Source: Runella sp. CRIBMP
Lineage (GTDB): Bacteria > Bacteroidota > Bacteroidia > Cytophagales > Spirosomataceae
Reading direction: 5' to 3'
DNA length: 64,000 nt
Assembly (NCBI RefSeq): GCF_009905605.1
Contig: NZ_JAAAKZ010000014.1
Coordinates: forward strand, 62,001-126,000
In this document: positions 1-64,000 of the stretch, in pieces
Layout: every line of letters begins with the position of its first letter
How positions within the stretch are numbered: position 1 is the first letter of the stretch
Position numbers and translations under genes: made by a program
The notes under the pieces: generated by a model
Seen by the model: only the letters and a program-made list of their open reading frames with translations
Databases searched by the model: none
What the model was told of the DNA's origin: nothing

Positions 1-26
1 CCACTTTTGGATAGGCGATGTTAGCT
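1..26 (-). repeat. attC-like site, cut by window start
   Basis: This is the end of a palindromic cassette-junction site of the kind found at eleven or more other places here. Read on the minus strand it lies 8 bp after the stop of the OLD-family gene. It opens with AGCTAAC (inverse core, positions 20-26), followed by an arm resembling the matching arm of the 2050-2181 site. The other arm lies outside the window. The bases outside the core resemble the 5' end of the same cassette: plus-strand GTTAGCTACTGTTGAT against minus-strand GTTAGCCACAATTGAT at 2056 downward. Confidence 0.6.
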
Positions 27-34
27 ACTGTTGA

Positions 35-2026
35 TTATTGTTGCAAATTAAATAAAGTGATAATAGTTTTAAATAAGGGCTTAAAATTTTCAAAATTATT
101 CGTTGGTAAATCAAATAATGATTCCCATATTTTATCTTTTTTAGCATCCTTAATCTTGAGATATTTCCCACCAGGAAAAGTTTGTTCACTTGCGAAATGA
201 TTTTCAATTAGAAATTTGCTTGGTAAAAGATTTTCGATTTCAACGTAACTAATGAAATTTTCCCACTCTAAGCTTGCAAAGCTCTCTAATTCTTGAGGAA
301 TAGGGAGTAGCATGGCAATAAAGCATTTATGATCTTTCCTTTTTCGATAAAACCCATTAGTCAAATCACCATAATATTCGTCATGCCAAAAGGAGTCGTT
401 TTTTAAAAGATGAATTTGTTCTCGTCCTTCTTTATCAAAATCATAAAGTCCTATTATTTTTTTATCCTCGTATCCATCATTGTTTGCAACTCTCATTCGT
501 CCAGAGAGCTTTCCTGCCCCTTCACTTCTTCTTATGGTAAAAGGCGCAATTTGTTTAAATTGAATTTCAAAATTTTGTTTATCAAACTCCACACCTTTTG
601 ATTTTAAAAATGCAATTTTATAAATTTGATCATATTTATCTTCGACATATAGAATTGGCTTTTTAAATTCTTCTATTTCCTTTTCCAATGAATCTTTGCT
701 AAGAATAGCATCTTGTAAACGTTTATTTAGGTGATTGATTATTTTTAATCTTTCCTCAATCTCTAAACCTGACTCTTCAATAAGTTTTCTTTGCGTCCTA
801 AGTTGGTTTTGCAAGTTTTCAATCAAATATTGGTCTGTTTCCAAAAAACCGATATCTTGAAATATTCTATTCAAAGTATCTTGCTCTTCTTGTGTTTTCT
901 CCTTTTCTTCAATGCCTCCCCAGAAAGATTTTTGAATGGCTTTTTTATCAAACCCTTTATCCTTTCTATAAGTATCTATTAAAGACCCGTTTTCAGCAGT
1001 TTTATAAACTCTATGAAGAGAAACTCTATCCTCATTTCCTTTAATTAATGATAGAAATTCTTTTGTATGACTAGTAATGAAAATTTGTTTTTTTTTCGAA
1101 TAGATTTGTAAAAAATCATTTGCAAGGATCTCGGCATTTCTATACTCATAGGAGTTTTCAGGTTCTTCGAAACCCCAAATTACATTCTTTTTTTCTTTAG
1201 AAATTTCATTTAGAATAGCAGGTATAAATCGAGCTTGTATTCCATCACCCCTTGAGTATAATGAAATCCCTTTTTCAGTCGACACATTTATAGTTGTGAA
1301 AAAATCAATCAGCGATTCTGGTATTGAAAAACTTGCGTCAATACCTGTTTTTTCTCTAAATTCATCAAACAAGTCTGATGTAGTTACAGCAATTTTACTA
1401 TTTATGTCCTGAGATGTTTTTTGGAATGTGTTATCTCGTTCAAAAAGTGCAGTTTGTAATTTTTTGAATAAATACTGTAAAAATTGTCTATCCTTTACTG
1501 CTGGAACATAATCGAAATTAATCGAGTTTAAAAATTGTGTCAATTGACCTTGTAATGCTGCAGCTTGAGCTTGCGTAGGTTCTTTTTTGTTTTTTTTTAG
1601 ATAAGCCGCCTGAATGTTACTTGTTTGTTTATTAAATCCGTTTTTATCCCAAGTTTTTTCTACCCAGAATTTTTCTGGTGTTGTCGAACGATCCGATGGA
1701 ATATTTCGATTAAAAAAGACCTTTACTTTAACAAATAAATCTCTTTGTGAAGCATAAGGGTCATCTTTTGTTCGTTGACTTTTCTTGATTTGTAATTCTT
1801 TCTCACTTCTTTCTCGTTGCAAAAAAGACAAATCCTTTCTTAGATCAAATGGTTCACCGATATTGATTTCATTATTAAAAAATAGATTTAAAACTTTTAA
1901 CACATTAGATTTTCCAACATCATTTGAGCCTGACAAAATATTTAGATCTTTTAATTCAGTTATTTTGACAGTTTTTTCTCCAAATGATCTAAAATATCTT
2001 ATTTCTACGCTTTCAATTATTTTCAT
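35..2026 (-). CDS. OLD-family ATPase with C-terminal Toprim domain
   Basis: 663-aa protein. The N terminus is an ABC/SMC-like ATPase: Walker A is GSNDVGKSN near residue 33, a coiled-coil insertion lies around residues 395-460, and Walker B is IWGFEEPENS followed by the switch ITSHTKEF. The C-terminal part looks like Toprim, with ILYVEDKYD (acidic motif) and IIGLYDFDKEG (DxD-type motif). This architecture is that of overcoming-lysogenization-defect (OLD) nucleases, whose members cut DNA and often defend against phage. No UvrD-like GajB partner is adjacent, which suits the stand-alone class. The gene fills its own cassette: its start is 23 bp from one attC-like site and its stop 8 bp from another. 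It is AT-rich compared with the chromosomal genes that follow. A defence role is inferred. Confidence 0.85.
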   Translation of the reverse strand: MKIIESVEIRYFRSFGEKTVKITELKDLNILSGSNDVGKSNVLKVLNLFFNNEINIGEPFDLRKDLSFLQRERSEKELQIKKSQRTKDDPYASQRDLFVKVKVFFNRNIPSDRSTTPEKFWVEKTWDKNGFNKQTSNIQAAYLKKNKKEPTQAQAAALQGQLTQFLNSINFDYVPAVKDRQFLQYLFKKLQTALFERDNTFQKTSQDINSKIAVTTSDLFDEFREKTGIDASFSIPESLIDFFTTINVSTEKGISLYSRGDGIQARFIPAILNEISKEKKNVIWGFEEPENSYEYRNAEILANDFLQIYSKKKQIFITSHTKEFLSLIKGNEDRVSLHRVYKTAENGSLIDTYRKDKGFDKKAIQKSFWGGIEEKEKTQEEQDTLNRIFQDIGFLETDQYLIENLQNQLRTQRKLIEESGLEIEERLKIINHLNKRLQDAILSKDSLEKEIEEFKKPILYVEDKYDQIYKIAFLKSKGVEFDKQNFEIQFKQIAPFTIRRSEGAGKLSGRMRVANNDGYEDKKIIGLYDFDKEGREQIHLLKNDSFWHDEYYGDLTNGFYRKRKDHKCFIAMLLPIPQELESFASLEWENFISYVEIENLLPSKFLIENHFASEQTFPGGKYLKIKDAKKDKIWESLFDLPTNNFENFKPLFKTIITLFNLQQ

Positions 2027-2049
2027 ATTGTAATGGTTGTATCAATTGT

Positions 2050-2181
2050 GGCTAACGGTGCAGAGCTTGGCGAAGGTGGCGAATACGAAGTACAAAGCTT
2101 TCTGTCAGCACTATACTTGATACGAAGAACAAAGCTTCAATTAATAACTGGAACCGCTTTTTTGCCAAACCCATGTTATGC
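2050..2181 (-). repeat. attC-like palindrome (132 bp)
   Basis: Imperfect palindrome between the GIY-YIG and OLD genes. On the minus strand it opens with GCATAAC, which contains the TAA stop of the GIY-YIG gene, and closes with GTTAGCC, 23 bp before the OLD start. The arms pair through TTGGC-type and GCG blocks. The GTTAGCC arm carries extra bases next to the core, so the hairpin is asymmetric. The middle holds the family motif ACTTGATACGAAG(A/C)AC, also seen near 29080. Confidence 0.75.
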
Positions 2182-2958
2182 GGTCGTTTTACCTTTTTCA
2201 TTCAGTTTGATAGAGACATTAGTTAGGATGTTAACAATTAAAATGTCATCTTGTTTATAATTCTTTTTAATCCAGTTGGACAATGTTATTCCTCCCATTA
2301 TTCTTGGTGTCCCATTTTTATTTGCTGTTCTGTTTATATAACCTTGAATAACATTTTTTGAATTGTCGCCCAATTGGATTTCTATTAATGCTTTGTCAGC
2401 ACCAAAATTTTCAGAATGATTTTGTGAAACATTAAAGAATCCTTGATTATAATATGCTTTTCCTAATTTAACCTCAAAGGTTTTGTTTATTTGATTTTTA
2501 ATTTCCAATGGGTTATTTACTATTATTAAATTTTCACTATCACTTTCTTTCTCCACCTCAAGTTTGTTTTTACCAGAGAAATTCCACTCTGGACTAATTT
2601 CATAAATTAACGTGTCCTCAAGTCCTGCGGCAAGATTAATTTTAAAGTCGCCATATTTTAAAAGTCCGTTGTCGACAAGTATAAAAATGTCAACTGGCTG
2701 GTCTGTTTGAAGAAGCTCTTTTATTTTTCCATTTACTCTTATATTGGTTGTCTGTGAAGGTCCTGGAGTCTGATAGCCATACATTCTTCTTGTCAGTTCC
2801 ATTGTAGTCTTTCCAATATATTTAATGACCCCATTCGATACAAAACTGTAAAGAATATTTCTTGTCGCCTGATGAGAGGTTAAATAATACCTTAAAATGT
2901 TGTTGTTAAATGTCCAATGACCAACATTTATGAATCCTATGTTAAGAAGTCTATTCAT
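2176..2958 (-). CDS. GIY-YIG domain protein (cassette gene)
   Basis: 260-aa protein. After about 35 residues comes a GIY-YIG-like nuclease core: ILYSFVSNGVIKYIGKTT, followed by a helix with the conserved Arg (LTRRMYGYQ). The C-terminal 170 residues are unrecognised. GIY-YIG enzymes cut one DNA strand per site and include restriction enzymes, homing endonucleases and repair nucleases. A restriction-like role is only a guess. The stop codon lies inside the inverse core of the following attC-like site and the start lies 22 bp after the preceding one, the tight fit of an integron cassette. No room remains for a dedicated promoter outside the palindrome. Confidence 0.7.
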   Translation of the reverse strand: MNRLLNIGFINVGHWTFNNNILRYYLTSHQATRNILYSFVSNGVIKYIGKTTMELTRRMYGYQTPGPSQTTNIRVNGKIKELLQTDQPVDIFILVDNGLLKYGDFKINLAAGLEDTLIYEISPEWNFSGKNKLEVEKESDSENLIIVNNPLEIKNQINKTFEVKLGKAYYNQGFFNVSQNHSENFGADKALIEIQLGDNSKNVIQGYINRTANKNGTPRIMGGITLSNWIKKNYKQDDILIVNILTNVSIKLNEKGKTTA

Positions 2959-2970
2959 TGTTATGTATTT

Positions 2971-3231
2971 TTAAAATGCCGCATAACTGAGAGCAAATGG
3001 GTGCAGTCTGTTGGCGTTTGCCAAGCCTATTGCACCCATTTCATGTTGGCCGACGTTGATTTTTTTGAGCCTTTCAAGTGATTGTAGAACTTTGAGGCCT
3101 TTATCCCCAATAAAGACAAACATTCCTCTTTTATACGTCAATCTCATAAAATAGTTATCAAACGGTATCTGAAGTGTTCGGAATGGGATACTATAAGGCC
3201 AAATAAGGCAATGGAAGGGCGTCGCAACCAT
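2971..3231 (-). CDS. Small hypothetical ORF, possibly a remnant
   Basis: 86 codons that read through the short attC-like site at 2981-3051, so the last third of the translation is palindrome sequence and not credible coding. The first part (FMRLTYKRGMFVFIG and onward) could be a fragment of a cassette gene at the edge of the array. No family is recognised. This ORF fills the space between the cassette region and the chromosomal histidine kinase gene. Confidence 0.2.
   Translation of the reverse strand: MVATPFHCLIWPYSIPFRTLQIPFDNYFMRLTYKRGMFVFIGDKGLKVLQSLERLKKINVGQHEMGAIGLANANRLHPFALSYAAF
2981..3051 (-). repeat. Short attC-like palindrome (71 bp)
   Basis: Outermost recognisable junction of the left array. 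Minus-strand inverse core GGCCAAC, core GTTATGC. The arms pair through AAATGGGTGCA(G/A)T, with an inner hairpin TTGGCGTTTGCCAA in the loop. Its core GTTATGC is identical to the core at the far end of the GIY-YIG cassette (2175-2181). The block GTGCAGTCTGTTGG recurs at about 34935-34947. Confidence 0.65.
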
Positions 3232-3262
3232 AAAAGGAGGGCTAATTTCTAATTTGCCCGTT

Positions 3263-4657
3263 TTAGGGGTAAGGCGTGGTGGGGGGGAACTGAATCAGTG
3301 GGAGTTTTATCTGCACCTTGGTGCCTGCATTCAGGGCCGAACTAACCACAAGCTCGCCCTTGTGAAGGTTAATCACGTTGCGCGTCAGCGGGAGGCCTAT
3401 GCCGTAGCCTTCGTACAGTTTGGTGTTGGATGCCCTGAAAAAAGGGTCGTAGATGTAGGCCATTTCAGCTTCGGGAATACCGATGCCCAGGTCTTCAATA
3501 ATGATCACAACCTGCGTATTGCTGGAGGCGATATGGACCGTTACGGGGCTGTTGTTTGAGTACTTGCAGGCATTGTTGAGGAGATTGGCAAAGGCGAGGT
3601 GCAGCAGTTGTTTATTGCCTTTTACTTTTAGCTTTTTGGGGTCTTCGGGCAGCAAATTCAGGTCAACAAAGATTTTATTGTCGGGGTTAAGCTTGTCAAT
3701 CAGCCCCTTCGTTTCCCAGATAATTTCGTCGATACGCAGCATTTCAAAGACGATGGTCTTCCCTTTATAGCCCGTTTGGGCCAGAAAAAGCAATGATTTG
3801 GTGATTTGGTCGAGCCGTTCGGCCTGTTGGAGAATACTATTCAGGGATTGCTCGTACTCTTGCGGAGTTCTGATTTTGAGCAAGGCAACATCGGCCTCGC
3901 CGATGATGGTCGTCAGGGGAGTGCCTAGCTCGTGAGAGGCGTTGCTGATAAAATTCTTTTGGGTTTCAAAGGCCGTTTCAATGCGGCTGAGCAGATCGTT
4001 AAAAGTGTTAATCAGTTCGCTGATTTCGTTGTTGTTGACGCTGTTGTTTTCAAGCCGAAGGTGGATGTTTTCGGTGCTGATTTGTTTTACGTTGTCCGTA
4101 ATTTCTTTAATGGGTTTGAAAATGTGTTTTGAAAAATAGACCGAAAGCGATAGCACAATCAACACCAACAACACAATGCTCCCAAAGAGCATATTTCTTA
4201 AAAAAATGAGGTGGTGGGTGACGTAGTAATTTTCGGCTGATACAATCACAAGGTGTTGATTGTTGTCGTTTTGAATTTTACTGCCTGCAAAAAAAAAGCT
4301 TCCATCTTTCTCTTTTGCCCTACCTTCTTTCAATAGTGTTTCTAAAAAAGTCTTTGGTAATTTATGTTTTTTAGATAGCGAATCAAGTGTAAGTTGGGGC
4401 GTTATTTTAATGATATATTCTTTCTCTTTTTCGAGTTTTTCGAGGTGCTGATTTTTTATTGATTTTAGATAGGCCGCATCAAGCGTGTCGCTATTGAAGT
4501 TATATTTGGCCGAAATGCGCACCCGAGTTTCGAGCCTTTTATAAAAATCTACGTACGAGTAGTTATTCAAAAAATAGTAAATGATGGTACTAAATAAAAT
4601 AACGATGGATATACAAAGTATGCCCAATAATAATGCTATTTTAGTTTGTGTTTTCAT
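3263..4657 (-). CDS. Sensor histidine kinase (HAMP, HisKA, HATPase)
   Basis: 464 aa. Transmembrane helix at residues 7-30, a sensor region of about 120 residues that projects outside the membrane, a second helix at 155-178, a HAMP linker, then the dimerisation helix with phospho-accepting His242 in SNASHELGTPL. The ATP-binding domain has an N box (LLNNACKYS) and a G1 box (EDLGIGIP). It phosphorylates the response regulator encoded just upstream. The two genes overlap by four bases, which indicates one operon and coupled translation. The signal sensed is unknown. NhaA follows on the same strand, but co-regulation is not shown. Confidence 0.92.
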   Translation of the reverse strand: MKTQTKIALLLGILCISIVILFSTIIYYFLNNYSYVDFYKRLETRVRISAKYNFNSDTLDAAYLKSIKNQHLEKLEKEKEYIIKITPQLTLDSLSKKHKLPKTFLETLLKEGRAKEKDGSFFFAGSKIQNDNNQHLVIVSAENYYVTHHLIFLRNMLFGSIVLLVLIVLSLSVYFSKHIFKPIKEITDNVKQISTENIHLRLENNSVNNNEISELINTFNDLLSRIETAFETQKNFISNASHELGTPLTTIIGEADVALLKIRTPQEYEQSLNSILQQAERLDQITKSLLFLAQTGYKGKTIVFEMLRIDEIIWETKGLIDKLNPDNKIFVDLNLLPEDPKKLKVKGNKQLLHLAFANLLNNACKYSNNSPVTVHIASSNTQVVIIIEDLGIGIPEAEMAYIYDPFFRASNTKLYEGYGIGLPLTRNVINLHKGELVVSSALNAGTKVQIKLPLIQFPPTTPYP

Positions 4658-5343
4658 TTTTCTTTTAGAATATACCCCATCCCAACCACCGTATGAATTA
4701 ACTCATTTTCGGGGTCAATTTTTTTGCGTAGATAATTAATATAAACATCCACGACATTGGTGCCCAAATTAAAATTAATATCCCAAGCACTTTCCAATAT
4801 ATCTATTCTTGAAAGAACTTTTCCCTTATTTTTTATTAAAACCAATAATAAGCGGTATTCGGTGGCGGTCAAAGAAACGACGTTGCCGTTTTTAGCGACT
4901 GTTTTGGCATCATCGTTGACCATTAAGTCACCAATGAGGTATACATTTTTAGATTTTTCTTCTTTATTTTCTTCTTTTTGAGAGGAGCGTCGCAAAAGCG
5001 CGTTAATTCGAGCGTGTAGCTCAATGAATTTAAAAGGCTTAATGAGGTAATCATCGGCCCCGATGTTTAGTCCGAGGGCGATATTTTCGGAAGTGCCCAA
5101 TGCCGACAGAAAAAGGACTGGTGATTTGATATTTCTGATTCTCAGTTCTTTACATACTTCAAGGCCGTTTTTGTCGGGCAACATAATGTCCAAAATAAAA
5201 AGGTCGAAAGAAGATTCTAGGGCCATATTGATGGCAGTATTTCCGTCAAAAGCGACCGATACTTCATAATTCCCTTCTGTCAATCCTTTTTTTATAAAGT
5301 CAACTACGCTTGTTTCATCTTCTACCAGCAGTATTTTTTTCAT
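4654..5343 (-). CDS. OmpR/PhoB-type response regulator
   Basis: 229 aa. Receiver domain with Asp52 as phosphorylation site (LFILDIMLPDKNG), acidic pocket VEDE near residue 8 and the conserved Lys in DDYLIKPF. A winged-helix DNA-binding domain fills the C terminus (TATEYRLLLVLIKNKG and onward). First gene of the two-component operon with the kinase at 3263-4657. The target genes cannot be read from the sequence. Confidence 0.93.
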   Translation of the reverse strand: MKKILLVEDETSVVDFIKKGLTEGNYEVSVAFDGNTAINMALESSFDLFILDIMLPDKNGLEVCKELRIRNIKSPVLFLSALGTSENIALGLNIGADDYLIKPFKFIELHARINALLRRSSQKEENKEEKSKNVYLIGDLMVNDDAKTVAKNGNVVSLTATEYRLLLVLIKNKGKVLSRIDILESAWDINFNLGTNVVDVYINYLRKKIDPENELIHTVVGMGYILKEK

Positions 5344-5395
5344 GCTTTTACGGTTTACTCAATTGGCCTATGTGTTTAATATAAAGCCAAGTGCT

Positions 5396-6547
5396 TCAAT
5401 CTAAGGACGGTATTTCGTTTTTCAGGCTAAATTTTAGTATTATATATCCAATGAGTCCGGCAGTTAATGACGAAATTAGAATTGCAAATTTAGCATTGTT
5501 GATGATTGTTGCGTTCTCAAAGGCTAGGAGTGTAATAAAAATGGACATCGTAAAACCGATTCCCGCTAAGCAACCAACCCCCAAAACGGATTTCCAATGA
5601 AGGTCGTCGGGAAGCTTACAAATCCCGAATTTGACCGCTAAAAAGGAGATGATAAAGATGCCAATGGGTTTGCCTGTAATGAGCCCAAGTCCAATACCTA
5701 TGTTGTAGTTTTGGGTGAGTGTTTGTCCAATATCGGTACTAATTGTAATTGCAGTGTTGGCGAGTGCAAAAATGGGTAAAATAATAAATGCTACGGGTTT
5801 GTGGAGCCAATGTTGCAGAAGATAAGAGGTTGATTTTTCGTCACCGTTGCCGAAGGGGATGGCAAATGCGAGCAAAACGCCCGTAATGGTGGCATGAACC
5901 CCAGAATTTAGCATAAAATACCACATCATCACTCCGCCTACTAGATACGGGATGAGGTTTCTGATTTTTAGCCTATTAAAAACCAAAAGCACGGCAAAAA
6001 TGCCCAACGCAATGAATAGATTGACCCATAACAGTGTTTTGGTGTAGAAAAGAGCGATGATTAAAATAGCTCCAAGATCATCGATGACGGCCAATGCGGT
6101 CAGAAATACTTTGAGAGATGCGGGGACTCGGTTGCCGAGAAGTGATAAAACACCTAATGCAAAGGCGATGTCGGTTGCCATGGGTATTCCAGCGCCCGAT
6201 TGGGTCGGTGTACCAAAATTGAAAAGTAGAAAAAGACTAGCGGGAACAAACATACCGCCAATTGCCCCAAAGATGGGTAGTAATGCGTCTTTGATGTTAG
6301 ATAATTCACCATCGTAAATCTCTCTTTCTAACTCCAATCCAATCAGTAAAAAGAAGATAGTCATCAGGCCGTCATTGATCCAATGGCCAATACTGTGTCC
6401 TGCAAAATCTATTTGCCAAAAACGGATATAGTCGTTGCTAAATGAAGAATTGGCAAGGATGAGCGATAAAATCGTACAACAAATAAGCACTAGCCCACCG
6501 GCTTTCTCGCTTTCTGTAAACTCTCTGAATAGTTTAGTGATTCTCAT
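5396..6547 (-). CDS. nhaA: Na+/H+ antiporter NhaA
   Basis: 383-aa integral membrane protein with about eleven hydrophobic segments. The paired aspartates used for ion binding are present in ALAVIDDLGAI, and the N-terminal half has the family stretch GHWINDGLMTIFFLLIGLELERE. NhaA swaps internal Na+ for external H+ across the inner membrane and supports salt and alkali tolerance. The length is normal for the family. It is 50 bp from the two-component operon on the same strand and may be read with it or alone. Confidence 0.95.
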   Translation of the reverse strand: MRITKLFREFTESEKAGGLVLICCTILSLILANSSFSNDYIRFWQIDFAGHSIGHWINDGLMTIFFLLIGLELEREIYDGELSNIKDALLPIFGAIGGMFVPASLFLLFNFGTPTQSGAGIPMATDIAFALGVLSLLGNRVPASLKVFLTALAVIDDLGAILIIALFYTKTLLWVNLFIALGIFAVLLVFNRLKIRNLIPYLVGGVMMWYFMLNSGVHATITGVLLAFAIPFGNGDEKSTSYLLQHWLHKPVAFIILPIFALANTAITISTDIGQTLTQNYNIGIGLGLITGKPIGIFIISFLAVKFGICKLPDDLHWKSVLGVGCLAGIGFTMSIFITLLAFENATIINNAKFAILISSLTAGLIGYIILKFSLKNEIPSLD

Positions 6548-6620
6548 TGAGGAATGGATGATTTTTCAAAATGGTTCGCTTAGAATTGATTCTAAAACCA
6601 CCGTATGTGTGGATAAATCT

Positions 6621-6718
6621 AAGTTGTTTTTTAAGTAAAACAACTTTTACGTAAAACTCCATATACTTATTTAACCCCTAAAATAGGTTTTTGTTGCCTT
6701 CGCATTGGAGCAACAAAA
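6621..6718. terminator. Two short hairpins between convergent/tandem units
   Basis: Perfect inverted repeats AAGTTGTTTT/AAAACAACTT (6621-6646) and TTTTGTTGC/GCAACAAAA (6689-6718). The second is followed on the minus strand by a T/A-rich run. They lie between the esterase gene and nhaA, both on the minus strand. A role in ending transcription that reaches nhaA from elsewhere, or as leader structure, is possible. The stems are AT-rich. Confidence 0.35.
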
Positions 6719-6744
6719 CAAGCTAAGATGGCTGGAGGATACAT

Positions 6745-7599
6745 TTACTTGTCACTCCCCGAAGGATAAAGCAGTCGAAACGCATTAAAAATGGCTTGGT
6801 GGGTAATGGTGGCGTGGTCTTCCTGCGGCAAATAATCAAAATGAACCGTAATGTTTTTGCTTTTCGTGGTTTTGAGCCTTTCTACCAGCAGGTTTGCATC
6901 CACTTCCATCACGTGCGGGATGTCGCTTGGGGCAAGCCCTTCTTTTCCTACTCCGATGTAAACGTCCGTTTTGGACGGGAAAGGTTCTTCAAAAAGGGGA
7001 GACGGTAGTTTTAGTAACGAGGCATTGTCCCACCACAAACTCGGGCTAATGATGATGTATTTGGTAAAAAGAGTGGTTTTTTTGAGCAAAATTTCGGTGG
7101 CCAAGAGCCCGCCCAGCGATTGCCCAATGAGTGTTTTTGAGTTGGTGGTTTTATAGGTACGCTCGATGTAAGGTTGCAACTCTTTTTCCAGAAAGGCAAT
7201 GAATCTTTCGGACTTTCCTGCGGTTTTATTGCGCTTTTGGTCGGAATCAATGCTCGTTGGGTAGGTAAAATCCCGCCTACGGTCGGTATTGGCGATACCC
7301 ACCACGATGGATTTGGGAATGCGGTTGATCCACGAAAAAGTATTGAATTGTACCAACCCGACTACGTGTATAAAATCTTCGTCGGCCGAGCCATCTAGGA
7401 GATAAATAACGGGGTATTTGATGGTGTCGTTTTTGTTGTAACCCTCGGGTAGGTAAATGTTGAGGATTCTTTTTTCCGCCAGCTGCTCCGATGCTATTTC
7501 ATCAATCAGACCAAGTACAAAGGGCTTGGGAGGACTTGACTGAGCAAATGACAGTGTAATACAGAACATTAGCGAGAATATCGACAAGGCTGCTTTCAT
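6745..7599 (-). CDS. Secreted alpha/beta-hydrolase esterase (IroE/EstD-like)
   Basis: 284 aa from the ATG at 7599, chosen because it gives a proper signal peptide (MKAALSIFSLMFCITLSFAQ). The upstream in-frame start adds 22 unconvincing residues. Fold of the enterochelin-esterase-like family: VIYLLDGSADEDF, nucleophile elbow GQSLGG, and a C-terminal His in DHATI. Such enzymes cleave ester bonds of siderophores or other acylated substrates in the periplasm. The substrate here is not identifiable. The gene starts next to the end of the nitrilase-family gene and may share its transcript. Confidence 0.8.
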   Translation of the reverse strand: MKAALSIFSLMFCITLSFAQSSPPKPFVLGLIDEIASEQLAEKRILNIYLPEGYNKNDTIKYPVIYLLDGSADEDFIHVVGLVQFNTFSWINRIPKSIVVGIANTDRRRDFTYPTSIDSDQKRNKTAGKSERFIAFLEKELQPYIERTYKTTNSKTLIGQSLGGLLATEILLKKTTLFTKYIIISPSLWWDNASLLKLPSPLFEEPFPSKTDVYIGVGKEGLAPSDIPHVMEVDANLLVERLKTTKSKNITVHFDYLPQEDHATITHQAIFNAFRLLYPSGSDK

Positions 7600-7654
7600 A
7601 AATGTTGTGAAAAGAAAAGGCTTACGGATGGTTTTTAACGGTCCAGTATTTACA

Positions 7655-8611
7655 TTATTTCTCATCCTTATTCAGCCAAATTACCTTTTGTTCTGGTTGG
7701 TGAGATTGCCCGACGATGTCTCTGTATAAATCGGGTCGTCTTGCTTTGATGTAGCGGTGGCCGCCTGCCTGCGTCAATTTTTCGGGAACGAGCGTGGCGC
7801 AGACAAAACTATCGTCGAACGAACGGCATTCGGCAATAATATCTCCAAAGGGGTCAATAATCATCGAACAGCCGTTTTTCAATTGGTCGTCGTCCATGCC
7901 GATTGGGTTTGAAAAAATGGCGTAGATGGCATTGTCGTAGGCGCGGGCTGGGAGCCATTTTAGGAGCCACTCACGTCCTTTCAAACCGTCAAATTCGGCC
8001 CTCAACGAAGTGGGGTCATTCTCGCGATTTTCCCACAATTTTGGATCCACAAAACCTGCGCCTGGCCGGGTAGAAGGAGTACACATCGTGACGTGAGGCA
8101 TGAAAATAATATCGGCCCCCAGCAACTTTGTGGCTCTTACGTTTTCGATGATATTGTTGTCATAACAAATCAAAATGCCGCATTTCCAGCCCTGAATTTC
8201 GAACACGCAATACTGGTCGCCGGGCGTTAAATGCGGATTGATGAACGGGTGCAATTTTCGGTATTTGGCCACCAATCCGTTTTTGTCTACGCACACGTAG
8301 GCTTTGAACAGACGGTCATGTTCATCTTTTTCAAAAAGCCCCGCCAGTATTACAATGTTATGGGCTTTTGCGGTTTCGGTAAGTTTTAAAATGCTTTCCC
8401 CGGCAGGAATAAATTCCGCCAAATCAAGCATTTGCTCTTTGGAAAGATGCCGCGCAAACGTATAACCCGTAATCGAGCATTCATGAAAAGCAATGATGTT
8501 GGCGCCTTCCGCCGCCGCTTTTTGAGATAGCTTTTCAATGACTGATAAATTATATGATTTGTCGCCGCTTTTATGCTCAAACTGAGCCGTGGCTATTTTT
8601 AATTTATTCAT
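7655..8611 (-). CDS. Carbon-nitrogen hydrolase (nitrilase superfamily)
   Basis: 318 aa from the ATG at 8611 (MNKLKIATAQFEH), a typical family start. The Glu-Lys-Cys triad is visible: Glu in AFHECSITGY, Lys in YRKLHPF, Cys in ILICYDNNI. The family hydrolyses amides or nitriles, or uses carbamoyl compounds, in the cytoplasm. No signal peptide. The substrate is unknown. It precedes the secreted esterase on the same strand with a gap of about 55 bp. Confidence 0.88.
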   Translation of the reverse strand: MNKLKIATAQFEHKSGDKSYNLSVIEKLSQKAAAEGANIIAFHECSITGYTFARHLSKEQMLDLAEFIPAGESILKLTETAKAHNIVILAGLFEKDEHDRLFKAYVCVDKNGLVAKYRKLHPFINPHLTPGDQYCVFEIQGWKCGILICYDNNIIENVRATKLLGADIIFMPHVTMCTPSTRPGAGFVDPKLWENRENDPTSLRAEFDGLKGREWLLKWLPARAYDNAIYAIFSNPIGMDDDQLKNGCSMIIDPFGDIIAECRSFDDSFVCATLVPEKLTQAGGHRYIKARRPDLYRDIVGQSHQPEQKVIWLNKDEK

Positions 8612-8890
8612 GGAATGCTGAGAATTGATTGCCAAGCGGGCATTGGTAAATGATGATTTACTGTTTACCGCGATGTGTTTTTGCGTAAGTTTTTACAAAC
8701 GTGATTATTTCCTTTGTTTTGAACGAATAACCACTGCTTATATCTTTTGCATCTTTAAAATCCGTAATTCTTCCAATACTGATTTTCTTCATAGCACAAG
8801 TATTGATTGGCTATTTTTTGCATTTAGGATAAAGAACAACAAAAATGTTGACGGTGCTGACTTCATCCATTTTTAAGTCAAATTTTACAT

Positions 8891-9406
8891 TCAGCGGGGT
8901 TCTGGGACGGGTATTCCCTGTTTGACGTCTACATTATGATACGCCACGATTTTCCACGCATTTCCTTGCCGTGTCATCACCTGCAAAAGTCGGGTGCGTA
9001 AACGCCCCTTTTCGTCAAGGTAAGCACCCCGGGGAGGGCCTTGATTTGAAAATCCAGAAACCCACGTCAGGGTTTCGACAATAACGGCGTCAGGATTTGC
9101 GAATTTGAAGGAAACCGTTTCCTGTTTCATCACCGTTTTGTTGAATATCCCTTTAAAAATCTGGTCATGCCGCGCCTGAAACTCGTTTTGACCCACAAAA
9201 AAAGTCCCTAAAATATTGGTAAATGTACCGTCGGTGGCAAAATGCTTGGCGTAAGTTTGGGCATCTCCGTTGTTCCAAGCCACCACTTCTTCATTGATTA
9301 TGTTCATAATGGCCACGGAGTCGGCGGGGCTTTGGGCTTGGGTAACCGTTGCCCAAAACACGATGGCCAGAAAGCCAATTGTTTTCTTTAAAAAGCGTCG
9401 TTTCAT
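8891..9406 (-). CDS. Secreted SnoaL/SgcJ-like NTF2-fold protein
   Basis: 171 aa with an N-terminal signal peptide (MKRRFLKKTIGFLAIVFWATVTQAQ). The rest fits the SgcJ/EcaC subgroup of the NTF2-like fold: DSVAIMNIINEEVVAWNNGD near the start, FTNILG, and VWVSG/IVAYHNVDV-type strands. Proteins of this fold bind small ligands or act as cyclases or isomerases. The role here is unknown. The gene stands alone, flanked by 279 bp (8612-8890) and 141 bp (9407-9547) without recognised features. Confidence 0.75.
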   Translation of the reverse strand: MKRRFLKKTIGFLAIVFWATVTQAQSPADSVAIMNIINEEVVAWNNGDAQTYAKHFATDGTFTNILGTFFVGQNEFQARHDQIFKGIFNKTVMKQETVSFKFANPDAVIVETLTWVSGFSNQGPPRGAYLDEKGRLRTRLLQVMTRQGNAWKIVAYHNVDVKQGIPVPEPR

Positions 9407-9547
9407 GGGATTTGTTGAGCTTAGGGTTTTGACTGTTCAAGTTAGTAAAAAAGCAGAGATGACCCTATTGCCTACACTCCAAAATCGCGCTTTTAAATCA
9501 GTTTGGCCGAGGAGCGTTGCGTTGGATATATACAAACAGAAGGTACC

Positions 9548-9907
9548 TTACGTGGATAATCGCTCAATCGCTTCCGCTTTGGATTCAACAAAATTGACGT
9601 GTCCGTGCTTGTTGCTTTCAAAAATAAAGTCTTTGATGCTTTGGCTCTGATACGCGCTGAAATCGCCCACGATGGCTAAACGAACCCGATAATTAGAGAA
9701 TTTCTGAAGTATTTCGCCCGCTATACCCGTTTTTAAATCAAAGAAATCAGGGGTAATATTTTGTTGGTAAATGAAGATTCTATCAAAATCTTGGTAATAT
9801 AGATTTCCCAACAAATCGAGTCCTTCTTCGGCGTTGCCAATCACGGTGGTATCTGAAATGACCTCGGCTATTTTCACGCCGTTGCGCTGGTGTGTTTGTA
9901 TTTCCAT
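9548..9907 (-). CDS. DUF4180 domain protein
   Basis: 119 aa, soluble. It matches the DUF4180 pattern I remember: NGVKIAEVIS at the start, a Gly-Asn-Ala-Glu-Glu turn, ITPDFFDLKTGIAGEILQKF, and a closing strand/helix VNFVESKAEAIERL. The fold is related to STAS-like proteins and no function is established. It ends 12 bp from mgtE on the same strand, so it is probably in the mgtE transcript. Confidence 0.75.
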   Translation of the reverse strand: MEIQTHQRNGVKIAEVISDTTVIGNAEEGLDLLGNLYYQDFDRIFIYQQNITPDFFDLKTGIAGEILQKFSNYRVRLAIVGDFSAYQSQSIKDFIFESNKHGHVNFVESKAEAIERLST

Positions 9908-9919
9908 CTTTCAATACGT

Positions 9920-11269
9920 CTATATCTTCAACAAAAAATGCGCAATCATGAAGTAAGTTCCAATGCCGACCAAGTCGTTGGCAGTGGTGATAAAGGGACC
10001 CGATGCCACGGCGGGATTGATGCCAAAGCGGTTGAGAATCAGTGGCGTAATGGTTCCCATGAAAGAAGCTAACAACACCACGGCCAATAATGATAAACTC
10101 ACGACCCAGAAAAGCTGGGTTTCGCTAAAAATAAGCACGTATACACCCGCCAAAATGCCGATAATCAGGCCGTTGAGTGAAGCAATAGCTACTATTTTTA
10201 ATAAACGTTCTTTCCAGCTTATTTCCAAACCCGTTTTGTCGGCGAGGGCTTGTACGATGAGCGAAGCGGTTTGGATGCCTACGTTGCCGCCCGTAGAACC
10301 CATGATGGGAATAAACATGGCCAACGCGGCGATTTTGGTCAATTCTCCTTCAAAAAAGCGAATGACCGTGGCGGCCATCAAGCTGCCGATTACGCCCACG
10401 ATGAGCCACGGCAAACGCGCCTTCACTTGGTCCCAAAGGCTGTCGTCTTCTTCGACCTCGCCCGTAATACCCGAAATCGCCTGAATGTCTTCTTCGGCTT
10501 TTTCGGTCACTACGTCCAAGATATCATCAATCGTGATTCGCCCCAGCAGGCGTTTTTGGACGTTGACGACGGGAATGGCTTCCAAGTCATAGCGCTGCAT
10601 GATTTCGGTGACTTCCTCTACGGGGCGGTAGGTTTCGACATAATGAATGTCTTCGTCGAAAATGTTGCTGATTTTGGTGTTTTTGCGGGCCAGCACCAAG
10701 TTTTTGAGTGAAATCAGCCCCAAAAGCGTTTGTTCGTCGTCGACCACGTACACGGCGTAGACTTTTTCAACGTCTTCGGCTTGTTTTCTGATTTCTTCAA
10801 TGCACTCGTTGACGGTCCAGTTGGCGTTGGCTTTGACCAACTCTTTTTGCATCAATCCCCCCGCCACGTCTTCGTCGTAGGGGAGAAGGTCAATGATAAA
10901 ACGCGCTTGCTCGCGGTCTTGCAACAAGCCGATGACCTCTTCGCGAATTTGAATGGGTTGCTCTTTGAGTAAATCCACGGCGTCGTCGGAGTCAAATACC
11001 TCGATGTAACGGGCGATTTCGACGGAGGAAAAATCCTGAAGAAAGCGGCGGCGGTCATCTTCGTCGATGTTGGCCAGAATCTCCGCCCCAATTTCCGTCG
11101 TCAACAAGCTAAACAGATAATGCGCTTGTTCGGTATCGAGTTCGTACAAAATGCTGCTGATATCGGCTGGATACAATTCCTCCATGGCCGCGCGCAGATA
11201 CTTCTCGTCGTGCGCTTCAACGGCTTTTTCAATTTCCTCAAGGTATTCTTTGGTCAACTCAAACGTCAT
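9920..11269 (-). CDS. mgtE: Magnesium transporter MgtE
   Basis: 449 aa. Cytosolic N domain (about residues 1-130, rich in acidic helices), two CBS domains (about 135-255), a connecting helix, then five membrane helices with the motifs MFIPIMGSTGGNVGIQT and NDLVGIGTYF near the pore. MgtE is a Mg2+-gated channel of the inner membrane: the N and CBS domains bind Mg2+ and close the pore when Mg2+ is ample. Full length. Confidence 0.95.
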   Translation of the reverse strand: MTFELTKEYLEEIEKAVEAHDEKYLRAAMEELYPADISSILYELDTEQAHYLFSLLTTEIGAEILANIDEDDRRRFLQDFSSVEIARYIEVFDSDDAVDLLKEQPIQIREEVIGLLQDREQARFIIDLLPYDEDVAGGLMQKELVKANANWTVNECIEEIRKQAEDVEKVYAVYVVDDEQTLLGLISLKNLVLARKNTKISNIFDEDIHYVETYRPVEEVTEIMQRYDLEAIPVVNVQKRLLGRITIDDILDVVTEKAEEDIQAISGITGEVEEDDSLWDQVKARLPWLIVGVIGSLMAATVIRFFEGELTKIAALAMFIPIMGSTGGNVGIQTASLIVQALADKTGLEISWKERLLKIVAIASLNGLIIGILAGVYVLIFSETQLFWVVSLSLLAVVLLASFMGTITPLILNRFGINPAVASGPFITTANDLVGIGTYFMIAHFLLKI

Positions 11270-11344
11270 TGCGCGTCAATGGTCAGGATGTGGGGGGTAA
11301 GTTTGGAAAACAGACGGAATGTTGACTCCGGACGATATATTAGA

Positions 11345-12220
11345 CTAAAAAAGGTCTTCTTCAAACGATAGATTGTCAGCCTCAAGCTGCGGGCTTTTAT
11401 CAGCGGTTGTTTGACTATGAGTGGTGACTAAGTTTGTCAGTAATACAAATTCTGCCACGCCTAGTTGTTCGGCTCGTTTGTCCAACAAAGGATGATCAAA
11501 CTGAATTCCCAAGGGTTTGAGGGCGTTTCGCAGGGTTTTGCGTCGTTGATTAAACCCTGCCTTTACGACCTGAATAAACTTTTTTTCGTCACATTCTAAG
11601 TGCGTTACGGCGTTACGTTTCAGTCGAATCACGCCAGAAGTCACCTTTGGAGGCGGTTCGAAGGCTTCGGGCGGAACAGAAAAGGAATATTCAATGTCGT
11701 AGTACGCCTGCAACAATACGCTCAAAATTCCGTAATCTTTTTTTCCGGGTGGCGAGGCAATACGCATCGCCACTTCTTTCTGGAACATACCGACAATTTC
11801 GGGGACGAAGTCTTTGTATTCCAGTGCTTTAAACAAGATTTGGGACGAAATGTTATAAGGGTAATTGCCGATAATAGCGAATTTGGGCGATTCTCCGTCA
11901 ATTGCGTTCGCTTCTTTTTGGGTCACGGATTCTATCCATTCTTTCAAATTCATGCGTAGAAAATCACCTTCAATGATGCGGCCTTCGAGGGCAGGAAAAT
12001 TGATTTTCAGGTAAGCGACCGACTCGCGGTCTATTTCGATGACGTAGGTAGTATATTCTGATTTTGGCAATATAAACTGCGTCAGTACCCCCATTCCGGG
12101 GCCAATTTCCAGAACAGTGTCGTACTTTCCGTGTCCTGACAACAAATCAGCGATGCGTTTTGAGGCGTCAAGGTCACGCAAAAAATGTTGTCCTAAGTGT
12201 TTTTTTGGTCTTACTTTCAT
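11345..12220 (-). CDS. rsmA: 16S rRNA A1518/A1519 dimethyltransferase RsmA
   Basis: 291 aa. SAM-binding motif VLEIGPGMGVLT, motif IV IIGNYPYNISSQIL and the family opener KKHLGQHFLRD are all clear. The enzyme dimethylates two adjacent adenines near the 3' end of 16S rRNA late in small-subunit assembly. It is somewhat longer than E. coli KsgA because of a C-terminal acidic tail. It is upstream of mgtE on the same strand, separated by 75 bp. Confidence 0.95.
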   Translation of the reverse strand: MKVRPKKHLGQHFLRDLDASKRIADLLSGHGKYDTVLEIGPGMGVLTQFILPKSEYTTYVIEIDRESVAYLKINFPALEGRIIEGDFLRMNLKEWIESVTQKEANAIDGESPKFAIIGNYPYNISSQILFKALEYKDFVPEIVGMFQKEVAMRIASPPGKKDYGILSVLLQAYYDIEYSFSVPPEAFEPPPKVTSGVIRLKRNAVTHLECDEKKFIQVVKAGFNQRRKTLRNALKPLGIQFDHPLLDKRAEQLGVAEFVLLTNLVTTHSQTTADKSPQLEADNLSFEEDLF

Positions 12221-12533
12221 GCTTTCGGGGGCAAGCCATTGGCTTGTTTAAGCGATTATGCCACGAAAGTACGTTAGTTTTGGCTAAATTGAATCACGCA
12301 AAGACGCAAAGTATTAAGGTGGCCACTCTGCCTTGGCTTGCCTGCGGGTTGAATCTTGATATAGTCTGGTATAATTTCAAGAAATGATTGATTTTATTCA
12401 TAAACGACCTTGCCCTAGCACAAACAACGTTAGAATTTAATAATTTGCTGCCTTAATGTTGGATGACGAAAAATAGTGGCCGGGAATCGGCAATCAAAAA
12501 TCACCCATTGTAAATCACAAATCGGAACGCATT
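12221..12533. other. Intergenic region between divergent rsmA and hybrid kinase genes
   Basis: 313 bp containing the promoters of two divergent genes. No palindrome, small ORF or RNA is convincing here. Several AT-rich stretches could be promoters but none fits TTTG-N19-TAnnTTTG well. Confidence 0.4.
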
Positions 12534-15500
12534 GTGGAAACCCCAATCATTATCGAATCGAACCCTTTTCTTGAACAACTAAACCTTTTTGGCTTAACGG
12601 TCACGCCCGGCGGGACCATCCGCTATGCCAATGCGTACACCATCAGGATGTTGGGATGGGGAGTGGAGGACCTGCAACGGTTCAATTTTTTTGAAGATTT
12701 GCTCGCAACTGAACAAAGGGATGAAATACAGGCTTTTTTAAACGAATCGCTCGAACGTGGGCAATTGGCCGAGTTTCGGGAAATTCCGCTGGTAGCCAAA
12801 AACAAAAATTTAAGAAGAGTTCAGGTCAACTCCTTGATTATCAATAAAAAATCAGGAGATGTTGCCGACTTTACGTTGATTGGCGAAGATGTGACCAACA
12901 AGTTGCGCGTCACCAATGCGCTCAATAAATCCAATGCCCAGTTACAAGATTTAATTGACAACACTAGCGATTTGATTCAATTGGTATCGCTTGACGGACG
13001 GTTTTTGTTTGTGAATCGGGCGTGGCGCGAGCGACTTGGGTATGAGTTAGACGAGCTCGTGTCACTTTCGCTCAAAGACGTGCTGTGGCCCGATGCCGCA
13101 GACGCAACCATGCAACTGCTCAAACGGGTGGAAGAAGGAGAGAAAGTGCCTGATTTTGAGACCATTTTCTGGAGCAAACAACGCAAAAAAATATACCTGA
13201 CGGGGAGTGTGACCTGCCGCTACGAAAATGATAAACCGACGGCTTTTCGGTGTATTCTTCACGATGCTACGAGCCGGGTACGGGCCGAGCGTTCGCAGAG
13301 TTTGTACTACAGCATTGCCAACTGGATGATTAAAACGCAGGATTTGGACGAGTTTTACGCCCGGGTCCACGAGGAATTAGGGAAAGTAATCGACGCCCGA
13401 AACTTCTTCATTGCGCTCTACGATCCCACCAAAAGCTTTATGTATTTTCCGTATTACGTGGATGAATATTTCAAAGGAAATGTTCGATTTACCAAACGTA
13501 AAATCGGTAATGGACTGACCGAATACGCGATTCGAGCCAATAAACCCTTGTTTTTGTACGAAAAAGACATTGAAGAACTGGCCGAAAAACAAGGGCTTTA
13601 TATGTACGGCAAAATCCCCAAAGTGTTGCTGTGCGTCCCTTTGCGCATCGGCGACCGGGTCACGGGAATCATTGGCGTAAAATCGTATTCAAACCCCAAT
13701 CAATACCGCCCTCGAAACCTCGAAATGTTGGAGTTTATCTCAGGGCAGGTGGCGTTGGCGATTGCCAGAAAGCAAAACGAAGCGGATTTGAATCGCCAAA
13801 CGGCGCGCCTAAACGCCATTTTTGACAGCAGTGCCTACCTGATTTGGTCGGTAAATAAGGCGTTGCAACTGACTTCATTCAATAAAAATTATTCGGCGTT
13901 TTTGCAACAGCACCTTCGTACCACGCCTGCCATCAACACCACCACCGAGCGTTTGGGGTGGCAATTGATGACCACCGAAAATCGCCGGCAGATGGAAGAA
14001 CGATACCGGCAGGCGTTTAAGGGAAATCCGCAGGGATTTGAGATGAAAATAGAAACCCGTAACGGCGAAGGTGATATGTGGCTAGAATTCAGCTTAAACC
14101 CGATTCAGCCCAAAGAAGGAGTGATAGAAGAAGTATCAGGTGTGGCACGCGACATTACGCCGCGCAAATTGGCCGAACTGTCGATGCAACAAAGCGAAGA
14201 GAAGTTCAGAGGGATTTTCGTTAATCTTCAGGATATATACGTGCGCACCGACCGCAGCGGCAAAATTACGATGATTAGCCCCTCCGTACTCAAGCGCACG
14301 GGCTACACCATTGAGGAGGCGATGGGAACCAATATTACCGACTATTTCGTAGACCAAGGTCGCATTCACGCGGCGCTTGTGCGACTTCGTCGGGATAAAA
14401 GTCTGCGGAATTTTGAGGCCGAGCTGCGCATCAAAGATGGCACCGTTCGACAGTTTATGTTTAATATGCTCCTCTTGCGCGATGAAGACGGAGCGCCTAT
14501 TGTGGCAGCCTTGGCGCGGGACATCACCGAATTGAAACGTAACCAAGAAGAACTCGTCAAAGCCAAAGAAGAAGCCGAACGCTCACTGAAAGTGAAGGAA
14601 CGGTTTTTGGCCAACATGAGCCACGAAATCAGGACGCCCATGAACGGCATCATCGGGATGATTGATTTGCTGAACGAAACCCCGCTGAATCCCGAACAAA
14701 AAGATTATATCCTGACCATGCGCCGCTCGTCGGGTACGTTGCTCAATATTTTGAATGATATTCTGGATTTGTCGAAAATCGAAGCGGGCAAAATGGCGCT
14801 CAATGAAGCCCCCGTGGCGTTGGAAGAAATATTTGAAAAACTGACGGCGTTGTTTGCCCAAACCGCCCGTAATAAGAACAATACGCTCAGCTATCATTTT
14901 GCCGAAAACCTGCCGCAGTTTATCATTGCCGACCAAACGCGTTTGCTGCAAATTCTTTCTAATTTGACCTCAAACGCCATTAAATTTACGGAAAACGGCG
15001 CGGTAAAACTCAAGGTGTCGTCGGTATGGACGAAAGGTAAATTCCATAAAATCAAGGTGGAAGTGCAAGATTCGGGCATTGGAATTTCGACAGAAAACTT
15101 GAATCTGCTGTTTAATGCCTTCAGTCAGGTAGATACTTCCTCGCGTAAAACTTTTGGCGGAACGGGGTTGGGGTTGGCCATTTCAAAGGAGCTTTGCCGC
15201 CTGATGAAGGGCGAAATCGGGGTGGAGTCAAACGTAGATCGGGGCAGTACGTTTTGGTTTACGTTTGAAACCAAAGAAACAATGATTAGCCCCACCCAGC
15301 AAAAAGCCGACAGCCAGGAGATTAGATTTGAGAATTTCTTTAGCGATTTTCACCCCCGACTTTTGTTGGTAGATGACAACTTCGTGAACCGAAAAGTAGC
15401 GAGCGAAATCCTCAAAAAGTCGGGATGCGTGGTCGATACGGCCGAAAGCGGCAAGCAGGCCATTCAGTTGGTGAATGATAATTTTGCCTCGGCGGGGCCT

Positions 15501-16151
15501 TATTATAACGCCATATTCATGGACATACAGATGCCCGACATGGACGGCATCGAAACCACCCAGCGCCTACGCGAATTGTTTGGTACCAAGCTCCCTACGG
15601 TGGTGGCCATGACGGCCTATTCGATGAAAGAAGACCGCGAGCGCTTTCTGAGTCAGGGGATGGACGACTACGTGCCTAAGCCGATTCGGGCGCAGGTATT
15701 GATTCAAAAAGTGAAGGAAATCATTGATGCGGGCAAAACCTTTCAAGAGGGGGTTGTTTTGCAGAAAAAACAAAAAGAGATTGCGCAGGAGCTGCAATTG
15801 CCCATCGTTGATTTAGAGATTGTTGGGCAGTTGCGACAACTGGGCGGCATGGAGTTGGTCAGTTCTATTTTTGAAGATTTCGTGGCCGAGGCTACCGAGT
15901 TGGTCAATGAAGCCGTGGCGGCATTTGCAGACCATGACATAGCAACGGTAAAAAGCAACCTGCACACGCTCAAAGGAAGCGCGGGCACCATCGGGGTAGC
16001 GCGTGTGGCCGAGATTGCTCGTATTGGCGAAGGGAAATTAAAAACCAACGATATGAGCACGCTAGGCGAGGATTTGCCAAAACTAGAGCAGGAATTCAAG
16101 GTGTTTTTGAAGGAATACCAGACCATACTGGAAGAATTTACGCAGAAATAG
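12534..16151 (+). CDS. Hybrid sensor kinase: PAS-PAS-GAF-PAS-PAS-HisKA-HATPase-REC-Hpt
   Basis: 1205 aa read from a GTG. N-terminal PAS-like modules (about 10-120 and 135-250), a GAF-like module (about 265-420, KVIDARNFFIALYD) and two further PAS modules (about 425-680, the last with YVRTDRSGKITMISPS). The kinase core has His697 in NMSHEIRTPMNGI. The receiver has Asp1000 in IFMDIQMPDMDG, and the C-terminal Hpt has His1144 in LHTLKGSAGTIG. A complete phosphorelay in one soluble chain, with no membrane helix, so the cue is probably cytoplasmic. No separate response regulator lies nearby. The output partner is unknown. Confidence 0.9.
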   Translation: METPIIIESNPFLEQLNLFGLTVTPGGTIRYANAYTIRMLGWGVEDLQRFNFFEDLLATEQRDEIQAFLNESLERGQLAEFREIPLVAKNKNLRRVQVNSLIINKKSGDVADFTLIGEDVTNKLRVTNALNKSNAQLQDLIDNTSDLIQLVSLDGRFLFVNRAWRERLGYELDELVSLSLKDVLWPDAADATMQLLKRVEEGEKVPDFETIFWSKQRKKIYLTGSVTCRYENDKPTAFRCILHDATSRVRAERSQSLYYSIANWMIKTQDLDEFYARVHEELGKVIDARNFFIALYDPTKSFMYFPYYVDEYFKGNVRFTKRKIGNGLTEYAIRANKPLFLYEKDIEELAEKQGLYMYGKIPKVLLCVPLRIGDRVTGIIGVKSYSNPNQYRPRNLEMLEFISGQVALAIARKQNEADLNRQTARLNAIFDSSAYLIWSVNKALQLTSFNKNYSAFLQQHLRTTPAINTTTERLGWQLMTTENRRQMEERYRQAFKGNPQGFEMKIETRNGEGDMWLEFSLNPIQPKEGVIEEVSGVARDITPRKLAELSMQQSEEKFRGIFVNLQDIYVRTDRSGKITMISPSVLKRTGYTIEEAMGTNITDYFVDQGRIHAALVRLRRDKSLRNFEAELRIKDGTVRQFMFNMLLLRDEDGAPIVAALARDITELKRNQEELVKAKEEAERSLKVKERFLANMSHEIRTPMNGIIGMIDLLNETPLNPEQKDYILTMRRSSGTLLNILNDILDLSKIEAGKMALNEAPVALEEIFEKLTALFAQTARNKNNTLSYHFAENLPQFIIADQTRLLQILSNLTSNAIKFTENGAVKLKVSSVWTKGKFHKIKVEVQDSGIGISTENLNLLFNAFSQVDTSSRKTFGGTGLGLAISKELCRLMKGEIGVESNVDRGSTFWFTFETKETMISPTQQKADSQEIRFENFFSDFHPRLLLVDDNFVNRKVASEILKKSGCVVDTAESGKQAIQLVNDNFASAGPYYNAIFMDIQMPDMDGIETTQRLRELFGTKLPTVVAMTAYSMKEDRERFLSQGMDDYVPKPIRAQVLIQKVKEIIDAGKTFQEGVVLQKKQKEIAQELQLPIVDLEIVGQLRQLGGMELVSSIFEDFVAEATELVNEAVAAFADHDIATVKSNLHTLKGSAGTIGVARVAEIARIGEGKLKTNDMSTLGEDLPKLEQEFKVFLKEYQTILEEFTQK

Positions 16152-16271
16152 CGGAATAGGTTGGGGGTGAGAACACCCTCCAACGGCAAAATTTACGCAG
16201 AAATAAAAATATAGACTGTGGGGGGAGATACTCCGCTATCGGCAAAAAAGTAGATAAATTAGACCCAATAG

Positions 16272-16313
16272 ACACCGCCAACTTCGGAAATGAAGCATGG
16301 GCGGTGTTTTTTA
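16272..16313 (+). terminator. Rho-independent terminator
   Basis: Stem ACACCGCC/GGCGGTGT (16272-16279 with 16300-16307), 20-base loop, followed by a T run. It lies about 120 bp after the stop of the hybrid kinase gene and before the S8 protease gene. Confidence 0.8.
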
Positions 16314-16458
16314 TTTCAAATGGATTCAATAAAAACTTGTTTAAGTTATATTTTAATAAAAAAAATGCTATTATTGTTTTTAGGTATATAATCCCTACTT
16401 TCCAGCGCTAATTTTTAGCTTATTCACTTCACGATTGTTAAACTCTAAACCTCAAAAT

Positions 16459-19400
16459 ATGAAAAGGTTACTTCTATTTTTATTCTGCTTATATAGTTTG
16501 TTGGGTGTTACCCAAAATCCCGCTAGTAAGCTTAGTTATGAGTTGCAAAGACTGCTCCCAGGGTTTGTGCCTATTCAAACGGAAGGAGATCAGTTGGTCT
16601 TTGATCAAATCATGTACGATGCCAAAGGGAATGTAGTGGTGCGGTTACTTGCTAAAACTGGTTCTGCCGTTTTGGTAAATGAATTAAGAGCCAAAAATTT
16701 CGATATTATAGTAACCACTAAGTTTACGGTCACCATTTCGGTTCCAGTTTCCCGCTTAAATGAACTGGAGAATGTTCAGGAAATGAGAAAGGCTAATGCT
16801 GAGTATAAGCCGAGCCACGGGGCGGTTGTCTCTCAGGGAGATACGGCAATGAAAAGCCATTTGGCGCGCGTAACCTACGGGGTAAACGGTGCTGGGGTAA
16901 AAGTCGGTGTTCTCTCTGATAGTTACAATAACTTGGGCGGGGCTGCCGCAGGGGTTACCAACGGTGAATTGCCCGGTCCGGGTAATCCCAACGGCTTTAC
17001 CACCCCTGTTTCAGTATTGGCAGATTTATCCAGCGGTGGCAGCGATGAAGGCAGGGCAATGGTAGAAATTATCCATGATGTGGCACCTGGGGCCCCCCAA
17101 GCATTTGCCACTGCTTTTGTGGGCGGCCAGGCTGGTTTTGCCAACAACATAATTGCCTTAAAAGATGCGACCTGCAAGGTTATCGTTGATGATGTTTTTT
17201 ACTTTGCCGAGCCGTTCTTTCAAAATGGTCTCATTGCCCAAGCCGTCAATACCGTCAAAGCGGCAGGGGTTAGTTATTTTTCAGCCGCAGGCAACAGTGC
17301 TAGAACGGCTTATGCCAATAACTTTCGGGCTGGTTCGTTTACATTTCCTGGAATAACTATGTCAAACGTACCTGCCCATAACTTTGCAGCTCCTGGAGAT
17401 CCAGACGTATACATGTTGCAGATAACGGGGTTAGCCGCCGCTACCTATACCGTCGTTCTTCAATGGGATGAGCCTTTTCCTTCGGTAAGCGGGGGAGCGG
17501 GTGCGCAGACAGATATGGATATTTATTGGTATAATGCTGCTGGTACAGCTCCTGTCCCGTCGACTCCCACCAATAATATTGGCTTGGATCCGATAGAGCA
17601 GCTACAAATACTTACTTCTGGAGGAACCAGAAATCTGGCAATTCGGCATACTGCAGGTCCGGCACCTCAAAATTTGCGCATTGTCATTTTTACCAACGGG
17701 TTACCGCTTACTTTTGGCAATACTGCAATACCGGGCATCAATGCCTCTACCCTCGTGGGGCACGCTAATGCGGCAGGGGCCATCGCAGTTGGTGCTGCGC
17801 CTTGGTTTCGTACTCCAGCGTATGGAGTCAACCCACCCGTCATTGAATCGTTTTCTTCTCTCGGTGGTACGCCCATTCTGTTTGATGATGCGGGAAATCG
17901 TTTATCAGCACCTATTCTTTACTCAAAACCTGAAATTACGGGCCCCGATGGAGGAAATAACTCTTTCTTTGGAAACGATAGCAACCAAGATCCGGATACT
18001 TTTCGTAATTTTTTTGGGACTTCGGCGGCGGCCCCCCATGCTGCGGCAGTGGCGGCCTTGATGATTCAGTCGCGCAATGGACAATCACCGCTTACGCCTG
18101 ATCAAATCAAAACCGTGATGGAAAATTCGACCATAGACATGGACGACCCCGACATTGCGGGCTTCCAAACGGGCTTTGATTTCCGTACAGGCCACGGACT
18201 TTTGCAGGCCGACCTCGCGCTTGCTCAGGTAAATTGTACAACCCCTATCACCCTTACTACGGGTACTATTCCTAATATTTGTCAGGGAACAAAATCGTTC
18301 ACCATTCCTTACACGGCTACTACTGGTAGCCCCATAAGCTATTCAATTTCTGGCCCGGGGATTACTTCAGTCAACGATGTAGCTTTAGCAGCAGCGCCTT
18401 CTTCGATTACGGTTAATCTCACAGGTGGTGCAACTTTACCATCTATGGCGTATAACCTGCAACTCAAAAATGCAAATGGTTGTGTATCAGATACCATTAA
18501 AGGCACGATAACCGTTGACCCTGCGGCAATAGTCGATGCGGGACCCGACCAAACCGTCTGCGATTCGGATACGATTTATCTCAACGCAACGCTTTCGGGG
18601 GTAGCTACCAACATGGTTTGGCAGAAAAATGCGGCATTTGGCACGTTCATAGGACCCGATACACAGCCTCAAGCCAAGTTTGTGCTCAATGCGGCGGGAA
18701 AAATGCTAGATAGCCTGAGTTTCGGAGCTATGAGCAACGACCCCGGTGGCAATGTGTGTCAGGGGGGCTTGGATACGGTTAAAATTTTCATTCAACCCGG
18801 ACCTACGGTTGAGGCAGGGCCTGAACAGAGGGTTTGTTCAAGCAGCCCAATCGTTACTTTAGCTGGCAGCATAGGCGGGACGGCTACGGCGGCGATATGG
18901 AGCGGGGGTTCGGGTTCCTTTACCCCCAACATTGGCACACTCAACGCCACTTACACACCAACCCCTGGCGAAATCGCGGCGGGAAGCGTGAAGCTTAAAT
19001 TAACCACCAACGACCCCGCAGGCATCTGCAAATCGGCAGTTGATTCAGTAGTCATTATTTACGACCCCGCGGCCATTGTCAATGCGGGGCCTGACCAAAC
19101 TGTCTGTGATTCGGATACGATTTATCTGAGTGCTACGCTTTCGGGGGTAGCTACCAACATGGTTTGGCAGAAAAATGCTGCATTTGGCACGTTCATAGGG
19201 CCTGATACACAGCCTAACGCTAAGTTCGTGCTCAATGCGGCGGGAAAAATGCTGGACAGTCTGAGTTTTGGCGCTATGACCAACGACCCGGGGGCCAATG
19301 TGTGTCAAGGCGGATTGGATACGGTCAAAATTTACATTATACACGGTCCTACGGTAGAAGCTGGCCCTGAACAGAGGGTTTGTTCAAGCAGCCCGACGGT

Positions 19401-21504
19401 TACTTTAGCTGGTAGCAAGGGCGGGACGGCTACGGTGGCGACCTGGAGCGGCGGTGCGGGGACTTTCACCCCCAACAATACCACGCTCAATGCCACCTAT
19501 ACGCCAACCCCTGGCGAAATCACGGCGGGAAGTGTGAAGCTTAAATTAACCACCGACGACCCCGCAGGCATCTGCAAAGCCGCTGTCGATTCGGTTGTTA
19601 TCAAATACGACCCAGCGTCGATAGTCGATGCGGGGCCTGACCAAGCCATTTGCAATACGGATACAATTGTGTTGAACGCGACGCTTTCTGGGGTAGCCAC
19701 CAACATGGTTTGGCAGAAGAACGTCGCCTTTGGGACATTTATCACCCCTGATACACAGCCCTTCGCTAAATTTGTGCTCAATGCCACGGGAAAGCTACTG
19801 GATAGCCTCAGTTTTGGCGCCATGAGCAACGACCCAGGGGCTAATGTATGTCAAGGAGGATTGGACACGGTTAAGATTTACATTTTGCATCCTGCGGTGC
19901 CCCTAGTGGCGGAGGGCGATACCATTAATGCGGGCAGTTCCATAAACTTGACGGCAACTGGATGTACTGGGCCAAGTTTTACGCTTCGTTGGTACCAAGC
20001 CGCCGACGATGCTCCCGTTTCAATGCCAGTCAGTCCCTTGCAAACTACCGCTTATTATGCTCGTTGCGAACAAACCCGTCTCAGTGTAACTTGTCAAAGT
20101 GGCAAGTCAACGGAGTTTATAGTGACGGTTTTGCCTGCTCTGACTAGCGTGATTTATGTCAACGTGGCCAACAACGCTCCCGGACAGGATGGCAGTAGTT
20201 GGAGCAAAGCCTTCGCCTCCTTGCAACAAGGACTGACCGCTGCCGCGGCCTTGAAGGCATCAGTAAGCACGGTGCAGGTTTGGGTGGCGCAGGGTACTTA
20301 CAAGCCAGGCACATTGCGCAAAGACGTTTTCTCCATTCCATCAGGCGTGAAAGTATTCGGTGGATTTGTTGGCACGGAAACCCTACTCTCAGAACGCAAC
20401 TGGCAAACCAACTTGACCATCCTCAGTGGAGAGATTGGGACCAGCGTTCCAGATGACAATACGTACCACGTCGTTTTGTTTAAGTCTACCAACGACACCA
20501 CCCAACTCGACGGATTCCGAGTCGTAAGAGGCTTTGCTGAATTTTTCGCGGGCAACCAGACCAATAACTTGGACGACCCTAGTATTCAGGCCTCAGGAGG
20601 AGGTATTTTGGCGATTGAAAAAAGTAAAGGACTTATTATCAATTGTACCATCACTGACAACCGAGCCACTGGCGGTGGCGGGATGCACCTACGCGACAGC
20701 TCACATCTTCACATCATCCAGAGTGTTATTTTTGGCAATGAAGCCACCTTTGGTGGTGGGGTGTATTTGTTGGGTGGAAGCCAACCGTATTTTGAAAACG
20801 TATTGTTTGCCATCAACAAAGGGTTGGGGGGAGGACTGTACGTCAACCAAAGCCAACCTAGGTTGATGAATTGCACGATTGCTTCCAACAAAGATGGAAG
20901 CAATAACGTGGGTGGCGTTTATAACTCCAATTCGACAACGACAATTCAGAACAGTATTTTGTGGGGCAATACGCCGCTGCAATCCACCGCTGGCAGCAAC
21001 ATCACCAACAGTATTGTGGAGGGAGGCTATACCGGTACGGGCAACCTGAGCCTGAATCCGTTGTTTGTCAACCCCAATCCTACAGGACTGGCCCCTATGG
21101 GTGTGTTGGGTGATTATCATTTGCAGGTTTGTTCTCCAGCCATCAACTCGGGCAGCAATGCTGGTGCACCAAATGTAGATTTGGACGGTAATGCACGTCC
21201 TTTTCCGATTGGAATCGGAATTGCCGACATGGGCGTTTACGAAAGTCAAAGTGCGGGTAGCAGCGGACCCAATAGCCTGACCGTGACGGAGCCTATTACC
21301 TCAGGCACGGTGTTGAAGGTGGCGGGTAAGATTACGGCGACTAATCAAATTTCGGGTGCGAAGGTGGTATATCAGGCCACTAATTCGGTGACACTATCCC
21401 CTGGTTTTTCAGCCACGGGTAATAGCTTTCTGGCAGTCATCGGTGATTGTTCAACTCCAGTTCCGGCAGCAGTAGGTTCGGAAGAAAGTTTGAATCAAAA
21501 ATAA
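16459..21504 (+). CDS. Secreted S8-type serine protease with PKD-like repeats and beta-helix region
   Basis: 1681 aa from the ATG at 16459, which gives a signal peptide (MKRLLLFLFCLYSLLGVTQ). Subtilisin-like catalytic domain to about residue 590: Asp in GVKVGVLSDSYNN, a second-motif region SSGGSDEGRAMVEIIHDVA, catalytic Ser in GTSAAAPHAAAVAAL. Then Ig/PKD-like modules in tandem (DNA repeat listed separately). A choice-of-anchor/pectate-lyase-like beta-helix begins at VIYVNVANNAPGQDGSSW. A final module of about 60 residues resembles the 3-coathanger stack domain seen at C termini of secreted Bacteroidota proteins. Likely an exported or surface protein; substrate unknown. A terminator follows. 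Confidence 0.85.
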   Translation: MKRLLLFLFCLYSLLGVTQNPASKLSYELQRLLPGFVPIQTEGDQLVFDQIMYDAKGNVVVRLLAKTGSAVLVNELRAKNFDIIVTTKFTVTISVPVSRLNELENVQEMRKANAEYKPSHGAVVSQGDTAMKSHLARVTYGVNGAGVKVGVLSDSYNNLGGAAAGVTNGELPGPGNPNGFTTPVSVLADLSSGGSDEGRAMVEIIHDVAPGAPQAFATAFVGGQAGFANNIIALKDATCKVIVDDVFYFAEPFFQNGLIAQAVNTVKAAGVSYFSAAGNSARTAYANNFRAGSFTFPGITMSNVPAHNFAAPGDPDVYMLQITGLAAATYTVVLQWDEPFPSVSGGAGAQTDMDIYWYNAAGTAPVPSTPTNNIGLDPIEQLQILTSGGTRNLAIRHTAGPAPQNLRIVIFTNGLPLTFGNTAIPGINASTLVGHANAAGAIAVGAAPWFRTPAYGVNPPVIESFSSLGGTPILFDDAGNRLSAPILYSKPEITGPDGGNNSFFGNDSNQDPDTFRNFFGTSAAAPHAAAVAALMIQSRNGQSPLTPDQIKTVMENSTIDMDDPDIAGFQTGFDFRTGHGLLQADLALAQVNCTTPITLTTGTIPNICQGTKSFTIPYTATTGSPISYSISGPGITSVNDVALAAAPSSITVNLTGGATLPSMAYNLQLKNANGCVSDTIKGTITVDPAAIVDAGPDQTVCDSDTIYLNATLSGVATNMVWQKNAAFGTFIGPDTQPQAKFVLNAAGKMLDSLSFGAMSNDPGGNVCQGGLDTVKIFIQPGPTVEAGPEQRVCSSSPIVTLAGSIGGTATAAIWSGGSGSFTPNIGTLNATYTPTPGEIAAGSVKLKLTTNDPAGICKSAVDSVVIIYDPAAIVNAGPDQTVCDSDTIYLSATLSGVATNMVWQKNAAFGTFIGPDTQPNAKFVLNAAGKMLDSLSFGAMTNDPGANVCQGGLDTVKIYIIHGPTVEAGPEQRVCSSSPTVTLAGSKGGTATVATWSGGAGTFTPNNTTLNATYTPTPGEITAGSVKLKLTTDDPAGICKAAVDSVVIKYDPASIVDAGPDQAICNTDTIVLNATLSGVATNMVWQKNVAFGTFITPDTQPFAKFVLNATGKLLDSLSFGAMSNDPGANVCQGGLDTVKIYILHPAVPLVAEGDTINAGSSINLTATGCTGPSFTLRWYQAADDAPVSMPVSPLQTTAYYARCEQTRLSVTCQSGKSTEFIVTVLPALTSVIYVNVANNAPGQDGSSWSKAFASLQQGLTAAAALKASVSTVQVWVAQGTYKPGTLRKDVFSIPSGVKVFGGFVGTETLLSERNWQTNLTILSGEIGTSVPDDNTYHVVLFKSTNDTTQLDGFRVVRGFAEFFAGNQTNNLDDPSIQASGGGILAIEKSKGLIINCTITDNRATGGGGMHLRDSSHLHIIQSVIFGNEATFGGGVYLLGGSQPYFENVLFAINKGLGGGLYVNQSQPRLMNCTIASNKDGSNNVGGVYNSNSTTTIQNSILWGNTPLQSTAGSNITNSIVEGGYTGTGNLSLNPLFVNPNPTGLAPMGVLGDYHLQVCSPAINSGSNAGAPNVDLDGNARPFPIGIGIADMGVYESQSAGSSGPNSLTVTEPITSGTVLKVAGKITATNQISGAKVVYQATNSVTLSPGFSATGNSFLAVIGDCSTPVPAAVGSEESLNQK
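18517..19890 (+). repeat. 546-bp tandem repeat inside the S8 protease gene (2.5 copies)
   Basis: Repeat units start at 18517, 19063 and 19609, exactly 546 bp (182 codons) apart. The last copy is a half unit ending near 19890. Each full unit encodes two Ig/PKD-like modules, one opening DAGPDQ and one opening EAGPEQRVCSSSP. The DNA is still highly similar between copies, which indicates recent duplication or gene conversion. Confidence 0.9.
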
Positions 21505-21525
21505 ACTGTTGTCAAATACCTCCTC

Positions 21526-21589
21526 ATCCCTTTGGTGAAAGCATGACAAATCTGACGTCATGCTTTGCCAAAGGGATTGTTTATTTGCG
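21526..21589 (+). terminator. Terminator hairpin after S8 protease gene
   Basis: Long stem ATCCCTTTGG...CCAAAGGGAT with an inner GCATGAC/GTCATGC stem (21526-21577), followed by TGTTTATTT. It lies about 20 bp after the stop codon. Confidence 0.8.
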
Positions 21590-21668
21590 GCAATCTCTTT
21601 TATCTTTAGCACATAACCACTTTATTGAAGATTTTTAAGGTTTAATTTTATTGGAATTAAAAAGAACT

Positions 21669-22646
21669 ATGAACCCTTCCCAACTTTCTATCGGAGTCGT
21701 TGGACTCGGCTTGATGGGCTGCAGCATCACAACATGTTTGTTATTGGCGGGGCACCGAGTGGTGGCCGTGGCGCCGCTTCCGATGGATGTACCCACGGCG
21801 CACCCACGTATCCATGAACACCTCAAAAAATCGTTGGAAGAGGGCCTAACCACGCATGCTCCCGACCATTTTTTTGAAGCACTGGTGATTACCGAAGACT
21901 ACGGTGCGCTTGTCGATTGTCAACTGGTGATTGAATGTACGCTAGAAAATCTTGATATTAAGAAATCCGTGTATGAAAAGATAGAGGCTGTGGTGACGAC
22001 GGATGCCGTGATTACGAGCAATACGTCGGCCATTCCCATTAGTATTTTACAAAAAGAAGTACGTCATCCTGAACGTTTTTTGGGGTTGCATTGGGCAGAG
22101 CCCTCCCATACGACGCGCTTTTTGGAGGTGATTTGTGGAGACCTCAGCGACGTAACCAAGGGCGAATGGCTGTATGAACTTTCTCATGCTTGGGGCAAAG
22201 AACCCACGCTTGTACGTAAAGATATTCGGGGTTTTATCACCAATCGTCTCATGTATGCGCTGTACCGGGAAGCGTTTAATCTGGTCGAAAATGGCTACGC
22301 CACGGTCGAAGATGTAGACCGTGCCTGCCGAAATAACGGGGGGTATTGGATGACGTTGGCCGGGCCTTTTCGTTGGATGGATTTGACGGGCGTACCAGCC
22401 TACCATACGGTACTCAAAGATTTGTTTCCAACCCTGAGCACAAGTACCGAAGTGCCTGCGTTGATTGACGACATTGTGAAAGCGGGTGGTAAGGGGGTGG
22501 CAAATGCCCACGGATTTTACTCGTATACGCCCGAAGAAGCTCAGTTGTGGCGCGAAACGTTCGAAGCCTTTAGTTACGAAATTCGTGAACTAGCGCTCAA
22601 ATACCCTGCCGACGTGGTCAAAAAGAAGTTGAAAAGTAAGGAGTGA
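21669..22646 (+). CDS. 3-hydroxyacyl-CoA dehydrogenase family protein
   Basis: 325 aa from the ATG at 21669, chosen over the upstream TTG because it leads directly into the Rossmann strand (LSIGVVGLGLMGCSI). The NAD-binding domain contains ECTLENLDIKKSVYEKIE and the motif TSNTSAIPIS. The C-terminal helical domain starts near RGFITNRLMYALYREA. Enzymes of this family oxidise 3-hydroxyacyl-CoA or similar hydroxy acids with NAD+. The exact substrate is not clear. It is a single-domain form without a fused enoyl-CoA hydratase. A shared terminator separates it from yicC. Confidence 0.87.
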   Translation: MNPSQLSIGVVGLGLMGCSITTCLLLAGHRVVAVAPLPMDVPTAHPRIHEHLKKSLEEGLTTHAPDHFFEALVITEDYGALVDCQLVIECTLENLDIKKSVYEKIEAVVTTDAVITSNTSAIPISILQKEVRHPERFLGLHWAEPSHTTRFLEVICGDLSDVTKGEWLYELSHAWGKEPTLVRKDIRGFITNRLMYALYREAFNLVENGYATVEDVDRACRNNGGYWMTLAGPFRWMDLTGVPAYHTVLKDLFPTLSTSTEVPALIDDIVKAGGKGVANAHGFYSYTPEEAQLWRETFEAFSYEIRELALKYPADVVKKKLKSKE

Positions 22647-22672
22647 GTTGGGCACAAATACTCACTCCTTAC
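22636..22672. terminator. Bidirectional terminator
   Basis: Perfect 13-bp stem GTAAGGAGTGAGT/ACTCACTCCTTAC between two converging genes. The plus-strand stop codon at 22644-22646 lies inside the left arm. Confidence 0.75.
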
Positions 22673-22682
22673 AACGGATTGC

Positions 22683-23570
22683 TTAAATAATATTGGCCGT
22701 TTGTTCCTTTATTTTCTCCAATTCATCTTTCATCTGCACCACCAAGTGCTGGATGGCCGAGTCGTTGGCTTTGGAGCCGATAGTGTTGACCTCACGGCCG
22801 ATTTCCTGTGAAATAAAATTGAGTTTTTTGCCGTTGCTCTCTTTGCTTTGGAGGGTCTCAATAAAATACGTGAGGTGGTTTTTGAGACGAACTTTTTCCT
22901 CAGAAATATCAAATTTTTCGATGTAATACACGAGCTCTTGCTCAAAGCGATTTTGATCAAAAGATTCATCGCCGAGTAAATCACGGACGTTTTTGCGGAG
23001 CCGTTCCCGCACCCCCGGAATACGAAATTTGTCTAATTCCTCAATTTCTATGAGAATGTCAGTGATTCTCTGAATGGCATCTTTGAAGGCTTTGTTGAGT
23101 GCAACGCCTTCTTGGATTCTAAATTCAGTGCATTTTCTGAGGGCTTCGTGTACCGTTTTTTGAATCAACGCCAAATCCGCCACTTGTTGGTCTTCGGTGG
23201 TGGCGTCGGTCAGATAAGTATTGGGCATCATGAGCGCCATGCGGAGCACGTCGGTGGGAACGGGCGCAAACCCTAAATCCTCGGCGGTTTGGTGCAAATC
23301 GCGGTAGTAGGCTTTCACCAGCGCACGGTTGACGATGGTGCCCGAGCCGCCCTGTCCTACGGGTGTAACTGTTAGGTTAAACTCTACTTTGCCGCGTTCG
23401 AGGGCTTGGGTAATGAGGTTTCGAATTTCGATTTCTCGCTCTGAATAATTACGCGGAATACGGCAGTATATGTCTAAAAATTTGGAATTCAGGGACTTCA
23501 CTTCGGCCGTAACCGAAATGCTTTCTGATTCGAAGGTGGCTTTTCCATAGCCGGTCATTGATTTCAGCAT
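22683..23570 (-). CDS. YicC family endoribonuclease-like protein
   Basis: 295 aa from the ATG at 23570, giving the family start MLKSMTGYGKA. The upstream extension is not credible. The N-terminal YicC domain (SLNSKFLDIYCRIPRN) and the C-terminal DUF1732 region (YFIETLQSKESNGKKLNFISQEIGREVNTIGSK, quoted here only as a region near residues 235-270) are typical. Family members act on RNA (endoribonuclease activity is reported for E. coli YicC). It lies downstream of pdxA on the same strand. Confidence 0.85.
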   Translation of the reverse strand: MLKSMTGYGKATFESESISVTAEVKSLNSKFLDIYCRIPRNYSEREIEIRNLITQALERGKVEFNLTVTPVGQGGSGTIVNRALVKAYYRDLHQTAEDLGFAPVPTDVLRMALMMPNTYLTDATTEDQQVADLALIQKTVHEALRKCTEFRIQEGVALNKAFKDAIQRITDILIEIEELDKFRIPGVRERLRKNVRDLLGDESFDQNRFEQELVYYIEKFDISEEKVRLKNHLTYFIETLQSKESNGKKLNFISQEIGREVNTIGSKANDSAIQHLVVQMKDELEKIKEQTANII

Positions 23571-23691
23571 AATTTTAAGAGCGAGTAGACAGGAGCGAGT
23601 AGGTGGCCGCCCGCACTGTCGGTAATTAAGAAGTAAATTTTTATAATTTTTCAATCGCAGAAGAATACGCATGAAGAAGTTTTGTAACTTC

Positions 23692-24777
23692 TTACTTCTC
23701 CTCCTGCGACGTCATTTTTTCAACGACAGGATTCTTTTTCAAGGCATTTTTTTCGAGTTCGGCTTGTTCTTTTCGGTGCTTTACTACGTCACAGGCGGTG
23801 TAAATGGCTTGGCGGATGGAGGTTTCGTCAGCTTGGTTTTTGCCCGCGATGTCGTAAGCAGTGCCGTGGTCGGGCGAAGTGCGAACGATGGGTAAACCCG
23901 CCGTAAAATTGACCCCTTCGCTAAATGCAATCGTTTTGAACGGTGAAAGCCCCTGGTCATGGTACATCGCCAAAACCGCATCAAACTTGCGGTAGGTTTG
24001 GGCGGCAAAAAAACCATCGGCGGGGTACGGCCCGTAAATGAGCTGCCCTTTGTTGCGCAGTTCTTTTAGCGCGGGGGTAATGATTTCTTCTTCTTCCGAA
24101 CCCAAAAGCCCGTTTTCGCCAGCGTGGGGGTTTAGCCCGAGCACCGCAATCCGAGGTTTACGGATGCCAAAATCGCCGCGTAGAGACTTGAGCATGGCTT
24201 GAAGTTTAACGACAATTTTTTCTTTGGTAATTTGGCTCGCTACTTCCGACAGAGGTACGTGACCCGTTACGACCCCAACGCGCAACACATCGCTCACCAT
24301 AAACATGAGCGGCTCTTTGATGTTGAAGGCTTCGGCTAAGTATTCGGTATGACCCGGAAATTTAAACTCGTCGTTTTGGATGTTGTTTTTATTGATAGGG
24401 GCCGTTACCAGCGCGTCTAATTTACCCACTTTCAGGTCTTCCATGGCCCGTTTGAGGCTTTCAAAAGCCCCCTTACCCGCTTCGGGTGTTACTTTTCCAG
24501 GCTGAATATCCTCGTCGGTATTGGGCCAACAGGTGATGACGTTGGTGACTTTAGGGTTTACCTGCTCAATTTTTTGGAGGCCAAACAAGTTCCAGTCCTT
24601 CATGTCCATCTGGTTGCGGTAGCGGTTCAGAAGGCGCATGGAGCCATAAATGACAGGGATACAAATGCGGTTTAATTGGTTGTTATACAGTGCTTTCAGA
24701 ATGACTTCAGGTCCTACGCCGTTGTAGTCACCCATGGTTATGCCAATGACAGGTTTATCAAGGTTTGATTCGCTCAT
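23692..24777 (-). CDS. pdxA: 4-hydroxythreonine-4-phosphate dehydrogenase PdxA
   Basis: 361 aa. Opening PVIGITMGDYNGVGPEVILKAL, the loop FPGHTEYLAEAF and the metal/substrate segment AVLAMYHDQGLSPFK are family hallmarks. The enzyme oxidises 4-phosphohydroxy-L-threonine in the DXP-dependent route to pyridoxal phosphate. It has about 25 extra residues at the C terminus, rich in Lys and Glu. Its start codon is followed upstream by a divergent promoter region shared with the D-2-hydroxyacid dehydrogenase gene. Confidence 0.94.
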   Translation of the reverse strand: MSESNLDKPVIGITMGDYNGVGPEVILKALYNNQLNRICIPVIYGSMRLLNRYRNQMDMKDWNLFGLQKIEQVNPKVTNVITCWPNTDEDIQPGKVTPEAGKGAFESLKRAMEDLKVGKLDALVTAPINKNNIQNDEFKFPGHTEYLAEAFNIKEPLMFMVSDVLRVGVVTGHVPLSEVASQITKEKIVVKLQAMLKSLRGDFGIRKPRIAVLGLNPHAGENGLLGSEEEEIITPALKELRNKGQLIYGPYPADGFFAAQTYRKFDAVLAMYHDQGLSPFKTIAFSEGVNFTAGLPIVRTSPDHGTAYDIAGKNQADETSIRQAIYTACDVVKHRKEQAELEKNALKKNPVVEKMTSQEEK

Positions 24778-24911
24778 GATGCATCAAAAAATTAGATTTG
24801 AGAGGAACGGGAGGATTCAGCGGATAAATATTTGCCGTTTTTGCCACGTCAACCCCAAAAATCAATAAAATCGTTTTAGTAATGACGCTGCAATTTACGA
24901 ATAAACCGCAC

Positions 24912-24919
24912 TATTTTTG
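24912..24919 (+). promoter_or_regulatory. Bacteroidota-type -7 promoter box
   Basis: TATTTTTG fits the TAnnTTTG consensus of Bacteroidota sigma factors. It lies 24 bp before the GTG start at 24944. The -33 element is weak. An alternative TTG start at 24917 would overlap this box, which supports the GTG as the real start. Confidence 0.5.
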
Positions 24920-24943
24920 TGCCGATTACTAACTGACACTGTC

Positions 24944-25882
24944 GTGAAGATTTTAATAGTTGACGAGATGCATCCCTCCTTGTTTCCGATGTTGGACCAA
25001 GCGGGCTTGTTGTATCGTTATGAACCTACTTTCAAACGTCCCCAAATTTTGAGTCACATTGCTGAATATCAGGGGCTTATTATTCGGAGCAAAACTGTTA
25101 TTGATGAAGAAGTATTGCAACATGCTCCTCTATTGCGCTTTGTGGCACGGGCGGGAGCGGGGTTGGATTTGATTGACTTGGAGGCCGTTCAACAACGGAA
25201 TGTTCAGGTTTTTGCGGCCAACGAAGGAAACCGCGACGCCGTAGCCGAGCACGTAGTCGGGATGTTGTTGGGATTGTTTGCCAATATTGTCAAAGCGGAC
25301 CGCGAGGTGCGGCAGGGAATTTGGGACCGTGAAGGAAATCGCGGAATTGAACTTATGGGAAAAACCGTGGGCCTCATTGGCTACGGGTTCAACGGCAGTG
25401 CCACCGCCCGACGATTGAGTGGGTTTGGTTGTCGAGTGTTGGCCTACGATAAATATTTGGTCAACTACGGCGACAACTACGCGCAAGAATCGTCGTTGGA
25501 AGAAATTATGGAACAAGCCGATGTCATCAGCCTGCACGTACCCCTGACCGCCGAAACCCGACTCATGATCAATGATGATTTTGTGGCAAACGTAGCGCGT
25601 CCGTTTTTTTTGCTCAACATCGCGCGGGGCGAAATTGTCAACATGGAAACCATCGTCAAAGGGCTGGAAAGCGGCAAGATTAGGGGGGCTTGTTTGGATG
25701 TGCTTGAAAATGAAAAATTAAGCACCTTGACGCCCGAACAACAAAAATCGTTTGAGTACCTCTGTAATTCGTCGCGGGTGATACTAACCCCCCACGTGGC
25801 AGGCTGGACGCAGGAAAGTTACGCGAAAATAAACGAGGCGTTGGTGAATCAGATTACGGCGAGCTTGTCGGTTGAAAAATAG
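24944..25882 (+). CDS. D-2-hydroxyacid dehydrogenase (phosphoglycerate dehydrogenase-like)
   Basis: 312 aa from a GTG (VKILIVDEMHPSL). Catalytic and NAD-binding domains alternate as in the family: GKTVGLIGYGFNGSATARRL for NAD, catalytic Arg in NIARGEIV, Glu in LDVLENEKL, His in TPHVAGWT. Short form without an ACT regulatory domain. It may catalyse the first step of serine synthesis or act on another 2-hydroxy acid. Confidence 0.87.
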   Translation: MKILIVDEMHPSLFPMLDQAGLLYRYEPTFKRPQILSHIAEYQGLIIRSKTVIDEEVLQHAPLLRFVARAGAGLDLIDLEAVQQRNVQVFAANEGNRDAVAEHVVGMLLGLFANIVKADREVRQGIWDREGNRGIELMGKTVGLIGYGFNGSATARRLSGFGCRVLAYDKYLVNYGDNYAQESSLEEIMEQADVISLHVPLTAETRLMINDDFVANVARPFFLLNIARGEIVNMETIVKGLESGKIRGACLDVLENEKLSTLTPEQQKSFEYLCNSSRVILTPHVAGWTQESYAKINEALVNQITASLSVEK

Positions 25883-25993
25883 CTGAGGCGTGCTGAGATT
25901 AAAAAATGACCAGTTATTTTGGGGATTATGTGTCCAAAAAGTTACGGAATCAATTCTAGGAACCTAACGTGAATATGGCCTTGAATACCGTAT

Positions 25994-27475
25994 TTAAGCC
26001 AAGCCTGCAAGATAATCACTTGCGTTTTGATGGATTGATTCCTTTTTACTTTTTTCCCACTTATCAAAGGTCTTAACCAGCATACTCAACCTTGGGTTTT
26101 TGAGGAAAAAAGTACGGTGATTGTCTAAAAATCGCCAAAATAAAGCATCCCAAGTTGCCTGCCAGTCGCCTTTGGGATAGTCACTCATTTTCATCAAATA
26201 ATTACTGCCGCTTATGTAGGGCTTGGTGGCCATTAATCCTCCATCGGCAAATTGACTCATGCCGTACACATTGGGAACCATCACCCAGTCATAGGCGTCG
26301 ATAAATAGCTCCATAAACCAGCGGTATACCTCGTCGGGGTCAAACTCACACAGTAACATAAAGTTGCCGAGTACCATAAGTCGCTCAATATGATGGCAGT
26401 ATCCTGTTTTTAGTATCTTTTTAATGGTGTCATCCACGGGGGTAATTCCAGTGCTAGCATCATAAAAACTTTTTGGGATTTTTCTGGTGAAGCCCCAATG
26501 GTTTTTGGTTCGTTCTTCATTTCCCTTCGTAATATAAACTCCTCTGATGAACTCCCGCCAACCAATTATTTGGCGAATGAACCCTTCAAGCGAATTGATG
26601 GGAACACTGTTGTCGCGACTATAATCTAAGGCCTGATTTACAATCTGGTCAGGTGTAAGCATACCGACGTTGAGCATGGGTGTCAGCAAACTATGATTGA
26701 GCAGCATTTCTTTGCGCAAAATGGCATCTTCGTACTCACCAAACTCGGCCATACGATGTTCAAGAAATTGGTTTAGCCATTGCGCACTTGCTTCGTATCC
26801 AATGGGGTAAGTTACGCTATCATTCAGACTACCAATATTGTCAGGAAAGTATTGATGAGTATAGCTATGAGCTTCCTGGGTATAGTTGTTTATTGGCGGG
26901 AACTCCACCTTTATCACCGACTTACCCTTTGGATATTTTTTTCGATTTTCTACGTCAAAAGTCCATTGACCACCGATTGGTCCTTCTGATGAGTCGATTA
27001 AAATTTTTCTTTTGATTCGTTCCTGTTTATAAAATTCAGTTTGAAAAAATTTCTTTTTATTGGGGTTGAAAAAAGGCGCTAATTCTTGAGATGTATTCAG
27101 AAACATGGGGGATTCCAGTATCTTAAGATTCATCTTTAGCTTTTCGCAACTGATTCTAATTCTTTTTAATAACCACTCATCAACAGGATCAATAATGACT
27201 AAAGAATTGACGCCTAGACTGTACAAATGATTGAGCAAGAGCCTAACGTCTGCTTCCTGTTGGTTAGCCTGAACATATTTTACAGAAAATCCCTTTTGGA
27301 GTAGGTAATTTTCGTAATATTTCATGGTTGCGCGGTGGAAAGCTATTTTTTGCTTATGAAAGTTGTACTGCTGAAAAAATAAAATTTCCTCTATCAGATA
27401 AATATCACCTTCAATGGAAAAGAGGGGATTAAACTGAAATAATTGGTGTGGAAAAACGAGCTTACAAGTTTGCAT
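25994..27475 (-). CDS. Cryptochrome/photolyase, PhrB-like family, lacking the Fe-S cysteines
   Basis: 493 aa. The N-terminal Rossmann domain is of the photolyase-related type (KLVFPHQLFQFNPLF; LVIIDPVDEWLLKR). The FAD-binding helical domain has TGYCHHIERLMVLGNFMLL and VPNVYGMSQFADGG, characteristic of bacterial (6-4) photolyases of the FeS-BCP group. In that group, as I remember it, the segment after MSDY holds a CxxC and a further Cys. Here it reads MSDYPKGDWQATWDALFW, with no Cys. The cluster therefore appears absent while the flavin site looks intact. It likely repairs UV photoproducts or senses light. Confidence 0.85.
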   Translation of the reverse strand: MQTCKLVFPHQLFQFNPLFSIEGDIYLIEEILFFQQYNFHKQKIAFHRATMKYYENYLLQKGFSVKYVQANQQEADVRLLLNHLYSLGVNSLVIIDPVDEWLLKRIRISCEKLKMNLKILESPMFLNTSQELAPFFNPNKKKFFQTEFYKQERIKRKILIDSSEGPIGGQWTFDVENRKKYPKGKSVIKVEFPPINNYTQEAHSYTHQYFPDNIGSLNDSVTYPIGYEASAQWLNQFLEHRMAEFGEYEDAILRKEMLLNHSLLTPMLNVGMLTPDQIVNQALDYSRDNSVPINSLEGFIRQIIGWREFIRGVYITKGNEERTKNHWGFTRKIPKSFYDASTGITPVDDTIKKILKTGYCHHIERLMVLGNFMLLCEFDPDEVYRWFMELFIDAYDWVMVPNVYGMSQFADGGLMATKPYISGSNYLMKMSDYPKGDWQATWDALFWRFLDNHRTFFLKNPRLSMLVKTFDKWEKSKKESIHQNASDYLAGLA

Positions 27476-27544
27476 TCTTTAGGTTTATTTCAGTATGTTT
27501 CTGCGGACGTTATGTCACCATTCAATGATACCATCTACGTACGA

Positions 27545-28168
27545 TTAGAGGCTTTTCCCAATAAGCACTTCGTATTCTTTGGGGATTGTTACGCCGTTAA
27601 AATGGTTCGTTAGTCCATAAAATATGAATATTGTCAAAATGAAACCCAAAGCCACGATGAGGGCAGATTGTTGGTTTGGGGTCAAACCCAAAACAGATTT
27701 TTTCATTTTTTTGTTATGAATCGCAGCAACATGTCCAAAAAAGGAAAGAATTGCCAGCCCATAATACGGAACAAAAAAGAGGTTGAAAGGAAATGCATTC
27801 AGGCCCGCTACTCCAAAATAAAAATTTGTGTCAAGTTGCAGAACGTGCCGCCCACCCAAAACGGCGCTTAAATGAATGATGAAAAAAAAGGCCAAGTAAA
27901 GCCCTGTCCAAATTTGAAGTTTTTCAAAATAAGAAACGGCTGTTTTTCTGTTAGTTTTGAAGAGCTTCAGGCCTGAAACAATTTGTGTAAATACGGCAAG
28001 TAATAAAATCGTTTCAACAAAGAGGTTACGATAAAATAATCGTAAAGTATTCATCATTTCGATGTGCTTTTCAGCGCCCCAAACGCTTAAAGAATGATTA
28101 AACAAATGAAGCCCTACAAAAAGCGTGATTGTCAGTCCTGATATATAATGAATTTTCTTTATAGTCAT
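27545..28168 (-). CDS. Integral membrane protein, cytochrome b-like
   Basis: 207 aa with five predicted membrane helices. Histidines lie in or near helices (GLHLFNHSLSVWG, FIIHLSAVLGGRHV, FFGHVAAIHN), a pattern reminiscent of succinate-dehydrogenase-type cytochrome b subunits that bind heme. No confident family. It is 3 bp from the HTH gene on the same strand, so probably in one operon with it and the DUF2975 gene. Confidence 0.6.
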   Translation of the reverse strand: MTIKKIHYISGLTITLFVGLHLFNHSLSVWGAEKHIEMMNTLRLFYRNLFVETILLLAVFTQIVSGLKLFKTNRKTAVSYFEKLQIWTGLYLAFFFIIHLSAVLGGRHVLQLDTNFYFGVAGLNAFPFNLFFVPYYGLAILSFFGHVAAIHNKKMKKSVLGLTPNQQSALIVALGFILTIFIFYGLTNHFNGVTIPKEYEVLIGKSL

Positions 28169-28171
28169 ACC

Positions 28172-28390
28172 TTAGCGGTTTGTTTCGTCATTTACATATT
28201 CCAAAATATCACTTGGTTGGCAGTCTAATGCTTTACAAATTGCCTCCAAGGTGCTAAAGCGTATTGCTTTTGCCTTCCCTGTCTTTAAGATAGAAAGGTT
28301 AGATAATGTCAAATCAACTCTTTCAGAAAGCTCATTCAACGAAATTTTTCGCTTTGCCATCATCACGTCTAAATTTACAATAATGGGCAT
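28172..28390 (-). CDS. XRE/YozG-type helix-turn-helix regulator
   Basis: 72 aa, only a Cro/C1-type HTH: KRKISLNELSERVDLTLSNLSILKTG, given here as the helix-turn-helix near residues 14-40, then FSTLEAICKALDCQPSDILEY. Small regulators of this kind are commonly paired with a DUF2975 membrane protein, as here (gap 3 bp). It probably regulates its own operon. Confidence 0.85.
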   Translation of the reverse strand: MPIIVNLDVMMAKRKISLNELSERVDLTLSNLSILKTGKAKAIRFSTLEAICKALDCQPSDILEYVNDETNR

Positions 28391-28393
28391 AGC

Positions 28394-28873
28394 TTAAATT
28401 GTTAAGTCATTTTCAGATTTCATATCTATGGCACTTTGCAAGAGTTTTTCAAATATTGCCGCAGCAGTTGTAAATACGATTGAAACAAAAGTAGCGACGA
28501 TGCAAATGGCAAGAAAACCCGCAGGGTCGTCTTCTTTATGGTGAAATAGCCTTATGTATAGTCCTGCTAACACAATTAAAACACCCACTACGATAGCACA
28601 ATACTTAATACTCTTTAATGTCTTAACGGCGTTTGAAGAGAAAACTTTATTTTGTCCAACGTATCCGAGTAATTTGAACGCCTTATACAGTGCAACAAAA
28701 AAAGCGATTGACGTTGCGTATCCATACAAGATAAACGGGTCAGAATAAATGCTGAACAAGTCTAAGTTTGCGGCTCTTCCCTCAGTTGAAGGGAACCGAA
28801 GCAAAATGACAAGTGCCACAATGCCGATAAGCACGATGACAGCCTGAAGAAATACCGCTGAAATTCTTTTCAT
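28394..28873 (-). CDS. DUF2975 membrane protein
   Basis: 159 aa from the ATG at 28873. The longer in-frame reading adds 52 residues with no membrane pattern, so the internal start is preferred. Four hydrophobic segments, matching DUF2975 partners of YozG-like regulators. Function unknown. On the chromosomal edge of the cassette array: the last clear attC-like site (29033-29165) lies about 160 bp upstream, and no matching site is seen after this operon. Confidence 0.75.
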   Translation of the reverse strand: MKRISAVFLQAVIVLIGIVALVILLRFPSTEGRAANLDLFSIYSDPFILYGYATSIAFFVALYKAFKLLGYVGQNKVFSSNAVKTLKSIKYCAIVVGVLIVLAGLYIRLFHHKEDDPAGFLAICIVATFVSIVFTTAAAIFEKLLQSAIDMKSENDLTI

Positions 28874-29032
28874 GATGATTTTAAGAGATTGTTTTATGCT
28901 GCAAACGTAATAAATTTTTATTGATAAACAATAAAAATTTAGTGTTTTTAGGAAATTGCGAAAAAGTAGGGCCTTTTGTCTTATCGGAGTTGTCAGACAG
29001 TTAGGATTGGCTGGGTTGTCTGTTACCATGAA

Positions 29033-29165
29033 GGCTAACGTTCAAGGCTTTGCGTTCGGGCGGGATTTTTTGCACCACACTTGATACGAAGCACCACAGT
29101 TCAAATATAGCAAAAAGCGTCAGACGAAGCAATGAACCCCGCCTGACGCAAAACCGCTCTTAGCC
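29033..29165 (-). repeat. attC-like palindrome (133 bp)
   Basis: Follows the stop of the TfoX-like gene by 10 bp. Inverse core GGCTAAG (one base off AAC), core GTTAGCC. The arms pair through a TTTGCGT-type block and GGCGGG. The middle contains the ACTTGATACGAAGCAC motif shared with the 2050-2181 site. Confidence 0.72.
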
Positions 29166-29175
29166 GTTCGTTGTT

Positions 29176-29529
29176 TTATTTTGTCTTCCGTTTCTTTGAT
29201 GATTTGGCGACTTTGTTATAGTCAAGGCATAAGTTTAAGAAAAATTCAAAGTCCATTCTGTCTTTAAACCCGTCTGGATTTATGTAGCAGTAGCCTTTGT
29301 ATTCTTTACCTTTCATCAACATTGTCTCATAACCAACTTTTTCCGAAAGTTCTTCTTGTCGGCTTGGGTCAAAACGCAACATTAAATTTTCACCACTTAC
29401 ACAAACACAAGTTTTTCCGTTTGCCATAAAGTTTAGAACATTGAACATTTCTTTTTCTTCAATGTCTATGCCTGGTATTTCGGCAAGAAATTCTCTAACT
29501 CTGTCAGCAAGATATGGGTCATAAGCCAT
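29176..29529 (-). CDS. TfoX N-terminal domain protein
   Basis: 117 aa. The whole protein is a TfoX-N domain: FLAEIPGIDIEEKEMFNVLNFMANGK, seen near residues 14-40, then LMLRFDPSRQEEL and FKDRMDFEFFLNLCLDY. TfoX proper regulates competence in gammaproteobacteria. Stand-alone N domains like this are common in integron cassettes and have no known role. The stop is 10 bp before the attC-like site. The VOC gene ends 9 bp upstream, so the two are co-transcribed. Confidence 0.82.
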   Translation of the reverse strand: MAYDPYLADRVREFLAEIPGIDIEEKEMFNVLNFMANGKTCVCVSGENLMLRFDPSRQEELSEKVGYETMLMKGKEYKGYCYINPDGFKDRMDFEFFLNLCLDYNKVAKSSKKRKTK

Positions 29530-29538
29530 AAATGAAAA

Positions 29539-29913
29539 TTATTTACGTGAATGAAGCCCTACTGTATTGCCTTCTGTGTCAATGAATATAGAGATAAAAC
29601 CAAACTCGCCAATATTCATTTTAGGTTGTACCACTTTTCCGCCTGCTCCTTCAATTCTTTGTTCTTCAGCTATATTGTCTTCGGTCTCAAAGTATATAAC
29701 TGTATTGTTACCACTTGGAACAAAATCTGCTTTCTCCACCAATGCGCCTGATATGTCGTGGCTTTCAGGGCTAAAAGGAAAGAATGATTGCTTACCCCAT
29801 TCAATGGATGCATCTGTCAACTTTACATTGAAAACTGTTTCGTAGAATTTTTTTGCTCGGTCTAAGTTTGCCACATTGAGGTCAAACCAACCAACTGGAT
29901 TTACATTTGCCAT
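29539..29913 (-). CDS. VOC/glyoxalase-superfamily protein
   Basis: 124 aa from the ATG at 29913 (MANVNPVGWFDLNV). The upstream start adds nine residues. One VOC half-module pair: NLDRAKKFYETVFNVKL, then FGFISIFIDTEGNTVGLHS with the usual C-terminal Glu. The superfamily includes glyoxalases, dioxygenases and resistance proteins. The function here is unknown. No attC-like site separates it from TfoX-N or from the AraC gene, so all three may be one multigene cassette. Confidence 0.8.
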   Translation of the reverse strand: MANVNPVGWFDLNVANLDRAKKFYETVFNVKLTDASIEWGKQSFFPFSPESHDISGALVEKADFVPSGNNTVIYFETEDNIAEEQRIEGAGGKVVQPKMNIGEFGFISIFIDTEGNTVGLHSRK

Positions 29914-29998
29914 TTTGCTATGATTTTTAAGTTTTTGCACTATTGCGATGCAAAGGTAGAATCAACCAAAACGGCAAAATTGTAAAAATGGGACAAGG

Positions 29999-30817
29999 CT
30001 ATTTTTTGTCAAAAATCAACGACATTTTTAGGCTGTCTCCGAAAAATTCCTTTGGTGTCAATCCCGTAAATTCCTTGAATTCTTTAATAAAATGAGCTTG
30101 GTCAAAATAGTCGTTTTCATAAGCCAAGTCAGTTAAACTATTAATCTCTTCGTTCAGTAATACTTTTAAGGTTTTCTGAATTCTAATTGTCTTTGCGAGT
30201 TGTTTTGGGCTTAAGCCAATAGCGGAAGAAAATTTTCTTGCTAATTGTCTTCGGTTAATATTATTGTTCTTTGAAAATACATTTACAGAAAATTGTCCAT
30301 TGGTATTAAATATTGTTTCAACAGTTGATTTAACGATATTGTCAATTGTTTTTTTATCGGCCAATTTTTTTAAAAGAAAGGTCTCGATAATTTGGATTCT
30401 TTCAGATGTAGAGTTAGCGTTTAAGATTTGATTACCAATTTTCCTGCCTTCTTCTCCAAATAATATATCCAATGGAACCGCTTTGTTTTCCATTTCCTTC
30501 ATTGGAATTGATGTAAACGGTAAAAACCCATTTGGTTTGAATTGCACAACAAAACTACCTGTTACACCAACGGGCTCAATCACATAGGGCTTTGTCAATT
30601 GTCCAATTAAAAAGCATTTTGGTAAAATTGTTATCTCGCCATTTTGAGAATGGTATTTATAAGTGTCGCCATAATGAAAAATCAATTTCATTGTTCCGTC
30701 TGGCACGATAGTGTTTTTGAGAGGTATATTTTCCTTTTCACCATCTAATGTCCAATACCGTATAACAAACTCTGTCAGTTCGATATTTGGCTCATATGTT
30801 TTCGGATTTAACTCCAT
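29999..30817 (-). CDS. AraC-family transcriptional regulator
   Basis: 272 aa from the ATG at 30817 (MELNPKTYEPNIEL). The upstream reading crosses the degenerate attC-like palindrome. N-terminal DUF6597-like sensor domain (YWTLDGEKENIPLKN, VVQFKPNGFLPF), C-terminal pair of helix-turn-helices (NINRRQLARKFSSAIGLSPKQLAKTI; DYFDQAHFIKEFKEFTGLTPKEF, each given as a landmark). It probably controls the neighbouring VOC/TfoX-N genes. Confidence 0.85.
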   Translation of the reverse strand: MELNPKTYEPNIELTEFVIRYWTLDGEKENIPLKNTIVPDGTMKLIFHYGDTYKYHSQNGEITILPKCFLIGQLTKPYVIEPVGVTGSFVVQFKPNGFLPFTSIPMKEMENKAVPLDILFGEEGRKIGNQILNANSTSERIQIIETFLLKKLADKKTIDNIVKSTVETIFNTNGQFSVNVFSKNNNINRRQLARKFSSAIGLSPKQLAKTIRIQKTLKVLLNEEINSLTDLAYENDYFDQAHFIKEFKEFTGLTPKEFFGDSLKMSLIFDKK

Positions 30818-30860
30818 TGTCAATTTTATGTACGTTGTCTTTTTACAATGAAGACTATTG

Positions 30861-30982
30861 GTTGTGTTTCTGCAGTGGTGCCTTTCGAAAGCCGCGTTCT
30901 GTCCCACGAAACTAAAAGTTGAACAAAGTTAAAACTTTAAACCAACTCGTCGCGGCACCATTACAGAAACATTTTGTTGCAC
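30861..30982 (-). repeat. Degenerate attC-like palindrome
   Basis: Follows the DinB gene stop by 13 bp. Inverse core GTGCAAC at 30976-30982. The arms TGTTTCTGCAGTGGTGCC and TGTTTCTGTAATGGTGCC pair well, but the expected GTT core at the low-coordinate end is lost. The inverse core and its flank resemble the 5' end of the DinB cassette (GTTGTGC at 31498 downward). Confidence 0.55.
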
Positions 30983-30995
30983 GTTCATTTTTGTT

Positions 30996-31463
30996 TTAAC
31001 TTAATTCGGTCGTAAATGCTCGTCCTCTTGATAAAGTCAAAGAAATTTGTCCTGCGTGATGAGAGTTATGGAAAAGAATATGTGAGAAAAGTCGCATTCT
31101 GGAAACTGTTCCAAAAAATGGTGTGTCAGTCGTCAAAGACCAATCCTCGTCTCTTGAAGTGTCTATTAAATTTTCAAGCATTTTATATCCTATATTAATA
31201 TATAATTTACTTGTTTCAATTTCATAGTCCTGCCCTATGTCTTGTTGTCCCATCGTAGTATTTTGAATATTGGACGGAACACCAAGAAAGTAGCCAAACA
31301 AATTCATAGTTTCTCCAATATGCCTATAAATAAATCCGATAGAGGCAGTTTCATTATTTAACTTATATCTTTTGTTCTCGTTAGTCACTCTGTCCAAAGC
31401 ATATGAGTTAGTAATCATATTTTGAAATAACATTTCTCGAAGTAATTCTTTTTGACTATTCAT
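30996..31463 (-). CDS. DinB-family protein
   Basis: 155 aa, a four-helix DinB/YfiT-type bundle. Metal-ligand histidines are plausible in YRHIGETMN and HILFHNSHHAGQ. Family members are metal-dependent thiol transferases or hydrolases, and many are of unknown role and frequent in integron cassettes. The start lies 28 bp from the preceding attC-like site. Confidence 0.8.
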   Translation of the reverse strand: MNSQKELLREMLFQNMITNSYALDRVTNENKRYKLNNETASIGFIYRHIGETMNLFGYFLGVPSNIQNTTMGQQDIGQDYEIETSKLYINIGYKMLENLIDTSRDEDWSLTTDTPFFGTVSRMRLFSHILFHNSHHAGQISLTLSRGRAFTTELS

Positions 31464-31491
31464 ATAGATATTTTGTGTTTAACAAAATGAC

Positions 31492-31623
31492 GCACAACGT
31501 TTCGGGGCTTTGCGTTTGGGCGGGTTCCAAAGCACAAATGCCCAATTTATTACTAAAATTCATTAGAAGCACAAAGCTCCAAGTTTGCACATCTGCCCGC
31601 CTGATGAAAACCTCTTGTTGAAC
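31492..31623 (-). repeat. attC-like palindrome (132 bp)
   Basis: Inverse core GTTCAAC (a perfect RYYYAAC), core GTTGTGC. The arms share TTTGCG and GGGCGGG blocks, and the inner motif AGAAGCACAAAGCT matches the middle of other sites. The cassette that should end here has been replaced or interrupted by the Xer/IS91 remnant that starts about 60 bp away. Confidence 0.72.
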
Positions 31624-31679
31624 AAAACCTTCGGTAGCTATCTTGCCTTAAAAGGATTAATTTTAATGCCAATTTAAAC

Positions 31680-32640
31680 TTAAAATTGAGCATGACAAAA
31701 AAAGAATTCTGATGATCTACGTGAGAACAATCTTATCAATCGTGCCGGCCGAGAAGTGCCTGGCTCTGAGGAATTAATCCATCGTTTTGAGCGGAGTATT
31801 TCCATACTGGGTCGCAGTCCAAGCACCTTTAAAAATTATTCACAACATATTGCGGCCATATCTCTTCATTATGGCAAAATCCCCACCGAGCTTGACAAAG
31901 AAGAGCAGGTTCATCGCAGCGGCGCACCGTGAATATTTATTTATGCTCCAAAAGCGGAGCCCAACCCCTTCACAAACCTATTTCAAGCATATGGTTTATG
32001 GTCTTCCTTTCTTGCTCAAAACAGAAGGGCTTCCCTATAGTTATCTTCTTTTGCCTGCGATAAAAACGGCAAATAAACTGTCTGTGGTACTGAGTAAGCA
32101 GGAAGTTTGGGCACTGCTCAAAGCGTGTAGCTTACTCAAACACAAGGTGCTAATTGGTTCTGTTGTATGGATGTGGTTTGCGCTGTTTGGAAGTTCGGAG
32201 TGTAAAATTGGCCGATTTAGACTTTGACCGTCTCCAGCTAAAAGAAGTGCAGGGTAAAGGCAAAAAAGATAGATATGTGCCTCTTAGTGAGCATCTCATT
32301 CGAGGGCTTAAAATTTATATCTCAGCCGAAAGGCCCATGGAATACCTTTTTGGCGCAGTAAATATTGTAGACCGCGCGGGCGGTGATTTCGCTTCTCGTT
32401 ACAGCCAGAAAGGGGTACAGTGGGCTGTGAAAGATGCCAGTTAAAAAGCGGGTATATTGAAGGACATACACGTACATACCCTGCGCCACACTTGCGCCAC
32501 CCATCTGCTGGAAGATGGCATGGATATAATCAGTGTCAAAAACTTTCTGGTACATGAAAATATCGAGACCACGATGTTGTACCTGCTTGTAGCTCAGTTG
32601 AAAACCAAACCCGTTTTTAGACCACTTGACACGTTGTTTT
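31680..32640 (+). pseudogene. Broken tyrosine recombinase (IS91-associated)
   Basis: Joined from three frames it reads as a Xer-type recombinase: core-binding part around 31770-32070 (SPSTFKNYSQHIAAISLHYG; FLLKTEGLPYSYL), catalytic Arg in YGCGLRCLEVRSVKL, Lys region GKGKKDRYVPL, box II HTLRHTCATHLLEDG. Frameshifts near 31925 and 32170, an early stop at about 31710 and a stop at 32442-32444 break it. The usual final GH...Y segment is altered to VHENIETTMLYLLV. Confidence 0.82.
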
Positions 32641-33186
32641 CGCAGTGCAGCCTGTTTGGGAAGTAGCCCATGTGCTGGGTCGGCTGGGCGATGGCATTGC
32701 AGATTTAGCGTTAAATAGTTGGCAACTGTGCACCTTGCGAGTGATACAGCATGGCAGGACTTCGGTTATGGGTGGCCATAGGGGGCCGCCCGCGCGGTTG
32801 ATGTGTTTGATGCCTGCGGCCACATTACTATCAGTTACAATTCTTGCCGCAATCGTCACTGCCCTAAGTGTCAAGGCTACAAGCGAGAAGAATAGATACA
32901 GTCACGAGAGGCAGATTTATTGCCTGTACCGTATTTTAACGTGGTATTTACATTGCTATATGAGTTATATCCATTGGCACTGCATTACCCCAAAGCGGTG
33001 TATGATGCGCTGTTTGGGGCTGCTTGGCAGGTACTGGAAACTTTTGGCAAGCAGAAGGGCTTGCAAATGGGCATAATTGCGGTGCCGCCACCGAAGGTTT
33101 CGTTCAATCCTGAACGCTTTCGGGAGTTTCATGGCTGGGCTTTCAGCCACCACGAAACCTTAGTTATTGGTGGCTGGCATTTTTAA
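32641..33186 (+). pseudogene. Broken IS91-family transposase
   Basis: Fragments in two frames: WQLCTLRVIQHGRTSVMGGH, then in another frame the zinc finger SCRNRHCPKCQGYKREE, and VVFTLLYELYPLALHYPKAV. The HUH/Y2 catalytic region is missing after a truncation near 33110. A rolling-circle transposase of the IS91 type when intact. Only about a third remains. Confidence 0.78.
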
Positions 33187-33200
33187 TTAGATGAATCGCT

Positions 33201-33560
33201 TTAACAGAATTGGTCTCCTATTGTTTTTGTAATTACTGAAGTTATTTTTCCTGTATGTTCAGTGGTTTTAGATTCAATAAGCATAATTAGACACTCTTTT
33301 TTTGAGGAAACTCTGTGTTTTTTTCCTTTATTTACAACAAACAAATCGCCTTTTTTCAATATCAGGTCTGGCTGATTTTCAATTTCCATTAGAAGTGTAC
33401 CTTTTGCAATATAGAATAATTCATCTTCATTTTCGTGATTATGCCAAGGCACTTCTTGCCCCTTTATTTTTACGACTTTAAAATATTGGTCATTTACTTC
33501 ACCTATAATCCTTGGTGAAAAATAGTTACCAAGACTTGAAAACGCATCTTTCAAATTCAT
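33201..33560 (-). CDS. Cupin-domain protein
   Basis: 119 aa, a single cupin barrel with both motifs: HNHENEDELFYIAKG and LKKGDLFVVNKGKKHRV. The His/Glu ligand set for a metal is present. Small cupins of this type are dioxygenase-like or regulatory; the function is unknown. Its start overlaps the end of the CPBP gene by four bases, so the two form an operon. Confidence 0.8.
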   Translation of the reverse strand: MNLKDAFSSLGNYFSPRIIGEVNDQYFKVVKIKGQEVPWHNHENEDELFYIAKGTLLMEIENQPDLILKKGDLFVVNKGKKHRVSSKKECLIMLIESKTTEHTGKITSVITKTIGDQFC

Positions 33561-34414
33561 CTTTTAAACAGTTTTCCTTTTACAATTTTACCCTCTCTTT
33601 TTGCCAGATAATAAAATATGATTCCAATAAGCAATAAAAAAGTTACTGTAAAAATGGAATCTTCAATTCCAACTGCACCACCTGTTAATAGTTCAGGGCC
33701 ATTAAATTTGGATTGAATTATACTGCCCATATTATTTAGCCCCGAAAGATTTGAGCCATAAAATGGCTGTGAAAAATTCCAGCCTAAATGGAAGAAAAAA
33801 GGCAGCCATATTCTTTTAGTATAGATAAACATCATTGCCATAGTAAACCCCCAAATTAAAGTAAGAAAATGACTAAATAGGTTGAAATTTGGATTGAAAA
33901 AGTGTTGTTGAAGCTCAACTAACATTGCAATGACAATGGTTAGATGAGTTCCTAACCAATTTTCACAGACACGAACTATTAACCCTCTATGAAACAGGTC
34001 TTCTACTATGGCCGCAAACATTAAAAACGTGAAAAATTTGATGGGGTAGTGAGCTGTTGTAATACTAAATGCTTGATAATACCCTAAGACGTATAAAATG
34101 AAAATAACGAATGAAATTGCAAAAAAACCAAAGAAAAACCCTCCAAACATTTCTTTAAAAAAGTATTTTAGGGATAGCTCTGTTATTTCTCTTTTATCAT
34201 AAAAACGGAATAAATAGTAATAAGAGGTTAATAAAACAATAAAAGAAATAATGTGAATAATTGGATTAGCAATATTTTTATCTTGAATAATACTATAAAA
34301 AAAAGGTTTCAAAACAAAGTTTTGAATTACGACAAATAGCGAAAAAGGAACGACAATGCCTACGATAATTTTTGTTATTGGAAAATGCAGGACTTTTTTA
34401 ATTGATGCATTCAT
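33557..34414 (-). CDS. CPBP-family intramembrane metalloprotease
   Basis: 285 aa with seven or eight membrane helices. The active-site motifs of the CAAX/bacteriocin-processing protease family appear in order: EDLFHRG (normally EExxxR, here ED), FSHFLTLIWGF, and HLGWNFSQPF with the C-terminal His. Such proteases cleave within the membrane and often give bacteriocin immunity or process peptides. Divergent from the HxlR gene, which may control it. Confidence 0.78.
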   Translation of the reverse strand: MNASIKKVLHFPITKIIVGIVVPFSLFVVIQNFVLKPFFYSIIQDKNIANPIIHIISFIVLLTSYYYLFRFYDKREITELSLKYFFKEMFGGFFFGFFAISFVIFILYVLGYYQAFSITTAHYPIKFFTFLMFAAIVEDLFHRGLIVRVCENWLGTHLTIVIAMLVELQQHFFNPNFNLFSHFLTLIWGFTMAMMFIYTKRIWLPFFFHLGWNFSQPFYGSNLSGLNNMGSIIQSKFNGPELLTGGAVGIEDSIFTVTFLLLIGIIFYYLAKREGKIVKGKLFKR

Positions 34415-34554
34415 TGTTTCTTTTGATTTATTGTAAGTAAAATTTTATACAAAGAAAACTCCTTATTATCTTTACAGCAAGTACATACAATAAAGTAGCC
34501 TACATACTAAAATGATACTATTGTTGATTATCAATATTTTAAACTTATAAATAA

Positions 34555-34878
34555 ATGAAGAATAATATTAAAAAGGCACATTGTGCAGTTGATTATGCTT
34601 TCCAACGAATAGGTGGAAAGTACAAGGGCCGAATTTTATGGATATTGAGAGATGGTTTTTTGAGATATGGGGAATTAAAAAGAGCAGTAGTGGGTATAAC
34701 ACCCAAAATGCTTACTCAAACGCTAAAAGAATTGGAAGCCGATGAACTAATTGTTAGAAAGGTTTATTTAGAAGTTCCACCGAAGGTTGAATATTCACTT
34801 ACGGATACAGGAAAAGAATTAATTCCGTTTATTAGTCAAATGAGAAGTTGGGGTGAAAAGCAAATGTCAACAAATTGA
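34555..34878 (+). CDS. HxlR-family winged-helix regulator
   Basis: 107 aa: GGKYKGRILWILRDGFLRYG, ITPKMLTQTLKELEADELI and a wing VPPKVEYSLTDTGKEL, the standard HxlR layout. Plus strand, opposite to the cassettes on either side and divergent from the CPBP/cupin operon (140 bp of shared upstream DNA), which it probably represses or activates in response to a small molecule. Confidence 0.85.
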   Translation: MKNNIKKAHCAVDYAFQRIGGKYKGRILWILRDGFLRYGELKRAVVGITPKMLTQTLKELEADELIVRKVYLEVPPKVEYSLTDTGKELIPFISQMRSWGEKQMSTN

Positions 34879-34942
34879 AACTTACAATGCTGAGGGTGTT
34901 GGGATACGCTTACCACCAGCGGAGGGTAAATGTGTGCAGTCT

Positions 34943-35159
34943 GTTGGGCGAAGTTGAATAAAAAAGACAATATATATCAAGACTCATTTGTTTACAATTC
35001 AAGATTTTTTCAAAATCTTTTGCCATTGAGGCAAATGTTTCTCTTTAGAAAATTCTTTTCTTCTTTCATCATCTTGCCTCAATGTCCTGAAAATCTTTTA
35101 GATTTATGAATTGTAAACCCATCTTCTGCTTCGTCTTTTTTTATTCAATTTTGCCCAAC
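34943..35159. repeat. Palindromic non-coding cassette (217 bp)
   Basis: The ends are inverted repeats of 26-27 bp starting GTTGGGC(G/A)AA(G/A)TTGAAT and running into A/T runs. An inner pair of TTTACAATTC/GAATTGTAAA arms and a TTGCC-based hairpin lie within. No credible ORF. It spans from a GTTGGGC core to GCCCAAC, the start of the 35153-35287 attC-like site, so it looks like a gene-less cassette able to fold as one long hairpin. A partner of the same design lies at 36240-36463. Confidence 0.7.
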
Positions 35160-35287
35160 GGTTTGCGTATTGACGATGGTGGGGCATTTCAAAAACGTCA
35201 GCCCAACATTTGCACAAATGATTAATAGAATTACAAATGTTGAATTTATAACTGTCAGTCCCACTATGGCCAATACAATGCTTAGCG
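35153..35287 (-). repeat. attC-like palindrome (135 bp)
   Basis: Inverse core CGCTAAG, core GTTGGGC. The arms pair as GTATTGACGATGGTGGG with GTATTGGCCATAGTGGG. The inner element CGTCAGCCC is shared with the 36457, 38307 and 40673 sites. It follows the stop of the 35297-35719 gene by 9 bp. Confidence 0.75.
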
Positions 35288-35296
35288 GGTCGTTGT

Positions 35297-35719
35297 TTAT
35301 TCATTTGTCTGTTTTAATTTCCATTTTTTTAGTCCGCCAATCAAAAACAGAAGTCCAATAAAAACTGCAATTAGTGAATAGGTTATTTCCAAAAACTGGT
35401 TTGCTTGTTGTTTTTCCAAGTCAAATATGAGTTCTCCAAATCCACGAAGTAGATAAATTCCTGCTATCATAAAAATCACTGGTTTCAAAAATGGAAGTGG
35501 TCTAAACTTATTGTCAGCCGAAAACCCATATAACCCAAAAATAAAAAATACGAATGTTACAAAAATTGTCAGTAAATACGGCAATGTAGAATGCGTTTGA
35601 GCAAGTTCTGTCATTTCTTTTCCAATTCCTGTTACTTCAAACATTTTGTCAGCCCAAAAAAGTCCAACTATATGTCCAATTGCAATAACTATATTTATGT
35701 ACCCACCAAGTTTAAGCAT
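35297..35719 (-). CDS. Small four-helix membrane protein (cassette gene)
   Basis: 140 aa with four hydrophobic segments (about 5-25, 47-68, 77-98, 112-132). No recognised family. Shares its cassette with the gene upstream (gap 8 bp); its stop lies 9 bp from the attC-like site. Confidence 0.65.
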   Translation of the reverse strand: MLKLGGYINIVIAIGHIVGLFWADKMFEVTGIGKEMTELAQTHSTLPYLLTIFVTFVFFIFGLYGFSADNKFRPLPFLKPVIFMIAGIYLLRGFGELIFDLEKQQANQFLEITYSLIAVFIGLLFLIGGLKKWKLKQTNE

Positions 35720-35727
35720 ATGTTATA

Positions 35728-36126
35728 TTAATTTGTTCCAAAGTAAATAAGTCCGCTAATTAGCAACAGTAAAATCCATTGTCCAAGTTTAAAATAGTTT
35801 TTAGGAAACTGTTTTGAAATTGCAATTGTCAAAACCCAAACCACTGCATAGCCTAAAAAGTATATTGTTAGTATTTGCAAAAATAGTTTTTCGTTGTCAA
35901 AGTAGTTGGTAAAGTTAATCAGCCCGAGTCCGATTGTAGCAAAAAGTAAGTCAAACGAAACCCAATGCCAACCACATCTTGCCATGGTCCATTTTTCTCT
36001 TTTGTGAAAATTCTCATCATTTCCGTATGTCGGTTCGTTTACTTTTAGTTCTTTATCGCCAATAAAAGTGTGAACTACAAAAGCTAAAAGTGTCAATATG
36101 TTGGCTATTAAAATTAGTATGTTCAT
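35728..36126 (-). CDS. Small four-helix membrane protein (cassette gene)
   Basis: 132 aa with four membrane helices and a conserved-looking loop WTMARCGWHWVSFDLLFATIG between the first and second. No family recognised. First gene of a two-gene cassette; its start is 31 bp after the attC-like site at 36158-36246. The pair may work together in the membrane. Confidence 0.65.
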   Translation of the reverse strand: MNILILIANILTLLAFVVHTFIGDKELKVNEPTYGNDENFHKREKWTMARCGWHWVSFDLLFATIGLGLINFTNYFDNEKLFLQILTIYFLGYAVVWVLTIAISKQFPKNYFKLGQWILLLLISGLIYFGTN

Positions 36127-36157
36127 ATTTTCTGTTTTCTATGTTTCTTTCCATTGC

Positions 36158-36246
36158 CGCTAACAGATTGGGGATTACCGAAGTCCCCTGAAATAGAGAC
36201 CCATTAGGTCGAAATGAAAGGGGGTTTCGGTAATCCCCTGTTGTAC
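36158..36246 (-). repeat. Short attC-like palindrome (89 bp)
   Basis: Inverse core GTACAAC, core GTTAGCG. The arms GGGGATTACCGAAGTCCCC and GGGGGTTTCGGTAATCCCC pair almost perfectly. It separates the two-gene membrane cassette from a non-coding palindromic cassette. Its GTTGTAC end matches the GTACAAC at 36457, not its own other end. Confidence 0.72.
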
Positions 36247-36463
36247 GAAGTTGAGGTGGTAGGAAAAGTGGCCTAAAGCTCGCCAAGCCGGAACGAAAAA
36301 ATATTTTGCAAATCTCAGATTTGCGACGTCTTTTTTCGTGGTTTTTGGCTAACTTCGCCGCTGCTTCAAAGCCTCTGGCTTACGCCCCCGCGAAGTTAGC
36401 CCAAAAACGGCACACCTGCTCCACAACTGGCCTAAGGATGATCCCACCTCGATTTTGTACAAC
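36240..36463. repeat. Palindromic non-coding cassette (224 bp)
   Basis: Terminal inverted repeats starting GTTGTACGAAGTTGAGGTGG on one side and GTTGTACAAAATCGAGGTGG on the other, followed by GGCCTAA blocks in both. A second, inner hairpin GGCTAACTTCGC/GCGAAGTTAGCC occupies the centre. No credible gene. The beginning of the left arm, with CGAAGTTGA after the core, is shared with the 34943-35159 element. Confidence 0.7.
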
Positions 36464-36587
36464 GAACAGGTATTTAAGAAGGATTGGAATTTGAAAAACG
36501 GATGTTCAGTTACCTTCAAAAGCCAAATAGCATTCCAAAAGCGGAATTACTTCCGTCAGCCAGTCCTTATTAAATACCATGTTGGTG
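36457..36587 (-). repeat. attC-like palindrome (131 bp)
   Basis: Follows the metalloprotease gene by 68 bp. Inverse core CACCAAC, core GTTGTAC. The arms pair through GGTATTTAA(G/T)AAGGA(T/C)TGG, with two extra bases next to the core in one arm. The cassette whose end it forms starts with the same seven bases (GTTGGTG at 38313 downward) and matches over 14 positions with one difference. Confidence 0.77.
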
Positions 36588-36655
36588 GCTGCTGCTACTT
36601 TTGCAATCCAACTGTCCGTACAATCATGAAATAATTTGAAAGCCCCATATCATTG

Positions 36656-38272
36656 TTATTTTTTCTCAAAAGTAATTACATCGCCATCATTACTACGGGC
36701 TGTATAAGTTATAGTAATGCCCTGATATGTTATCGTTTGGGCAACGCTCATTGTTGCTTGATGTTTTTTGGTGTCAGTTTCATTGATAGGCAAAACTTTC
36801 ACGGCACCATTTCCAGAGGCTATACTGGCATCTACCAAGTAAACCAAAGGGCCTTCTTTTACCAAATTTTTGTCGTAGCCCAGCTTTCTTCTACTTTCCA
36901 CCACAATCGTTGATTTGGTATCAATCGGTATAGTCAATAACTTAACACCCCCTGCGGTTTCGATAGGGGTCAAGGTAACAGACCCATTACCCACATTGCC
37001 TTGGCATACTATTTGATTATCATCCAACCAACCCAATGTCCAACGTTCCCAACCTAAAAATTCAGGAGCGATGCCACTAATCAAACCCATAAGGCTATAA
37101 TCACCTACAAATCTATGCTGTGTTCCATTATAAGGATACAGATCGACAAGACCTAAATTATGCCCAAATTCATGAGCAAATAATAATCCTTTTGGCCAAT
37201 CTTTCAATGCTTTACCAGAAGTGAAAGCGTTATTCACAAACTTGCCGTCCACATTGATTCCGCTTGCGTTACTGTTTGAGTTCCATGCGGCCGCACCTGC
37301 CAAGGGACTATTGTTTGGGTCAGTGACGACATAAACATGGCTATATTTAGAAAAATCAACTTTTGGATTTGCTAAGGAAATTGCCTCTTGGATATAAGCT
37401 TTATGGTCTGCAAAAGTAGAAAATGAATAAGAAGTACCTGGTTTGCTCATCCTGAACCATTCAAAGGTAGGTTCTAACTCTAACTTTAATTTGTTGTAAG
37501 ACATTGTCTTTAAAAAATCTTCTGCTTCTGGTGAGATATAAGTATCAAAGATTTCTTTTGGAGTTTTCGTCGCAATAGCCTCGTTAAAATCAACAAAAAT
37601 AATACCCACTTTCACTGTTCCAGTTGAAGGAACTCGATATTGATTATTGGTAAATCCGACCACAACAGGACTGTTGAATGTAGATTGTATCTTGCATGAT
37701 GTTACGTTGGGGCTGTTAAATACGAACCCCGCCAATGTAGCATTTCCACTCGGAGTAGTTACAACGATGTCTCCGCTATTACCAGTACCCACGACCGCCG
37801 TGATAGTGGTGGCATTATCAACTTTGAATGAAGATGCAGCTACCCCACCAAACGTTACAGCTGTTGCCCCAGTGAAATTAGTACCTGTGATGGTAATGAT
37901 TGAGTTGGTTGTTCCACTTTTGGTACTAATTGATGCAATGGTAGGAGGCGGATTCACAAAGGTAAACCCTGATAGTTTGGCAGTACCTGTCGGAGCAAAT
38001 ACTGTAACTTCTCCACTTGCTCCGATACCGACTTTAGCTGTGATGGTAGTGGCATTGACAACTGTAAATGAAGAAGCTGCCACTCCGCCAAAGGACACGG
38101 ATGTCGTACCTATAAAATTTGCTCCAACAATCGTTATGTCGGTGCCAGTAGTTCCTGATGTAGGCGAAAAAGATATAATTTGTGTTGGCGTAGGTAATGG
38201 TGTTTCGACCGTTTTTTTACAGCTTGAATAAAGCAAACTGATTAGAATTAAGTAAAAGATTGTTTTTTTCAT
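36656..38272 (-). CDS. Lipoprotein metalloprotease with two IPT/TIG domains
   Basis: 538 aa. Lipoprotein signal with lipobox LYSSC near residue 18. Two IPT/TIG Ig-like domains (about 25-110 and 110-195; each has the pattern GTTxxxxTGTNF...VxFGGxxASSF). Then a peptidase domain of the M6/gametolysin-like kind with zinc motif FAHEFGHNLGLVD, a downstream DYSLMG turn and a closing beta-sandwich. It is likely surface-anchored and degrades extracellular protein. At 1.6 kb it is the largest cassette gene in this array. Confidence 0.8.
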   Translation of the reverse strand: MKKTIFYLILISLLYSSCKKTVETPLPTPTQIISFSPTSGTTGTDITIVGANFIGTTSVSFGGVAASSFTVVNATTITAKVGIGASGEVTVFAPTGTAKLSGFTFVNPPPTIASISTKSGTTNSIITITGTNFTGATAVTFGGVAASSFKVDNATTITAVVGTGNSGDIVVTTPSGNATLAGFVFNSPNVTSCKIQSTFNSPVVVGFTNNQYRVPSTGTVKVGIIFVDFNEAIATKTPKEIFDTYISPEAEDFLKTMSYNKLKLELEPTFEWFRMSKPGTSYSFSTFADHKAYIQEAISLANPKVDFSKYSHVYVVTDPNNSPLAGAAAWNSNSNASGINVDGKFVNNAFTSGKALKDWPKGLLFAHEFGHNLGLVDLYPYNGTQHRFVGDYSLMGLISGIAPEFLGWERWTLGWLDDNQIVCQGNVGNGSVTLTPIETAGGVKLLTIPIDTKSTIVVESRRKLGYDKNLVKEGPLVYLVDASIASGNGAVKVLPINETDTKKHQATMSVAQTITYQGITITYTARSNDGDVITFEKK

Positions 38273-38306
38273 ATTTGGGATGTTTATTAAGTTGATTTAC
38301 AGTAGC

Positions 38307-38500
38307 CACCAACGTACAGGGCTTGTGGTCAGGTGGGGGTTTTGAAACTCGTTCGCCCGAACGTCTGCCGATGTAAAATACTGATGCTGAGTTACTTACA
38401 AATATTCAATAGGTTTCCGTCCGCCGAAACAAAAGTACATAAAATTACGAATGTTCAATTACTTTCGTCAGCCCCCACTTGCCACAAATCCATGTTGGCG
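38307..38500 (-). repeat. attC-like palindrome (194 bp)
   Basis: Inverse core CGCCAAC, core GTTGGTG. The arms CCAACGTACAGGGCTTGTGG and CCAACATGGATTTGTGG align with two extra bases in the first, and then share GTGGGGG. CGTCAGCCC occurs in the inner part. Longer loop region than the 132-bp sites. It follows the stop of the 38525-39016 gene by 24 bp. Confidence 0.75.
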
Positions 38501-38524
38501 GTAGTTTTTATTTTCTCGCAATGC

Positions 38525-39016
38525 TTATGTCCTGCTATAAATTGTCAAGTCGCAACTTAATGCAATAACGAAAGTGTCGCCAGTCTCGGAAAATCCAAAT
38601 GCTCTTAATTCACAAGCACCATCCTTACAAATAAATTTCTTTTCTGTCCCGTCAGGCGATAATAAATAAATTTTTTGGACTAAATATTTCTCAAATGGTC
38701 TGTCGTCTGGTTCGGGTTCAGATATAATCAAAGTCCAATTGTCTTGTGTTGTCTTTGCTAAGTTGTCGCTGCCATAAAGTCCATAAGTCTTTATTTCAAT
38801 ATTTTCTAAAATGTCAAAACCTACGATTGAATTTGTCGATTGGTCGAATTTGTCCCACCAATTTGAATCATTGTTCAGTCTTGCAATTTTTTCTCCCGTT
38901 TTGCAGTTAAAGATTCCCTGTCCCTGACTTGATAAAACGATTAAAAAGTCTTCTTTGTCTGCGTACCCAATGTTTTCAAGTCCACCAATAGCAAAAGTGT
39001 TTTTGTGTGTCCACAT
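38525..39016 (-). CDS. Hypothetical cassette protein
   Basis: 163 aa, soluble, no signal peptide, unrecognised. Pattern of repeated beta strands (AIGGLENIGYADKEDFLIVLS; TFVIALSCDLTIYS), so probably a beta-rich fold, perhaps propeller-like. Start 22 bp after the 39039-39170 site and stop 24 bp before the next: a single-gene cassette. Confidence 0.65.
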   Translation of the reverse strand: MWTHKNTFAIGGLENIGYADKEDFLIVLSSQGQGIFNCKTGEKIARLNNDSNWWDKFDQSTNSIVGFDILENIEIKTYGLYGSDNLAKTTQDNWTLIISEPEPDDRPFEKYLVQKIYLLSPDGTEKKFICKDGACELRAFGFSETGDTFVIALSCDLTIYSRT

Positions 39017-39038
39017 GAGGTCTTTTTTTTAAAATTAC

Positions 39039-39170
39039 TGCCAACGGACAGGTATTGCCGAAGGCGGGGTTTAGAATTGCTAATGCTTGGTTAAAGTACA
39101 AAAGTTTATAGAAATACCAAAAGTTTGGATTATGTACTGAAGCCCCGCTTTTGGCAATACCTTGTTGGCA
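39039..39170 (-). repeat. attC-like palindrome (132 bp)
   Basis: Inverse core TGCCAAC, core GTTGGCA. The arms pair as GGTATTGCCGAAGGCGGGG with GGTATTGCCAAAAGCGGGG, two extra bases near the core in one arm. One of the clearest members of the family. It lies 6 bp after the stop of the PhzF gene. Confidence 0.8.
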
Positions 39171-39176
39171 GTAGTT

Positions 39177-39965
39177 TTATTCTGTCCAAAATTTTCCAAT
39201 TGAATATGTTTTTGCTTGCCCACTAATAATCACTCGGTCTCCTTTGTCTTCACAATACAACTTCCCTAATCGTTCAGAAACTTGTTTGGCATAAAGTTCT
39301 TTTTTATTAAGTCTTTTTGACCAAAATGGAATTAAAGAACAATGTGCAGAACCTGTTACAGGATCTTCTAGAATTGATGCTTGTGGTGTAAAAAACCTTG
39401 AAACGAAATCGCATTTATCACCAACTGCTGTTACAATTACACCTCCTGGGTCAATATTTATTTGGTCGAATAATTGTCTATCAATTTCAATGTTTCTAAC
39501 TTCTGTTTCATTTTCATACACCAAAACATAGTCTCTTGATTTTAAAATTTCTTTCGGTTGAATATTTAAGGATTTTGAAATTGTCGGTGGTAAGATGTCG
39601 ACAACAGGCATTCTTGATGGGAAGTTCATTTTATATTTTCCATTTTCAATTTTGACAATTAAGTCGCCACTTAAAGTTTCAAACACAATTTTATCTTTCT
39701 TATAGTCAAGAATTGTCGCTAAACTATGAGCAGTTGCAAGTGTAGCGTGACCGCACAAATCCATTTCAATTTCAGGCGTAAACCATCGTAAATGGATTTT
39801 TTCTCCTTTGTCAACAAAAAAAGCAGTTTCAGCAACTGCGTTTTCTTTTGCTATTTTCAACAAGATTTCGTCTGACAACCAATTGTCAAGTGGCACAACA
39901 CAAGCAGGATTTCCTCCAAAAATTGTGTCTGTAAATGCGTCAATTTGATATATATTATGTTTCAC
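39177..39965 (-). CDS. PhzF-family epimerase/isomerase-like protein
   Basis: 262 aa from the GTG at 39965. A longer reading starts inside or beyond the attC-like site and adds residues without family character. Both PhzF halves are present: YQIDAFTDTIFGGNPACVV with the catalytic Glu in ENAVAETAFF, MDLCGHATLATAH, and DPVTGSAHCSL in the second half. The family includes diaminopimelate-epimerase-like isomerases and phenazine PhzF. The substrate is unknown. It ends 6 bp before its attC-like site. Confidence 0.85.
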   Translation of the reverse strand: MKHNIYQIDAFTDTIFGGNPACVVPLDNWLSDEILLKIAKENAVAETAFFVDKGEKIHLRWFTPEIEMDLCGHATLATAHSLATILDYKKDKIVFETLSGDLIVKIENGKYKMNFPSRMPVVDILPPTISKSLNIQPKEILKSRDYVLVYENETEVRNIEIDRQLFDQINIDPGGVIVTAVGDKCDFVSRFFTPQASILEDPVTGSAHCSLIPFWSKRLNKKELYAKQVSERLGKLYCEDKGDRVIISGQAKTYSIGKFWTE

Positions 39966-39985
39966 TATGTTCTGTTTAAAATTAC

Positions 39986-40117
39986 TGCTAACGTTTTGCC
40001 GCTTTGCGAAGGCGGGGTTTTTCAGCACTAAACTTCATTAGATGCACAAAGCTTGAATTTAGCACTTCACAGTCATAGAAGCACGAAACCTCAGCTTTTG
40101 CAAAACGGCTGTTATAC
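39986..40117 (-). repeat. attC-like palindrome (132 bp)
   Basis: Inverse core GTATAAC, core GTTAGCA. The arms pair through CG(C/T)TTTGC(G/A)AA. The inner part repeats the AGATGCACAAAGCTTG-type motif. The GTATAAC inverse core matches the GTTATAC that begins the same cassette at 40679 (identical 7 bases, 15-bp match with one difference outward), while its own partner arm has GTTAGCA. Confidence 0.8.
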
Positions 40118-40126
40118 ACCGTTTTT

Positions 40127-40666
40127 CTATTCTCCATTTGTTTTTACAAATCGATTTTTTATTATTTTCCATTCATTTATCAGACTGTCGAAAGCAAATC
40201 TTATGTCAGGCTGGTATCCATTTATCCCACCACAACCCACAGTAATTTCTGTTTTTTTTAAACGTATTCCTCTGCAGAAATGAAGTTTTCTTTTTCCTGT
40301 AAATCCTATATAACTAAAATTTATGTCAACCGTGTCCTTGGATATTATGTTGTGAACAATTCTTAAAACATTAATTGTCCGTTTCTCTTTTATTGATAAG
40401 TCAATTAATTCGTCTGTCGTCAGAAATTTATACCTGTCAGGCACGATTAAGTTTTTAATTCTGCTTCCGTATTCGTTCATTTCAACGTAATGCCATCCAC
40501 TCTGCAAAAGCAAATCAATCCTATTGTTTAAAGCTTTCACATATAAACTGTCCAATATATCTGGTTCAATTTTATTTATGAGACTTCCGTCTTCGCCAAG
40601 TTTGTTTTCTTGTCCGAAAGTCAAAAATCCTATTAGTATCAATATGATTGTTAGTGTCGTTCTCAA
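40127..40666 (-). CDS. Secreted hypothetical cassette protein
   Basis: 179 aa with a signal peptide (MRTTLTIILILIGFLTFGQ). Mature protein unrecognised; it ends ITVGCGGINGYQPDIRFAFDSL. Its start is 6 bp after the preceding attC-like core, the tightest spacing in the array, and its stop 9 bp before the next. Confidence 0.65.
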   Translation of the reverse strand: MRTTLTIILILIGFLTFGQENKLGEDGSLINKIEPDILDSLYVKALNNRIDLLLQSGWHYVEMNEYGSRIKNLIVPDRYKFLTTDELIDLSIKEKRTINVLRIVHNIISKDTVDINFSYIGFTGKRKLHFCRGIRLKKTEITVGCGGINGYQPDIRFAFDSLINEWKIIKNRFVKTNGE

Positions 40667-40672
40667 AATGGT

Positions 40673-40869
40673 GTATAACGAAAAAGGCTTGGCGTTGTTG
40701 GGGAATTAGCATTCCGTCAGCCCATAACCAAAGCCCAATGATTGCAATATTGCTGATGTTTTATTCATAAGCCAAATTTATAACGTCAATCCCGAACTGA
40801 AGCACAATAAAGAACAAATGCTGAGGCAGTATTCGTCAAGCCCCAATAATGCTAAACCTAATGTTGGCT
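40673..40869 (-). repeat. attC-like palindrome (197 bp)
   Basis: Inverse core AGCCAAC, core GTTATAC. The arms pair as GGCTTGGCGTTGTTGGGG with GGTTTAGCATTATTGGGG. Internal CCGTCAGCCC and CGTCAAGCCCC elements. It closes the first cassette after the recombinase; its AGCCAAC inverse core matches the GTTGTCT junction at 41496-41502 in six of seven bases. Confidence 0.75.
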
Positions 40870-40881
40870 GCTGTGTTTCTT

Positions 40882-41418
40882 CTATTTGAGTTTCTCTTTT
40901 TTCAAAACTTCATCGAGAATATATGATTTTACAACCTCGTAGTTATTTGTTGGAACTCCATCAAAATTGTCATCATTAAAATCGTGGTGAACAGTTCTGT
41001 CCCAATAAACTTCATATTCAATAATTGGGAAATATTTCGGTGTTTCAGTTATCCAAAAATTTCCAAAACCACCTGAATATGCTCCAACAGGTTTAAAGTA
41101 ACCATTGAAAATTCTTCCTTCAACTGTCTGAAACATAAAACTTCTCATTTTCAACTTGTCTATAGAAAATGGATTAATTATGTTTAGTCCTAAAAACCCA
41201 AAGACCAAAGTCAGACATATTATTGCAACAGATTTAGAATATACTTTTAAAACCCTATTGGTTTGTCCTGGTTTAAATGTAAGTCGGTAAGAATAAATTG
41301 CTAGAACTACTGAGAATATTATGTCTGTCCAATAACCGACAAAAGAAAAGTCTGAAATTGTAATAAAAATCAAATAGATCAAAAATAAACTTGGAATAAT
41401 TACAGTCTTTGATTTCAT
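40882..41418 (-). CDS. Membrane hypothetical protein, first cassette
   Basis: 178 aa with three hydrophobic helices in the first 90 residues (LFLIYLIFITISDFSF; IIFSVVLAIYSY; VAIICLTLVFGFLGL) followed by a soluble C-terminal half. Unrecognised. It is the gene nearest the recombinase, the position of the most recently acquired cassette in a classical integron. About 78 bp separate its start from the junction core. Confidence 0.65.
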   Translation of the reverse strand: MKSKTVIIPSLFLIYLIFITISDFSFVGYWTDIIFSVVLAIYSYRLTFKPGQTNRVLKVYSKSVAIICLTLVFGFLGLNIINPFSIDKLKMRSFMFQTVEGRIFNGYFKPVGAYSGGFGNFWITETPKYFPIIEYEVYWDRTVHHDFNDDNFDGVPTNNYEVVKSYILDEVLKKEKLK

Positions 41419-41479
41419 TCTAAGTCGTAAATATTGTTAAAAGTGTCAAATAAGTAATAAGAAATTTCGGAATTTAGAG

Positions 41480-41512
41480 TTTTTTCTAACATAGCAGACA
41501 ACATCTGTGTTT
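41480..41512 (-). promoter_or_regulatory. Candidate attI-like insertion junction
   Basis: Minus-strand GTTGTCTGCTATGTT (core at 41496-41502) matches the other end of the first cassette, GTTGGCTGCTGTGTT (40863 on), at 13 of 15 positions. No hairpin partner lies on its high-coordinate side, as expected for an attI site rather than an attC site. The remainder of the intergenic stretch 41419-41614 is AT-rich and otherwise featureless. It lies 112 bp after the recombinase stop. Confidence 0.45.
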
Positions 41513-41614
41513 ACGCTACTTTCTCTTTGTTATTGCGTATATATCGGCATTGAGCGAGGGGAACGTAGTTTTACAAAGTGATTGATTGTTGCTATCAAAC
41601 ATACTATCCTCAAT

Positions 41615-42670
41615 TTATATTTCCAAAGTATCCAACGGACTTTTTATTTGGTCAAATCCTTTGGTAGTGAGGTGAGTATAAATTTCAGTGGTCTTGCTGC
41701 TTTCATGCCCCAACAGGAGTTGAATGTAGCGTAAATCGGTGCCGTTTTCGAGCAGGTGCGTGGCAAAACTGTGCCGAAGCGTATGCACTGTAACATTTTT
41801 TTTGATGCCTGCTCTTTGGCATGCTGCTTTCAGAATCTGTTGAATAGATCGTGCCGAATACATGGGCGCGTCTTGCCCCTCAAACAAATAGTCAATGGGC
41901 TTATACTGTATGTAATACTTTCGTAACAATTCCAAGGCTTTGGGCGATAGCAGCGTATAACGGTCTTTTTTGCCCTTTGATTGCTCTATGCGTATTTGCA
42001 TTCGATGGGAGTCTATGTCTTTGATTTTGAGTCGAATCGCTTCGCTAATTCGTAACCCTGAAGCGTAAATAAGGCTTAGAATCATTTTGTGCTTGAGGTT
42101 CTGAATCGTATTCAATATCCGCTGTACCTCATCGCTGCTGAGCACCACTGGCAGGGCTTTGTCGCGTTGGGGCCGTTGGAGGGCATAAAACCGCCGCTTA
42201 CCGCCCAGTACTTTTTCATAATAAAACTTGATGGCATTGATGGCGGTGTTTTGGGTAGAAGCAGACACCTTGCGTTCAAGGACCAAATAGCGACAGAATT
42301 CAATGATTTTCTTTTCGTCTATCTCATCAATGGCATCCAGCGGAAAGTGATTGATAAACTCCTCAAAAGCTACTCCGTAGGATTTGATAGTCGTGCTGCC
42401 GTCTTTATCTTCATAATTACGTGTTTTGATTTTACCTTCAATATAGACCAAACTTCCTTTTTGGAGGTATTTGGCTGCTAAATCTGCCAAACTACGCCAT
42501 ATAACGATATTGTGCCATTCGGTTTGAGTGTGGTTTTGTCCATTTTTGTCTTTGAAAATTTCAGTTGTGGCCAGCGAAAACTTTGCTACGCTTATGCCGC
42601 CTTCTAAGGCCTGAAATTCAGGCACATTTCCAAGGTTTCCAATTAAAGTGACGCGGTTAAGTCCTCTCAT
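41615..42670 (-). CDS. Tyrosine recombinase with N-terminal SSB-like domain
   Basis: 351 aa from the ATG at 42670 (MRGLNRVTLIGNLG). Residues 1-92 are an SSB OB fold of ordinary bacterial type: TEWHNIVIWRSLADLAAKYL and KGSLVYIEGKIKTRNYEDKDG. The last OB strand and the acidic C-terminal tail of SSB are missing. Residues 93-165 are the latter part of a core-binding domain (TTIKSYGVAFEEF onward). The catalytic domain is complete: Arg207 (SGLRISE), Lys in GKKDR near 232-235, His296/Arg299 (HTLRHSF), His322 (LLGHES) and Tyr331 (IYTHL). It lacks the extra segment that integron integrases have before the HxxR box. Adjacent to the cassette array and co-oriented with it, so the likely cassette recombinase. 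Confidence 0.88.
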   Translation of the reverse strand: MRGLNRVTLIGNLGNVPEFQALEGGISVAKFSLATTEIFKDKNGQNHTQTEWHNIVIWRSLADLAAKYLQKGSLVYIEGKIKTRNYEDKDGSTTIKSYGVAFEEFINHFPLDAIDEIDEKKIIEFCRYLVLERKVSASTQNTAINAIKFYYEKVLGGKRRFYALQRPQRDKALPVVLSSDEVQRILNTIQNLKHKMILSLIYASGLRISEAIRLKIKDIDSHRMQIRIEQSKGKKDRYTLLSPKALELLRKYYIQYKPIDYLFEGQDAPMYSARSIQQILKAACQRAGIKKNVTVHTLRHSFATHLLENGTDLRYIQLLLGHESSKTTEIYTHLTTKGFDQIKSPLDTLEI

Positions 42671-42810
42671 ATTTAAATATATTAGTGACAATGTGCTATT
42701 TAGAACACATTCCGCCCAAATAGCCACTCACCAAAACGGTTTCGTCGCTTTTTCTTGAGAAATCTTCCAAATTTTACTAACATTAGGTTTCATTAACCTA
42801 ACTGTATCCT

Positions 42811-45210
42811 TTGAAACCATTTGTACTGCTGCTTGCCGTGGGGTTGTTCGTGCGTTGTACGGCTTCTTGCGCCCAAACCCTCGCCCTCAAAGGCCTCCAA
42901 CAACCCGTCGAGGTCATCCGCGACCGCTGGGGAATTTCCCACATTTACGCCCAAAACGACCACGACCTGTTTATGGCACAGGGCTACGTGGCCGCTTCCG
43001 ACCGCCTGTTTCAACTCGAAATCTGGCGGCGACAAGCCACAGGAACGGTGGCCGAACTCCTCGGAAAAAAAGAATTGAAACGCGACATTGGCAGTCGATT
43101 GTTTAAATTTCGGGGCAATCTTACGGCTGAACTGGCTCACTACCACCCCCGCAGTGCGCTCATTATCAATGCTTTTGTGGAGGGAATCAACGCCTACATT
43201 CGCGAGATGCGCCAAACGCCCGAAAAACTTCCGTTTGAATTTAAAGTCCTAAACACGCTGCCCGATTACTGGACGCCCGAAATCGTCATCAGTCGGCATC
43301 AAGGATTGCTGAGCAACGTCAAAGACGAACTCAACAATGCCCGAATCGTGCAGTTGGTGGGTGCCGAAAAGCTGCGTGATTTGCAGTGGTTTCACCCCGC
43401 CAAAACCGCCAACGAACCCGATTTGACCTTGGACAAAACCGTGCAGAGCGAAGACCTTTTTCAACCCATACTCGAATTGTACGAAGCCTTCCGTGCGCCT
43501 TTGAAATTTGTTAAAGACGATAAAAAAGCGAGTCACACGCCTGCGTTTGATTTTGACAGTTGGTACGAAGAAGAAAAAGCCAATGTCGGCTCCAACAACT
43601 GGATTATCAGCGGCCACCGCGCCCAAAGCGGCTATCCGATGCTGGCCAACGACCCGCACCGGGCGCAATCAGTGCCGTCGTTGCGGTATTGGGTACATTT
43701 GCACGCCCCGGGCTGGAACGTCGTGGGGGCGGGCGAGCCCTCCTTGCCGGGCGTTTCGGTGGGCCACAATGAAGTGGCTGCCTGGGGATTGACCATTTTT
43801 GAAACCGACAACGAAGACCTGTACGTCTACGAAACCAATCCTCAAAATCCGAATCAGTACAAATACCAAGGGAAATGGGAAAATCTTAAAATCCTGAAAG
43901 ACACGATTAAAGTAGCCAACGGCTCGCCTGAGGTGATTACACTCAAGTACACCCGCCACGGGCCGGTGGTGTTTGAAGAGGGGGCCAAAAACAAATTGTA
44001 CGCCGTGCGGGCTGGTTGGTTGGAGGTGGGTTGTGCCCCCTATTTGGCGAGTTTGCGCATGAACCAAGCGCGTACTTGGGAAGAGTTTCGGACGGCGTGC
44101 AGTTTTAGCCGTATCCCCGGCGAAAACATGATTTATGCCGACAAAAACGGCCACATCGGCTGGCAGGCAGTGGGGATTTCGCCCATTCGCAAAAACTGGA
44201 CGGGGCTTGTGCCCGTGCCTGGCGATGGCCGCTACGAGTGGGCGGGTTATTTACCCATTCAGCTGTTGCCCAACAAAAAAGACCCCGCAGAAGGCTACGT
44301 GGTCACGGCCAACAACAACATGACGCCCGTTGATTTCCCCAACCGCAACGCCATTGGCTGGACATGGTCCAACCCTGTGCGGGCGCATCGCATCGAAGAA
44401 GTGCTGAACGCTGGAAAGCGTATGTCGTTGCAGGATTTCGCGACCTTGCAAACCGATTATCTCTCTGGAACGGCCCGCACGTTGTTGCCTGTCTTAATCA
44501 ATGCGCTGAATACCAATGCGGCCAAAGAAAGCAATGAAGTGACGAAAGCTCAAGCGCTTTTGCAGGCGTGGGATTATCAACTAAAGCCCAATTCGACGGC
44601 GGCGGCCATTTATGTACAATGGGAAACTGAATTAAAAAAGGCCGTTTATCAACTGACCGTCCCCCAAAATATTCAGACCTATTTTAAAACGCTGCCCACC
44701 AAGCGGCTCGTAGATTGGGTCATTACGCCCCGCCCTGAGTTTGGTATAGACCCCATCAAAGCGCGTAATGGGTTGTTGGTGAATAGTTTAGAGAAAGCGA
44801 TTCAGGTACTCACTGCACGGTTGGGCAATGACATGAACCAATGGCAGTACGGACAAGCCAAAAACAAACACATTAAACTTACGCATGCGCTCAGCGAGTG
44901 GGTAGGTGAGGAGCAACGCGCTAAAATTAACCTTGGCCCTTTGCCTCGTGGCGGCTACGGCGAAGTGGTGGGCAATACTGGCAACAACCTCAATCAGGAG
45001 CATGGCGCTTCGTTTCGGATTTTGGTAGATACCGAAAACTGGGACAAGACCTTGGGAATCAACAGCCCCGGTCAATCGGCCAACCCCGACGATCCGCATT
45101 ATGTCGATTTGTTTGAATTATGGGCCAAAGACGGTTATTTCCCCGTTTATTTTTCTAAAGACAAAATTAAGCAAGTAGCCGACCGAACTTGGACGCTGAA
45201 GCCTAACTAG
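42811..45210 (+). CDS. Penicillin acylase family protein
   Basis: 799 aa, TTG start, with a signal peptide ending near CTASCAQ. N-terminal nucleophile hydrolase layout: alpha segment starting VEVIRDRWGISHIYAQND, spacer, then the new N-terminal Ser of the beta chain in NVGSNNWIISG, and TRHGPVV plus later Asn-rich motifs. Family members cleave amides such as penicillin G or acyl-homoserine lactones in the periplasm after self-processing. Quorum-quenching is possible but not shown. GC-rich relative to the cassette island just upstream. Confidence 0.88.
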   Translation: MKPFVLLLAVGLFVRCTASCAQTLALKGLQQPVEVIRDRWGISHIYAQNDHDLFMAQGYVAASDRLFQLEIWRRQATGTVAELLGKKELKRDIGSRLFKFRGNLTAELAHYHPRSALIINAFVEGINAYIREMRQTPEKLPFEFKVLNTLPDYWTPEIVISRHQGLLSNVKDELNNARIVQLVGAEKLRDLQWFHPAKTANEPDLTLDKTVQSEDLFQPILELYEAFRAPLKFVKDDKKASHTPAFDFDSWYEEEKANVGSNNWIISGHRAQSGYPMLANDPHRAQSVPSLRYWVHLHAPGWNVVGAGEPSLPGVSVGHNEVAAWGLTIFETDNEDLYVYETNPQNPNQYKYQGKWENLKILKDTIKVANGSPEVITLKYTRHGPVVFEEGAKNKLYAVRAGWLEVGCAPYLASLRMNQARTWEEFRTACSFSRIPGENMIYADKNGHIGWQAVGISPIRKNWTGLVPVPGDGRYEWAGYLPIQLLPNKKDPAEGYVVTANNNMTPVDFPNRNAIGWTWSNPVRAHRIEEVLNAGKRMSLQDFATLQTDYLSGTARTLLPVLINALNTNAAKESNEVTKAQALLQAWDYQLKPNSTAAAIYVQWETELKKAVYQLTVPQNIQTYFKTLPTKRLVDWVITPRPEFGIDPIKARNGLLVNSLEKAIQVLTARLGNDMNQWQYGQAKNKHIKLTHALSEWVGEEQRAKINLGPLPRGGYGEVVGNTGNNLNQEHGASFRILVDTENWDKTLGINSPGQSANPDDPHYVDLFELWAKDGYFPVYFSKDKIKQVADRTWTLKPN

Positions 45211-45217
45211 AAATTTG

Positions 45218-45225
45218 TACATTTG
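45218..45225 (+). promoter_or_regulatory. Bacteroidota-type -7 promoter box
   Basis: TACATTTG fits TAnnTTTG. It lies 77 bp before the first glycan gene and just after the acylase stop. The spacing to any upstream TTG is not ideal. Confidence 0.4.
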
Positions 45226-45294
45226 CGCCTCCAAAATAACGCCGATGAGATTTTTTTAACCTAGCTCGTTGGCGTTATTCTAATTCAGAACTAG

Positions 45295-46506
45295 ATGCGT
45301 GTTTGTTTTGTAATGCCCGCTTTGCCCCACTACTTTAAGCTCATCCTGAACAAGATTGTGGCGGGAACGGGGTACGAGATTTTGATGATAAAACCCGCCC
45401 AAAAAGGGAAAGCAACGGGGGCGGCCGTGAAGGAGGAAACCGACAATGCGCTGTTTCGGGTGGTGGAGTTGGAAGAATACCGCGCTTGGTATGGCAAACC
45501 TTTTTTTAAGGATTTATTGCCCACGCTCAAAGCTTTTCGTCCTGATATTGTGGTGATTACTACTTGGCCGTATTTTCTCTACCTCACCCTCAATCCGTTC
45601 TTTTATAGGCGGTTGCGGGGATTGGGGGCCAAGCTCATCGCTCGGGATATTCCCTTCAACTACGCCATTTGGGGGCGGGTCAAAGAGTTTTATTTCTCTC
45701 CTCAGTTTCTCTCCGAAAATTTTCAGGATTCCAACAAAACTTGGATTGGCTATATTCTTTTTTGGATTGCCTCCTTACTGCGCCGTTTGAATTTGCCATT
45801 GGCCGATGCTCACATCAACTACATTGACGAAGCCCACGAAATCATTGGTAGCTACGGTGTGCCATCAGAGAAAATATTTGTCATTTCTAACTCCCCCGAT
45901 ACCGACGAACTATTGGCGGCGTTTGAAACAGTTCAAAAACGACCTTCTATCTTGCAGCCCAATCCCCATCGCCTAATTCACGTGGGGCGCTTGGTGCAGT
46001 GGAAACGTGTGGATTTGATTATCGAAGCCGTAAAAAAACTACAACCAACCTATCCCGACATTGAGTTGGTGGTGGTAGGTTTTGGGCCAGAGCTAGAAAA
46101 ACTGAAAATACAGGCGGCAGAGGCAGGACTGGCAGAAGCTGTGCGTTTTGTGGGAGGAGTGTACAATTCAGTAGATTTGGGGCAATATTTGCACGAGTCA
46201 GCGGTGTATGTACTGGGCGGAATGGGCGGCCTGTCTATCAACGATGCCATGTGTTTTGCCAAACCCGTGGTATGCTCGGTGGCCGACGGCACCGAAAAAC
46301 GCTTGGTACGCGAAGGAACCAACGGTTATTATTTCAAGAACGGAAACGCCGCTGATTTGGCACGAGTTTTGGACTTGTTGTTGGCAAATCCCGAGCGGGT
46401 TCGGGCCTTTGGCCAACGTTCATTGGAGATTATTAAAGAGGAAATAAATATACAAACCGTTATCGAAGGGTATCGTAACGTATTTGAATTCGTAACCAAG
46501 AAATGA
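45295..46506 (+). CDS. Glycosyltransferase, GT4 type
   Basis: 403 aa. C-terminal GT-B half: LIHVGRLVQWKRVDLIIEAV, ELVVVGFGPELEKLK and a donor-site region GGLSINDAMCFAKPVVCS with the usual Glu replaced by an Asn/Asp pair. Transfers a sugar from a nucleotide donor to a lipid or glycan acceptor on the inner membrane face. It overlaps wecB by four bases and opens a seven-gene plus-strand operon. Confidence 0.87.
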   Translation: MRVCFVMPALPHYFKLILNKIVAGTGYEILMIKPAQKGKATGAAVKEETDNALFRVVELEEYRAWYGKPFFKDLLPTLKAFRPDIVVITTWPYFLYLTLNPFFYRRLRGLGAKLIARDIPFNYAIWGRVKEFYFSPQFLSENFQDSNKTWIGYILFWIASLLRRLNLPLADAHINYIDEAHEIIGSYGVPSEKIFVISNSPDTDELLAAFETVQKRPSILQPNPHRLIHVGRLVQWKRVDLIIEAVKKLQPTYPDIELVVVGFGPELEKLKIQAAEAGLAEAVRFVGGVYNSVDLGQYLHESAVYVLGGMGGLSINDAMCFAKPVVCSVADGTEKRLVREGTNGYYFKNGNAADLARVLDLLLANPERVRAFGQRSLEIIKEEINIQTVIEGYRNVFEFVTKK

Positions 46507-47609
46507 AGATTCTTAACATTGTAGGAGCACGGCCCAATTTTATGAAAGTAGCGCCGCTGCATCGTGCTTTTCAGCGAAAAAGCGAGATTGAATCAAAAAT
46601 CGTTCACACGGGGCAGCATTACGACGCCAAGATGTCGGACGTATTTTTTAACCAACTCGAATTGCCCAAGCCCGATTATTTTCTGGGAATCGGCGGCGGC
46701 TCGCACACTCAACAAACGGCCAAAATCATGTTGGAGTTTGAAAAGGTGGTAGAAGCCGAGCAGCCTGACTTGGTGTTGGTGGTGGGGGATGTTACCTCCA
46801 CCATTGCCTGTGCGTTGGTAGCCACCAAAATGCACATTCCGATTGCGCACGTTGAAGCGGGATTGCGGAGCGGCGACCGCCGGATGCCCGAAGAAATCAA
46901 CCGTATTTTGACCGACAGTATTTCGGATTATCTGTTTGTGACCGAGCAGGCAGGTATTGACAACCTCAAACACGAAGGCGTGCCCGACGAAAAAGTATTT
47001 ATGGTGGGCAATTGCATGATTGACTCGCTGGTGTATTATCGTCAAAAAGCTGGCCTTCTGGACATTATGCCTTCATTGGGCGTAGCCAAAGATGATTTTG
47101 TGCTTATGACCATGCACCGCCCCGCCAATGTCGATACCGCCGAAGGGCTGACGAGTATTTTGCAGATTATTGAAAATACGACCCCGTACAAAAAAGTACT
47201 GTTTCCGATTCACCCCCGGACCAAAAATAACATTGAGAAATTTGGCTTAAAAGCAAAATTAGACGCGATTGAGGGCCTGATTTTGACCGAGCCGCAGGGC
47301 TATTTGGAGTTTTTAAATTTGATGGAAAATGCGGCCTTGGTCATCACCGACTCGGGCGGTATTCAGGAAGAAACGACCTATTTGCAGGTGCCTTGCTTGA
47401 CCTTCCGCGATAGCACGGAGCGCCCCGTGACGGTCGAACTCGGAACCAATCAATTGTTGGCCGATTTGAACCCCGTGACTGTGCACGAAAAAGTAATCGA
47501 GATCCTCGAAGGTCGGGCCAAAAAAGGCGTTATTCCGCCGCTTTGGGACGGCCACGCTGCCGAGCGAATTGCGGAGATTTTAGTGAAAAGAGCAAAGTCG
47601 CTTTCTTAA
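46503..47609 (+). CDS. wecB: UDP-N-acetylglucosamine 2-epimerase (non-hydrolysing)
   Basis: 368 aa. GARPNFMKVAPLHRAF at the start, HVEAGLRSGDRRMPEEINR, HRPANVDTAEGL and ITDSGGIQEETTYL give the full set of family motifs, including the catalytic acidic residues. It makes UDP-ManNAc from UDP-GlcNAc for surface polysaccharides. It sits between a glycosyltransferase and a methyltransferase gene in one operon. Confidence 0.94.
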   Translation: MKILNIVGARPNFMKVAPLHRAFQRKSEIESKIVHTGQHYDAKMSDVFFNQLELPKPDYFLGIGGGSHTQQTAKIMLEFEKVVEAEQPDLVLVVGDVTSTIACALVATKMHIPIAHVEAGLRSGDRRMPEEINRILTDSISDYLFVTEQAGIDNLKHEGVPDEKVFMVGNCMIDSLVYYRQKAGLLDIMPSLGVAKDDFVLMTMHRPANVDTAEGLTSILQIIENTTPYKKVLFPIHPRTKNNIEKFGLKAKLDAIEGLILTEPQGYLEFLNLMENAALVITDSGGIQEETTYLQVPCLTFRDSTERPVTVELGTNQLLADLNPVTVHEKVIEILEGRAKKGVIPPLWDGHAAERIAEILVKRAKSLS

Positions 47610-47638
47610 TTTTTACATTCGACAATCGTATTTCTTTT

Positions 47639-48370
47639 ATGTCGCAACCTATTCGCGCCGAAGCACTTCCCGACAACCCCGACGAGCATTATCGTATTAA
47701 GCCCCCGTTTGGGCATCCGCGTTGGTATTACCTCAAAAAACTACGGCAGTTGGTGGAGTGGGGAAGAGATCAATATGTTCGGCAAAAAACCGCCCAAGGC
47801 CCGATTAAACTGGCGGATTATGGCTGCGGAACCAAGCCTTACGTTTCTCTTTTTTCGGATAAAAATATTGACTACCTAGGCATTGACTTGGCGTGGAATC
47901 CCCACGCAGATATTATTGTGGGCAACGATAGCGTAATTCAATACCCTGATAACCAGCTTGATGTGGTGCTTTCGACCCAGGTGCTTGAGCACGTAGACGA
48001 CCCTGAAGGCTATCTTCGCGAAGCGCAGCGGATTCTTAAACCCAACGGGTTGCTGCTGCTCACCACGCACGGGTACTGGATGTACCATCCTGACCCCACG
48101 GATTATTGGCGTTGGACGTCGACGGGATTGCGTAAAATCGTGGAGCGCAATGGTTTTGAGGTGATTGCCTTTCGAGGTATCATTGGGCGGGCGGCCATGG
48201 GATTGCAGTTGTTTCAGGATGGATTGTTGTTCAAAATACCCAAATTCCTACGCCCTTTGCTGACAATTCCGATGCAGTTTTTGATCGTATTATTCGATAA
48301 AATCAGTTCTCAACAAGCCACCGACACCGACGGATGTACGTATTTGGTTGTGGCCAAGGCGAAGAAATAA
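47639..48370 (+). CDS. SAM-dependent methyltransferase
   Basis: 243 aa from the ATG at 47639 (MSQPIRAEALPDNPDEHY). The ORF extends further upstream into wecB, but this ATG follows the wecB stop. Class I motifs: KLADYGCGTKPYVSLF, DYLGIDLAWNPHAD, VVLSTQVLEHVDDPEGYL. It probably methylates a sugar or lipid of the glycan. The start of the next gene follows the stop by 2 bp. Confidence 0.83.
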   Translation: MSQPIRAEALPDNPDEHYRIKPPFGHPRWYYLKKLRQLVEWGRDQYVRQKTAQGPIKLADYGCGTKPYVSLFSDKNIDYLGIDLAWNPHADIIVGNDSVIQYPDNQLDVVLSTQVLEHVDDPEGYLREAQRILKPNGLLLLTTHGYWMYHPDPTDYWRWTSTGLRKIVERNGFEVIAFRGIIGRAAMGLQLFQDGLLFKIPKFLRPLLTIPMQFLIVLFDKISSQQATDTDGCTYLVVAKAKK

Positions 48371-48372
48371 CG

Positions 48373-49482
48373 ATGAAATTGTGCATTGCTTATCCCAATC
48401 GGAATAGTTACTCCGAAACATTCATTCACAATCATTTATCGTACCTAAAACCAGAAATCACATTGACGGGTGGCTGGCGGCCTTACATTACAAAGGAAGG
48501 GGAAAACATCATTTCTATTCCCGCAGGGGAGTTGATTCGGATAGGAATTAAACGCGTGTTTTCTGTATTCTACCCACCTTTTTATACTTATTTTTTGACA
48601 AAGTACTTGCAAAAAGAAAAACCAGATGTTGTACTAGCAGAATATGGAATTACGGGTTTGGGTGTAATGGAAGCCTGTAAGAAGACAAATACGCGTTTGG
48701 TGGTTCATTTTCACGGCTTCGACGCTTCCCATCGTCCGACCATTGAAAAGTACAAAAAAGACTATCAACGTCTTTTCGAAATTGCGGAAAAAATTATTGT
48801 AGTGTCGAAAGATATGGCGGCTCAATTGATGGGAATGGGTGCTCCTGCCGCCAAAATTATCAATAACCCCTATGGCGTTGAAACTGAAAAGTTTTACGGA
48901 GCAAATCCACAGCAGGCTGAAAAAATAGTACTGTCGGTGGGACGGTTTACGGGAAAAAAAGCGCCGCACCTGACGTTGCAGGCTTTTGATAAGGTACTCG
49001 AAAAACATCCTGATGCACGACTGGTGATGATTGGCGGAGGCGAACTTCTTGAGTCCTCAAAAGCACTGGTGGAAACCTTGGGTATGAAACATGCCGTTGA
49101 ATTTGCAGGGATAAAATCACCCGATGAAGTGGCAGAATGGCACCGCAAAGCAAGGATTTTTGTCCAGCATTCTATCACTAACCCCGAAAATGGGGATTCA
49201 GAAGGTACACCTAATACGATTTTGGAGGCTTCGGCGGCAGGACTGCCGATTATAAGTACGCGTCATGCTGGGATAAAAGAGGCTGTTGATCATGAAATAA
49301 CTGGCTTTTTAGTGGAAGAAGGAGATTATTTGAAAATGGCTGATTATGTGTGCCTTTTGTTGGATAATGTTCAACTTGCGCAAAAAATGGGGAAAAATGC
49401 AGCTTTAAAAATGAGGCAGGAGTATGAAATAGAATTGCGAATCGAAAGACTACAACAGATTTTGCAAAGAGATACTCAATAA
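48373..49482 (+). CDS. Glycosyltransferase, GT4 type
   Basis: 369 aa from the ATG at 48373 (MKLCIAYPNRNSYSETF). GT-B fold with VVHFHGFDAS in the acceptor half and a full donor site in the other: ILSVGRFTGKKAPHLTLQAF, and EGTPNTILEASAAGLPIIST with the EX7E-type glutamates. It adds a hexose to the surface glycan. The N-terminal acceptor half ends around residue 185. Confidence 0.9.
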   Translation: MKLCIAYPNRNSYSETFIHNHLSYLKPEITLTGGWRPYITKEGENIISIPAGELIRIGIKRVFSVFYPPFYTYFLTKYLQKEKPDVVLAEYGITGLGVMEACKKTNTRLVVHFHGFDASHRPTIEKYKKDYQRLFEIAEKIIVVSKDMAAQLMGMGAPAAKIINNPYGVETEKFYGANPQQAEKIVLSVGRFTGKKAPHLTLQAFDKVLEKHPDARLVMIGGGELLESSKALVETLGMKHAVEFAGIKSPDEVAEWHRKARIFVQHSITNPENGDSEGTPNTILEASAAGLPIISTRHAGIKEAVDHEITGFLVEEGDYLKMADYVCLLLDNVQLAQKMGKNAALKMRQEYEIELRIERLQQILQRDTQ

Positions 49483-49554
49483 GCCTTATAATTGTAGTAG
49501 CCCTTACCCCTCGACATATATTGAAGTTTTTAACTTTTTTGAAACAACTATTCA

Positions 49555-50451
49555 ATGACCGTTATTTCACCCCTTACTGGCAGTCCTGAGGTTGTCCTCG
49601 AAAGCCGACTTTTGCCAAAACAGATTATCAGCCAGTATAAAACCCAGTTTGGTGTTGATGTAAGCGGCTATTTTAAGGGCTTAAAAACGGTGGATATTTA
49701 CCGTTGCAAGACCTCTGGGCTTCGTTTTTATTACCCATTCAATTTGGCGGGTGATGGGCAATTTTATGCCGATTTGGCACGGGTGTATAAGGGCTATTAT
49801 TCGGTTTGGAAATGGGAACACGAAAAAGTGAATGGTCTTATTCTATCTGAACAAAAAGTACTAGAAATTGGGTGCGGGAGGGGCTATTTTTTAGAAAAAT
49901 TAAAAGAGAAAAAAGCGCAGGCAACGGGTTTGGATTTTAATCCAGACGCCGTGGAATACGGTAAAACCCACGACCTCAATATTGTGGATGAAACGATAAC
50001 GGCTCATGCCCAAAAACAAGCGGGGACCTACGATATGGTGTGCGCTTTTCAGTTGTTTGAGCACGTCAATGAAGTCGGAGATTTTTTGAAAGATTCCATC
50101 GCGTGTTTGAAAAAAGGCGGACTTTTGGCCATTGGCGTTCCCAACAATGATTGTTATATTTTCAAAGAAGACCCGTATCATACCCTTAATGTGCCTCCGC
50201 ACCACATGTTGTTATGGGCGCCAGATTCTCTGCGTTATGTTGCACAATTGTTTGATTTAGAATTGATTGAGGTGGCCGTTCAGCCATCGGTATCTGTCAA
50301 TAAAAGTACGGCGTATTTGCTTTGGCTCAAAAAACAATTTGGAGATTCAGCCGTGGTAAATTTGCTTCACCTTACCACTCGTTTTTTGGTAAAACGCTTG
50401 CCCGTGTTTACGCAAGGCCCCACGGTGGTGGCGGTTTACCGAAAAAAATAA
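49555..50451 (+). CDS. SAM-dependent methyltransferase (glycan operon)
   Basis: 298 aa. Class I fold with KVLEIGCGRGYFLEKL, ATGLDFNPDAVEYGK and MVCAFQLFEHVNEVGDFL. The first 90 residues are a separate small N-terminal module with the segment KTSGLRFYYPFNLAG, resembling the head of sugar C-methyltransferase-like proteins but without a zinc-finger. The substrate is unclear. Confidence 0.82.
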   Translation: MTVISPLTGSPEVVLESRLLPKQIISQYKTQFGVDVSGYFKGLKTVDIYRCKTSGLRFYYPFNLAGDGQFYADLARVYKGYYSVWKWEHEKVNGLILSEQKVLEIGCGRGYFLEKLKEKKAQATGLDFNPDAVEYGKTHDLNIVDETITAHAQKQAGTYDMVCAFQLFEHVNEVGDFLKDSIACLKKGGLLAIGVPNNDCYIFKEDPYHTLNVPPHHMLLWAPDSLRYVAQLFDLELIEVAVQPSVSVNKSTAYLLWLKKQFGDSAVVNLLHLTTRFLVKRLPVFTQGPTVVAVYRKK

Positions 50452-50497
50452 AAAGCTAAGTCGCTTAACTAGAAATGCCAAGATTTAATAAGTAAAG

Positions 50498-50505
50498 TAT
50501 TTTTG
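50498..50505 (+). promoter_or_regulatory. Bacteroidota-type -7 promoter box
   Basis: TATTTTTG (TAnnTTTG consensus) 16 bp before the TylF-like gene, suggesting an internal promoter for the last two genes of the glycan operon. The -33 element is unclear. Confidence 0.4.
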
Positions 50506-50520
50506 TCCAAAATTATTTAG

Positions 50521-51258
50521 ATGAAAAAAATCATTCTTTCGCTCATTGAAAAAATGGGGTACGAAGTTGTGAAGGCAGGAACATACCGTTTTGCCAACAT
50601 TGACATTGAAAATGACAAAGATTTTGGTCGTTTGATGAATCAATGTCGCCCATTTACAATGACTTCCATTCAACGACTTTATGCCCTGAATCAAGCGGTC
50701 AATTATATTTCCAAAAATAAAATCAGCGGCGATATTGTGGAATGTGGGGTTTGGAGAGGGGGAAGCTCTATGATGAGTGCCCTTACATTGTTGGAAGGCA
50801 AGGATACTTCACGAAATTTATACCTGTACGACACTTTTGAAGGCATGAGTGAGCCCACAAACGATGATGTAAGTATGACGGGTGCTCTAGCGGAGAAGAC
50901 TTGGCAAAGTATTGATAAATGTGACGCAGATTTGAACGACGTCCAAACCAACATGAAACAGACCAATTACCCTTTTTCTAAAATACATTTTGTACAGGGT
51001 AAAGTAGAACAGACAATTCCTGAAACAATACCGTCTTCGATTGCCTTGTTGCGTTTGGATACCGACTGGTATGAATCTACGTACCACGAACTGGTTCATT
51101 TGTTTCCCAAACTCGTGACGGGGGGAGTGCTAATCATTGATGACTACGGACATTGGCAAGGTGCCCGCAAGGCAGTAGATCAATACTTTGCCGAACAAAA
51201 AACCCCTATTTTGCTCAATCGAATTGACTACACGGGTCGTATTGCGATAAAATCATAA
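50521..51258 (+). CDS. TylF/MycF-family methyltransferase
   Basis: 245 aa. Family motifs VECGVWRGGSSMMSALTL, LYDTFEGMSEP, LRLDTDWYESTYHEL and LIIDDYGHWQGARKAVD, with the metal-binding aspartates. TylF and MycF are macrocin-type sugar O-methyltransferases. In a surface-glycan operon it most likely O-methylates a deoxysugar of the polymer. Confidence 0.9.
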   Translation: MKKIILSLIEKMGYEVVKAGTYRFANIDIENDKDFGRLMNQCRPFTMTSIQRLYALNQAVNYISKNKISGDIVECGVWRGGSSMMSALTLLEGKDTSRNLYLYDTFEGMSEPTNDDVSMTGALAEKTWQSIDKCDADLNDVQTNMKQTNYPFSKIHFVQGKVEQTIPETIPSSIALLRLDTDWYESTYHELVHLFPKLVTGGVLIIDDYGHWQGARKAVDQYFAEQKTPILLNRIDYTGRIAIKS

Positions 51259-51267
51259 CATATATTC

Positions 51268-52770
51268 ATGGGAGTTATCATTCGCCAAAGTCTTAAAAAT
51301 TCAATTGTCACGTATTTTGGCGTAATCATCGGGACCGTCAATGTTCTGTACTTGTACAATGCCTTCTTGTCGACAGATCAGATGGGGCTTTACAGCGCCA
51401 TTACGAGTTTTCCGTTGGTTTTCGCTTCGTTTACCCAGTTGGGCATTCCGCTGATTGCAGTACGTTTTTTCAATAGGTTTAAGGACGAAGCCAAACAACA
51501 CAACGGTTTTTTTGCTTTTTTGATGGTTGCGCCGCTGGCGGGGTGCTTGATTTTCAGTGTGTTGTATGTTTTTGGGCGTGATTTATTTCGGTGGATTTAT
51601 CAAGATGGTTCTCCACTGTTGGTTCAATATTATTATTATTTACTTCCACTGACCATTTGTTTGGTCTACATGACCGTTTTGGAAGCCTACGCGCGGGTGC
51701 ATCTACGAATTGTGGTCCCCGCCATCATTCGCGAATTGGGCGTTAAGCTAACAAACTCGGCCTTGGCGGTGGGCTACGGAATGCACTGGATTACTTTCGA
51801 TCAGCTTATTATGGCGCTGGTACTCGTGCATTTGTTGGCCGTTTTTGCGTTGTTGGGCTATTTACAATGGCTGGGTAGGTTGTACTGGAAAGTCGATTTT
51901 AGCTTTTTGCGCAAGCCAATTTTTAACGAAATGTGGCAGTATGGCTTGTGGGTCTTAATGGGCGGGGTAAGTGTCAATCTGGCGGTCAACATTGAAAAAT
52001 TTTTCCTCCCAGCCTACTCCAACGGGATGACCAACACCGCAATTTTTGACATTGCGGCCAAAATTGCCCTTGTCATCGCCATTCCAAGAAATGCTCTGTC
52101 GTCTATCAGTACGCCGCTGCTAAACGAGTCTTGGAGTCGCAATGATATGGAACACATCGACGAGATTTACAAAAAATCTTCGCTTAATCTGTTGATTATC
52201 GGTGGGTTATTGTTTTTAGGGATTTGGTGCAATATCGACAGTATTTTCAAAATTATTCCTAAATCGGAGGTGTATGAGCAGGGGAAATGGGTGGTGCTTT
52301 TTGTAGGGCTGGGCAGGGTGATTGATATGGCCACGGGGCTCAACTCTGAAATTCTGATTGGTTCAAAGTATTATCGTTACGACCTTGCATTTTACATTTT
52401 TCAGACCGTTTTGCTCGTGATTGCCAACGCCCTATTGATTCCAATTTATGGGTACAACGGAGCCGCATTGGCCATGTTGGTGTCGCTCACGCTCTACAAC
52501 GCCATTAAATTCTGGTTTATTTATTCCCGTTTTGGCCTTCAGCCTTTCACCCCTGCTACCATCAAAGCGGTTGCATTACTGGTGGTTACGTACGGAATCA
52601 CCCAGGTGATTTCCATCCCCAACGACAGCCTTGGGATGGTATTTGTCGGCATTGCGGTCAAATCATTCGTGATTCTGTTGGTACTAGGCGGTGGGGTTCT
52701 GGGACTAAGAATTTCCGAAGATGCCAATCAAACGCTGTTGGGTATTTGGCGCAAATACAGAAAGAAATAA
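51268..52770 (+). CDS. Polysaccharide flippase (Wzx/MOP superfamily)
   Basis: 500 aa with about 12-14 membrane helices. N-terminal helices have the MOP/Wzx pattern (ITSFPLVFASFTQLGIPLIAV). It moves lipid-linked glycan units across the inner membrane for assembly. Last gene of the cluster, 9 bp after TylF; a strong hairpin follows. Confidence 0.85.
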   Translation: MGVIIRQSLKNSIVTYFGVIIGTVNVLYLYNAFLSTDQMGLYSAITSFPLVFASFTQLGIPLIAVRFFNRFKDEAKQHNGFFAFLMVAPLAGCLIFSVLYVFGRDLFRWIYQDGSPLLVQYYYYLLPLTICLVYMTVLEAYARVHLRIVVPAIIRELGVKLTNSALAVGYGMHWITFDQLIMALVLVHLLAVFALLGYLQWLGRLYWKVDFSFLRKPIFNEMWQYGLWVLMGGVSVNLAVNIEKFFLPAYSNGMTNTAIFDIAAKIALVIAIPRNALSSISTPLLNESWSRNDMEHIDEIYKKSSLNLLIIGGLLFLGIWCNIDSIFKIIPKSEVYEQGKWVVLFVGLGRVIDMATGLNSEILIGSKYYRYDLAFYIFQTVLLVIANALLIPIYGYNGAALAMLVSLTLYNAIKFWFIYSRFGLQPFTPATIKAVALLVVTYGITQVISIPNDSLGMVFVGIAVKSFVILLVLGGGVLGLRISEDANQTLLGIWRKYRKK

Positions 52771-52801
52771 TCTTCATTTTTAAGATTGAATTCATAAAAA
52801 A

Positions 52802-52843
52802 ACACTGGCTTGGAGTACCAATTCCCCAAGCCAGTGTCTAAAA
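52802..52843. terminator. Terminator hairpin between converging genes
   Basis: Perfect 12-bp stem ACACTGGCTTGG/CCAAGCCAGTGT at 52802-52813 and 52826-52837. The T run lies on the minus-strand side, so it best ends transcripts of the META lipoprotein gene. It can also serve the flippase operon. Confidence 0.75.
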
Positions 52844-52856
52844 ATAGAAATGTATT

Positions 52857-53336
52857 TTAGCGTTTAAAATACATAATTTCAGAAACAGGCTCTCCTACGT
52901 AAAGTTTAAGCGAAGTGCCGTCGACCGAAAATTTGGTCACGTTTTTTAGATTATTAAGGAAATTATACTCGGCTTTCATCATTTCGGGCGTGCCAGCCAT
53001 TTTGGTCGTACTGACGGGCGCGACGAACTCAATGCTGGATTTAGCTTCATTAAACGTAAAATGGGTATTGTAGAGATTTACGAATGCTCGTCCGTTCACT
53101 TGCAATTTATCAGTGGTCTCTGAAGCGGTAAATTCGATAGAGGCTTCGCCGTCGGCGGGTACCGTTTTGTCTTTCAGGTATTCCGTAAATGTCCATTTCC
53201 CAGACAGTTTGTTAAAATTTACGCGAGCATTGGTGACGTTTTTGGCGGCTTGCAATTCATCTTCAATCGTAACGCTCGTTTTCGCACAGCTCACACACAG
53301 GAGCAATAGCGTGGCAAAAAAGGGGATTTTAATCAT
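52857..53336 (-). CDS. META-domain lipoprotein (HslJ-like)
   Basis: 159 aa with a lipoprotein signal (lipobox LLLCVSC). META domain: GKWTFTEYL, IEFTASETTDKLQVNGRAFVN (near residues 67-87), and a closing FSVDGTSLKLYV. META proteins such as HslJ of E. coli lie in the envelope and have no firm role. Stands alone, convergent with the glycan operon. Confidence 0.8.
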   Translation of the reverse strand: MIKIPFFATLLLLCVSCAKTSVTIEDELQAAKNVTNARVNFNKLSGKWTFTEYLKDKTVPADGEASIEFTASETTDKLQVNGRAFVNLYNTHFTFNEAKSSIEFVAPVSTTKMAGTPEMMKAEYNFLNNLKNVTKFSVDGTSLKLYVGEPVSEIMYFKR

Positions 53337-53429
53337 GGCTAAAAGCGTTTTTTGGTTGTTTATAGTCCTACCTGGTTCTTCAATGCAGAACCATAAAAAA
53401 GACGCAAATCGGCCTGATTTGGTTGGAAT

Positions 53430-55448
53430 CTACTTCCTGATTTTATACACTTGCCCACTAACGGGTGCAATTTGGCCTTCTGGTGCGGTAGTAGTTTGAA
53501 ACACCAAATCATAATCACTAAGGTTGATGTTTTCCAAAGATATGCCCGATTGACTGTCAAAATTAGCTACAAAAATATACATAGGAGCGATGGCTTGGGT
53601 CCATGCGACAAGTGTTTTTGTGGTATCGGGCGGCAAAATCCACTTGATTTGTTGGTTGGCGATTTGTTTCCAAATCGTTTCTGCAAAAATACGTAAGTCG
53701 TTGATTTCACGGAACTGCGCCATGTTTTCACCCCATTCAAACGGTCCGTGAGTTACTTTGTCGGTTTCGGCATCGTCGTGAATTTGAAAAACGTACAGTT
53801 TGGAATATTCTTCGTTTTTCCCCCGCGTTAAGTGAAGGTTTCGCACCTCAAATCCAAGGCTGTAATAACTTGGCATATCCGTTAAGAATATTCCAACAAA
53901 ATAGCGAAGGAGGTTGCCCGTTCGGTAAAATTCATCAAAACGCGGGTCGTCTTTGTCGGCCGTGATAATCGTAAAACTAGGGGCAAAATTACGACTGTGG
54001 AGCAATTGGTCGTACAAGGTAAAACGCTCCCGGAATTCGGGGGAGTCGATGACCGCCGCCTGCAAATCCCCGAGCGTAGCGTCGGCGTGGATGGCTTCCA
54101 AATGGTCAAACTCATCGCCGTAGCCCATCACGTTGGGAGGAGCGATAAAGGTCTCGGCGTAAAACGCGAAGTGGGGCGTTCCGCGTCGTTGAATGTATTT
54201 TTTAACGGCACTCAGCGGGTCATAAAAAGCATCGGGATGGGCAGGAACACCCTCTGGACGCATTTGTACGTGAGCCATATCGCCGCGCATAAAATCAAAA
54301 TTGAATTCCTGCTGGCATTCAAGGTATTTTCTTGAAAAGTAATTCCAAGCGTCTATATTGGGGCGTTCAAAATCCAGTTCCCAATGCCGATTATCATTTT
54401 TGGAATGATAAAATCGGTAGCGTGTCAGCGGCCCAAATACCCTCGACATACCCTCAGGATGGTCAAAATCGTATTGAAACCACTGCGTTCCGCGCTCGTC
54501 AAGGACAAAAACCTCTGGATTGATATGCAGTCCCCGGTAGGGTGGCGCCATGGTCATGGGCAGGGTTTCGAAGCCGTGGGCAAGCAAATCCTTCATCAAC
54601 TCAATGCGTCGGTGCAATCGTTGTTGATGGTCAAAACCAAAAATAATTTCCTGCCGTCGCTTATCAGTAAGCAAGGGAATGCTCGGGTCGAAAAGGATGG
54701 ATTTATCAAAATACAATCCACTGCTGTCGGCCGTGCCGCAGTTGTGGAGGTGTTGCCAAATCACTTCTTCAACCTGTTGCCAAATATGCTCCGAATGGTC
54801 GGTCAGTCGGCCGCCATCGCGGCGCACCCACTCAAAAAGTCGGGGATGAATCAGCGCAATTTCCGAAAAACGGTCGGTGTGGGGAATTACGTCCAAGCCA
54901 ACAGTTTTGCCCAGGGCGTGCAGTAAATTAACGACCGCTTTCAGTTGTTTTTCCACGGAGTCCAACCACGGAATGGCCTGTTGAAGCGGCCAACTGTAAA
55001 ACTCTTGGTTGATGTTCCAGCTCACTTTTCCGTACAAACTTCCCACCACGCCCGGCTCCCAAATGGGTAGAAGATGAATGGAATCGTGGAACTTGGGCAG
55101 GGTAAGCGCATAGCCTACAACGTTCCAAAAGCTACCAATGGTTCGGACATTGACGCCGACCATGTTGGATTTTTTGAGCCATTGACTGTCTTTTTGAGTG
55201 GCCAATGGGGATAAAATTGTTTCGTTTGGGTTGAGCGCTCGCATCATCGTCTCGGTGCCGAGTTTTTTTTGCAGGATGTTTAACACCTGAAAAACGTCAA
55301 ATTTAGTGGCGAATTCAGGTAATAAACCAGCTACAAACGAAACTCTGGAGCGCTCATAGTCAGTAAGATGCAGGTGATAGGTGTTACGCCAATCTGTCAC
55401 GTACGCGTCGCGCGTATGTGTACTGGTGGTGTCGAGAATATTCATCAT
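53430..55448 (-). CDS. GH13-like glycoside hydrolase
   Basis: 672 aa, no signal peptide. TIM-barrel motifs of the alpha-amylase clan: VGLDVIPHTDRF (strand-3 motif), FDFMRGDMAHV (catalytic Asp region), FAFYAETFIAP (Glu) and FTIITADKDDP (final motif). These fit GH13 in outline but the strand motifs are divergent, so the exact family is uncertain. Probably acts on alpha-glucans or related sugars in the cytoplasm. It lies about 90 bp from the META lipoprotein gene on the same strand. Confidence 0.7.
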   Translation of the reverse strand: MMNILDTTSTHTRDAYVTDWRNTYHLHLTDYERSRVSFVAGLLPEFATKFDVFQVLNILQKKLGTETMMRALNPNETILSPLATQKDSQWLKKSNMVGVNVRTIGSFWNVVGYALTLPKFHDSIHLLPIWEPGVVGSLYGKVSWNINQEFYSWPLQQAIPWLDSVEKQLKAVVNLLHALGKTVGLDVIPHTDRFSEIALIHPRLFEWVRRDGGRLTDHSEHIWQQVEEVIWQHLHNCGTADSSGLYFDKSILFDPSIPLLTDKRRQEIIFGFDHQQRLHRRIELMKDLLAHGFETLPMTMAPPYRGLHINPEVFVLDERGTQWFQYDFDHPEGMSRVFGPLTRYRFYHSKNDNRHWELDFERPNIDAWNYFSRKYLECQQEFNFDFMRGDMAHVQMRPEGVPAHPDAFYDPLSAVKKYIQRRGTPHFAFYAETFIAPPNVMGYGDEFDHLEAIHADATLGDLQAAVIDSPEFRERFTLYDQLLHSRNFAPSFTIITADKDDPRFDEFYRTGNLLRYFVGIFLTDMPSYYSLGFEVRNLHLTRGKNEEYSKLYVFQIHDDAETDKVTHGPFEWGENMAQFREINDLRIFAETIWKQIANQQIKWILPPDTTKTLVAWTQAIAPMYIFVANFDSQSGISLENINLSDYDLVFQTTTAPEGQIAPVSGQVYKIRK

Positions 55449-55508
55449 AGGTTGTGTAAGTCAGCAAAATAATATTTTTATGGGGAAAAGTGCAAAAAAT
55501 CCCGCATA

Positions 55509-57911
55509 TTACTTTACAGACCATTCAATAATCCCTCCCGCATACTCCTTAGGTAGCATCACTTCCATTTTCAACGCTTTGGCCTTTACGGGTTCAAAAT
55601 AAAGCTCATTGTATTGGTCTTTTGCTATCCCAAACGGGCCTTTGGGTTGAACGGGTTTCCATTCTCCTGATTCGTTTTGGTAAAGTAACCGCCACGAAGC
55701 GGGCACGCGACACCCACCCCACGGGCCGTCGTCAAACCAATAAACGTTGGTGGATGAAATGGTTTCTGGTTTGTCAAAAGTGTATTGGACCCATTGAAGC
55801 GTATCTTTCATGGGCCACCAGTGGTAGTAAATATTGTCGTGGTCGTTGGAGTTTTTGGGCTCGGCTTGGTCGTTGAGCGCGATGAGGGTTTTGGTCACGT
55901 GCGAGGCCGACAGCTTACTTTTGGATGCAATAGTAGTAGCTGGGAGTGGGCGAGAAGCAGAGGGTTTTGTGCCAAACCAAACAGCCATTTCACCTGGCCC
56001 ACGGTTGGCCCATGCGTAATAAGGAATGGCTTCAAAAGTAGCCTTGGAGACATTGATTTGATGGTCTATTGTCCGTTTGGATTGTTCAACTTCCGCTTTA
56101 ATCACCGTGACACCGTCCAGAAAATCAGGACGATAGCTGGCCGTGAAAGCGGTTTCGGGGTTGACCACCAAGTTGAGCACCCGACCTTCCGAATGCTCGG
56201 GCCATTCGGCACAATACACAATCGGGCCGCGTTGAAGCGCAATTTTGTCTTGGTCAGCAACCACTTTTTTATTGGCGGCTACTTGCCTAATGGGCATCGG
56301 TAAAGTCAGTTGGATAACGTCCCCTTTTTTCCATTCTCTTTTGATAACGGCGTATCCATTTTCGAGTTGGTACTCGGCGGGTTTGCCGTTGACCATCAAG
56401 GTAAAAAGAGTATCATCTTTTTTCGTAAAAGAATATAAGTCGCTCGGTAGTGGTTGGTTTTGCGCCCAGCCGGGTATCCGAATGGCCATCTCGAAGTTTT
56501 TACGTTTGGCGGGGTTCAGAGTGAAATCAACCGTACCGTTCCACGGATAATTGGTCGTTTGGGTAATTTGGACTGCGGTTCCGTTGAGCATGATTTCGGC
56601 GTTACTGCTCATGAACAAATTGGCAAAAACGCGGTCATTTTGTTGGGCATAAACATAACCTGGAACAGACGGGATAAACCGACACACATTGCTCGGGCAA
56701 CAGGCGCAACCAAACCACGCACTCCGTGAATGTTGCCCCAAAGATTCGAGCGGATTGGGATAAAAAAAGCGGTCGCCGCTGAGTGACACCCCCGACACCA
56801 TGCCGTTGTACAGCGTGCGCTCTAGCACATCATAAAAACGGGAATCGCCGTGGAGCAGAAAAAGGCGGTAATTCCAATAAATATTGCCAATGGAGGCACA
56901 GGTTTCGTTGTAGGCCGACATATTCGGCAATTCGTAAGGAGCGCCAAATCCTTCGTGGCCACCCGCCGCGCCGATGCCCCCCGTGAGGTAAAATTTGTCA
57001 TCGATGATGTCTTCCCAGATTTTGTCAATGGCGTTGAGGTAAGCTTTGTCGCCCGTGATGGCGGCTACGTCGGCCATGCCAGCGTACATATAAGTGGCGC
57101 GAACGGCGTGCCCAACGGCCTCGGTTTGTTCTGTCACCTTTTTATGGTCTTGGCTGTATTCTTTGCCTTTGCCGCGCACGTCCAGAAAAAATTTGGCCAA
57201 ATCAAGGTACTTTTTCTGGTTTGTAGTGCGGTAGAGTTTCACCAGCGCCATTTCGATGATTTGGTGGCCGGGAGCGTGGTCCAACTTGCCGGGGCCAAAT
57301 TCACGACAGAGCAAATCCGCGTTTTTGATGGCAATGTTTAACAATGTTTTTTTGCCTGTGGCCTGAAAATGGGCAACGGCGGCCTCAATCAAATGCCCGC
57401 TGTTGTATAACTCATGACTCAAATCAGACTCTTTTTCCCAGCGTTTCAGGCCCGACCAAGGGTGCGTATGTAGTGGGTCGATGGTTCGATTGGTATATAG
57501 ATAACCGTCGGGTTCTTGCGCTTTGCCCACGTAGTCAATGAGCGTGTCAAGGCGGGCTTCCAAATGTTTGTCGGGGAATGTTTGCAACGAAAAACTGGCT
57601 CCTTCCAAGATTTTGTAAATATCAGTATCGTCAAAAGGGTATTCAGTGCAAAACTTGCCCGATTTGATTTTGGCGGCAAATAAAAAATTGTTGACCCGTC
57701 CTGTATTGTAGCACTGCTCTAGGGCAATCGGAATCGTGACGTCGTGGTTGCGTTTGATGCGTGGTGCCCAAAACTGATCATTGACTTTTACGGCCGTAAA
57801 CGGCACGGGTTGAATCGGATAATCGCCCTTGGGTTGGCTTTTGACGGTGTTTGTAACGAAAATGACGAACCAAAAGAGGACTGCCGTTTTTAATTTGACC
57901 ATGTTTAACAT
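55509..57911 (-). CDS. GH127-family beta-L-arabinofuranosidase-like protein
   Basis: 800 aa with a signal peptide (LKTAVLFWFVIFVTNTVKS). The zinc/cysteine catalytic set of GH127 is visible: Glu and Cys in YNETCASIGN and the pair in GCACCPSNVCRF. Members remove beta-L-arabinofuranose from plant hydroxyproline-rich glycoproteins. The C-terminal 120 residues form an extra carbohydrate-binding-like beta domain (VYWFDDGPWGGCRVPASW). Secreted, suggests plant-polysaccharide use. Confidence 0.9.
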   Translation of the reverse strand: MLNMVKLKTAVLFWFVIFVTNTVKSQPKGDYPIQPVPFTAVKVNDQFWAPRIKRNHDVTIPIALEQCYNTGRVNNFLFAAKIKSGKFCTEYPFDDTDIYKILEGASFSLQTFPDKHLEARLDTLIDYVGKAQEPDGYLYTNRTIDPLHTHPWSGLKRWEKESDLSHELYNSGHLIEAAVAHFQATGKKTLLNIAIKNADLLCREFGPGKLDHAPGHQIIEMALVKLYRTTNQKKYLDLAKFFLDVRGKGKEYSQDHKKVTEQTEAVGHAVRATYMYAGMADVAAITGDKAYLNAIDKIWEDIIDDKFYLTGGIGAAGGHEGFGAPYELPNMSAYNETCASIGNIYWNYRLFLLHGDSRFYDVLERTLYNGMVSGVSLSGDRFFYPNPLESLGQHSRSAWFGCACCPSNVCRFIPSVPGYVYAQQNDRVFANLFMSSNAEIMLNGTAVQITQTTNYPWNGTVDFTLNPAKRKNFEMAIRIPGWAQNQPLPSDLYSFTKKDDTLFTLMVNGKPAEYQLENGYAVIKREWKKGDVIQLTLPMPIRQVAANKKVVADQDKIALQRGPIVYCAEWPEHSEGRVLNLVVNPETAFTASYRPDFLDGVTVIKAEVEQSKRTIDHQINVSKATFEAIPYYAWANRGPGEMAVWFGTKPSASRPLPATTIASKSKLSASHVTKTLIALNDQAEPKNSNDHDNIYYHWWPMKDTLQWVQYTFDKPETISSTNVYWFDDGPWGGCRVPASWRLLYQNESGEWKPVQPKGPFGIAKDQYNELYFEPVKAKALKMEVMLPKEYAGGIIEWSVK

Positions 57912-58045
57912 TAGGAATCCGATTTTATCTTTCTGAAAAAAACTGTTTTTGCAGTGTTCAAAAATAATGATATTCTCGTTCCCTTCCGCACAAAAAGGGC
58001 AAATAGGGAGGCCGTGCTGCTTTTCTTTTAAAATAACAGATTTGG

Positions 58046-58780
58046 CTAGGGTAGCCTCACCTCCAAGCTAAGCTGGTAACTGCCCGTAGCGCCTAGGTAA
58101 GTAGGGTCAAAACTAGCAGTGACCGAGTTTTTGTATGACTGATTGGCATTGCGCTGACGGAGGAGCATCGATTGATTGGTGGGCAAATAACGGGCCGTAA
58201 CGGTATATTTTCCGAGGGGAATGTCTTGCGCATTTTCATCGCCCGTTTTTATGGTCAGGGTTTTACCGGCATTGCCATCAATGAGCATTCCGACGGGTTT
58301 AAAAGTAAATTCAACGTTGTCGGTGTCGAAGAATACTCCGATGGCACCGTACACTTCCAATGATCCGCCGTAGTGCCCCGACATACCAAATTCTTTTGGT
58401 TTTTCTCCCGTCAATTTCCAATGCAGGTTGCGAATAGCGCCTTCGGTGCCCGCAAAGGCCCCCGTGGTTTCGGGAAATAAATCAAGGACGTAGGTTTTGT
58501 TGTCAAAACGGACGGTCACCGTACCCCGAACGTACCACGAGCCAGCATTGACCGATAGGCTATAATGCCCGTTGGCATCGGTTTTCCCCAAGATGTTATT
58601 GTTGTAAAATTGGGCGTTGTTGACCACTATATCGGCATTGGCCAAAGGTTTACCGTTGGTGTCAACGACGCGTCCCGAAACAATCCCTTTTTGGGGGCTG
58701 TCCGAATCAGGATGTACATGTGCGTGGGGAGGAATGCAGGACGATAGCAGCGCCAGAGCGGCGTAGAGCAATGTTTTCAT
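58046..58780 (-). CDS. Lipoprotein with carboxypeptidase-regulatory-like domain
   Basis: 244 aa, signal ending LLSSC (lipobox). An Ig-like carboxypeptidase-regulatory domain (GIVSGRVVDTNGKPLANADIVV) at residues 32-110, followed by a beta-rich region unrecognised (LTIKTGDENAQDIPLGKYTVTARYL near the C terminus). Probably an outer-membrane-associated structural or binding protein. Confidence 0.72.
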   Translation of the reverse strand: MKTLLYAALALLSSCIPPHAHVHPDSDSPQKGIVSGRVVDTNGKPLANADIVVNNAQFYNNNILGKTDANGHYSLSVNAGSWYVRGTVTVRFDNKTYVLDLFPETTGAFAGTEGAIRNLHWKLTGEKPKEFGMSGHYGGSLEVYGAIGVFFDTDNVEFTFKPVGMLIDGNAGKTLTIKTGDENAQDIPLGKYTVTARYLPTNQSMLLRQRNANQSYKNSVTASFDPTYLGATGSYQLSLEVRLP

Positions 58781-58856
58781 GATTGGCTGTTGTTTTTGTT
58801 AAGGGCAAAATTGCCCTTCTCCGTGCGCACAACCAACCATGAAATTGATGAAACGG

Positions 58857-58892
58857 AAAAAGCGACGGCTGAAACGTGATGCCGCCGCTTTT
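58857..58892 (-). terminator. Terminator hairpin
   Basis: Stem AAAAGCGACGGC/GCCGCCGCTTTT (one mismatch), with a T run on the minus strand. It lies 24 bp beyond the stop of the S9 peptidase gene. Confidence 0.7.
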
Positions 58893-58915
58893 TTCAGTTG
58901 AGTGTCTTTTCTGAT

Positions 58916-61207
58916 TTATTTCGTACCTTCATTCACCGTAATCGGCATGGTCCATGCGGGGGGCTCAATTCCTAGCAAATGCCGTACGAAAAAATCGCGC
59001 CGCTTGCGCTCACCGTACTCGCCGCCGGTGGAGTGGGCCATATTGGGTACCATCAAAAAATCAAAATCTTTGTTGGCTTTGATGAGCGCATTCACCAACT
59101 GCATGGTGGATGCGGGGTCGACGTTGTCGTCTACTTCACCCAGAATCAGCAACAATTTTCCTTGTAGTTTTTCGGCGTGGGTCACGTTGGAGCAGTCGGC
59201 ATAATGCGGCCCGATGGGGTAGCCCATCCATTGTTCGTTCCACCAGATTTTATCCATTCGGTTGTCGTGGCAACCGCAGGAAGAAACGCCCACTTTGTAA
59301 AAATCAGGATAAAATAAAAGTCCCCCCGTGGAGCTTTGCCCACCCGCTGAGGTGCCGTAGATTCCTACGCGACTAAGGTCGAGTGAGGGATATTTTTTGG
59401 CGGCTTCTTGCATCCATAACATCCGGTCAGGAAAGCCCGCGTCTTTTAGATTTTGCCAACATACATCATGAAAAGCTTTGGAACGGTTGGACGTACCCAT
59501 GCCGTCGAGTTGCACGACAATGAAGCCCAATTCGGCCAGTTCAAACATCGAACGGTTGTAGGTCATAAACGATTTTGGCGTAAACGAACTGTGCGGCCCC
59601 GCGTAGATATTTTCAATGACGGGGTATTTTTTAGTGGGGTCAAAATTGGTAGGGCGAACGATAATCCCCCAAATATCGGTTTTGCCGTCGCGCCCTTTGG
59701 CCGTAAATACTTCTGGGGCTTTCCAACCGGCTTTTTGCCATTCTGAAATATCGGCTTTCTCCAATTCCATGAGGACTGAGCCGTCGGTAGCGGAGAGAAG
59801 CGTGGTCAGTTGCGGCATATCAACGCGGGAGTAGGTATCAACAAAATATTTTTTGTCGGGCGAAAAATAGGCAGTATGATTGGCGTTCTCAGAAGTCAGG
59901 GCGGTCAGGCCAGTGCCGTCAAAATTAATGCGATAGTACTGCACAAAGTACGGGTCTTGTTGGGGGTTCATGCCGCTTGCCGCAAAGGTAATACTCCTTT
60001 TTTCTTCGTCGACGTTGACCACATTGCGTACTACCCATTCGCCTTTGGTGATTTGTTTTTTAACTTTTCCAGTCAGACCATCGTACAGATAAAGGTGGTT
60101 CCAGCCGTCGCGCTCAGAGGCCCAGATGATTTCTTTTCCATCCGTTGCGTCGTAACGATAGCGTTTGCCACTGTAATCAATGAAGGTTTTGCTTTGCTCC
60201 TCAATCACCGCCCGCACCGTGCCCGTTGCGGCATTTATTTCCAACACCCTGTACACTTGATGGCCGCGTTGGTTGTACTCGAACGTAAATGCGCGGCTGT
60301 CTTTGCGCCATTCCGAGCGCGACAACCCGTATTGGTGGTTAAATAGCGCATCATCAACGGGGAGTTGTTTCTGCTCGTCGACCAAAAATAACTGAGGGCG
60401 GCGTACTGGCAACGCATCACCGGGTTTGAGGTATTCGCGGCTTTCGAGTTTGGGTTGGAGTTGGTCTTCGGGCGAGGAGCGCACGAAGTAAATCAGGTGT
60501 TTTTGGTTGGGCCTAACTTTAAATGAAATCAGTTTTTTGGAATCTGGTGACCACTGAACGTAGCCCGAATAATAGTCGCCTTCGGAGCCGTCGAAACTGA
60601 GTTGGGTCTCTTTTTTGGTTTTCTCAAAACGAACGTACACGTTGTAATTCTTGATGTAAGCCGTTCGGGTGCTGTCGGGTGAGAAAACGGGTTTGTCGTT
60701 TTGGTCGTTGGCACCCGCGCCCCAATATCGCCGTTCTTCGGAGCGAACGGGTTCTTTTTTGCGCAATGTGTTGGACGTGAGGCCGTAATTCCACACAAAT
60801 CCCTCGGCGCTAAATTCTATTTCTTTGTCATCTTTACTGTACGTAAATGTACCAAAAGGAAGGGCGTAGGGGGTTGTTTTTTTGTTGGTTGCCTCAGAGA
60901 GTTTCTGGGCCAATTGTGCGTGGTCAAAGGCCGCTTGACGGGTTTTGTTGGTGGGGTTAACGGCCATGAATTCTTTTCCGCGAACGGTTTGCACAGAATA
61001 CCATGCCCATTGACTGCTCGCCGACCAGTTGACCAACGCGGGGGCGTTGTAGACTTTGTCTTTGAGGCGGTTTTTGAGGGTTTCTGAGCGTTGATAATCT
61101 TCCAAACGCCCCTGCGCTCGCGAGGATTGGGAAGTAAAGCTTAAAAAAACAAGCATTGCCAGAAAAAGCGACAGCTTGGGGTGGCGGGGAGGCGTCGGCA
61201 AAAGCAT
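58916..61207 (-). CDS. S9 prolyl oligopeptidase (DPP IV-type)
   Basis: 763 aa with a signal peptide. N-terminal beta-propeller ([28 protein letters not shown]), C-terminal alpha/beta hydrolase with Ser in [11 protein letters not shown], Asp in [10 protein letters not shown] and His in [14 protein letters not shown]-type enzymes remove dipeptides after Pro or Ala in the periplasm. Full length. Confidence 0.92.
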
Positions 61208-61351
61208 AGGATAAAAGGGTTAAGATATTACAAATTTAGGCGACTTTTTTGGGTAAATCTCCCCTCTTCTTGCCTAAATAAGATACTATTTTAACTTTTG
61301 TGCTACTGAACCGAAATCCCCACCTATTTTTAATGCACGCTTGAATGGTGC

Positions 61352-62395
61352 TTACTCTGACAGATTCTCATCAGAAGATTTGATCCGATAAACCATTTGA
61401 TTTAAATGCTCATGGACAATCGCAGTGGGGCTCATATTGTACTTCTTTTTGAATACCTTATTGAAGCTCGCAATGCTCGAATACCCCAATTGGGTCGCGA
61501 TTTCCGCCACGGTCCATTTGTTTTGTAAAAGCAGTTTTTTGGCGATGTCTAGTTTAAGATTGAGGTGGTATTCATAGGGAGCTGAGCCGTAAATCTGCTG
61601 GAAACATTTTTTGAATTTGGATAAACTCATGTTGGCCTCTCTCGCTAAAAACTCAAGTGAGGGGAGCATTCCGGTGGCAATGAAGTGACGATTTTCCACC
61701 TCCATCACCTGCTTGATGTCGTACTGGCTGAATTTGTTGTTGGAAAGGTCAGATTTTATGGTGGCGATTTGACTGATGAAATCAACGATTAGTTCATAGC
61801 ATTGTGCTTCTACCGAAAGTGCCCAGTTCAAAGAACGGGCATCACTAAAGAGGTTATCAAATGAAACAATTCGTTCAAAAAGCGAAATTCCCTGAAAGTA
61901 AACGCCGTTTTCGGACTGCAACATTGTCACAAAAGGCGAGTTGGACGAGGTGGTTGCATCTACGCCGAGTTTTTCACAAATCCAATCCCGGTGAAATCCG
62001 ATGGTGATAAACCGAGAACGTTTGCCTGCGGGCCAAAGGGTATCTACGGTCATTTTGGAACTGTAAAAAAGCGTTGATTTAAGCGCCTTTATTTGGTGTT
62101 TTGTGTTGTTATGGATTAAAGAGTACGTGTGAGGAGCTTCAGAAAGGATAAAACTTAAAATCCAATAATCGTTGGTATCAATTGATTTTTTTAACGTGTT
62201 GAGGGGAGTCGCCCAACGTATTTCGCCTAAAATAACGGCTACTTTGTCGGGTTCAATAATGAGGGAATTTAATTTAAATAATAGATCATCTTTTTCATAA
62301 CTAAACTCATTAGGTGATTGTGGTTCTGTGCCAAATTGCTCAGCTACTTGTGCCATCCAGTTGTGGGAGGGCCTAAGTCCTAAGAAAATTTCCAT
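61352..62395 (-). CDS. AraC-family transcriptional regulator
   Basis: 347 aa. Long N-terminal region of about 230 residues with no recognised domain, then an AraC double helix-turn-helix: LAREANMSLSKFKKCFQQIYG and WTVAEIATQLGYSSIASFNKVFKKKY, given as landmarks. A stand-alone regulator; a target is not apparent. Confidence 0.87.
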   Translation of the reverse strand: MEIFLGLRPSHNWMAQVAEQFGTEPQSPNEFSYEKDDLLFKLNSLIIEPDKVAVILGEIRWATPLNTLKKSIDTNDYWILSFILSEAPHTYSLIHNNTKHQIKALKSTLFYSSKMTVDTLWPAGKRSRFITIGFHRDWICEKLGVDATTSSNSPFVTMLQSENGVYFQGISLFERIVSFDNLFSDARSLNWALSVEAQCYELIVDFISQIATIKSDLSNNKFSQYDIKQVMEVENRHFIATGMLPSLEFLAREANMSLSKFKKCFQQIYGSAPYEYHLNLKLDIAKKLLLQNKWTVAEIATQLGYSSIASFNKVFKKKYNMSPTAIVHEHLNQMVYRIKSSDENLSE

Positions 62396-62819
62396 AACGT
62401 TGTTGAATTAACAAATATAAAACGGGCTATCTGAAAGGTGTGTTTACGATTATAGTAAGGGTGTTTGTATCCCAAATTGGTAGCAATATAAACCTATATT
62501 ATGTAAAATTTACTTTTGCTTTGGGATAATATTTATTTTATTTAATTAACATGAGGTGGCTCAAGAAAGTGATGGTTTAGTTAAAATTCGATTTTAAAAA
62601 ATGGAAGAATTATGTTAGATTCGCGAAAAACAAAGCCTTACTAAAGAATAAGCACTAACTTCGCCGCCAACCCGTACACGTTTTATACGTTATATAATTA
62701 TGGTACCAACCATTTGGGAATCATTTTTTGGTTTAGAGGTTAATCGTTTGTAAACTTCGGAATGGCATTAATTTCCCAGTGTTATTTTCCTTTTTCTTTC
62801 ACCTCTAACACTTCACCAC
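62396..62819. other. 424-bp intergenic region between divergent genes
   Basis: AT-rich. TACTTTTG at 62512-62519 resembles a -7 box, but it lies 300 bp from the helicase start. No palindrome, RNA or small ORF is convincing. Confidence 0.35.
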
Positions 62820-64000
62820 TTGACTTTTGACGATTTTGATTTTGACGAAGAACTTTTAGATGGACTGCATTCTATGGGGTTTAACCAGCCAACTCCTATT
62901 CAAGCCCAAGCGATTCCGGCCATTTTAAATAATAAAGATTTGATTGCCTGCGCCCAAACAGGCACTGGCAAAACGGCGGCTTATTTGTTACCTGTTTTGA
63001 ATAAAATCATTGATGCCACGCCCAATAACCGCCATCTTAATACGCTCATCCTCGCACCTACACGGGAGTTGGCGATTCAGATTGACCAGCAAATTGAAGG
63101 ATTGGGGTACTTTACGGGAGTAAGTTCCATCGCGATTTATGGAGGAGGAGACGGGGCGGCTTGGAGTCAGCAGCGCAAGGCATTGGCCGAAGGCAGTGAG
63201 GTGATTATTGCTACGCCCGGGCGTTTGATTGCGTTGTTGCAAATGGGTGAAATTAACTTCGGAAACCTCCAACACCTTATTTTGGACGAAGCCGACCGCA
63301 TGTTGGACATGGGTTTCTACGATGATATTATTCGGATTATCAGTTATTTACCCCAGAAAAGGCAAACATTGCTGTTTTCGGCCACTATGCCGCCAAAAAT
63401 CAGAACGTTGGCCAACACGATTCTGAACAAACCTGAGCAGATCAGTATCGCCGTGGCCAAACCCGCCGAAGGAATTTTGCAGCTTGCGTATTTGGTTTAC
63501 GATGAACAAAAAATAGCATTGCTCAAAAATATCCTCAAAGAAGGACAGTTTGGTAGCGTAATTATATTTGCTTCCACTAAAGAGAATGTTAAAAAATTGG
63601 ATGAAGAGCTGCGACGTAATAAGCTGACTGCCAAAGCATTTCATTCTGATTTAGACCAAAAAGAACGAGAAGGGATTTTGCGGGAATTCAAAAATAAAGC
63701 CCTGCCGATTTTGATTGGAACCGATATTCTGTCGCGCGGAATTGATGTGGAGGGAATCAGTTTGGTAGTAAACTATAACGTACCGCACGACCCCGAAGAT
63801 TATATTCACCGGATTGGACGCACCGCAAGGGCCGAAACGACGGGTACCGCGATTACTTTTATCAATGACAAAGACCAACGGAAGTTTGTGGCCATTGAGC
63901 GAATGATTGGGAAAGAAATTCCTAAAATGTCGTTGCCAGCAGCTTTGGGCGCGGGGCCGAGCTACCACTCGGGCGGGAGTGAAGTAAATTCGAGCCCTCC
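62820..64000 (+). CDS. DEAD-box RNA helicase (cut by window end)
   Basis: At least 393 codons from a TTG at 62820 (MTFDDFDFDEELLDGLHSMG), no stop before the end of the window. Motifs in order: Q motif (GFNQPTPIQAQAI), AQTGTGKT, PTRELA, LDEADRMLD, SATMPP, the RGIDVEG and HRIGRTAR blocks of the second RecA domain. It unwinds RNA in ribosome assembly or mRNA decay. The C-terminal tail is missing. Confidence 0.93.
   Translation, partial: MTFDDFDFDEELLDGLHSMGFNQPTPIQAQAIPAILNNKDLIACAQTGTGKTAAYLLPVLNKIIDATPNNRHLNTLILAPTRELAIQIDQQIEGLGYFTGVSSIAIYGGGDGAAWSQQRKALAEGSEVIIATPGRLIALLQMGEINFGNLQHLILDEADRMLDMGFYDDIIRIISYLPQKRQTLLFSATMPPKIRTLANTILNKPEQISIAVAKPAEGILQLAYLVYDEQKIALLKNILKEGQFGSVIIFASTKENVKKLDEELRRNKLTAKAFHSDLDQKEREGILREFKNKALPILIGTDILSRGIDVEGISLVVNYNVPHDPEDYIHRIGRTARAETTGTAITFINDKDQRKFVAIERMIGKEIPKMSLPAALGAGPSYHSGGSEVNSSP

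Follow-up and report, generated by a model that had tools for sequence, protein, structure and literature searches.

Integrons of the IntI type, among them the class 1 integrons and the Vibrio superintegron, share with the locus described here an attI site beside the integrase gene, cassettes closed by hairpin attC sites, a cassette boundary at a GTT core, accessory cargo and cassette turnover; their classical attC core consensus is RYYYAAC/GTTRRRY, and typically intI diverges from the cassettes and bears the Pc promoter. The additional segment of IntI is said to be required for activity (PMC9668308, PMC7790495) and is held, according to the latter source, to be the innovation that enabled a tyrosine recombinase to act on single-stranded hairpins. 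Treponema integrons are described with intI transcribed toward attI and with cassettes in the same direction (PMC3607928), and an 'Integron-like' subgroup of tyrosine recombinases contains the integron integrases (PMC8138268); as far as the description in that source goes, cassette arrays of insert-less members are not part of it. Surveys place Bacteroidota among the phyla with integrons (PMC8618304, PMC9668308), and in an IntI-based IntegronFinder survey In0 alone was reported at first, a complete integron from Salinibacter being added afterwards (PMC9024848). No description of the cassette system presented here was found in the literature searched.

In the window (the whole 64,000-nucleotide stretch of Runella sp. 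CRIBMP that was analysed), an integron-type array occupies positions 29028-41502 of the minus strand, in the order recombinase, attI-like site and cassettes closed by attC-like palindromes. A covariance model recognises nine minus-strand palindromes from 29028 to 40873, with E-values of 1.7e-22 to 5.3e-4; those at 39034, 36452 and 29028 were used in building the model, and thus six of the nine window matches are independent. Counted from the recombinase, the first (40668..40873, E 1.4e-6) is of a long form, and the six bases that follow its GTT are all complementary (6/6) to R'' of the site behind it; it is followed by the second (39981..40121, E 3.2e-19), the third (39034..39174), which forms the stablest hairpin (z -8.6), the fourth, again of the long form (38302..38504, E 3.5e-10), and the fifth (36452..36591, E 4.7e-17), with a 6/6 circle match. 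A short hairpin at 36158..36246 (minus strand) closes a unit without an open reading frame and constitutes a tenth site, without a match to the model. Farther along lie two palindromes with weak folds, at 35148..35291 (E 9.5e-14, z 0.2) and, adjoining an IS91-type remnant, at 31487..31627 (E 2.7e-16, z 0.1), one with a degenerate core (30848..30979, E 5.3e-4, no core found) and the last of the array (29028..29169, E 1.1e-15). Another minus-strand model match, at 2045..2185, belongs to a second small cluster (C6:59930-64185) beyond the range initially claimed.

The initial annotation had seen a row of palindromes, each after a gene, and this row is confirmed as nine model matches and one short hairpin. 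Against the 131-135 bp proposed for most of them, the R''-to-R' distance is 130-134 bp in six of the nine, 193-196 bp in two and 122 bp in one; their position just past a stop codon stands, the stop lying 3-21 bp ahead of the model match in seven of the eight sites with an assigned stop and 65 bp ahead in the other. Only four of the ten window sites fold with z <= -2 against shuffles, the weak window sites were indistinguishable from shuffles when scanned for palindromes in general, without the model, and several of these sites look decayed. Matches of the region to two miRNA families and one ribozyme family of Rfam, all under the gathering scores, were dropped.

On the minus strand, the cassettes comprise open reading frames at 40882..41418, 40127..40666, 39177..40028 (PhzF-like), 38525..39016 and 36656..38272 (TIG repeats and metallopeptidase-like, both Pfam matches under cut-off), a two-gene cassette at 35297..36126 without a Pfam match, CPBP-type (Rce1-like) and cupin genes at 33201..34414, a DinB-like frame at 30996..31463, and genes for an AraC-type regulator, a glyoxalase-like protein and TfoX_N at 29176..30907. 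The PhzF-like gene is also a cassette of the array of the sister genome G010 (89.5% amino acid identity), at a different place in each of the two arrays. An HxlR regulator (34555-34878, plus strand) diverges from the CPBP-type and cupin genes, and the array is split by the remnant of an IS91-type element (31787..33186, plus strand), broken into open pieces, with its own tyrosine recombinase and a transposase part matched by eye. The broken recombinase at 31787-32666 was considered as a divergent IntI of the array itself and rejected: its pieces adjoin others that read as parts of an IS91 transposase, and at contig C1 of genome G000 the intact relative consists of a Y-recombinase and a Y2_Tnp/Zn_Tnp_IS91 gene, which together assign it to the inserted element.

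Across the window and its relatives, 140 covariance-model matches were obtained at E <= 0.1 and 118 at E <= 0.001, of which 110 were carried into the circle, association, fold and core analyses; the eight left out, one each at L035, L036, L040, L049, L061, L063, L081 and L090, were checked afterwards. The RYYYAAC and GTTRRRY cores initially assigned to the palindromes describe them only loosely, being present in 7/108 and 8/108 sites, respectively, whereas GTTR is found in 106/108. The first bases of a cassette complement R'' of its own downstream palindrome at 6/6 in 56 of 75 consecutive site pairs (coreless matches at window 30848 and L081 15315 dropped, pairs more than 4.5 kb apart left uncounted), with a mean of 5.21 versus 2.96 within one site and 2.64 after shuffling, a value as high being reached in 0/10,000 shuffles; in the window, two of seven comparisons give 6/6 and two give 5/6. 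This signature is as expected for circles cut at the GTT core. In an alignment (A2) of 34 palindromes, whose pair counts favour structure because the palindromes were hand-chosen from a stem scan, 174 double-changed cells were counted versus 67 shuffled, and weaker measures gave 19 pairs changed on both sides versus 16.7 (13/500 shuffles as high) and 48 pair types versus 43.1 (21/500); 27 of the 34 share an A.C mismatch at column pair 27/117. By fold computation, the bottom strand is the more stable in 77/110 sites, with three ties. The palindromes could be no more than transcription terminators or dispersed intergenic repeats, since a hairpin behind a stop codon can act as a terminator and sites are also present away from recombinases. 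Against that stand the circle signature, the prediction of attI and the sharp boundary of the VEB cassette described below, none of which is expected of terminators; the probability of this explanation is practically negligible.

The attI-like site was located at 41493..41524 on the minus strand, with its GTT at 41500-41502, and five of six bases agree with those that the first attC predicts for its partner; its flanking motif is altered, reading GCGTAAACAC instead of GCGTATATAC. The same prediction holds at 6/6 in 15 of 18 loci, at 5/6 in the window and L062 and at 3/6 in L031 (L046, without AAC, was dropped), and places the site, with the motif TTGCGTATATAC, 42-301 bp past the stop of the recombinase or of its partner ssb gene. 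When each locus was left out in turn (L031 and L046 not included), the site ranked first in 13/17 and second in 4/17. An attI site beside the integrase gene, a criterion of a functional integron layout, is thus found here; it lies behind the 3′ end of the integrase, which is co-oriented with the cassettes, in contrast to class 1 and Vibrio integrons, the typical divergence being absent from the window and its relatives. The co-orientation pointed out initially was borne out, although it is not unique, since Treponema integrons share it (PMC3607928); those, however, use intI, whereas the Bacteroidota arrays use another group of recombinases, whose members frequently bear repeats at the N terminus and, within one family and order, are accompanied by an SSB gene.

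An integron-like platform of this kind is widespread in Bacteroidota. Sites were found in 131/247 sampled genomes, in 71/80 with the recombinase versus 60/167 without it (p 7.5e-16), counts from the scan that scored 13 candidates per genome being lower bounds; nine recombinase-positive genomes have no site and 60 recombinase-negative ones have them. The absence of an association between recombinase and palindromes had been named beforehand as refuting, and the association holds phylum-wide. Among family loci, 31/62 have a model match at 0.001 (26 in the carried list and five in left-out rows), versus 0/17 control loci, and therefore many members use sites invisible to the model, sit on short contigs or have none. 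Placement was feasible for all but three matches, and of the 107 sites thus located, 104 share the strand of the recombinase and follow it downstream. The attI resembles dif in appearance, with two half-sites around a short spacer, and Xer-dependent modules are reported in Acinetobacter (PMC6449649), so that host XerC/XerD might recombine the sites in the manner of dif-like modules while the family recombinase serves another task. Against this, the strand-specific position behind the family recombinase has to be set, together with the nature of the sites, asymmetric hairpins of 122-196 bp with covarying long stems, unlike dif. The dif site is 28 bp long. This possibility is considered very improbable.

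The recombinase family is not IntI, as judged from its sequences: it lacks the roughly 42-residue IntI insert and forms a clade of its own, and the core consensus of its sites differs as well. The IntI profile TIGR02249 exceeds its cut-off in 0/59 relatives, and the window protein scores 231 bits against a cut-off of 265. The R-to-H spacing, counted in rows with both motifs, is 89-94 in 58/58 rows (two of them Bacillota rows outside the clade) versus 131-132 in 7/7 IntI, and XerA-like and other rows also show 87-98; the initial view of a recombinase without the IntI segment is in agreement with these data. In a tree built by a quick method without bootstrap, 55 rows of the Bacteroidota family (SH-aLRT 96) and seven IntI rows (99) form separate clades; the family is also apart from XerA-like rows, and its split from IntI is not polarised, so that the tree does not choose between the convergent and the ancestral origin suggested initially. 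The best solved structural relative is VchIntIA (2a3v). The window protein scores 223.4 bits, over the cut-off of 220, with NCBIfam NF040815 (XerA, 'site-specific tyrosine recombinase/integron integrase'), under which some family members are annotated; that model is named for archaeal XerA and is silent on cassettes. The catalytic residues R, K, H-R, H and Y are invariant in 18/18 rows, the window included.

Of the 17 relatives' recombinases read closely, 15 begin with one to three small repeats of the form 'W-x(6)-W', which are similar to the HARP domain and absent from L041 and L043; HARP was detected at E 0.01 or better in 5/18 and 1/22 members, and with Pfam PF07443 four of nine proteins match at E up to 1, L036 at 32.4, over the cut-off of 25, and three below it. 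A dedicated tail-less SSB gene often lies beside the recombinase in the family and order of the window (rows L160-L162 of the SSB comparison being locus SSBs); no SSB was found near the recombinase at 43 named loci, nor at five loci sampled at the level of the order, L038-L041 and L043.

The cassettes could instead be moved by a true IntI that is encoded at another place in the genome, or that was gained and then lost, the neighbouring recombinase being incidental. The VEB cassette with this attC type also occurs in arrays with class 1 cassettes, and another integrase may handle it. Moreover, IntI genes or integrons are reported in Bacteroidetes (PMC2426708, PMC8618304, PMC9668308). The lack of a TIGR02249 match over the cut-off in all 59 relatives, the attI motif conserved directly behind the family recombinase and the phylum-wide association all argue against it, and this origin appears very improbable. 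The neighbouring family recombinase is, by inference, the catalyst.

In the window itself, the integrase gene (41615..42670, minus strand; frame 41615-42727, open from a GTG at 42727, with an ATG at 42670 giving 351 aa) joins an SSB OB domain in frame to the C-terminal part of a tyrosine recombinase. The junction at 42391..42394 (minus strand) marks the loss of 988 bp kept in the sister genome G010, where they comprise the end of ssb, a gap and the N-terminal recombinase repeats; the flanks are 91.5% and 92.8% identical to L029. This fusion was absent from the initial annotation, is seen in the window alone among the loci read, and was dropped as a general feature, the relatives encoding two separate genes. 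As a variant of the main explanation and not an alternative to it, the fusion could be a functional innovation in which an SSB tether delivers the recombinase to single-stranded attC, in line with the open frame, the intact catalytic residues and the partner SSB encoded beside the recombinase in relatives. Such an innovation is unlikely, considering that the in-frame deletion cut off the OB fold before its end, took every N-terminal repeat and left the core-binding domain without its beginning, that the attI and several attC sites look worn, that an IS91-type remnant interrupts the array, and that no other locus among those read shows it. The window integrase is a product of this deletion, and the array is probably inactive or of low activity.

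The anatomy, the circle signature, the attI, the family identity, the phylum-wide association and the shared cassette boundary are read from the sequence; a functional integron run by a non-IntI recombinase family is, on these grounds, highly probable. The integron-cassette layout initially proposed is borne out by the covariance model, the circle signature and the attI prediction, and the reading as an integron-like array with a non-IntI recombinase is supported as largely right. In such a system, the tyrosine recombinase would act on two kinds of site, a double-stranded attI that closely follows the recombinase gene and the attC hairpins at cassette ends, the presumed substrate among the latter being the single bottom strand, with strand exchange at the conserved GTT core; cassettes would leave and enter as circles and be inserted after attI with the same orientation as the recombinase gene, and therefore read-through may express them. 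HARP-like N-terminal repeats may replace the IntI insert in hairpin recognition, and the tail-less SSB may manage folding of the single-stranded site. A family without the insert might act otherwise than IntI.

Resistance genes connect these arrays with other bacteria. The blaVEB cassette has a single start, identical from GTT on, in two settings, an array of resistance cassettes and the attI that belongs to this recombinase family, the two platforms agreeing for 87 nt forward without change and for 0 nt backward. The 'xerD' beside tet(X3) on plasmids, whose role is left open in the available account (PMC7473080), corresponds to a truncated recombinase of this family (77% to L034, 69% to the window), and the truncated recombinase of the VEB-3 region is closest to L063 (56%) and to a Chryseobacterium plasmid copy (59%). 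Both plasmid regions present a truncated recombinase, an attI-like site and then the resistance gene, co-oriented; unlike the window array, they have ISVsa3/ISCR2 or IS26 beside them in their annotation or published description. A model search found no intact attC at the VEB-3 loci, and the tet(X3) unit gave 4/7 in place of a full circle match. Judging from these sequences, Bacteroidota arrays appear to be a source of resistance cassettes now on plasmids of hospital bacteria.

Taken as one proposition, the balance tips slightly in favour of cassette recombination at single-stranded hairpins having two origins, or one older than the I2 helix (a Bacteroidota-wide integron lineage doing so by means of a Xer-like recombinase that lacks the insert, with HARP-like repeats taking its place and, within one family and order, a dedicated tail-less SSB), and of this lineage being a reservoir of resistance cassettes that reached proteobacterial plasmids, such as blaVEB and probably tet(X3). 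The existence of another family that has the anatomy of an integron without the insert makes the idea about the role of the IntI insert testable. Half of the sampled Bacteroidota genomes carry sites, in comparison with In0 and Salinibacter alone in the IntI-based survey as reported (PMC9024848), and the tet(X3)-linked 'xerD' is now placed as a cut-off integrase of this family. With the blaVEB boundary common to both platforms, the arrays are therefore a reservoir worth watching in resistance surveillance, and the window holds a worn-down example of an integron-built gene-capture platform run by a different enzyme family.

The minus strand from 41502 to 29028 carries ORFs, mostly co-oriented, interleaved with palindromes and headed by a recombinase gene on the same strand (41615-42670). 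A covariance model for attC-like sites, the hairpin palindromes that close a cassette (arms R'' and R', GTT core), was built from 34 sites and matches nine palindromes within the array range, plus one at 2045-2185; the array's tenth palindrome is a short hairpin. The ORF contents, comprising PhzF-like, DinB-like, glyoxalase, cupin and Rce1-like (CPBP-type) protease products, AraC and HxlR regulators, and unknowns, look like cassette cargo. The whole genome holds 22 sites at E <=0.1, 12 of them off the contig of the window; attC-like sites on contigs C33, C19, C52, C30, C12 and C54 are remote from the array, some by contig ends, and recall attC clusters without integrase.

By sequence comparison, the recombinase is not an IntI. 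Its best solved relative is VchIntIA (2a3v), to which the alignment is gapped at the IntI insert, whereas XerA aligns without a gap there. The spacing between the catalytic Arg and the second box is 89-94 in 58/58 measured rows versus 131-132 in 7/7 IntI, although XerA-like and other recombinases likewise lack the insert (same spacing 87-98). A recombinase survey, in its accessible text, describes the insert as not fully conserved within the integron-like subgroup (PMC8138268). In the tree, a 55-row family (SH-aLRT 96) is set apart from IntI (99); two rows initially assigned to the family, both Bacillota, fall outside, one labelled Spirochaetota falls inside, and an own-genome row, L003, which groups with IntI at 80 on a long branch, is the recombinase of an IS91-type element. 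By regular expression, one to three N-terminal W-x(6)-W repeats per protein were found in 15 of the 17 relatives aligned, and none in L041 and L043; Pfam HARP scores over cut-off in L036 and below it in others. Several families encode, upstream of the recombinase but on the other strand, a conserved ~120-aa protein with a treble-clef-like N-terminus, a possible regulator or partner (L036 15440-15805, oriented; L051 9244-9627; L052 9284-9661; L054 5151-5528; L056 9323-9691; L057 8296-8679; L061 9177-9533; L079 8897-9274), and DUF2116 matched below cut-off in two of the three such proteins tested.

No description of an integron system with such a recombinase was found in the literature, in a search mostly without subscription papers and preprints. 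The accessible text of the IntegronFinder 2.0 paper mentions earlier only In0, then a complete integron in Salinibacter (PMC9024848); reviews place Bacteroidota among the phyla with integrons (PMC8618304, PMC9668308), in the available portions without the details reported here, and the eleven taxon-specific attC models, as far as the consulted text goes, include none for Bacteroidota (PMC8352920).

In the 34-site alignment, 84.4% of stem cells are paired versus 61.0% in shuffles and 31-44% with slid partners, and double-changed cells number 174 versus 67 shuffled; two other covariation measures are barely above shuffles (19 vs 16.7; 48 vs 43.1). An A.C mismatch, a G.T pair on the opposite strand, recurs at one stem position in 27/34 sites, and the fold is more stable on the bottom strand in 77 of 110 sites (p 1.4e-7), both of which would fit bottom-strand use.

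If units circularised, cut at the GTT, the bases after a cassette-start GTT would have to complement the R'' of the cassette's own attC, and no such complementarity would be expected to the R'' of the site touched by the cassette start. In this test, independent of how sites were picked for folding, 56 of 75 consecutive site pairs match 6/6; the mean is 5.21, versus 2.96 when the arms of a single linear site are compared with each other and 2.64 in shuffles (0/10,000 as high), as expected of cassettes that would move as circles cut at GTT. The seven window pairs score 6, 5, 5, 6, 0, 4 and 3 of 6, and some non-matching pairs elsewhere are gaps from an undetected site (e.g. L029 near 14240, L031 near 10109). 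The first attC, through its R'', was used to predict attI: a GTT matching at 6/6 lay 42-301 bp behind the stop of the recombinase (or partner ssb) in 15/18 loci, the match being 5/6 in two (the window, L062) and 3/6 in one (L031). The flanks share the motif TTGCGTATATAC ahead of the GTT, and leave-one-out ranking placed the site first in 13/17 and second in 4/17; at other loci of the family, the top score within 450 bp ranges from clear to none.

Among 247 Bacteroidota genomes, 131 have sites and 80 have recombinases at E <=1e-45 (both in 71, sites only in 60, recombinase only in 9, neither in 107), and sites are present in 47/59 close relatives. At 0.001, matches occur at 31/62 family loci and at 0/17 control loci with IntI or other recombinases, one control, L113, having a match at E 0.006. 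Of 110 carried matches 107 were placed, 104 downstream on the recombinase strand, one upstream on the same strand and two upstream on the other. The PhzF gene is the only window cassette with a counterpart in the fetched stretches (89.5%, about tenth in the array of the sister genome G010), in contrast to the neighbouring amidase, which is 82-97% identical, a pattern of cassette turnover. At L038 and L039, in the 9-Mb genome G040, two family recombinases each precede a series of short ORFs in one orientation; an SSB gene is absent, and some ~80-bp palindromes there are perhaps another attC form; the same may perhaps hold for the Rufibacter locus L061, where 14 co-oriented ORFs of 122-315 aa (11676-20033) lie behind the recombinase with few model matches.

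The window recombinase frame is a chimera of an SSB (residues 23-115), a core-binding domain without its start and a full catalytic domain. In the sister genomes G010, G003 and G002 the equivalent locus, next to a 799-aa gene 82-97% identical to the window penicillin amidase, has two genes, an SSB of 115-122 aa and a recombinase of 536-563 aa. The alignment of the window with G010 is interrupted by a 988-bp gap, with 91.5% and 92.8% identity in the two flanks, so the fusion is an in-frame deletion. An SSB match adjoins the recombinase match, in either order, in at least 18 of 59 searched genomes (table read by eye, fused window copy not counted). Since no SSB was found near the recombinase at five order-level loci (L038-L041, L043) or at 43 named loci, the partner is characteristic of a subset of the window's family and order. 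None of 14 intact locus SSBs has the acidic tip, whereas 12/12 housekeeping SSBs end in DDLPF; in the tree, locus SSBs are separate from 11 of the 12, while the exception, from G055, joins the locus side at its base on a long branch. According to the accessible text of PMC8946536, SSB melts attC hairpins and IntI counters this, which makes a dedicated SSB without the tail noteworthy. At L035 (G018) the recombinase frame overlaps at its end a truncated SSB match, a second, different lesion at an SSB-recombinase pair.

The deleted integrase, the altered attI, an IS91-type remnant inside the array and a fold z <=-2 in only 4/10 sites allow the window copy to be read as a probable decaying integron. 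The IS91-type element, which encodes a tyrosine recombinase of its own, occurs at 31787-33186, at L140 12290-14271 and at L163-L166, L168 and L169. An attC-like site lies on the opposite strand ~130-150 bp upstream of the (partly inferred) start of its recombinase in 6/6 copies outside G040, and within 300 bp in 0/9 copies in G040; the element may target attC sites.

In 3/3 fetched plasmid records (A. baylyi, A. indicus, pHH1107), the gene immediately upstream of tet(X3) encodes a truncated family recombinase, which is 74.5% identical to the intact L034 over query residues 51-289 and falls inside the window's supported group in a tree; this 'xerD' was already known, its role being left open in the text available (PMC7473080, PMC8635130, PMC7494873). 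The attI-like site between it and tet(X3) outscores every other of the 190 GTTs within 12.7 kb, and behind the gene lies an attC truncated at its 3' end; the circle match is only 4 of 7, so the first cassette may originally have been a different one. In 4/4 fetched Klebsiella and Aeromonas records, blaVEB-3 is preceded by a different truncated recombinase together with an attI-like site; this recombinase has no supported place in the tree, and the evidence for its probable kinship to the family is an identity of 56-59% to the best members versus <=47% to Xer-like or IntI rows. Where blaVEB sits among other resistance cassettes, of the class 1 kind, in three arrays, its attC is of the window type and is the only model match there at E up to 10. 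The blaVEB cassette start matches its R'' at 7/7, and one cassette boundary serves both platforms, because the two VEB contexts are identical from the GTT onward (87 nt unchanged) and have 0 nt in common before it; two records have a third left flank at the identical GTT. On Bacteroidota plasmids (L182, L184), attC-like sites accompany family-like recombinases, in one case adjoining erm(F), so mobile versions exist.
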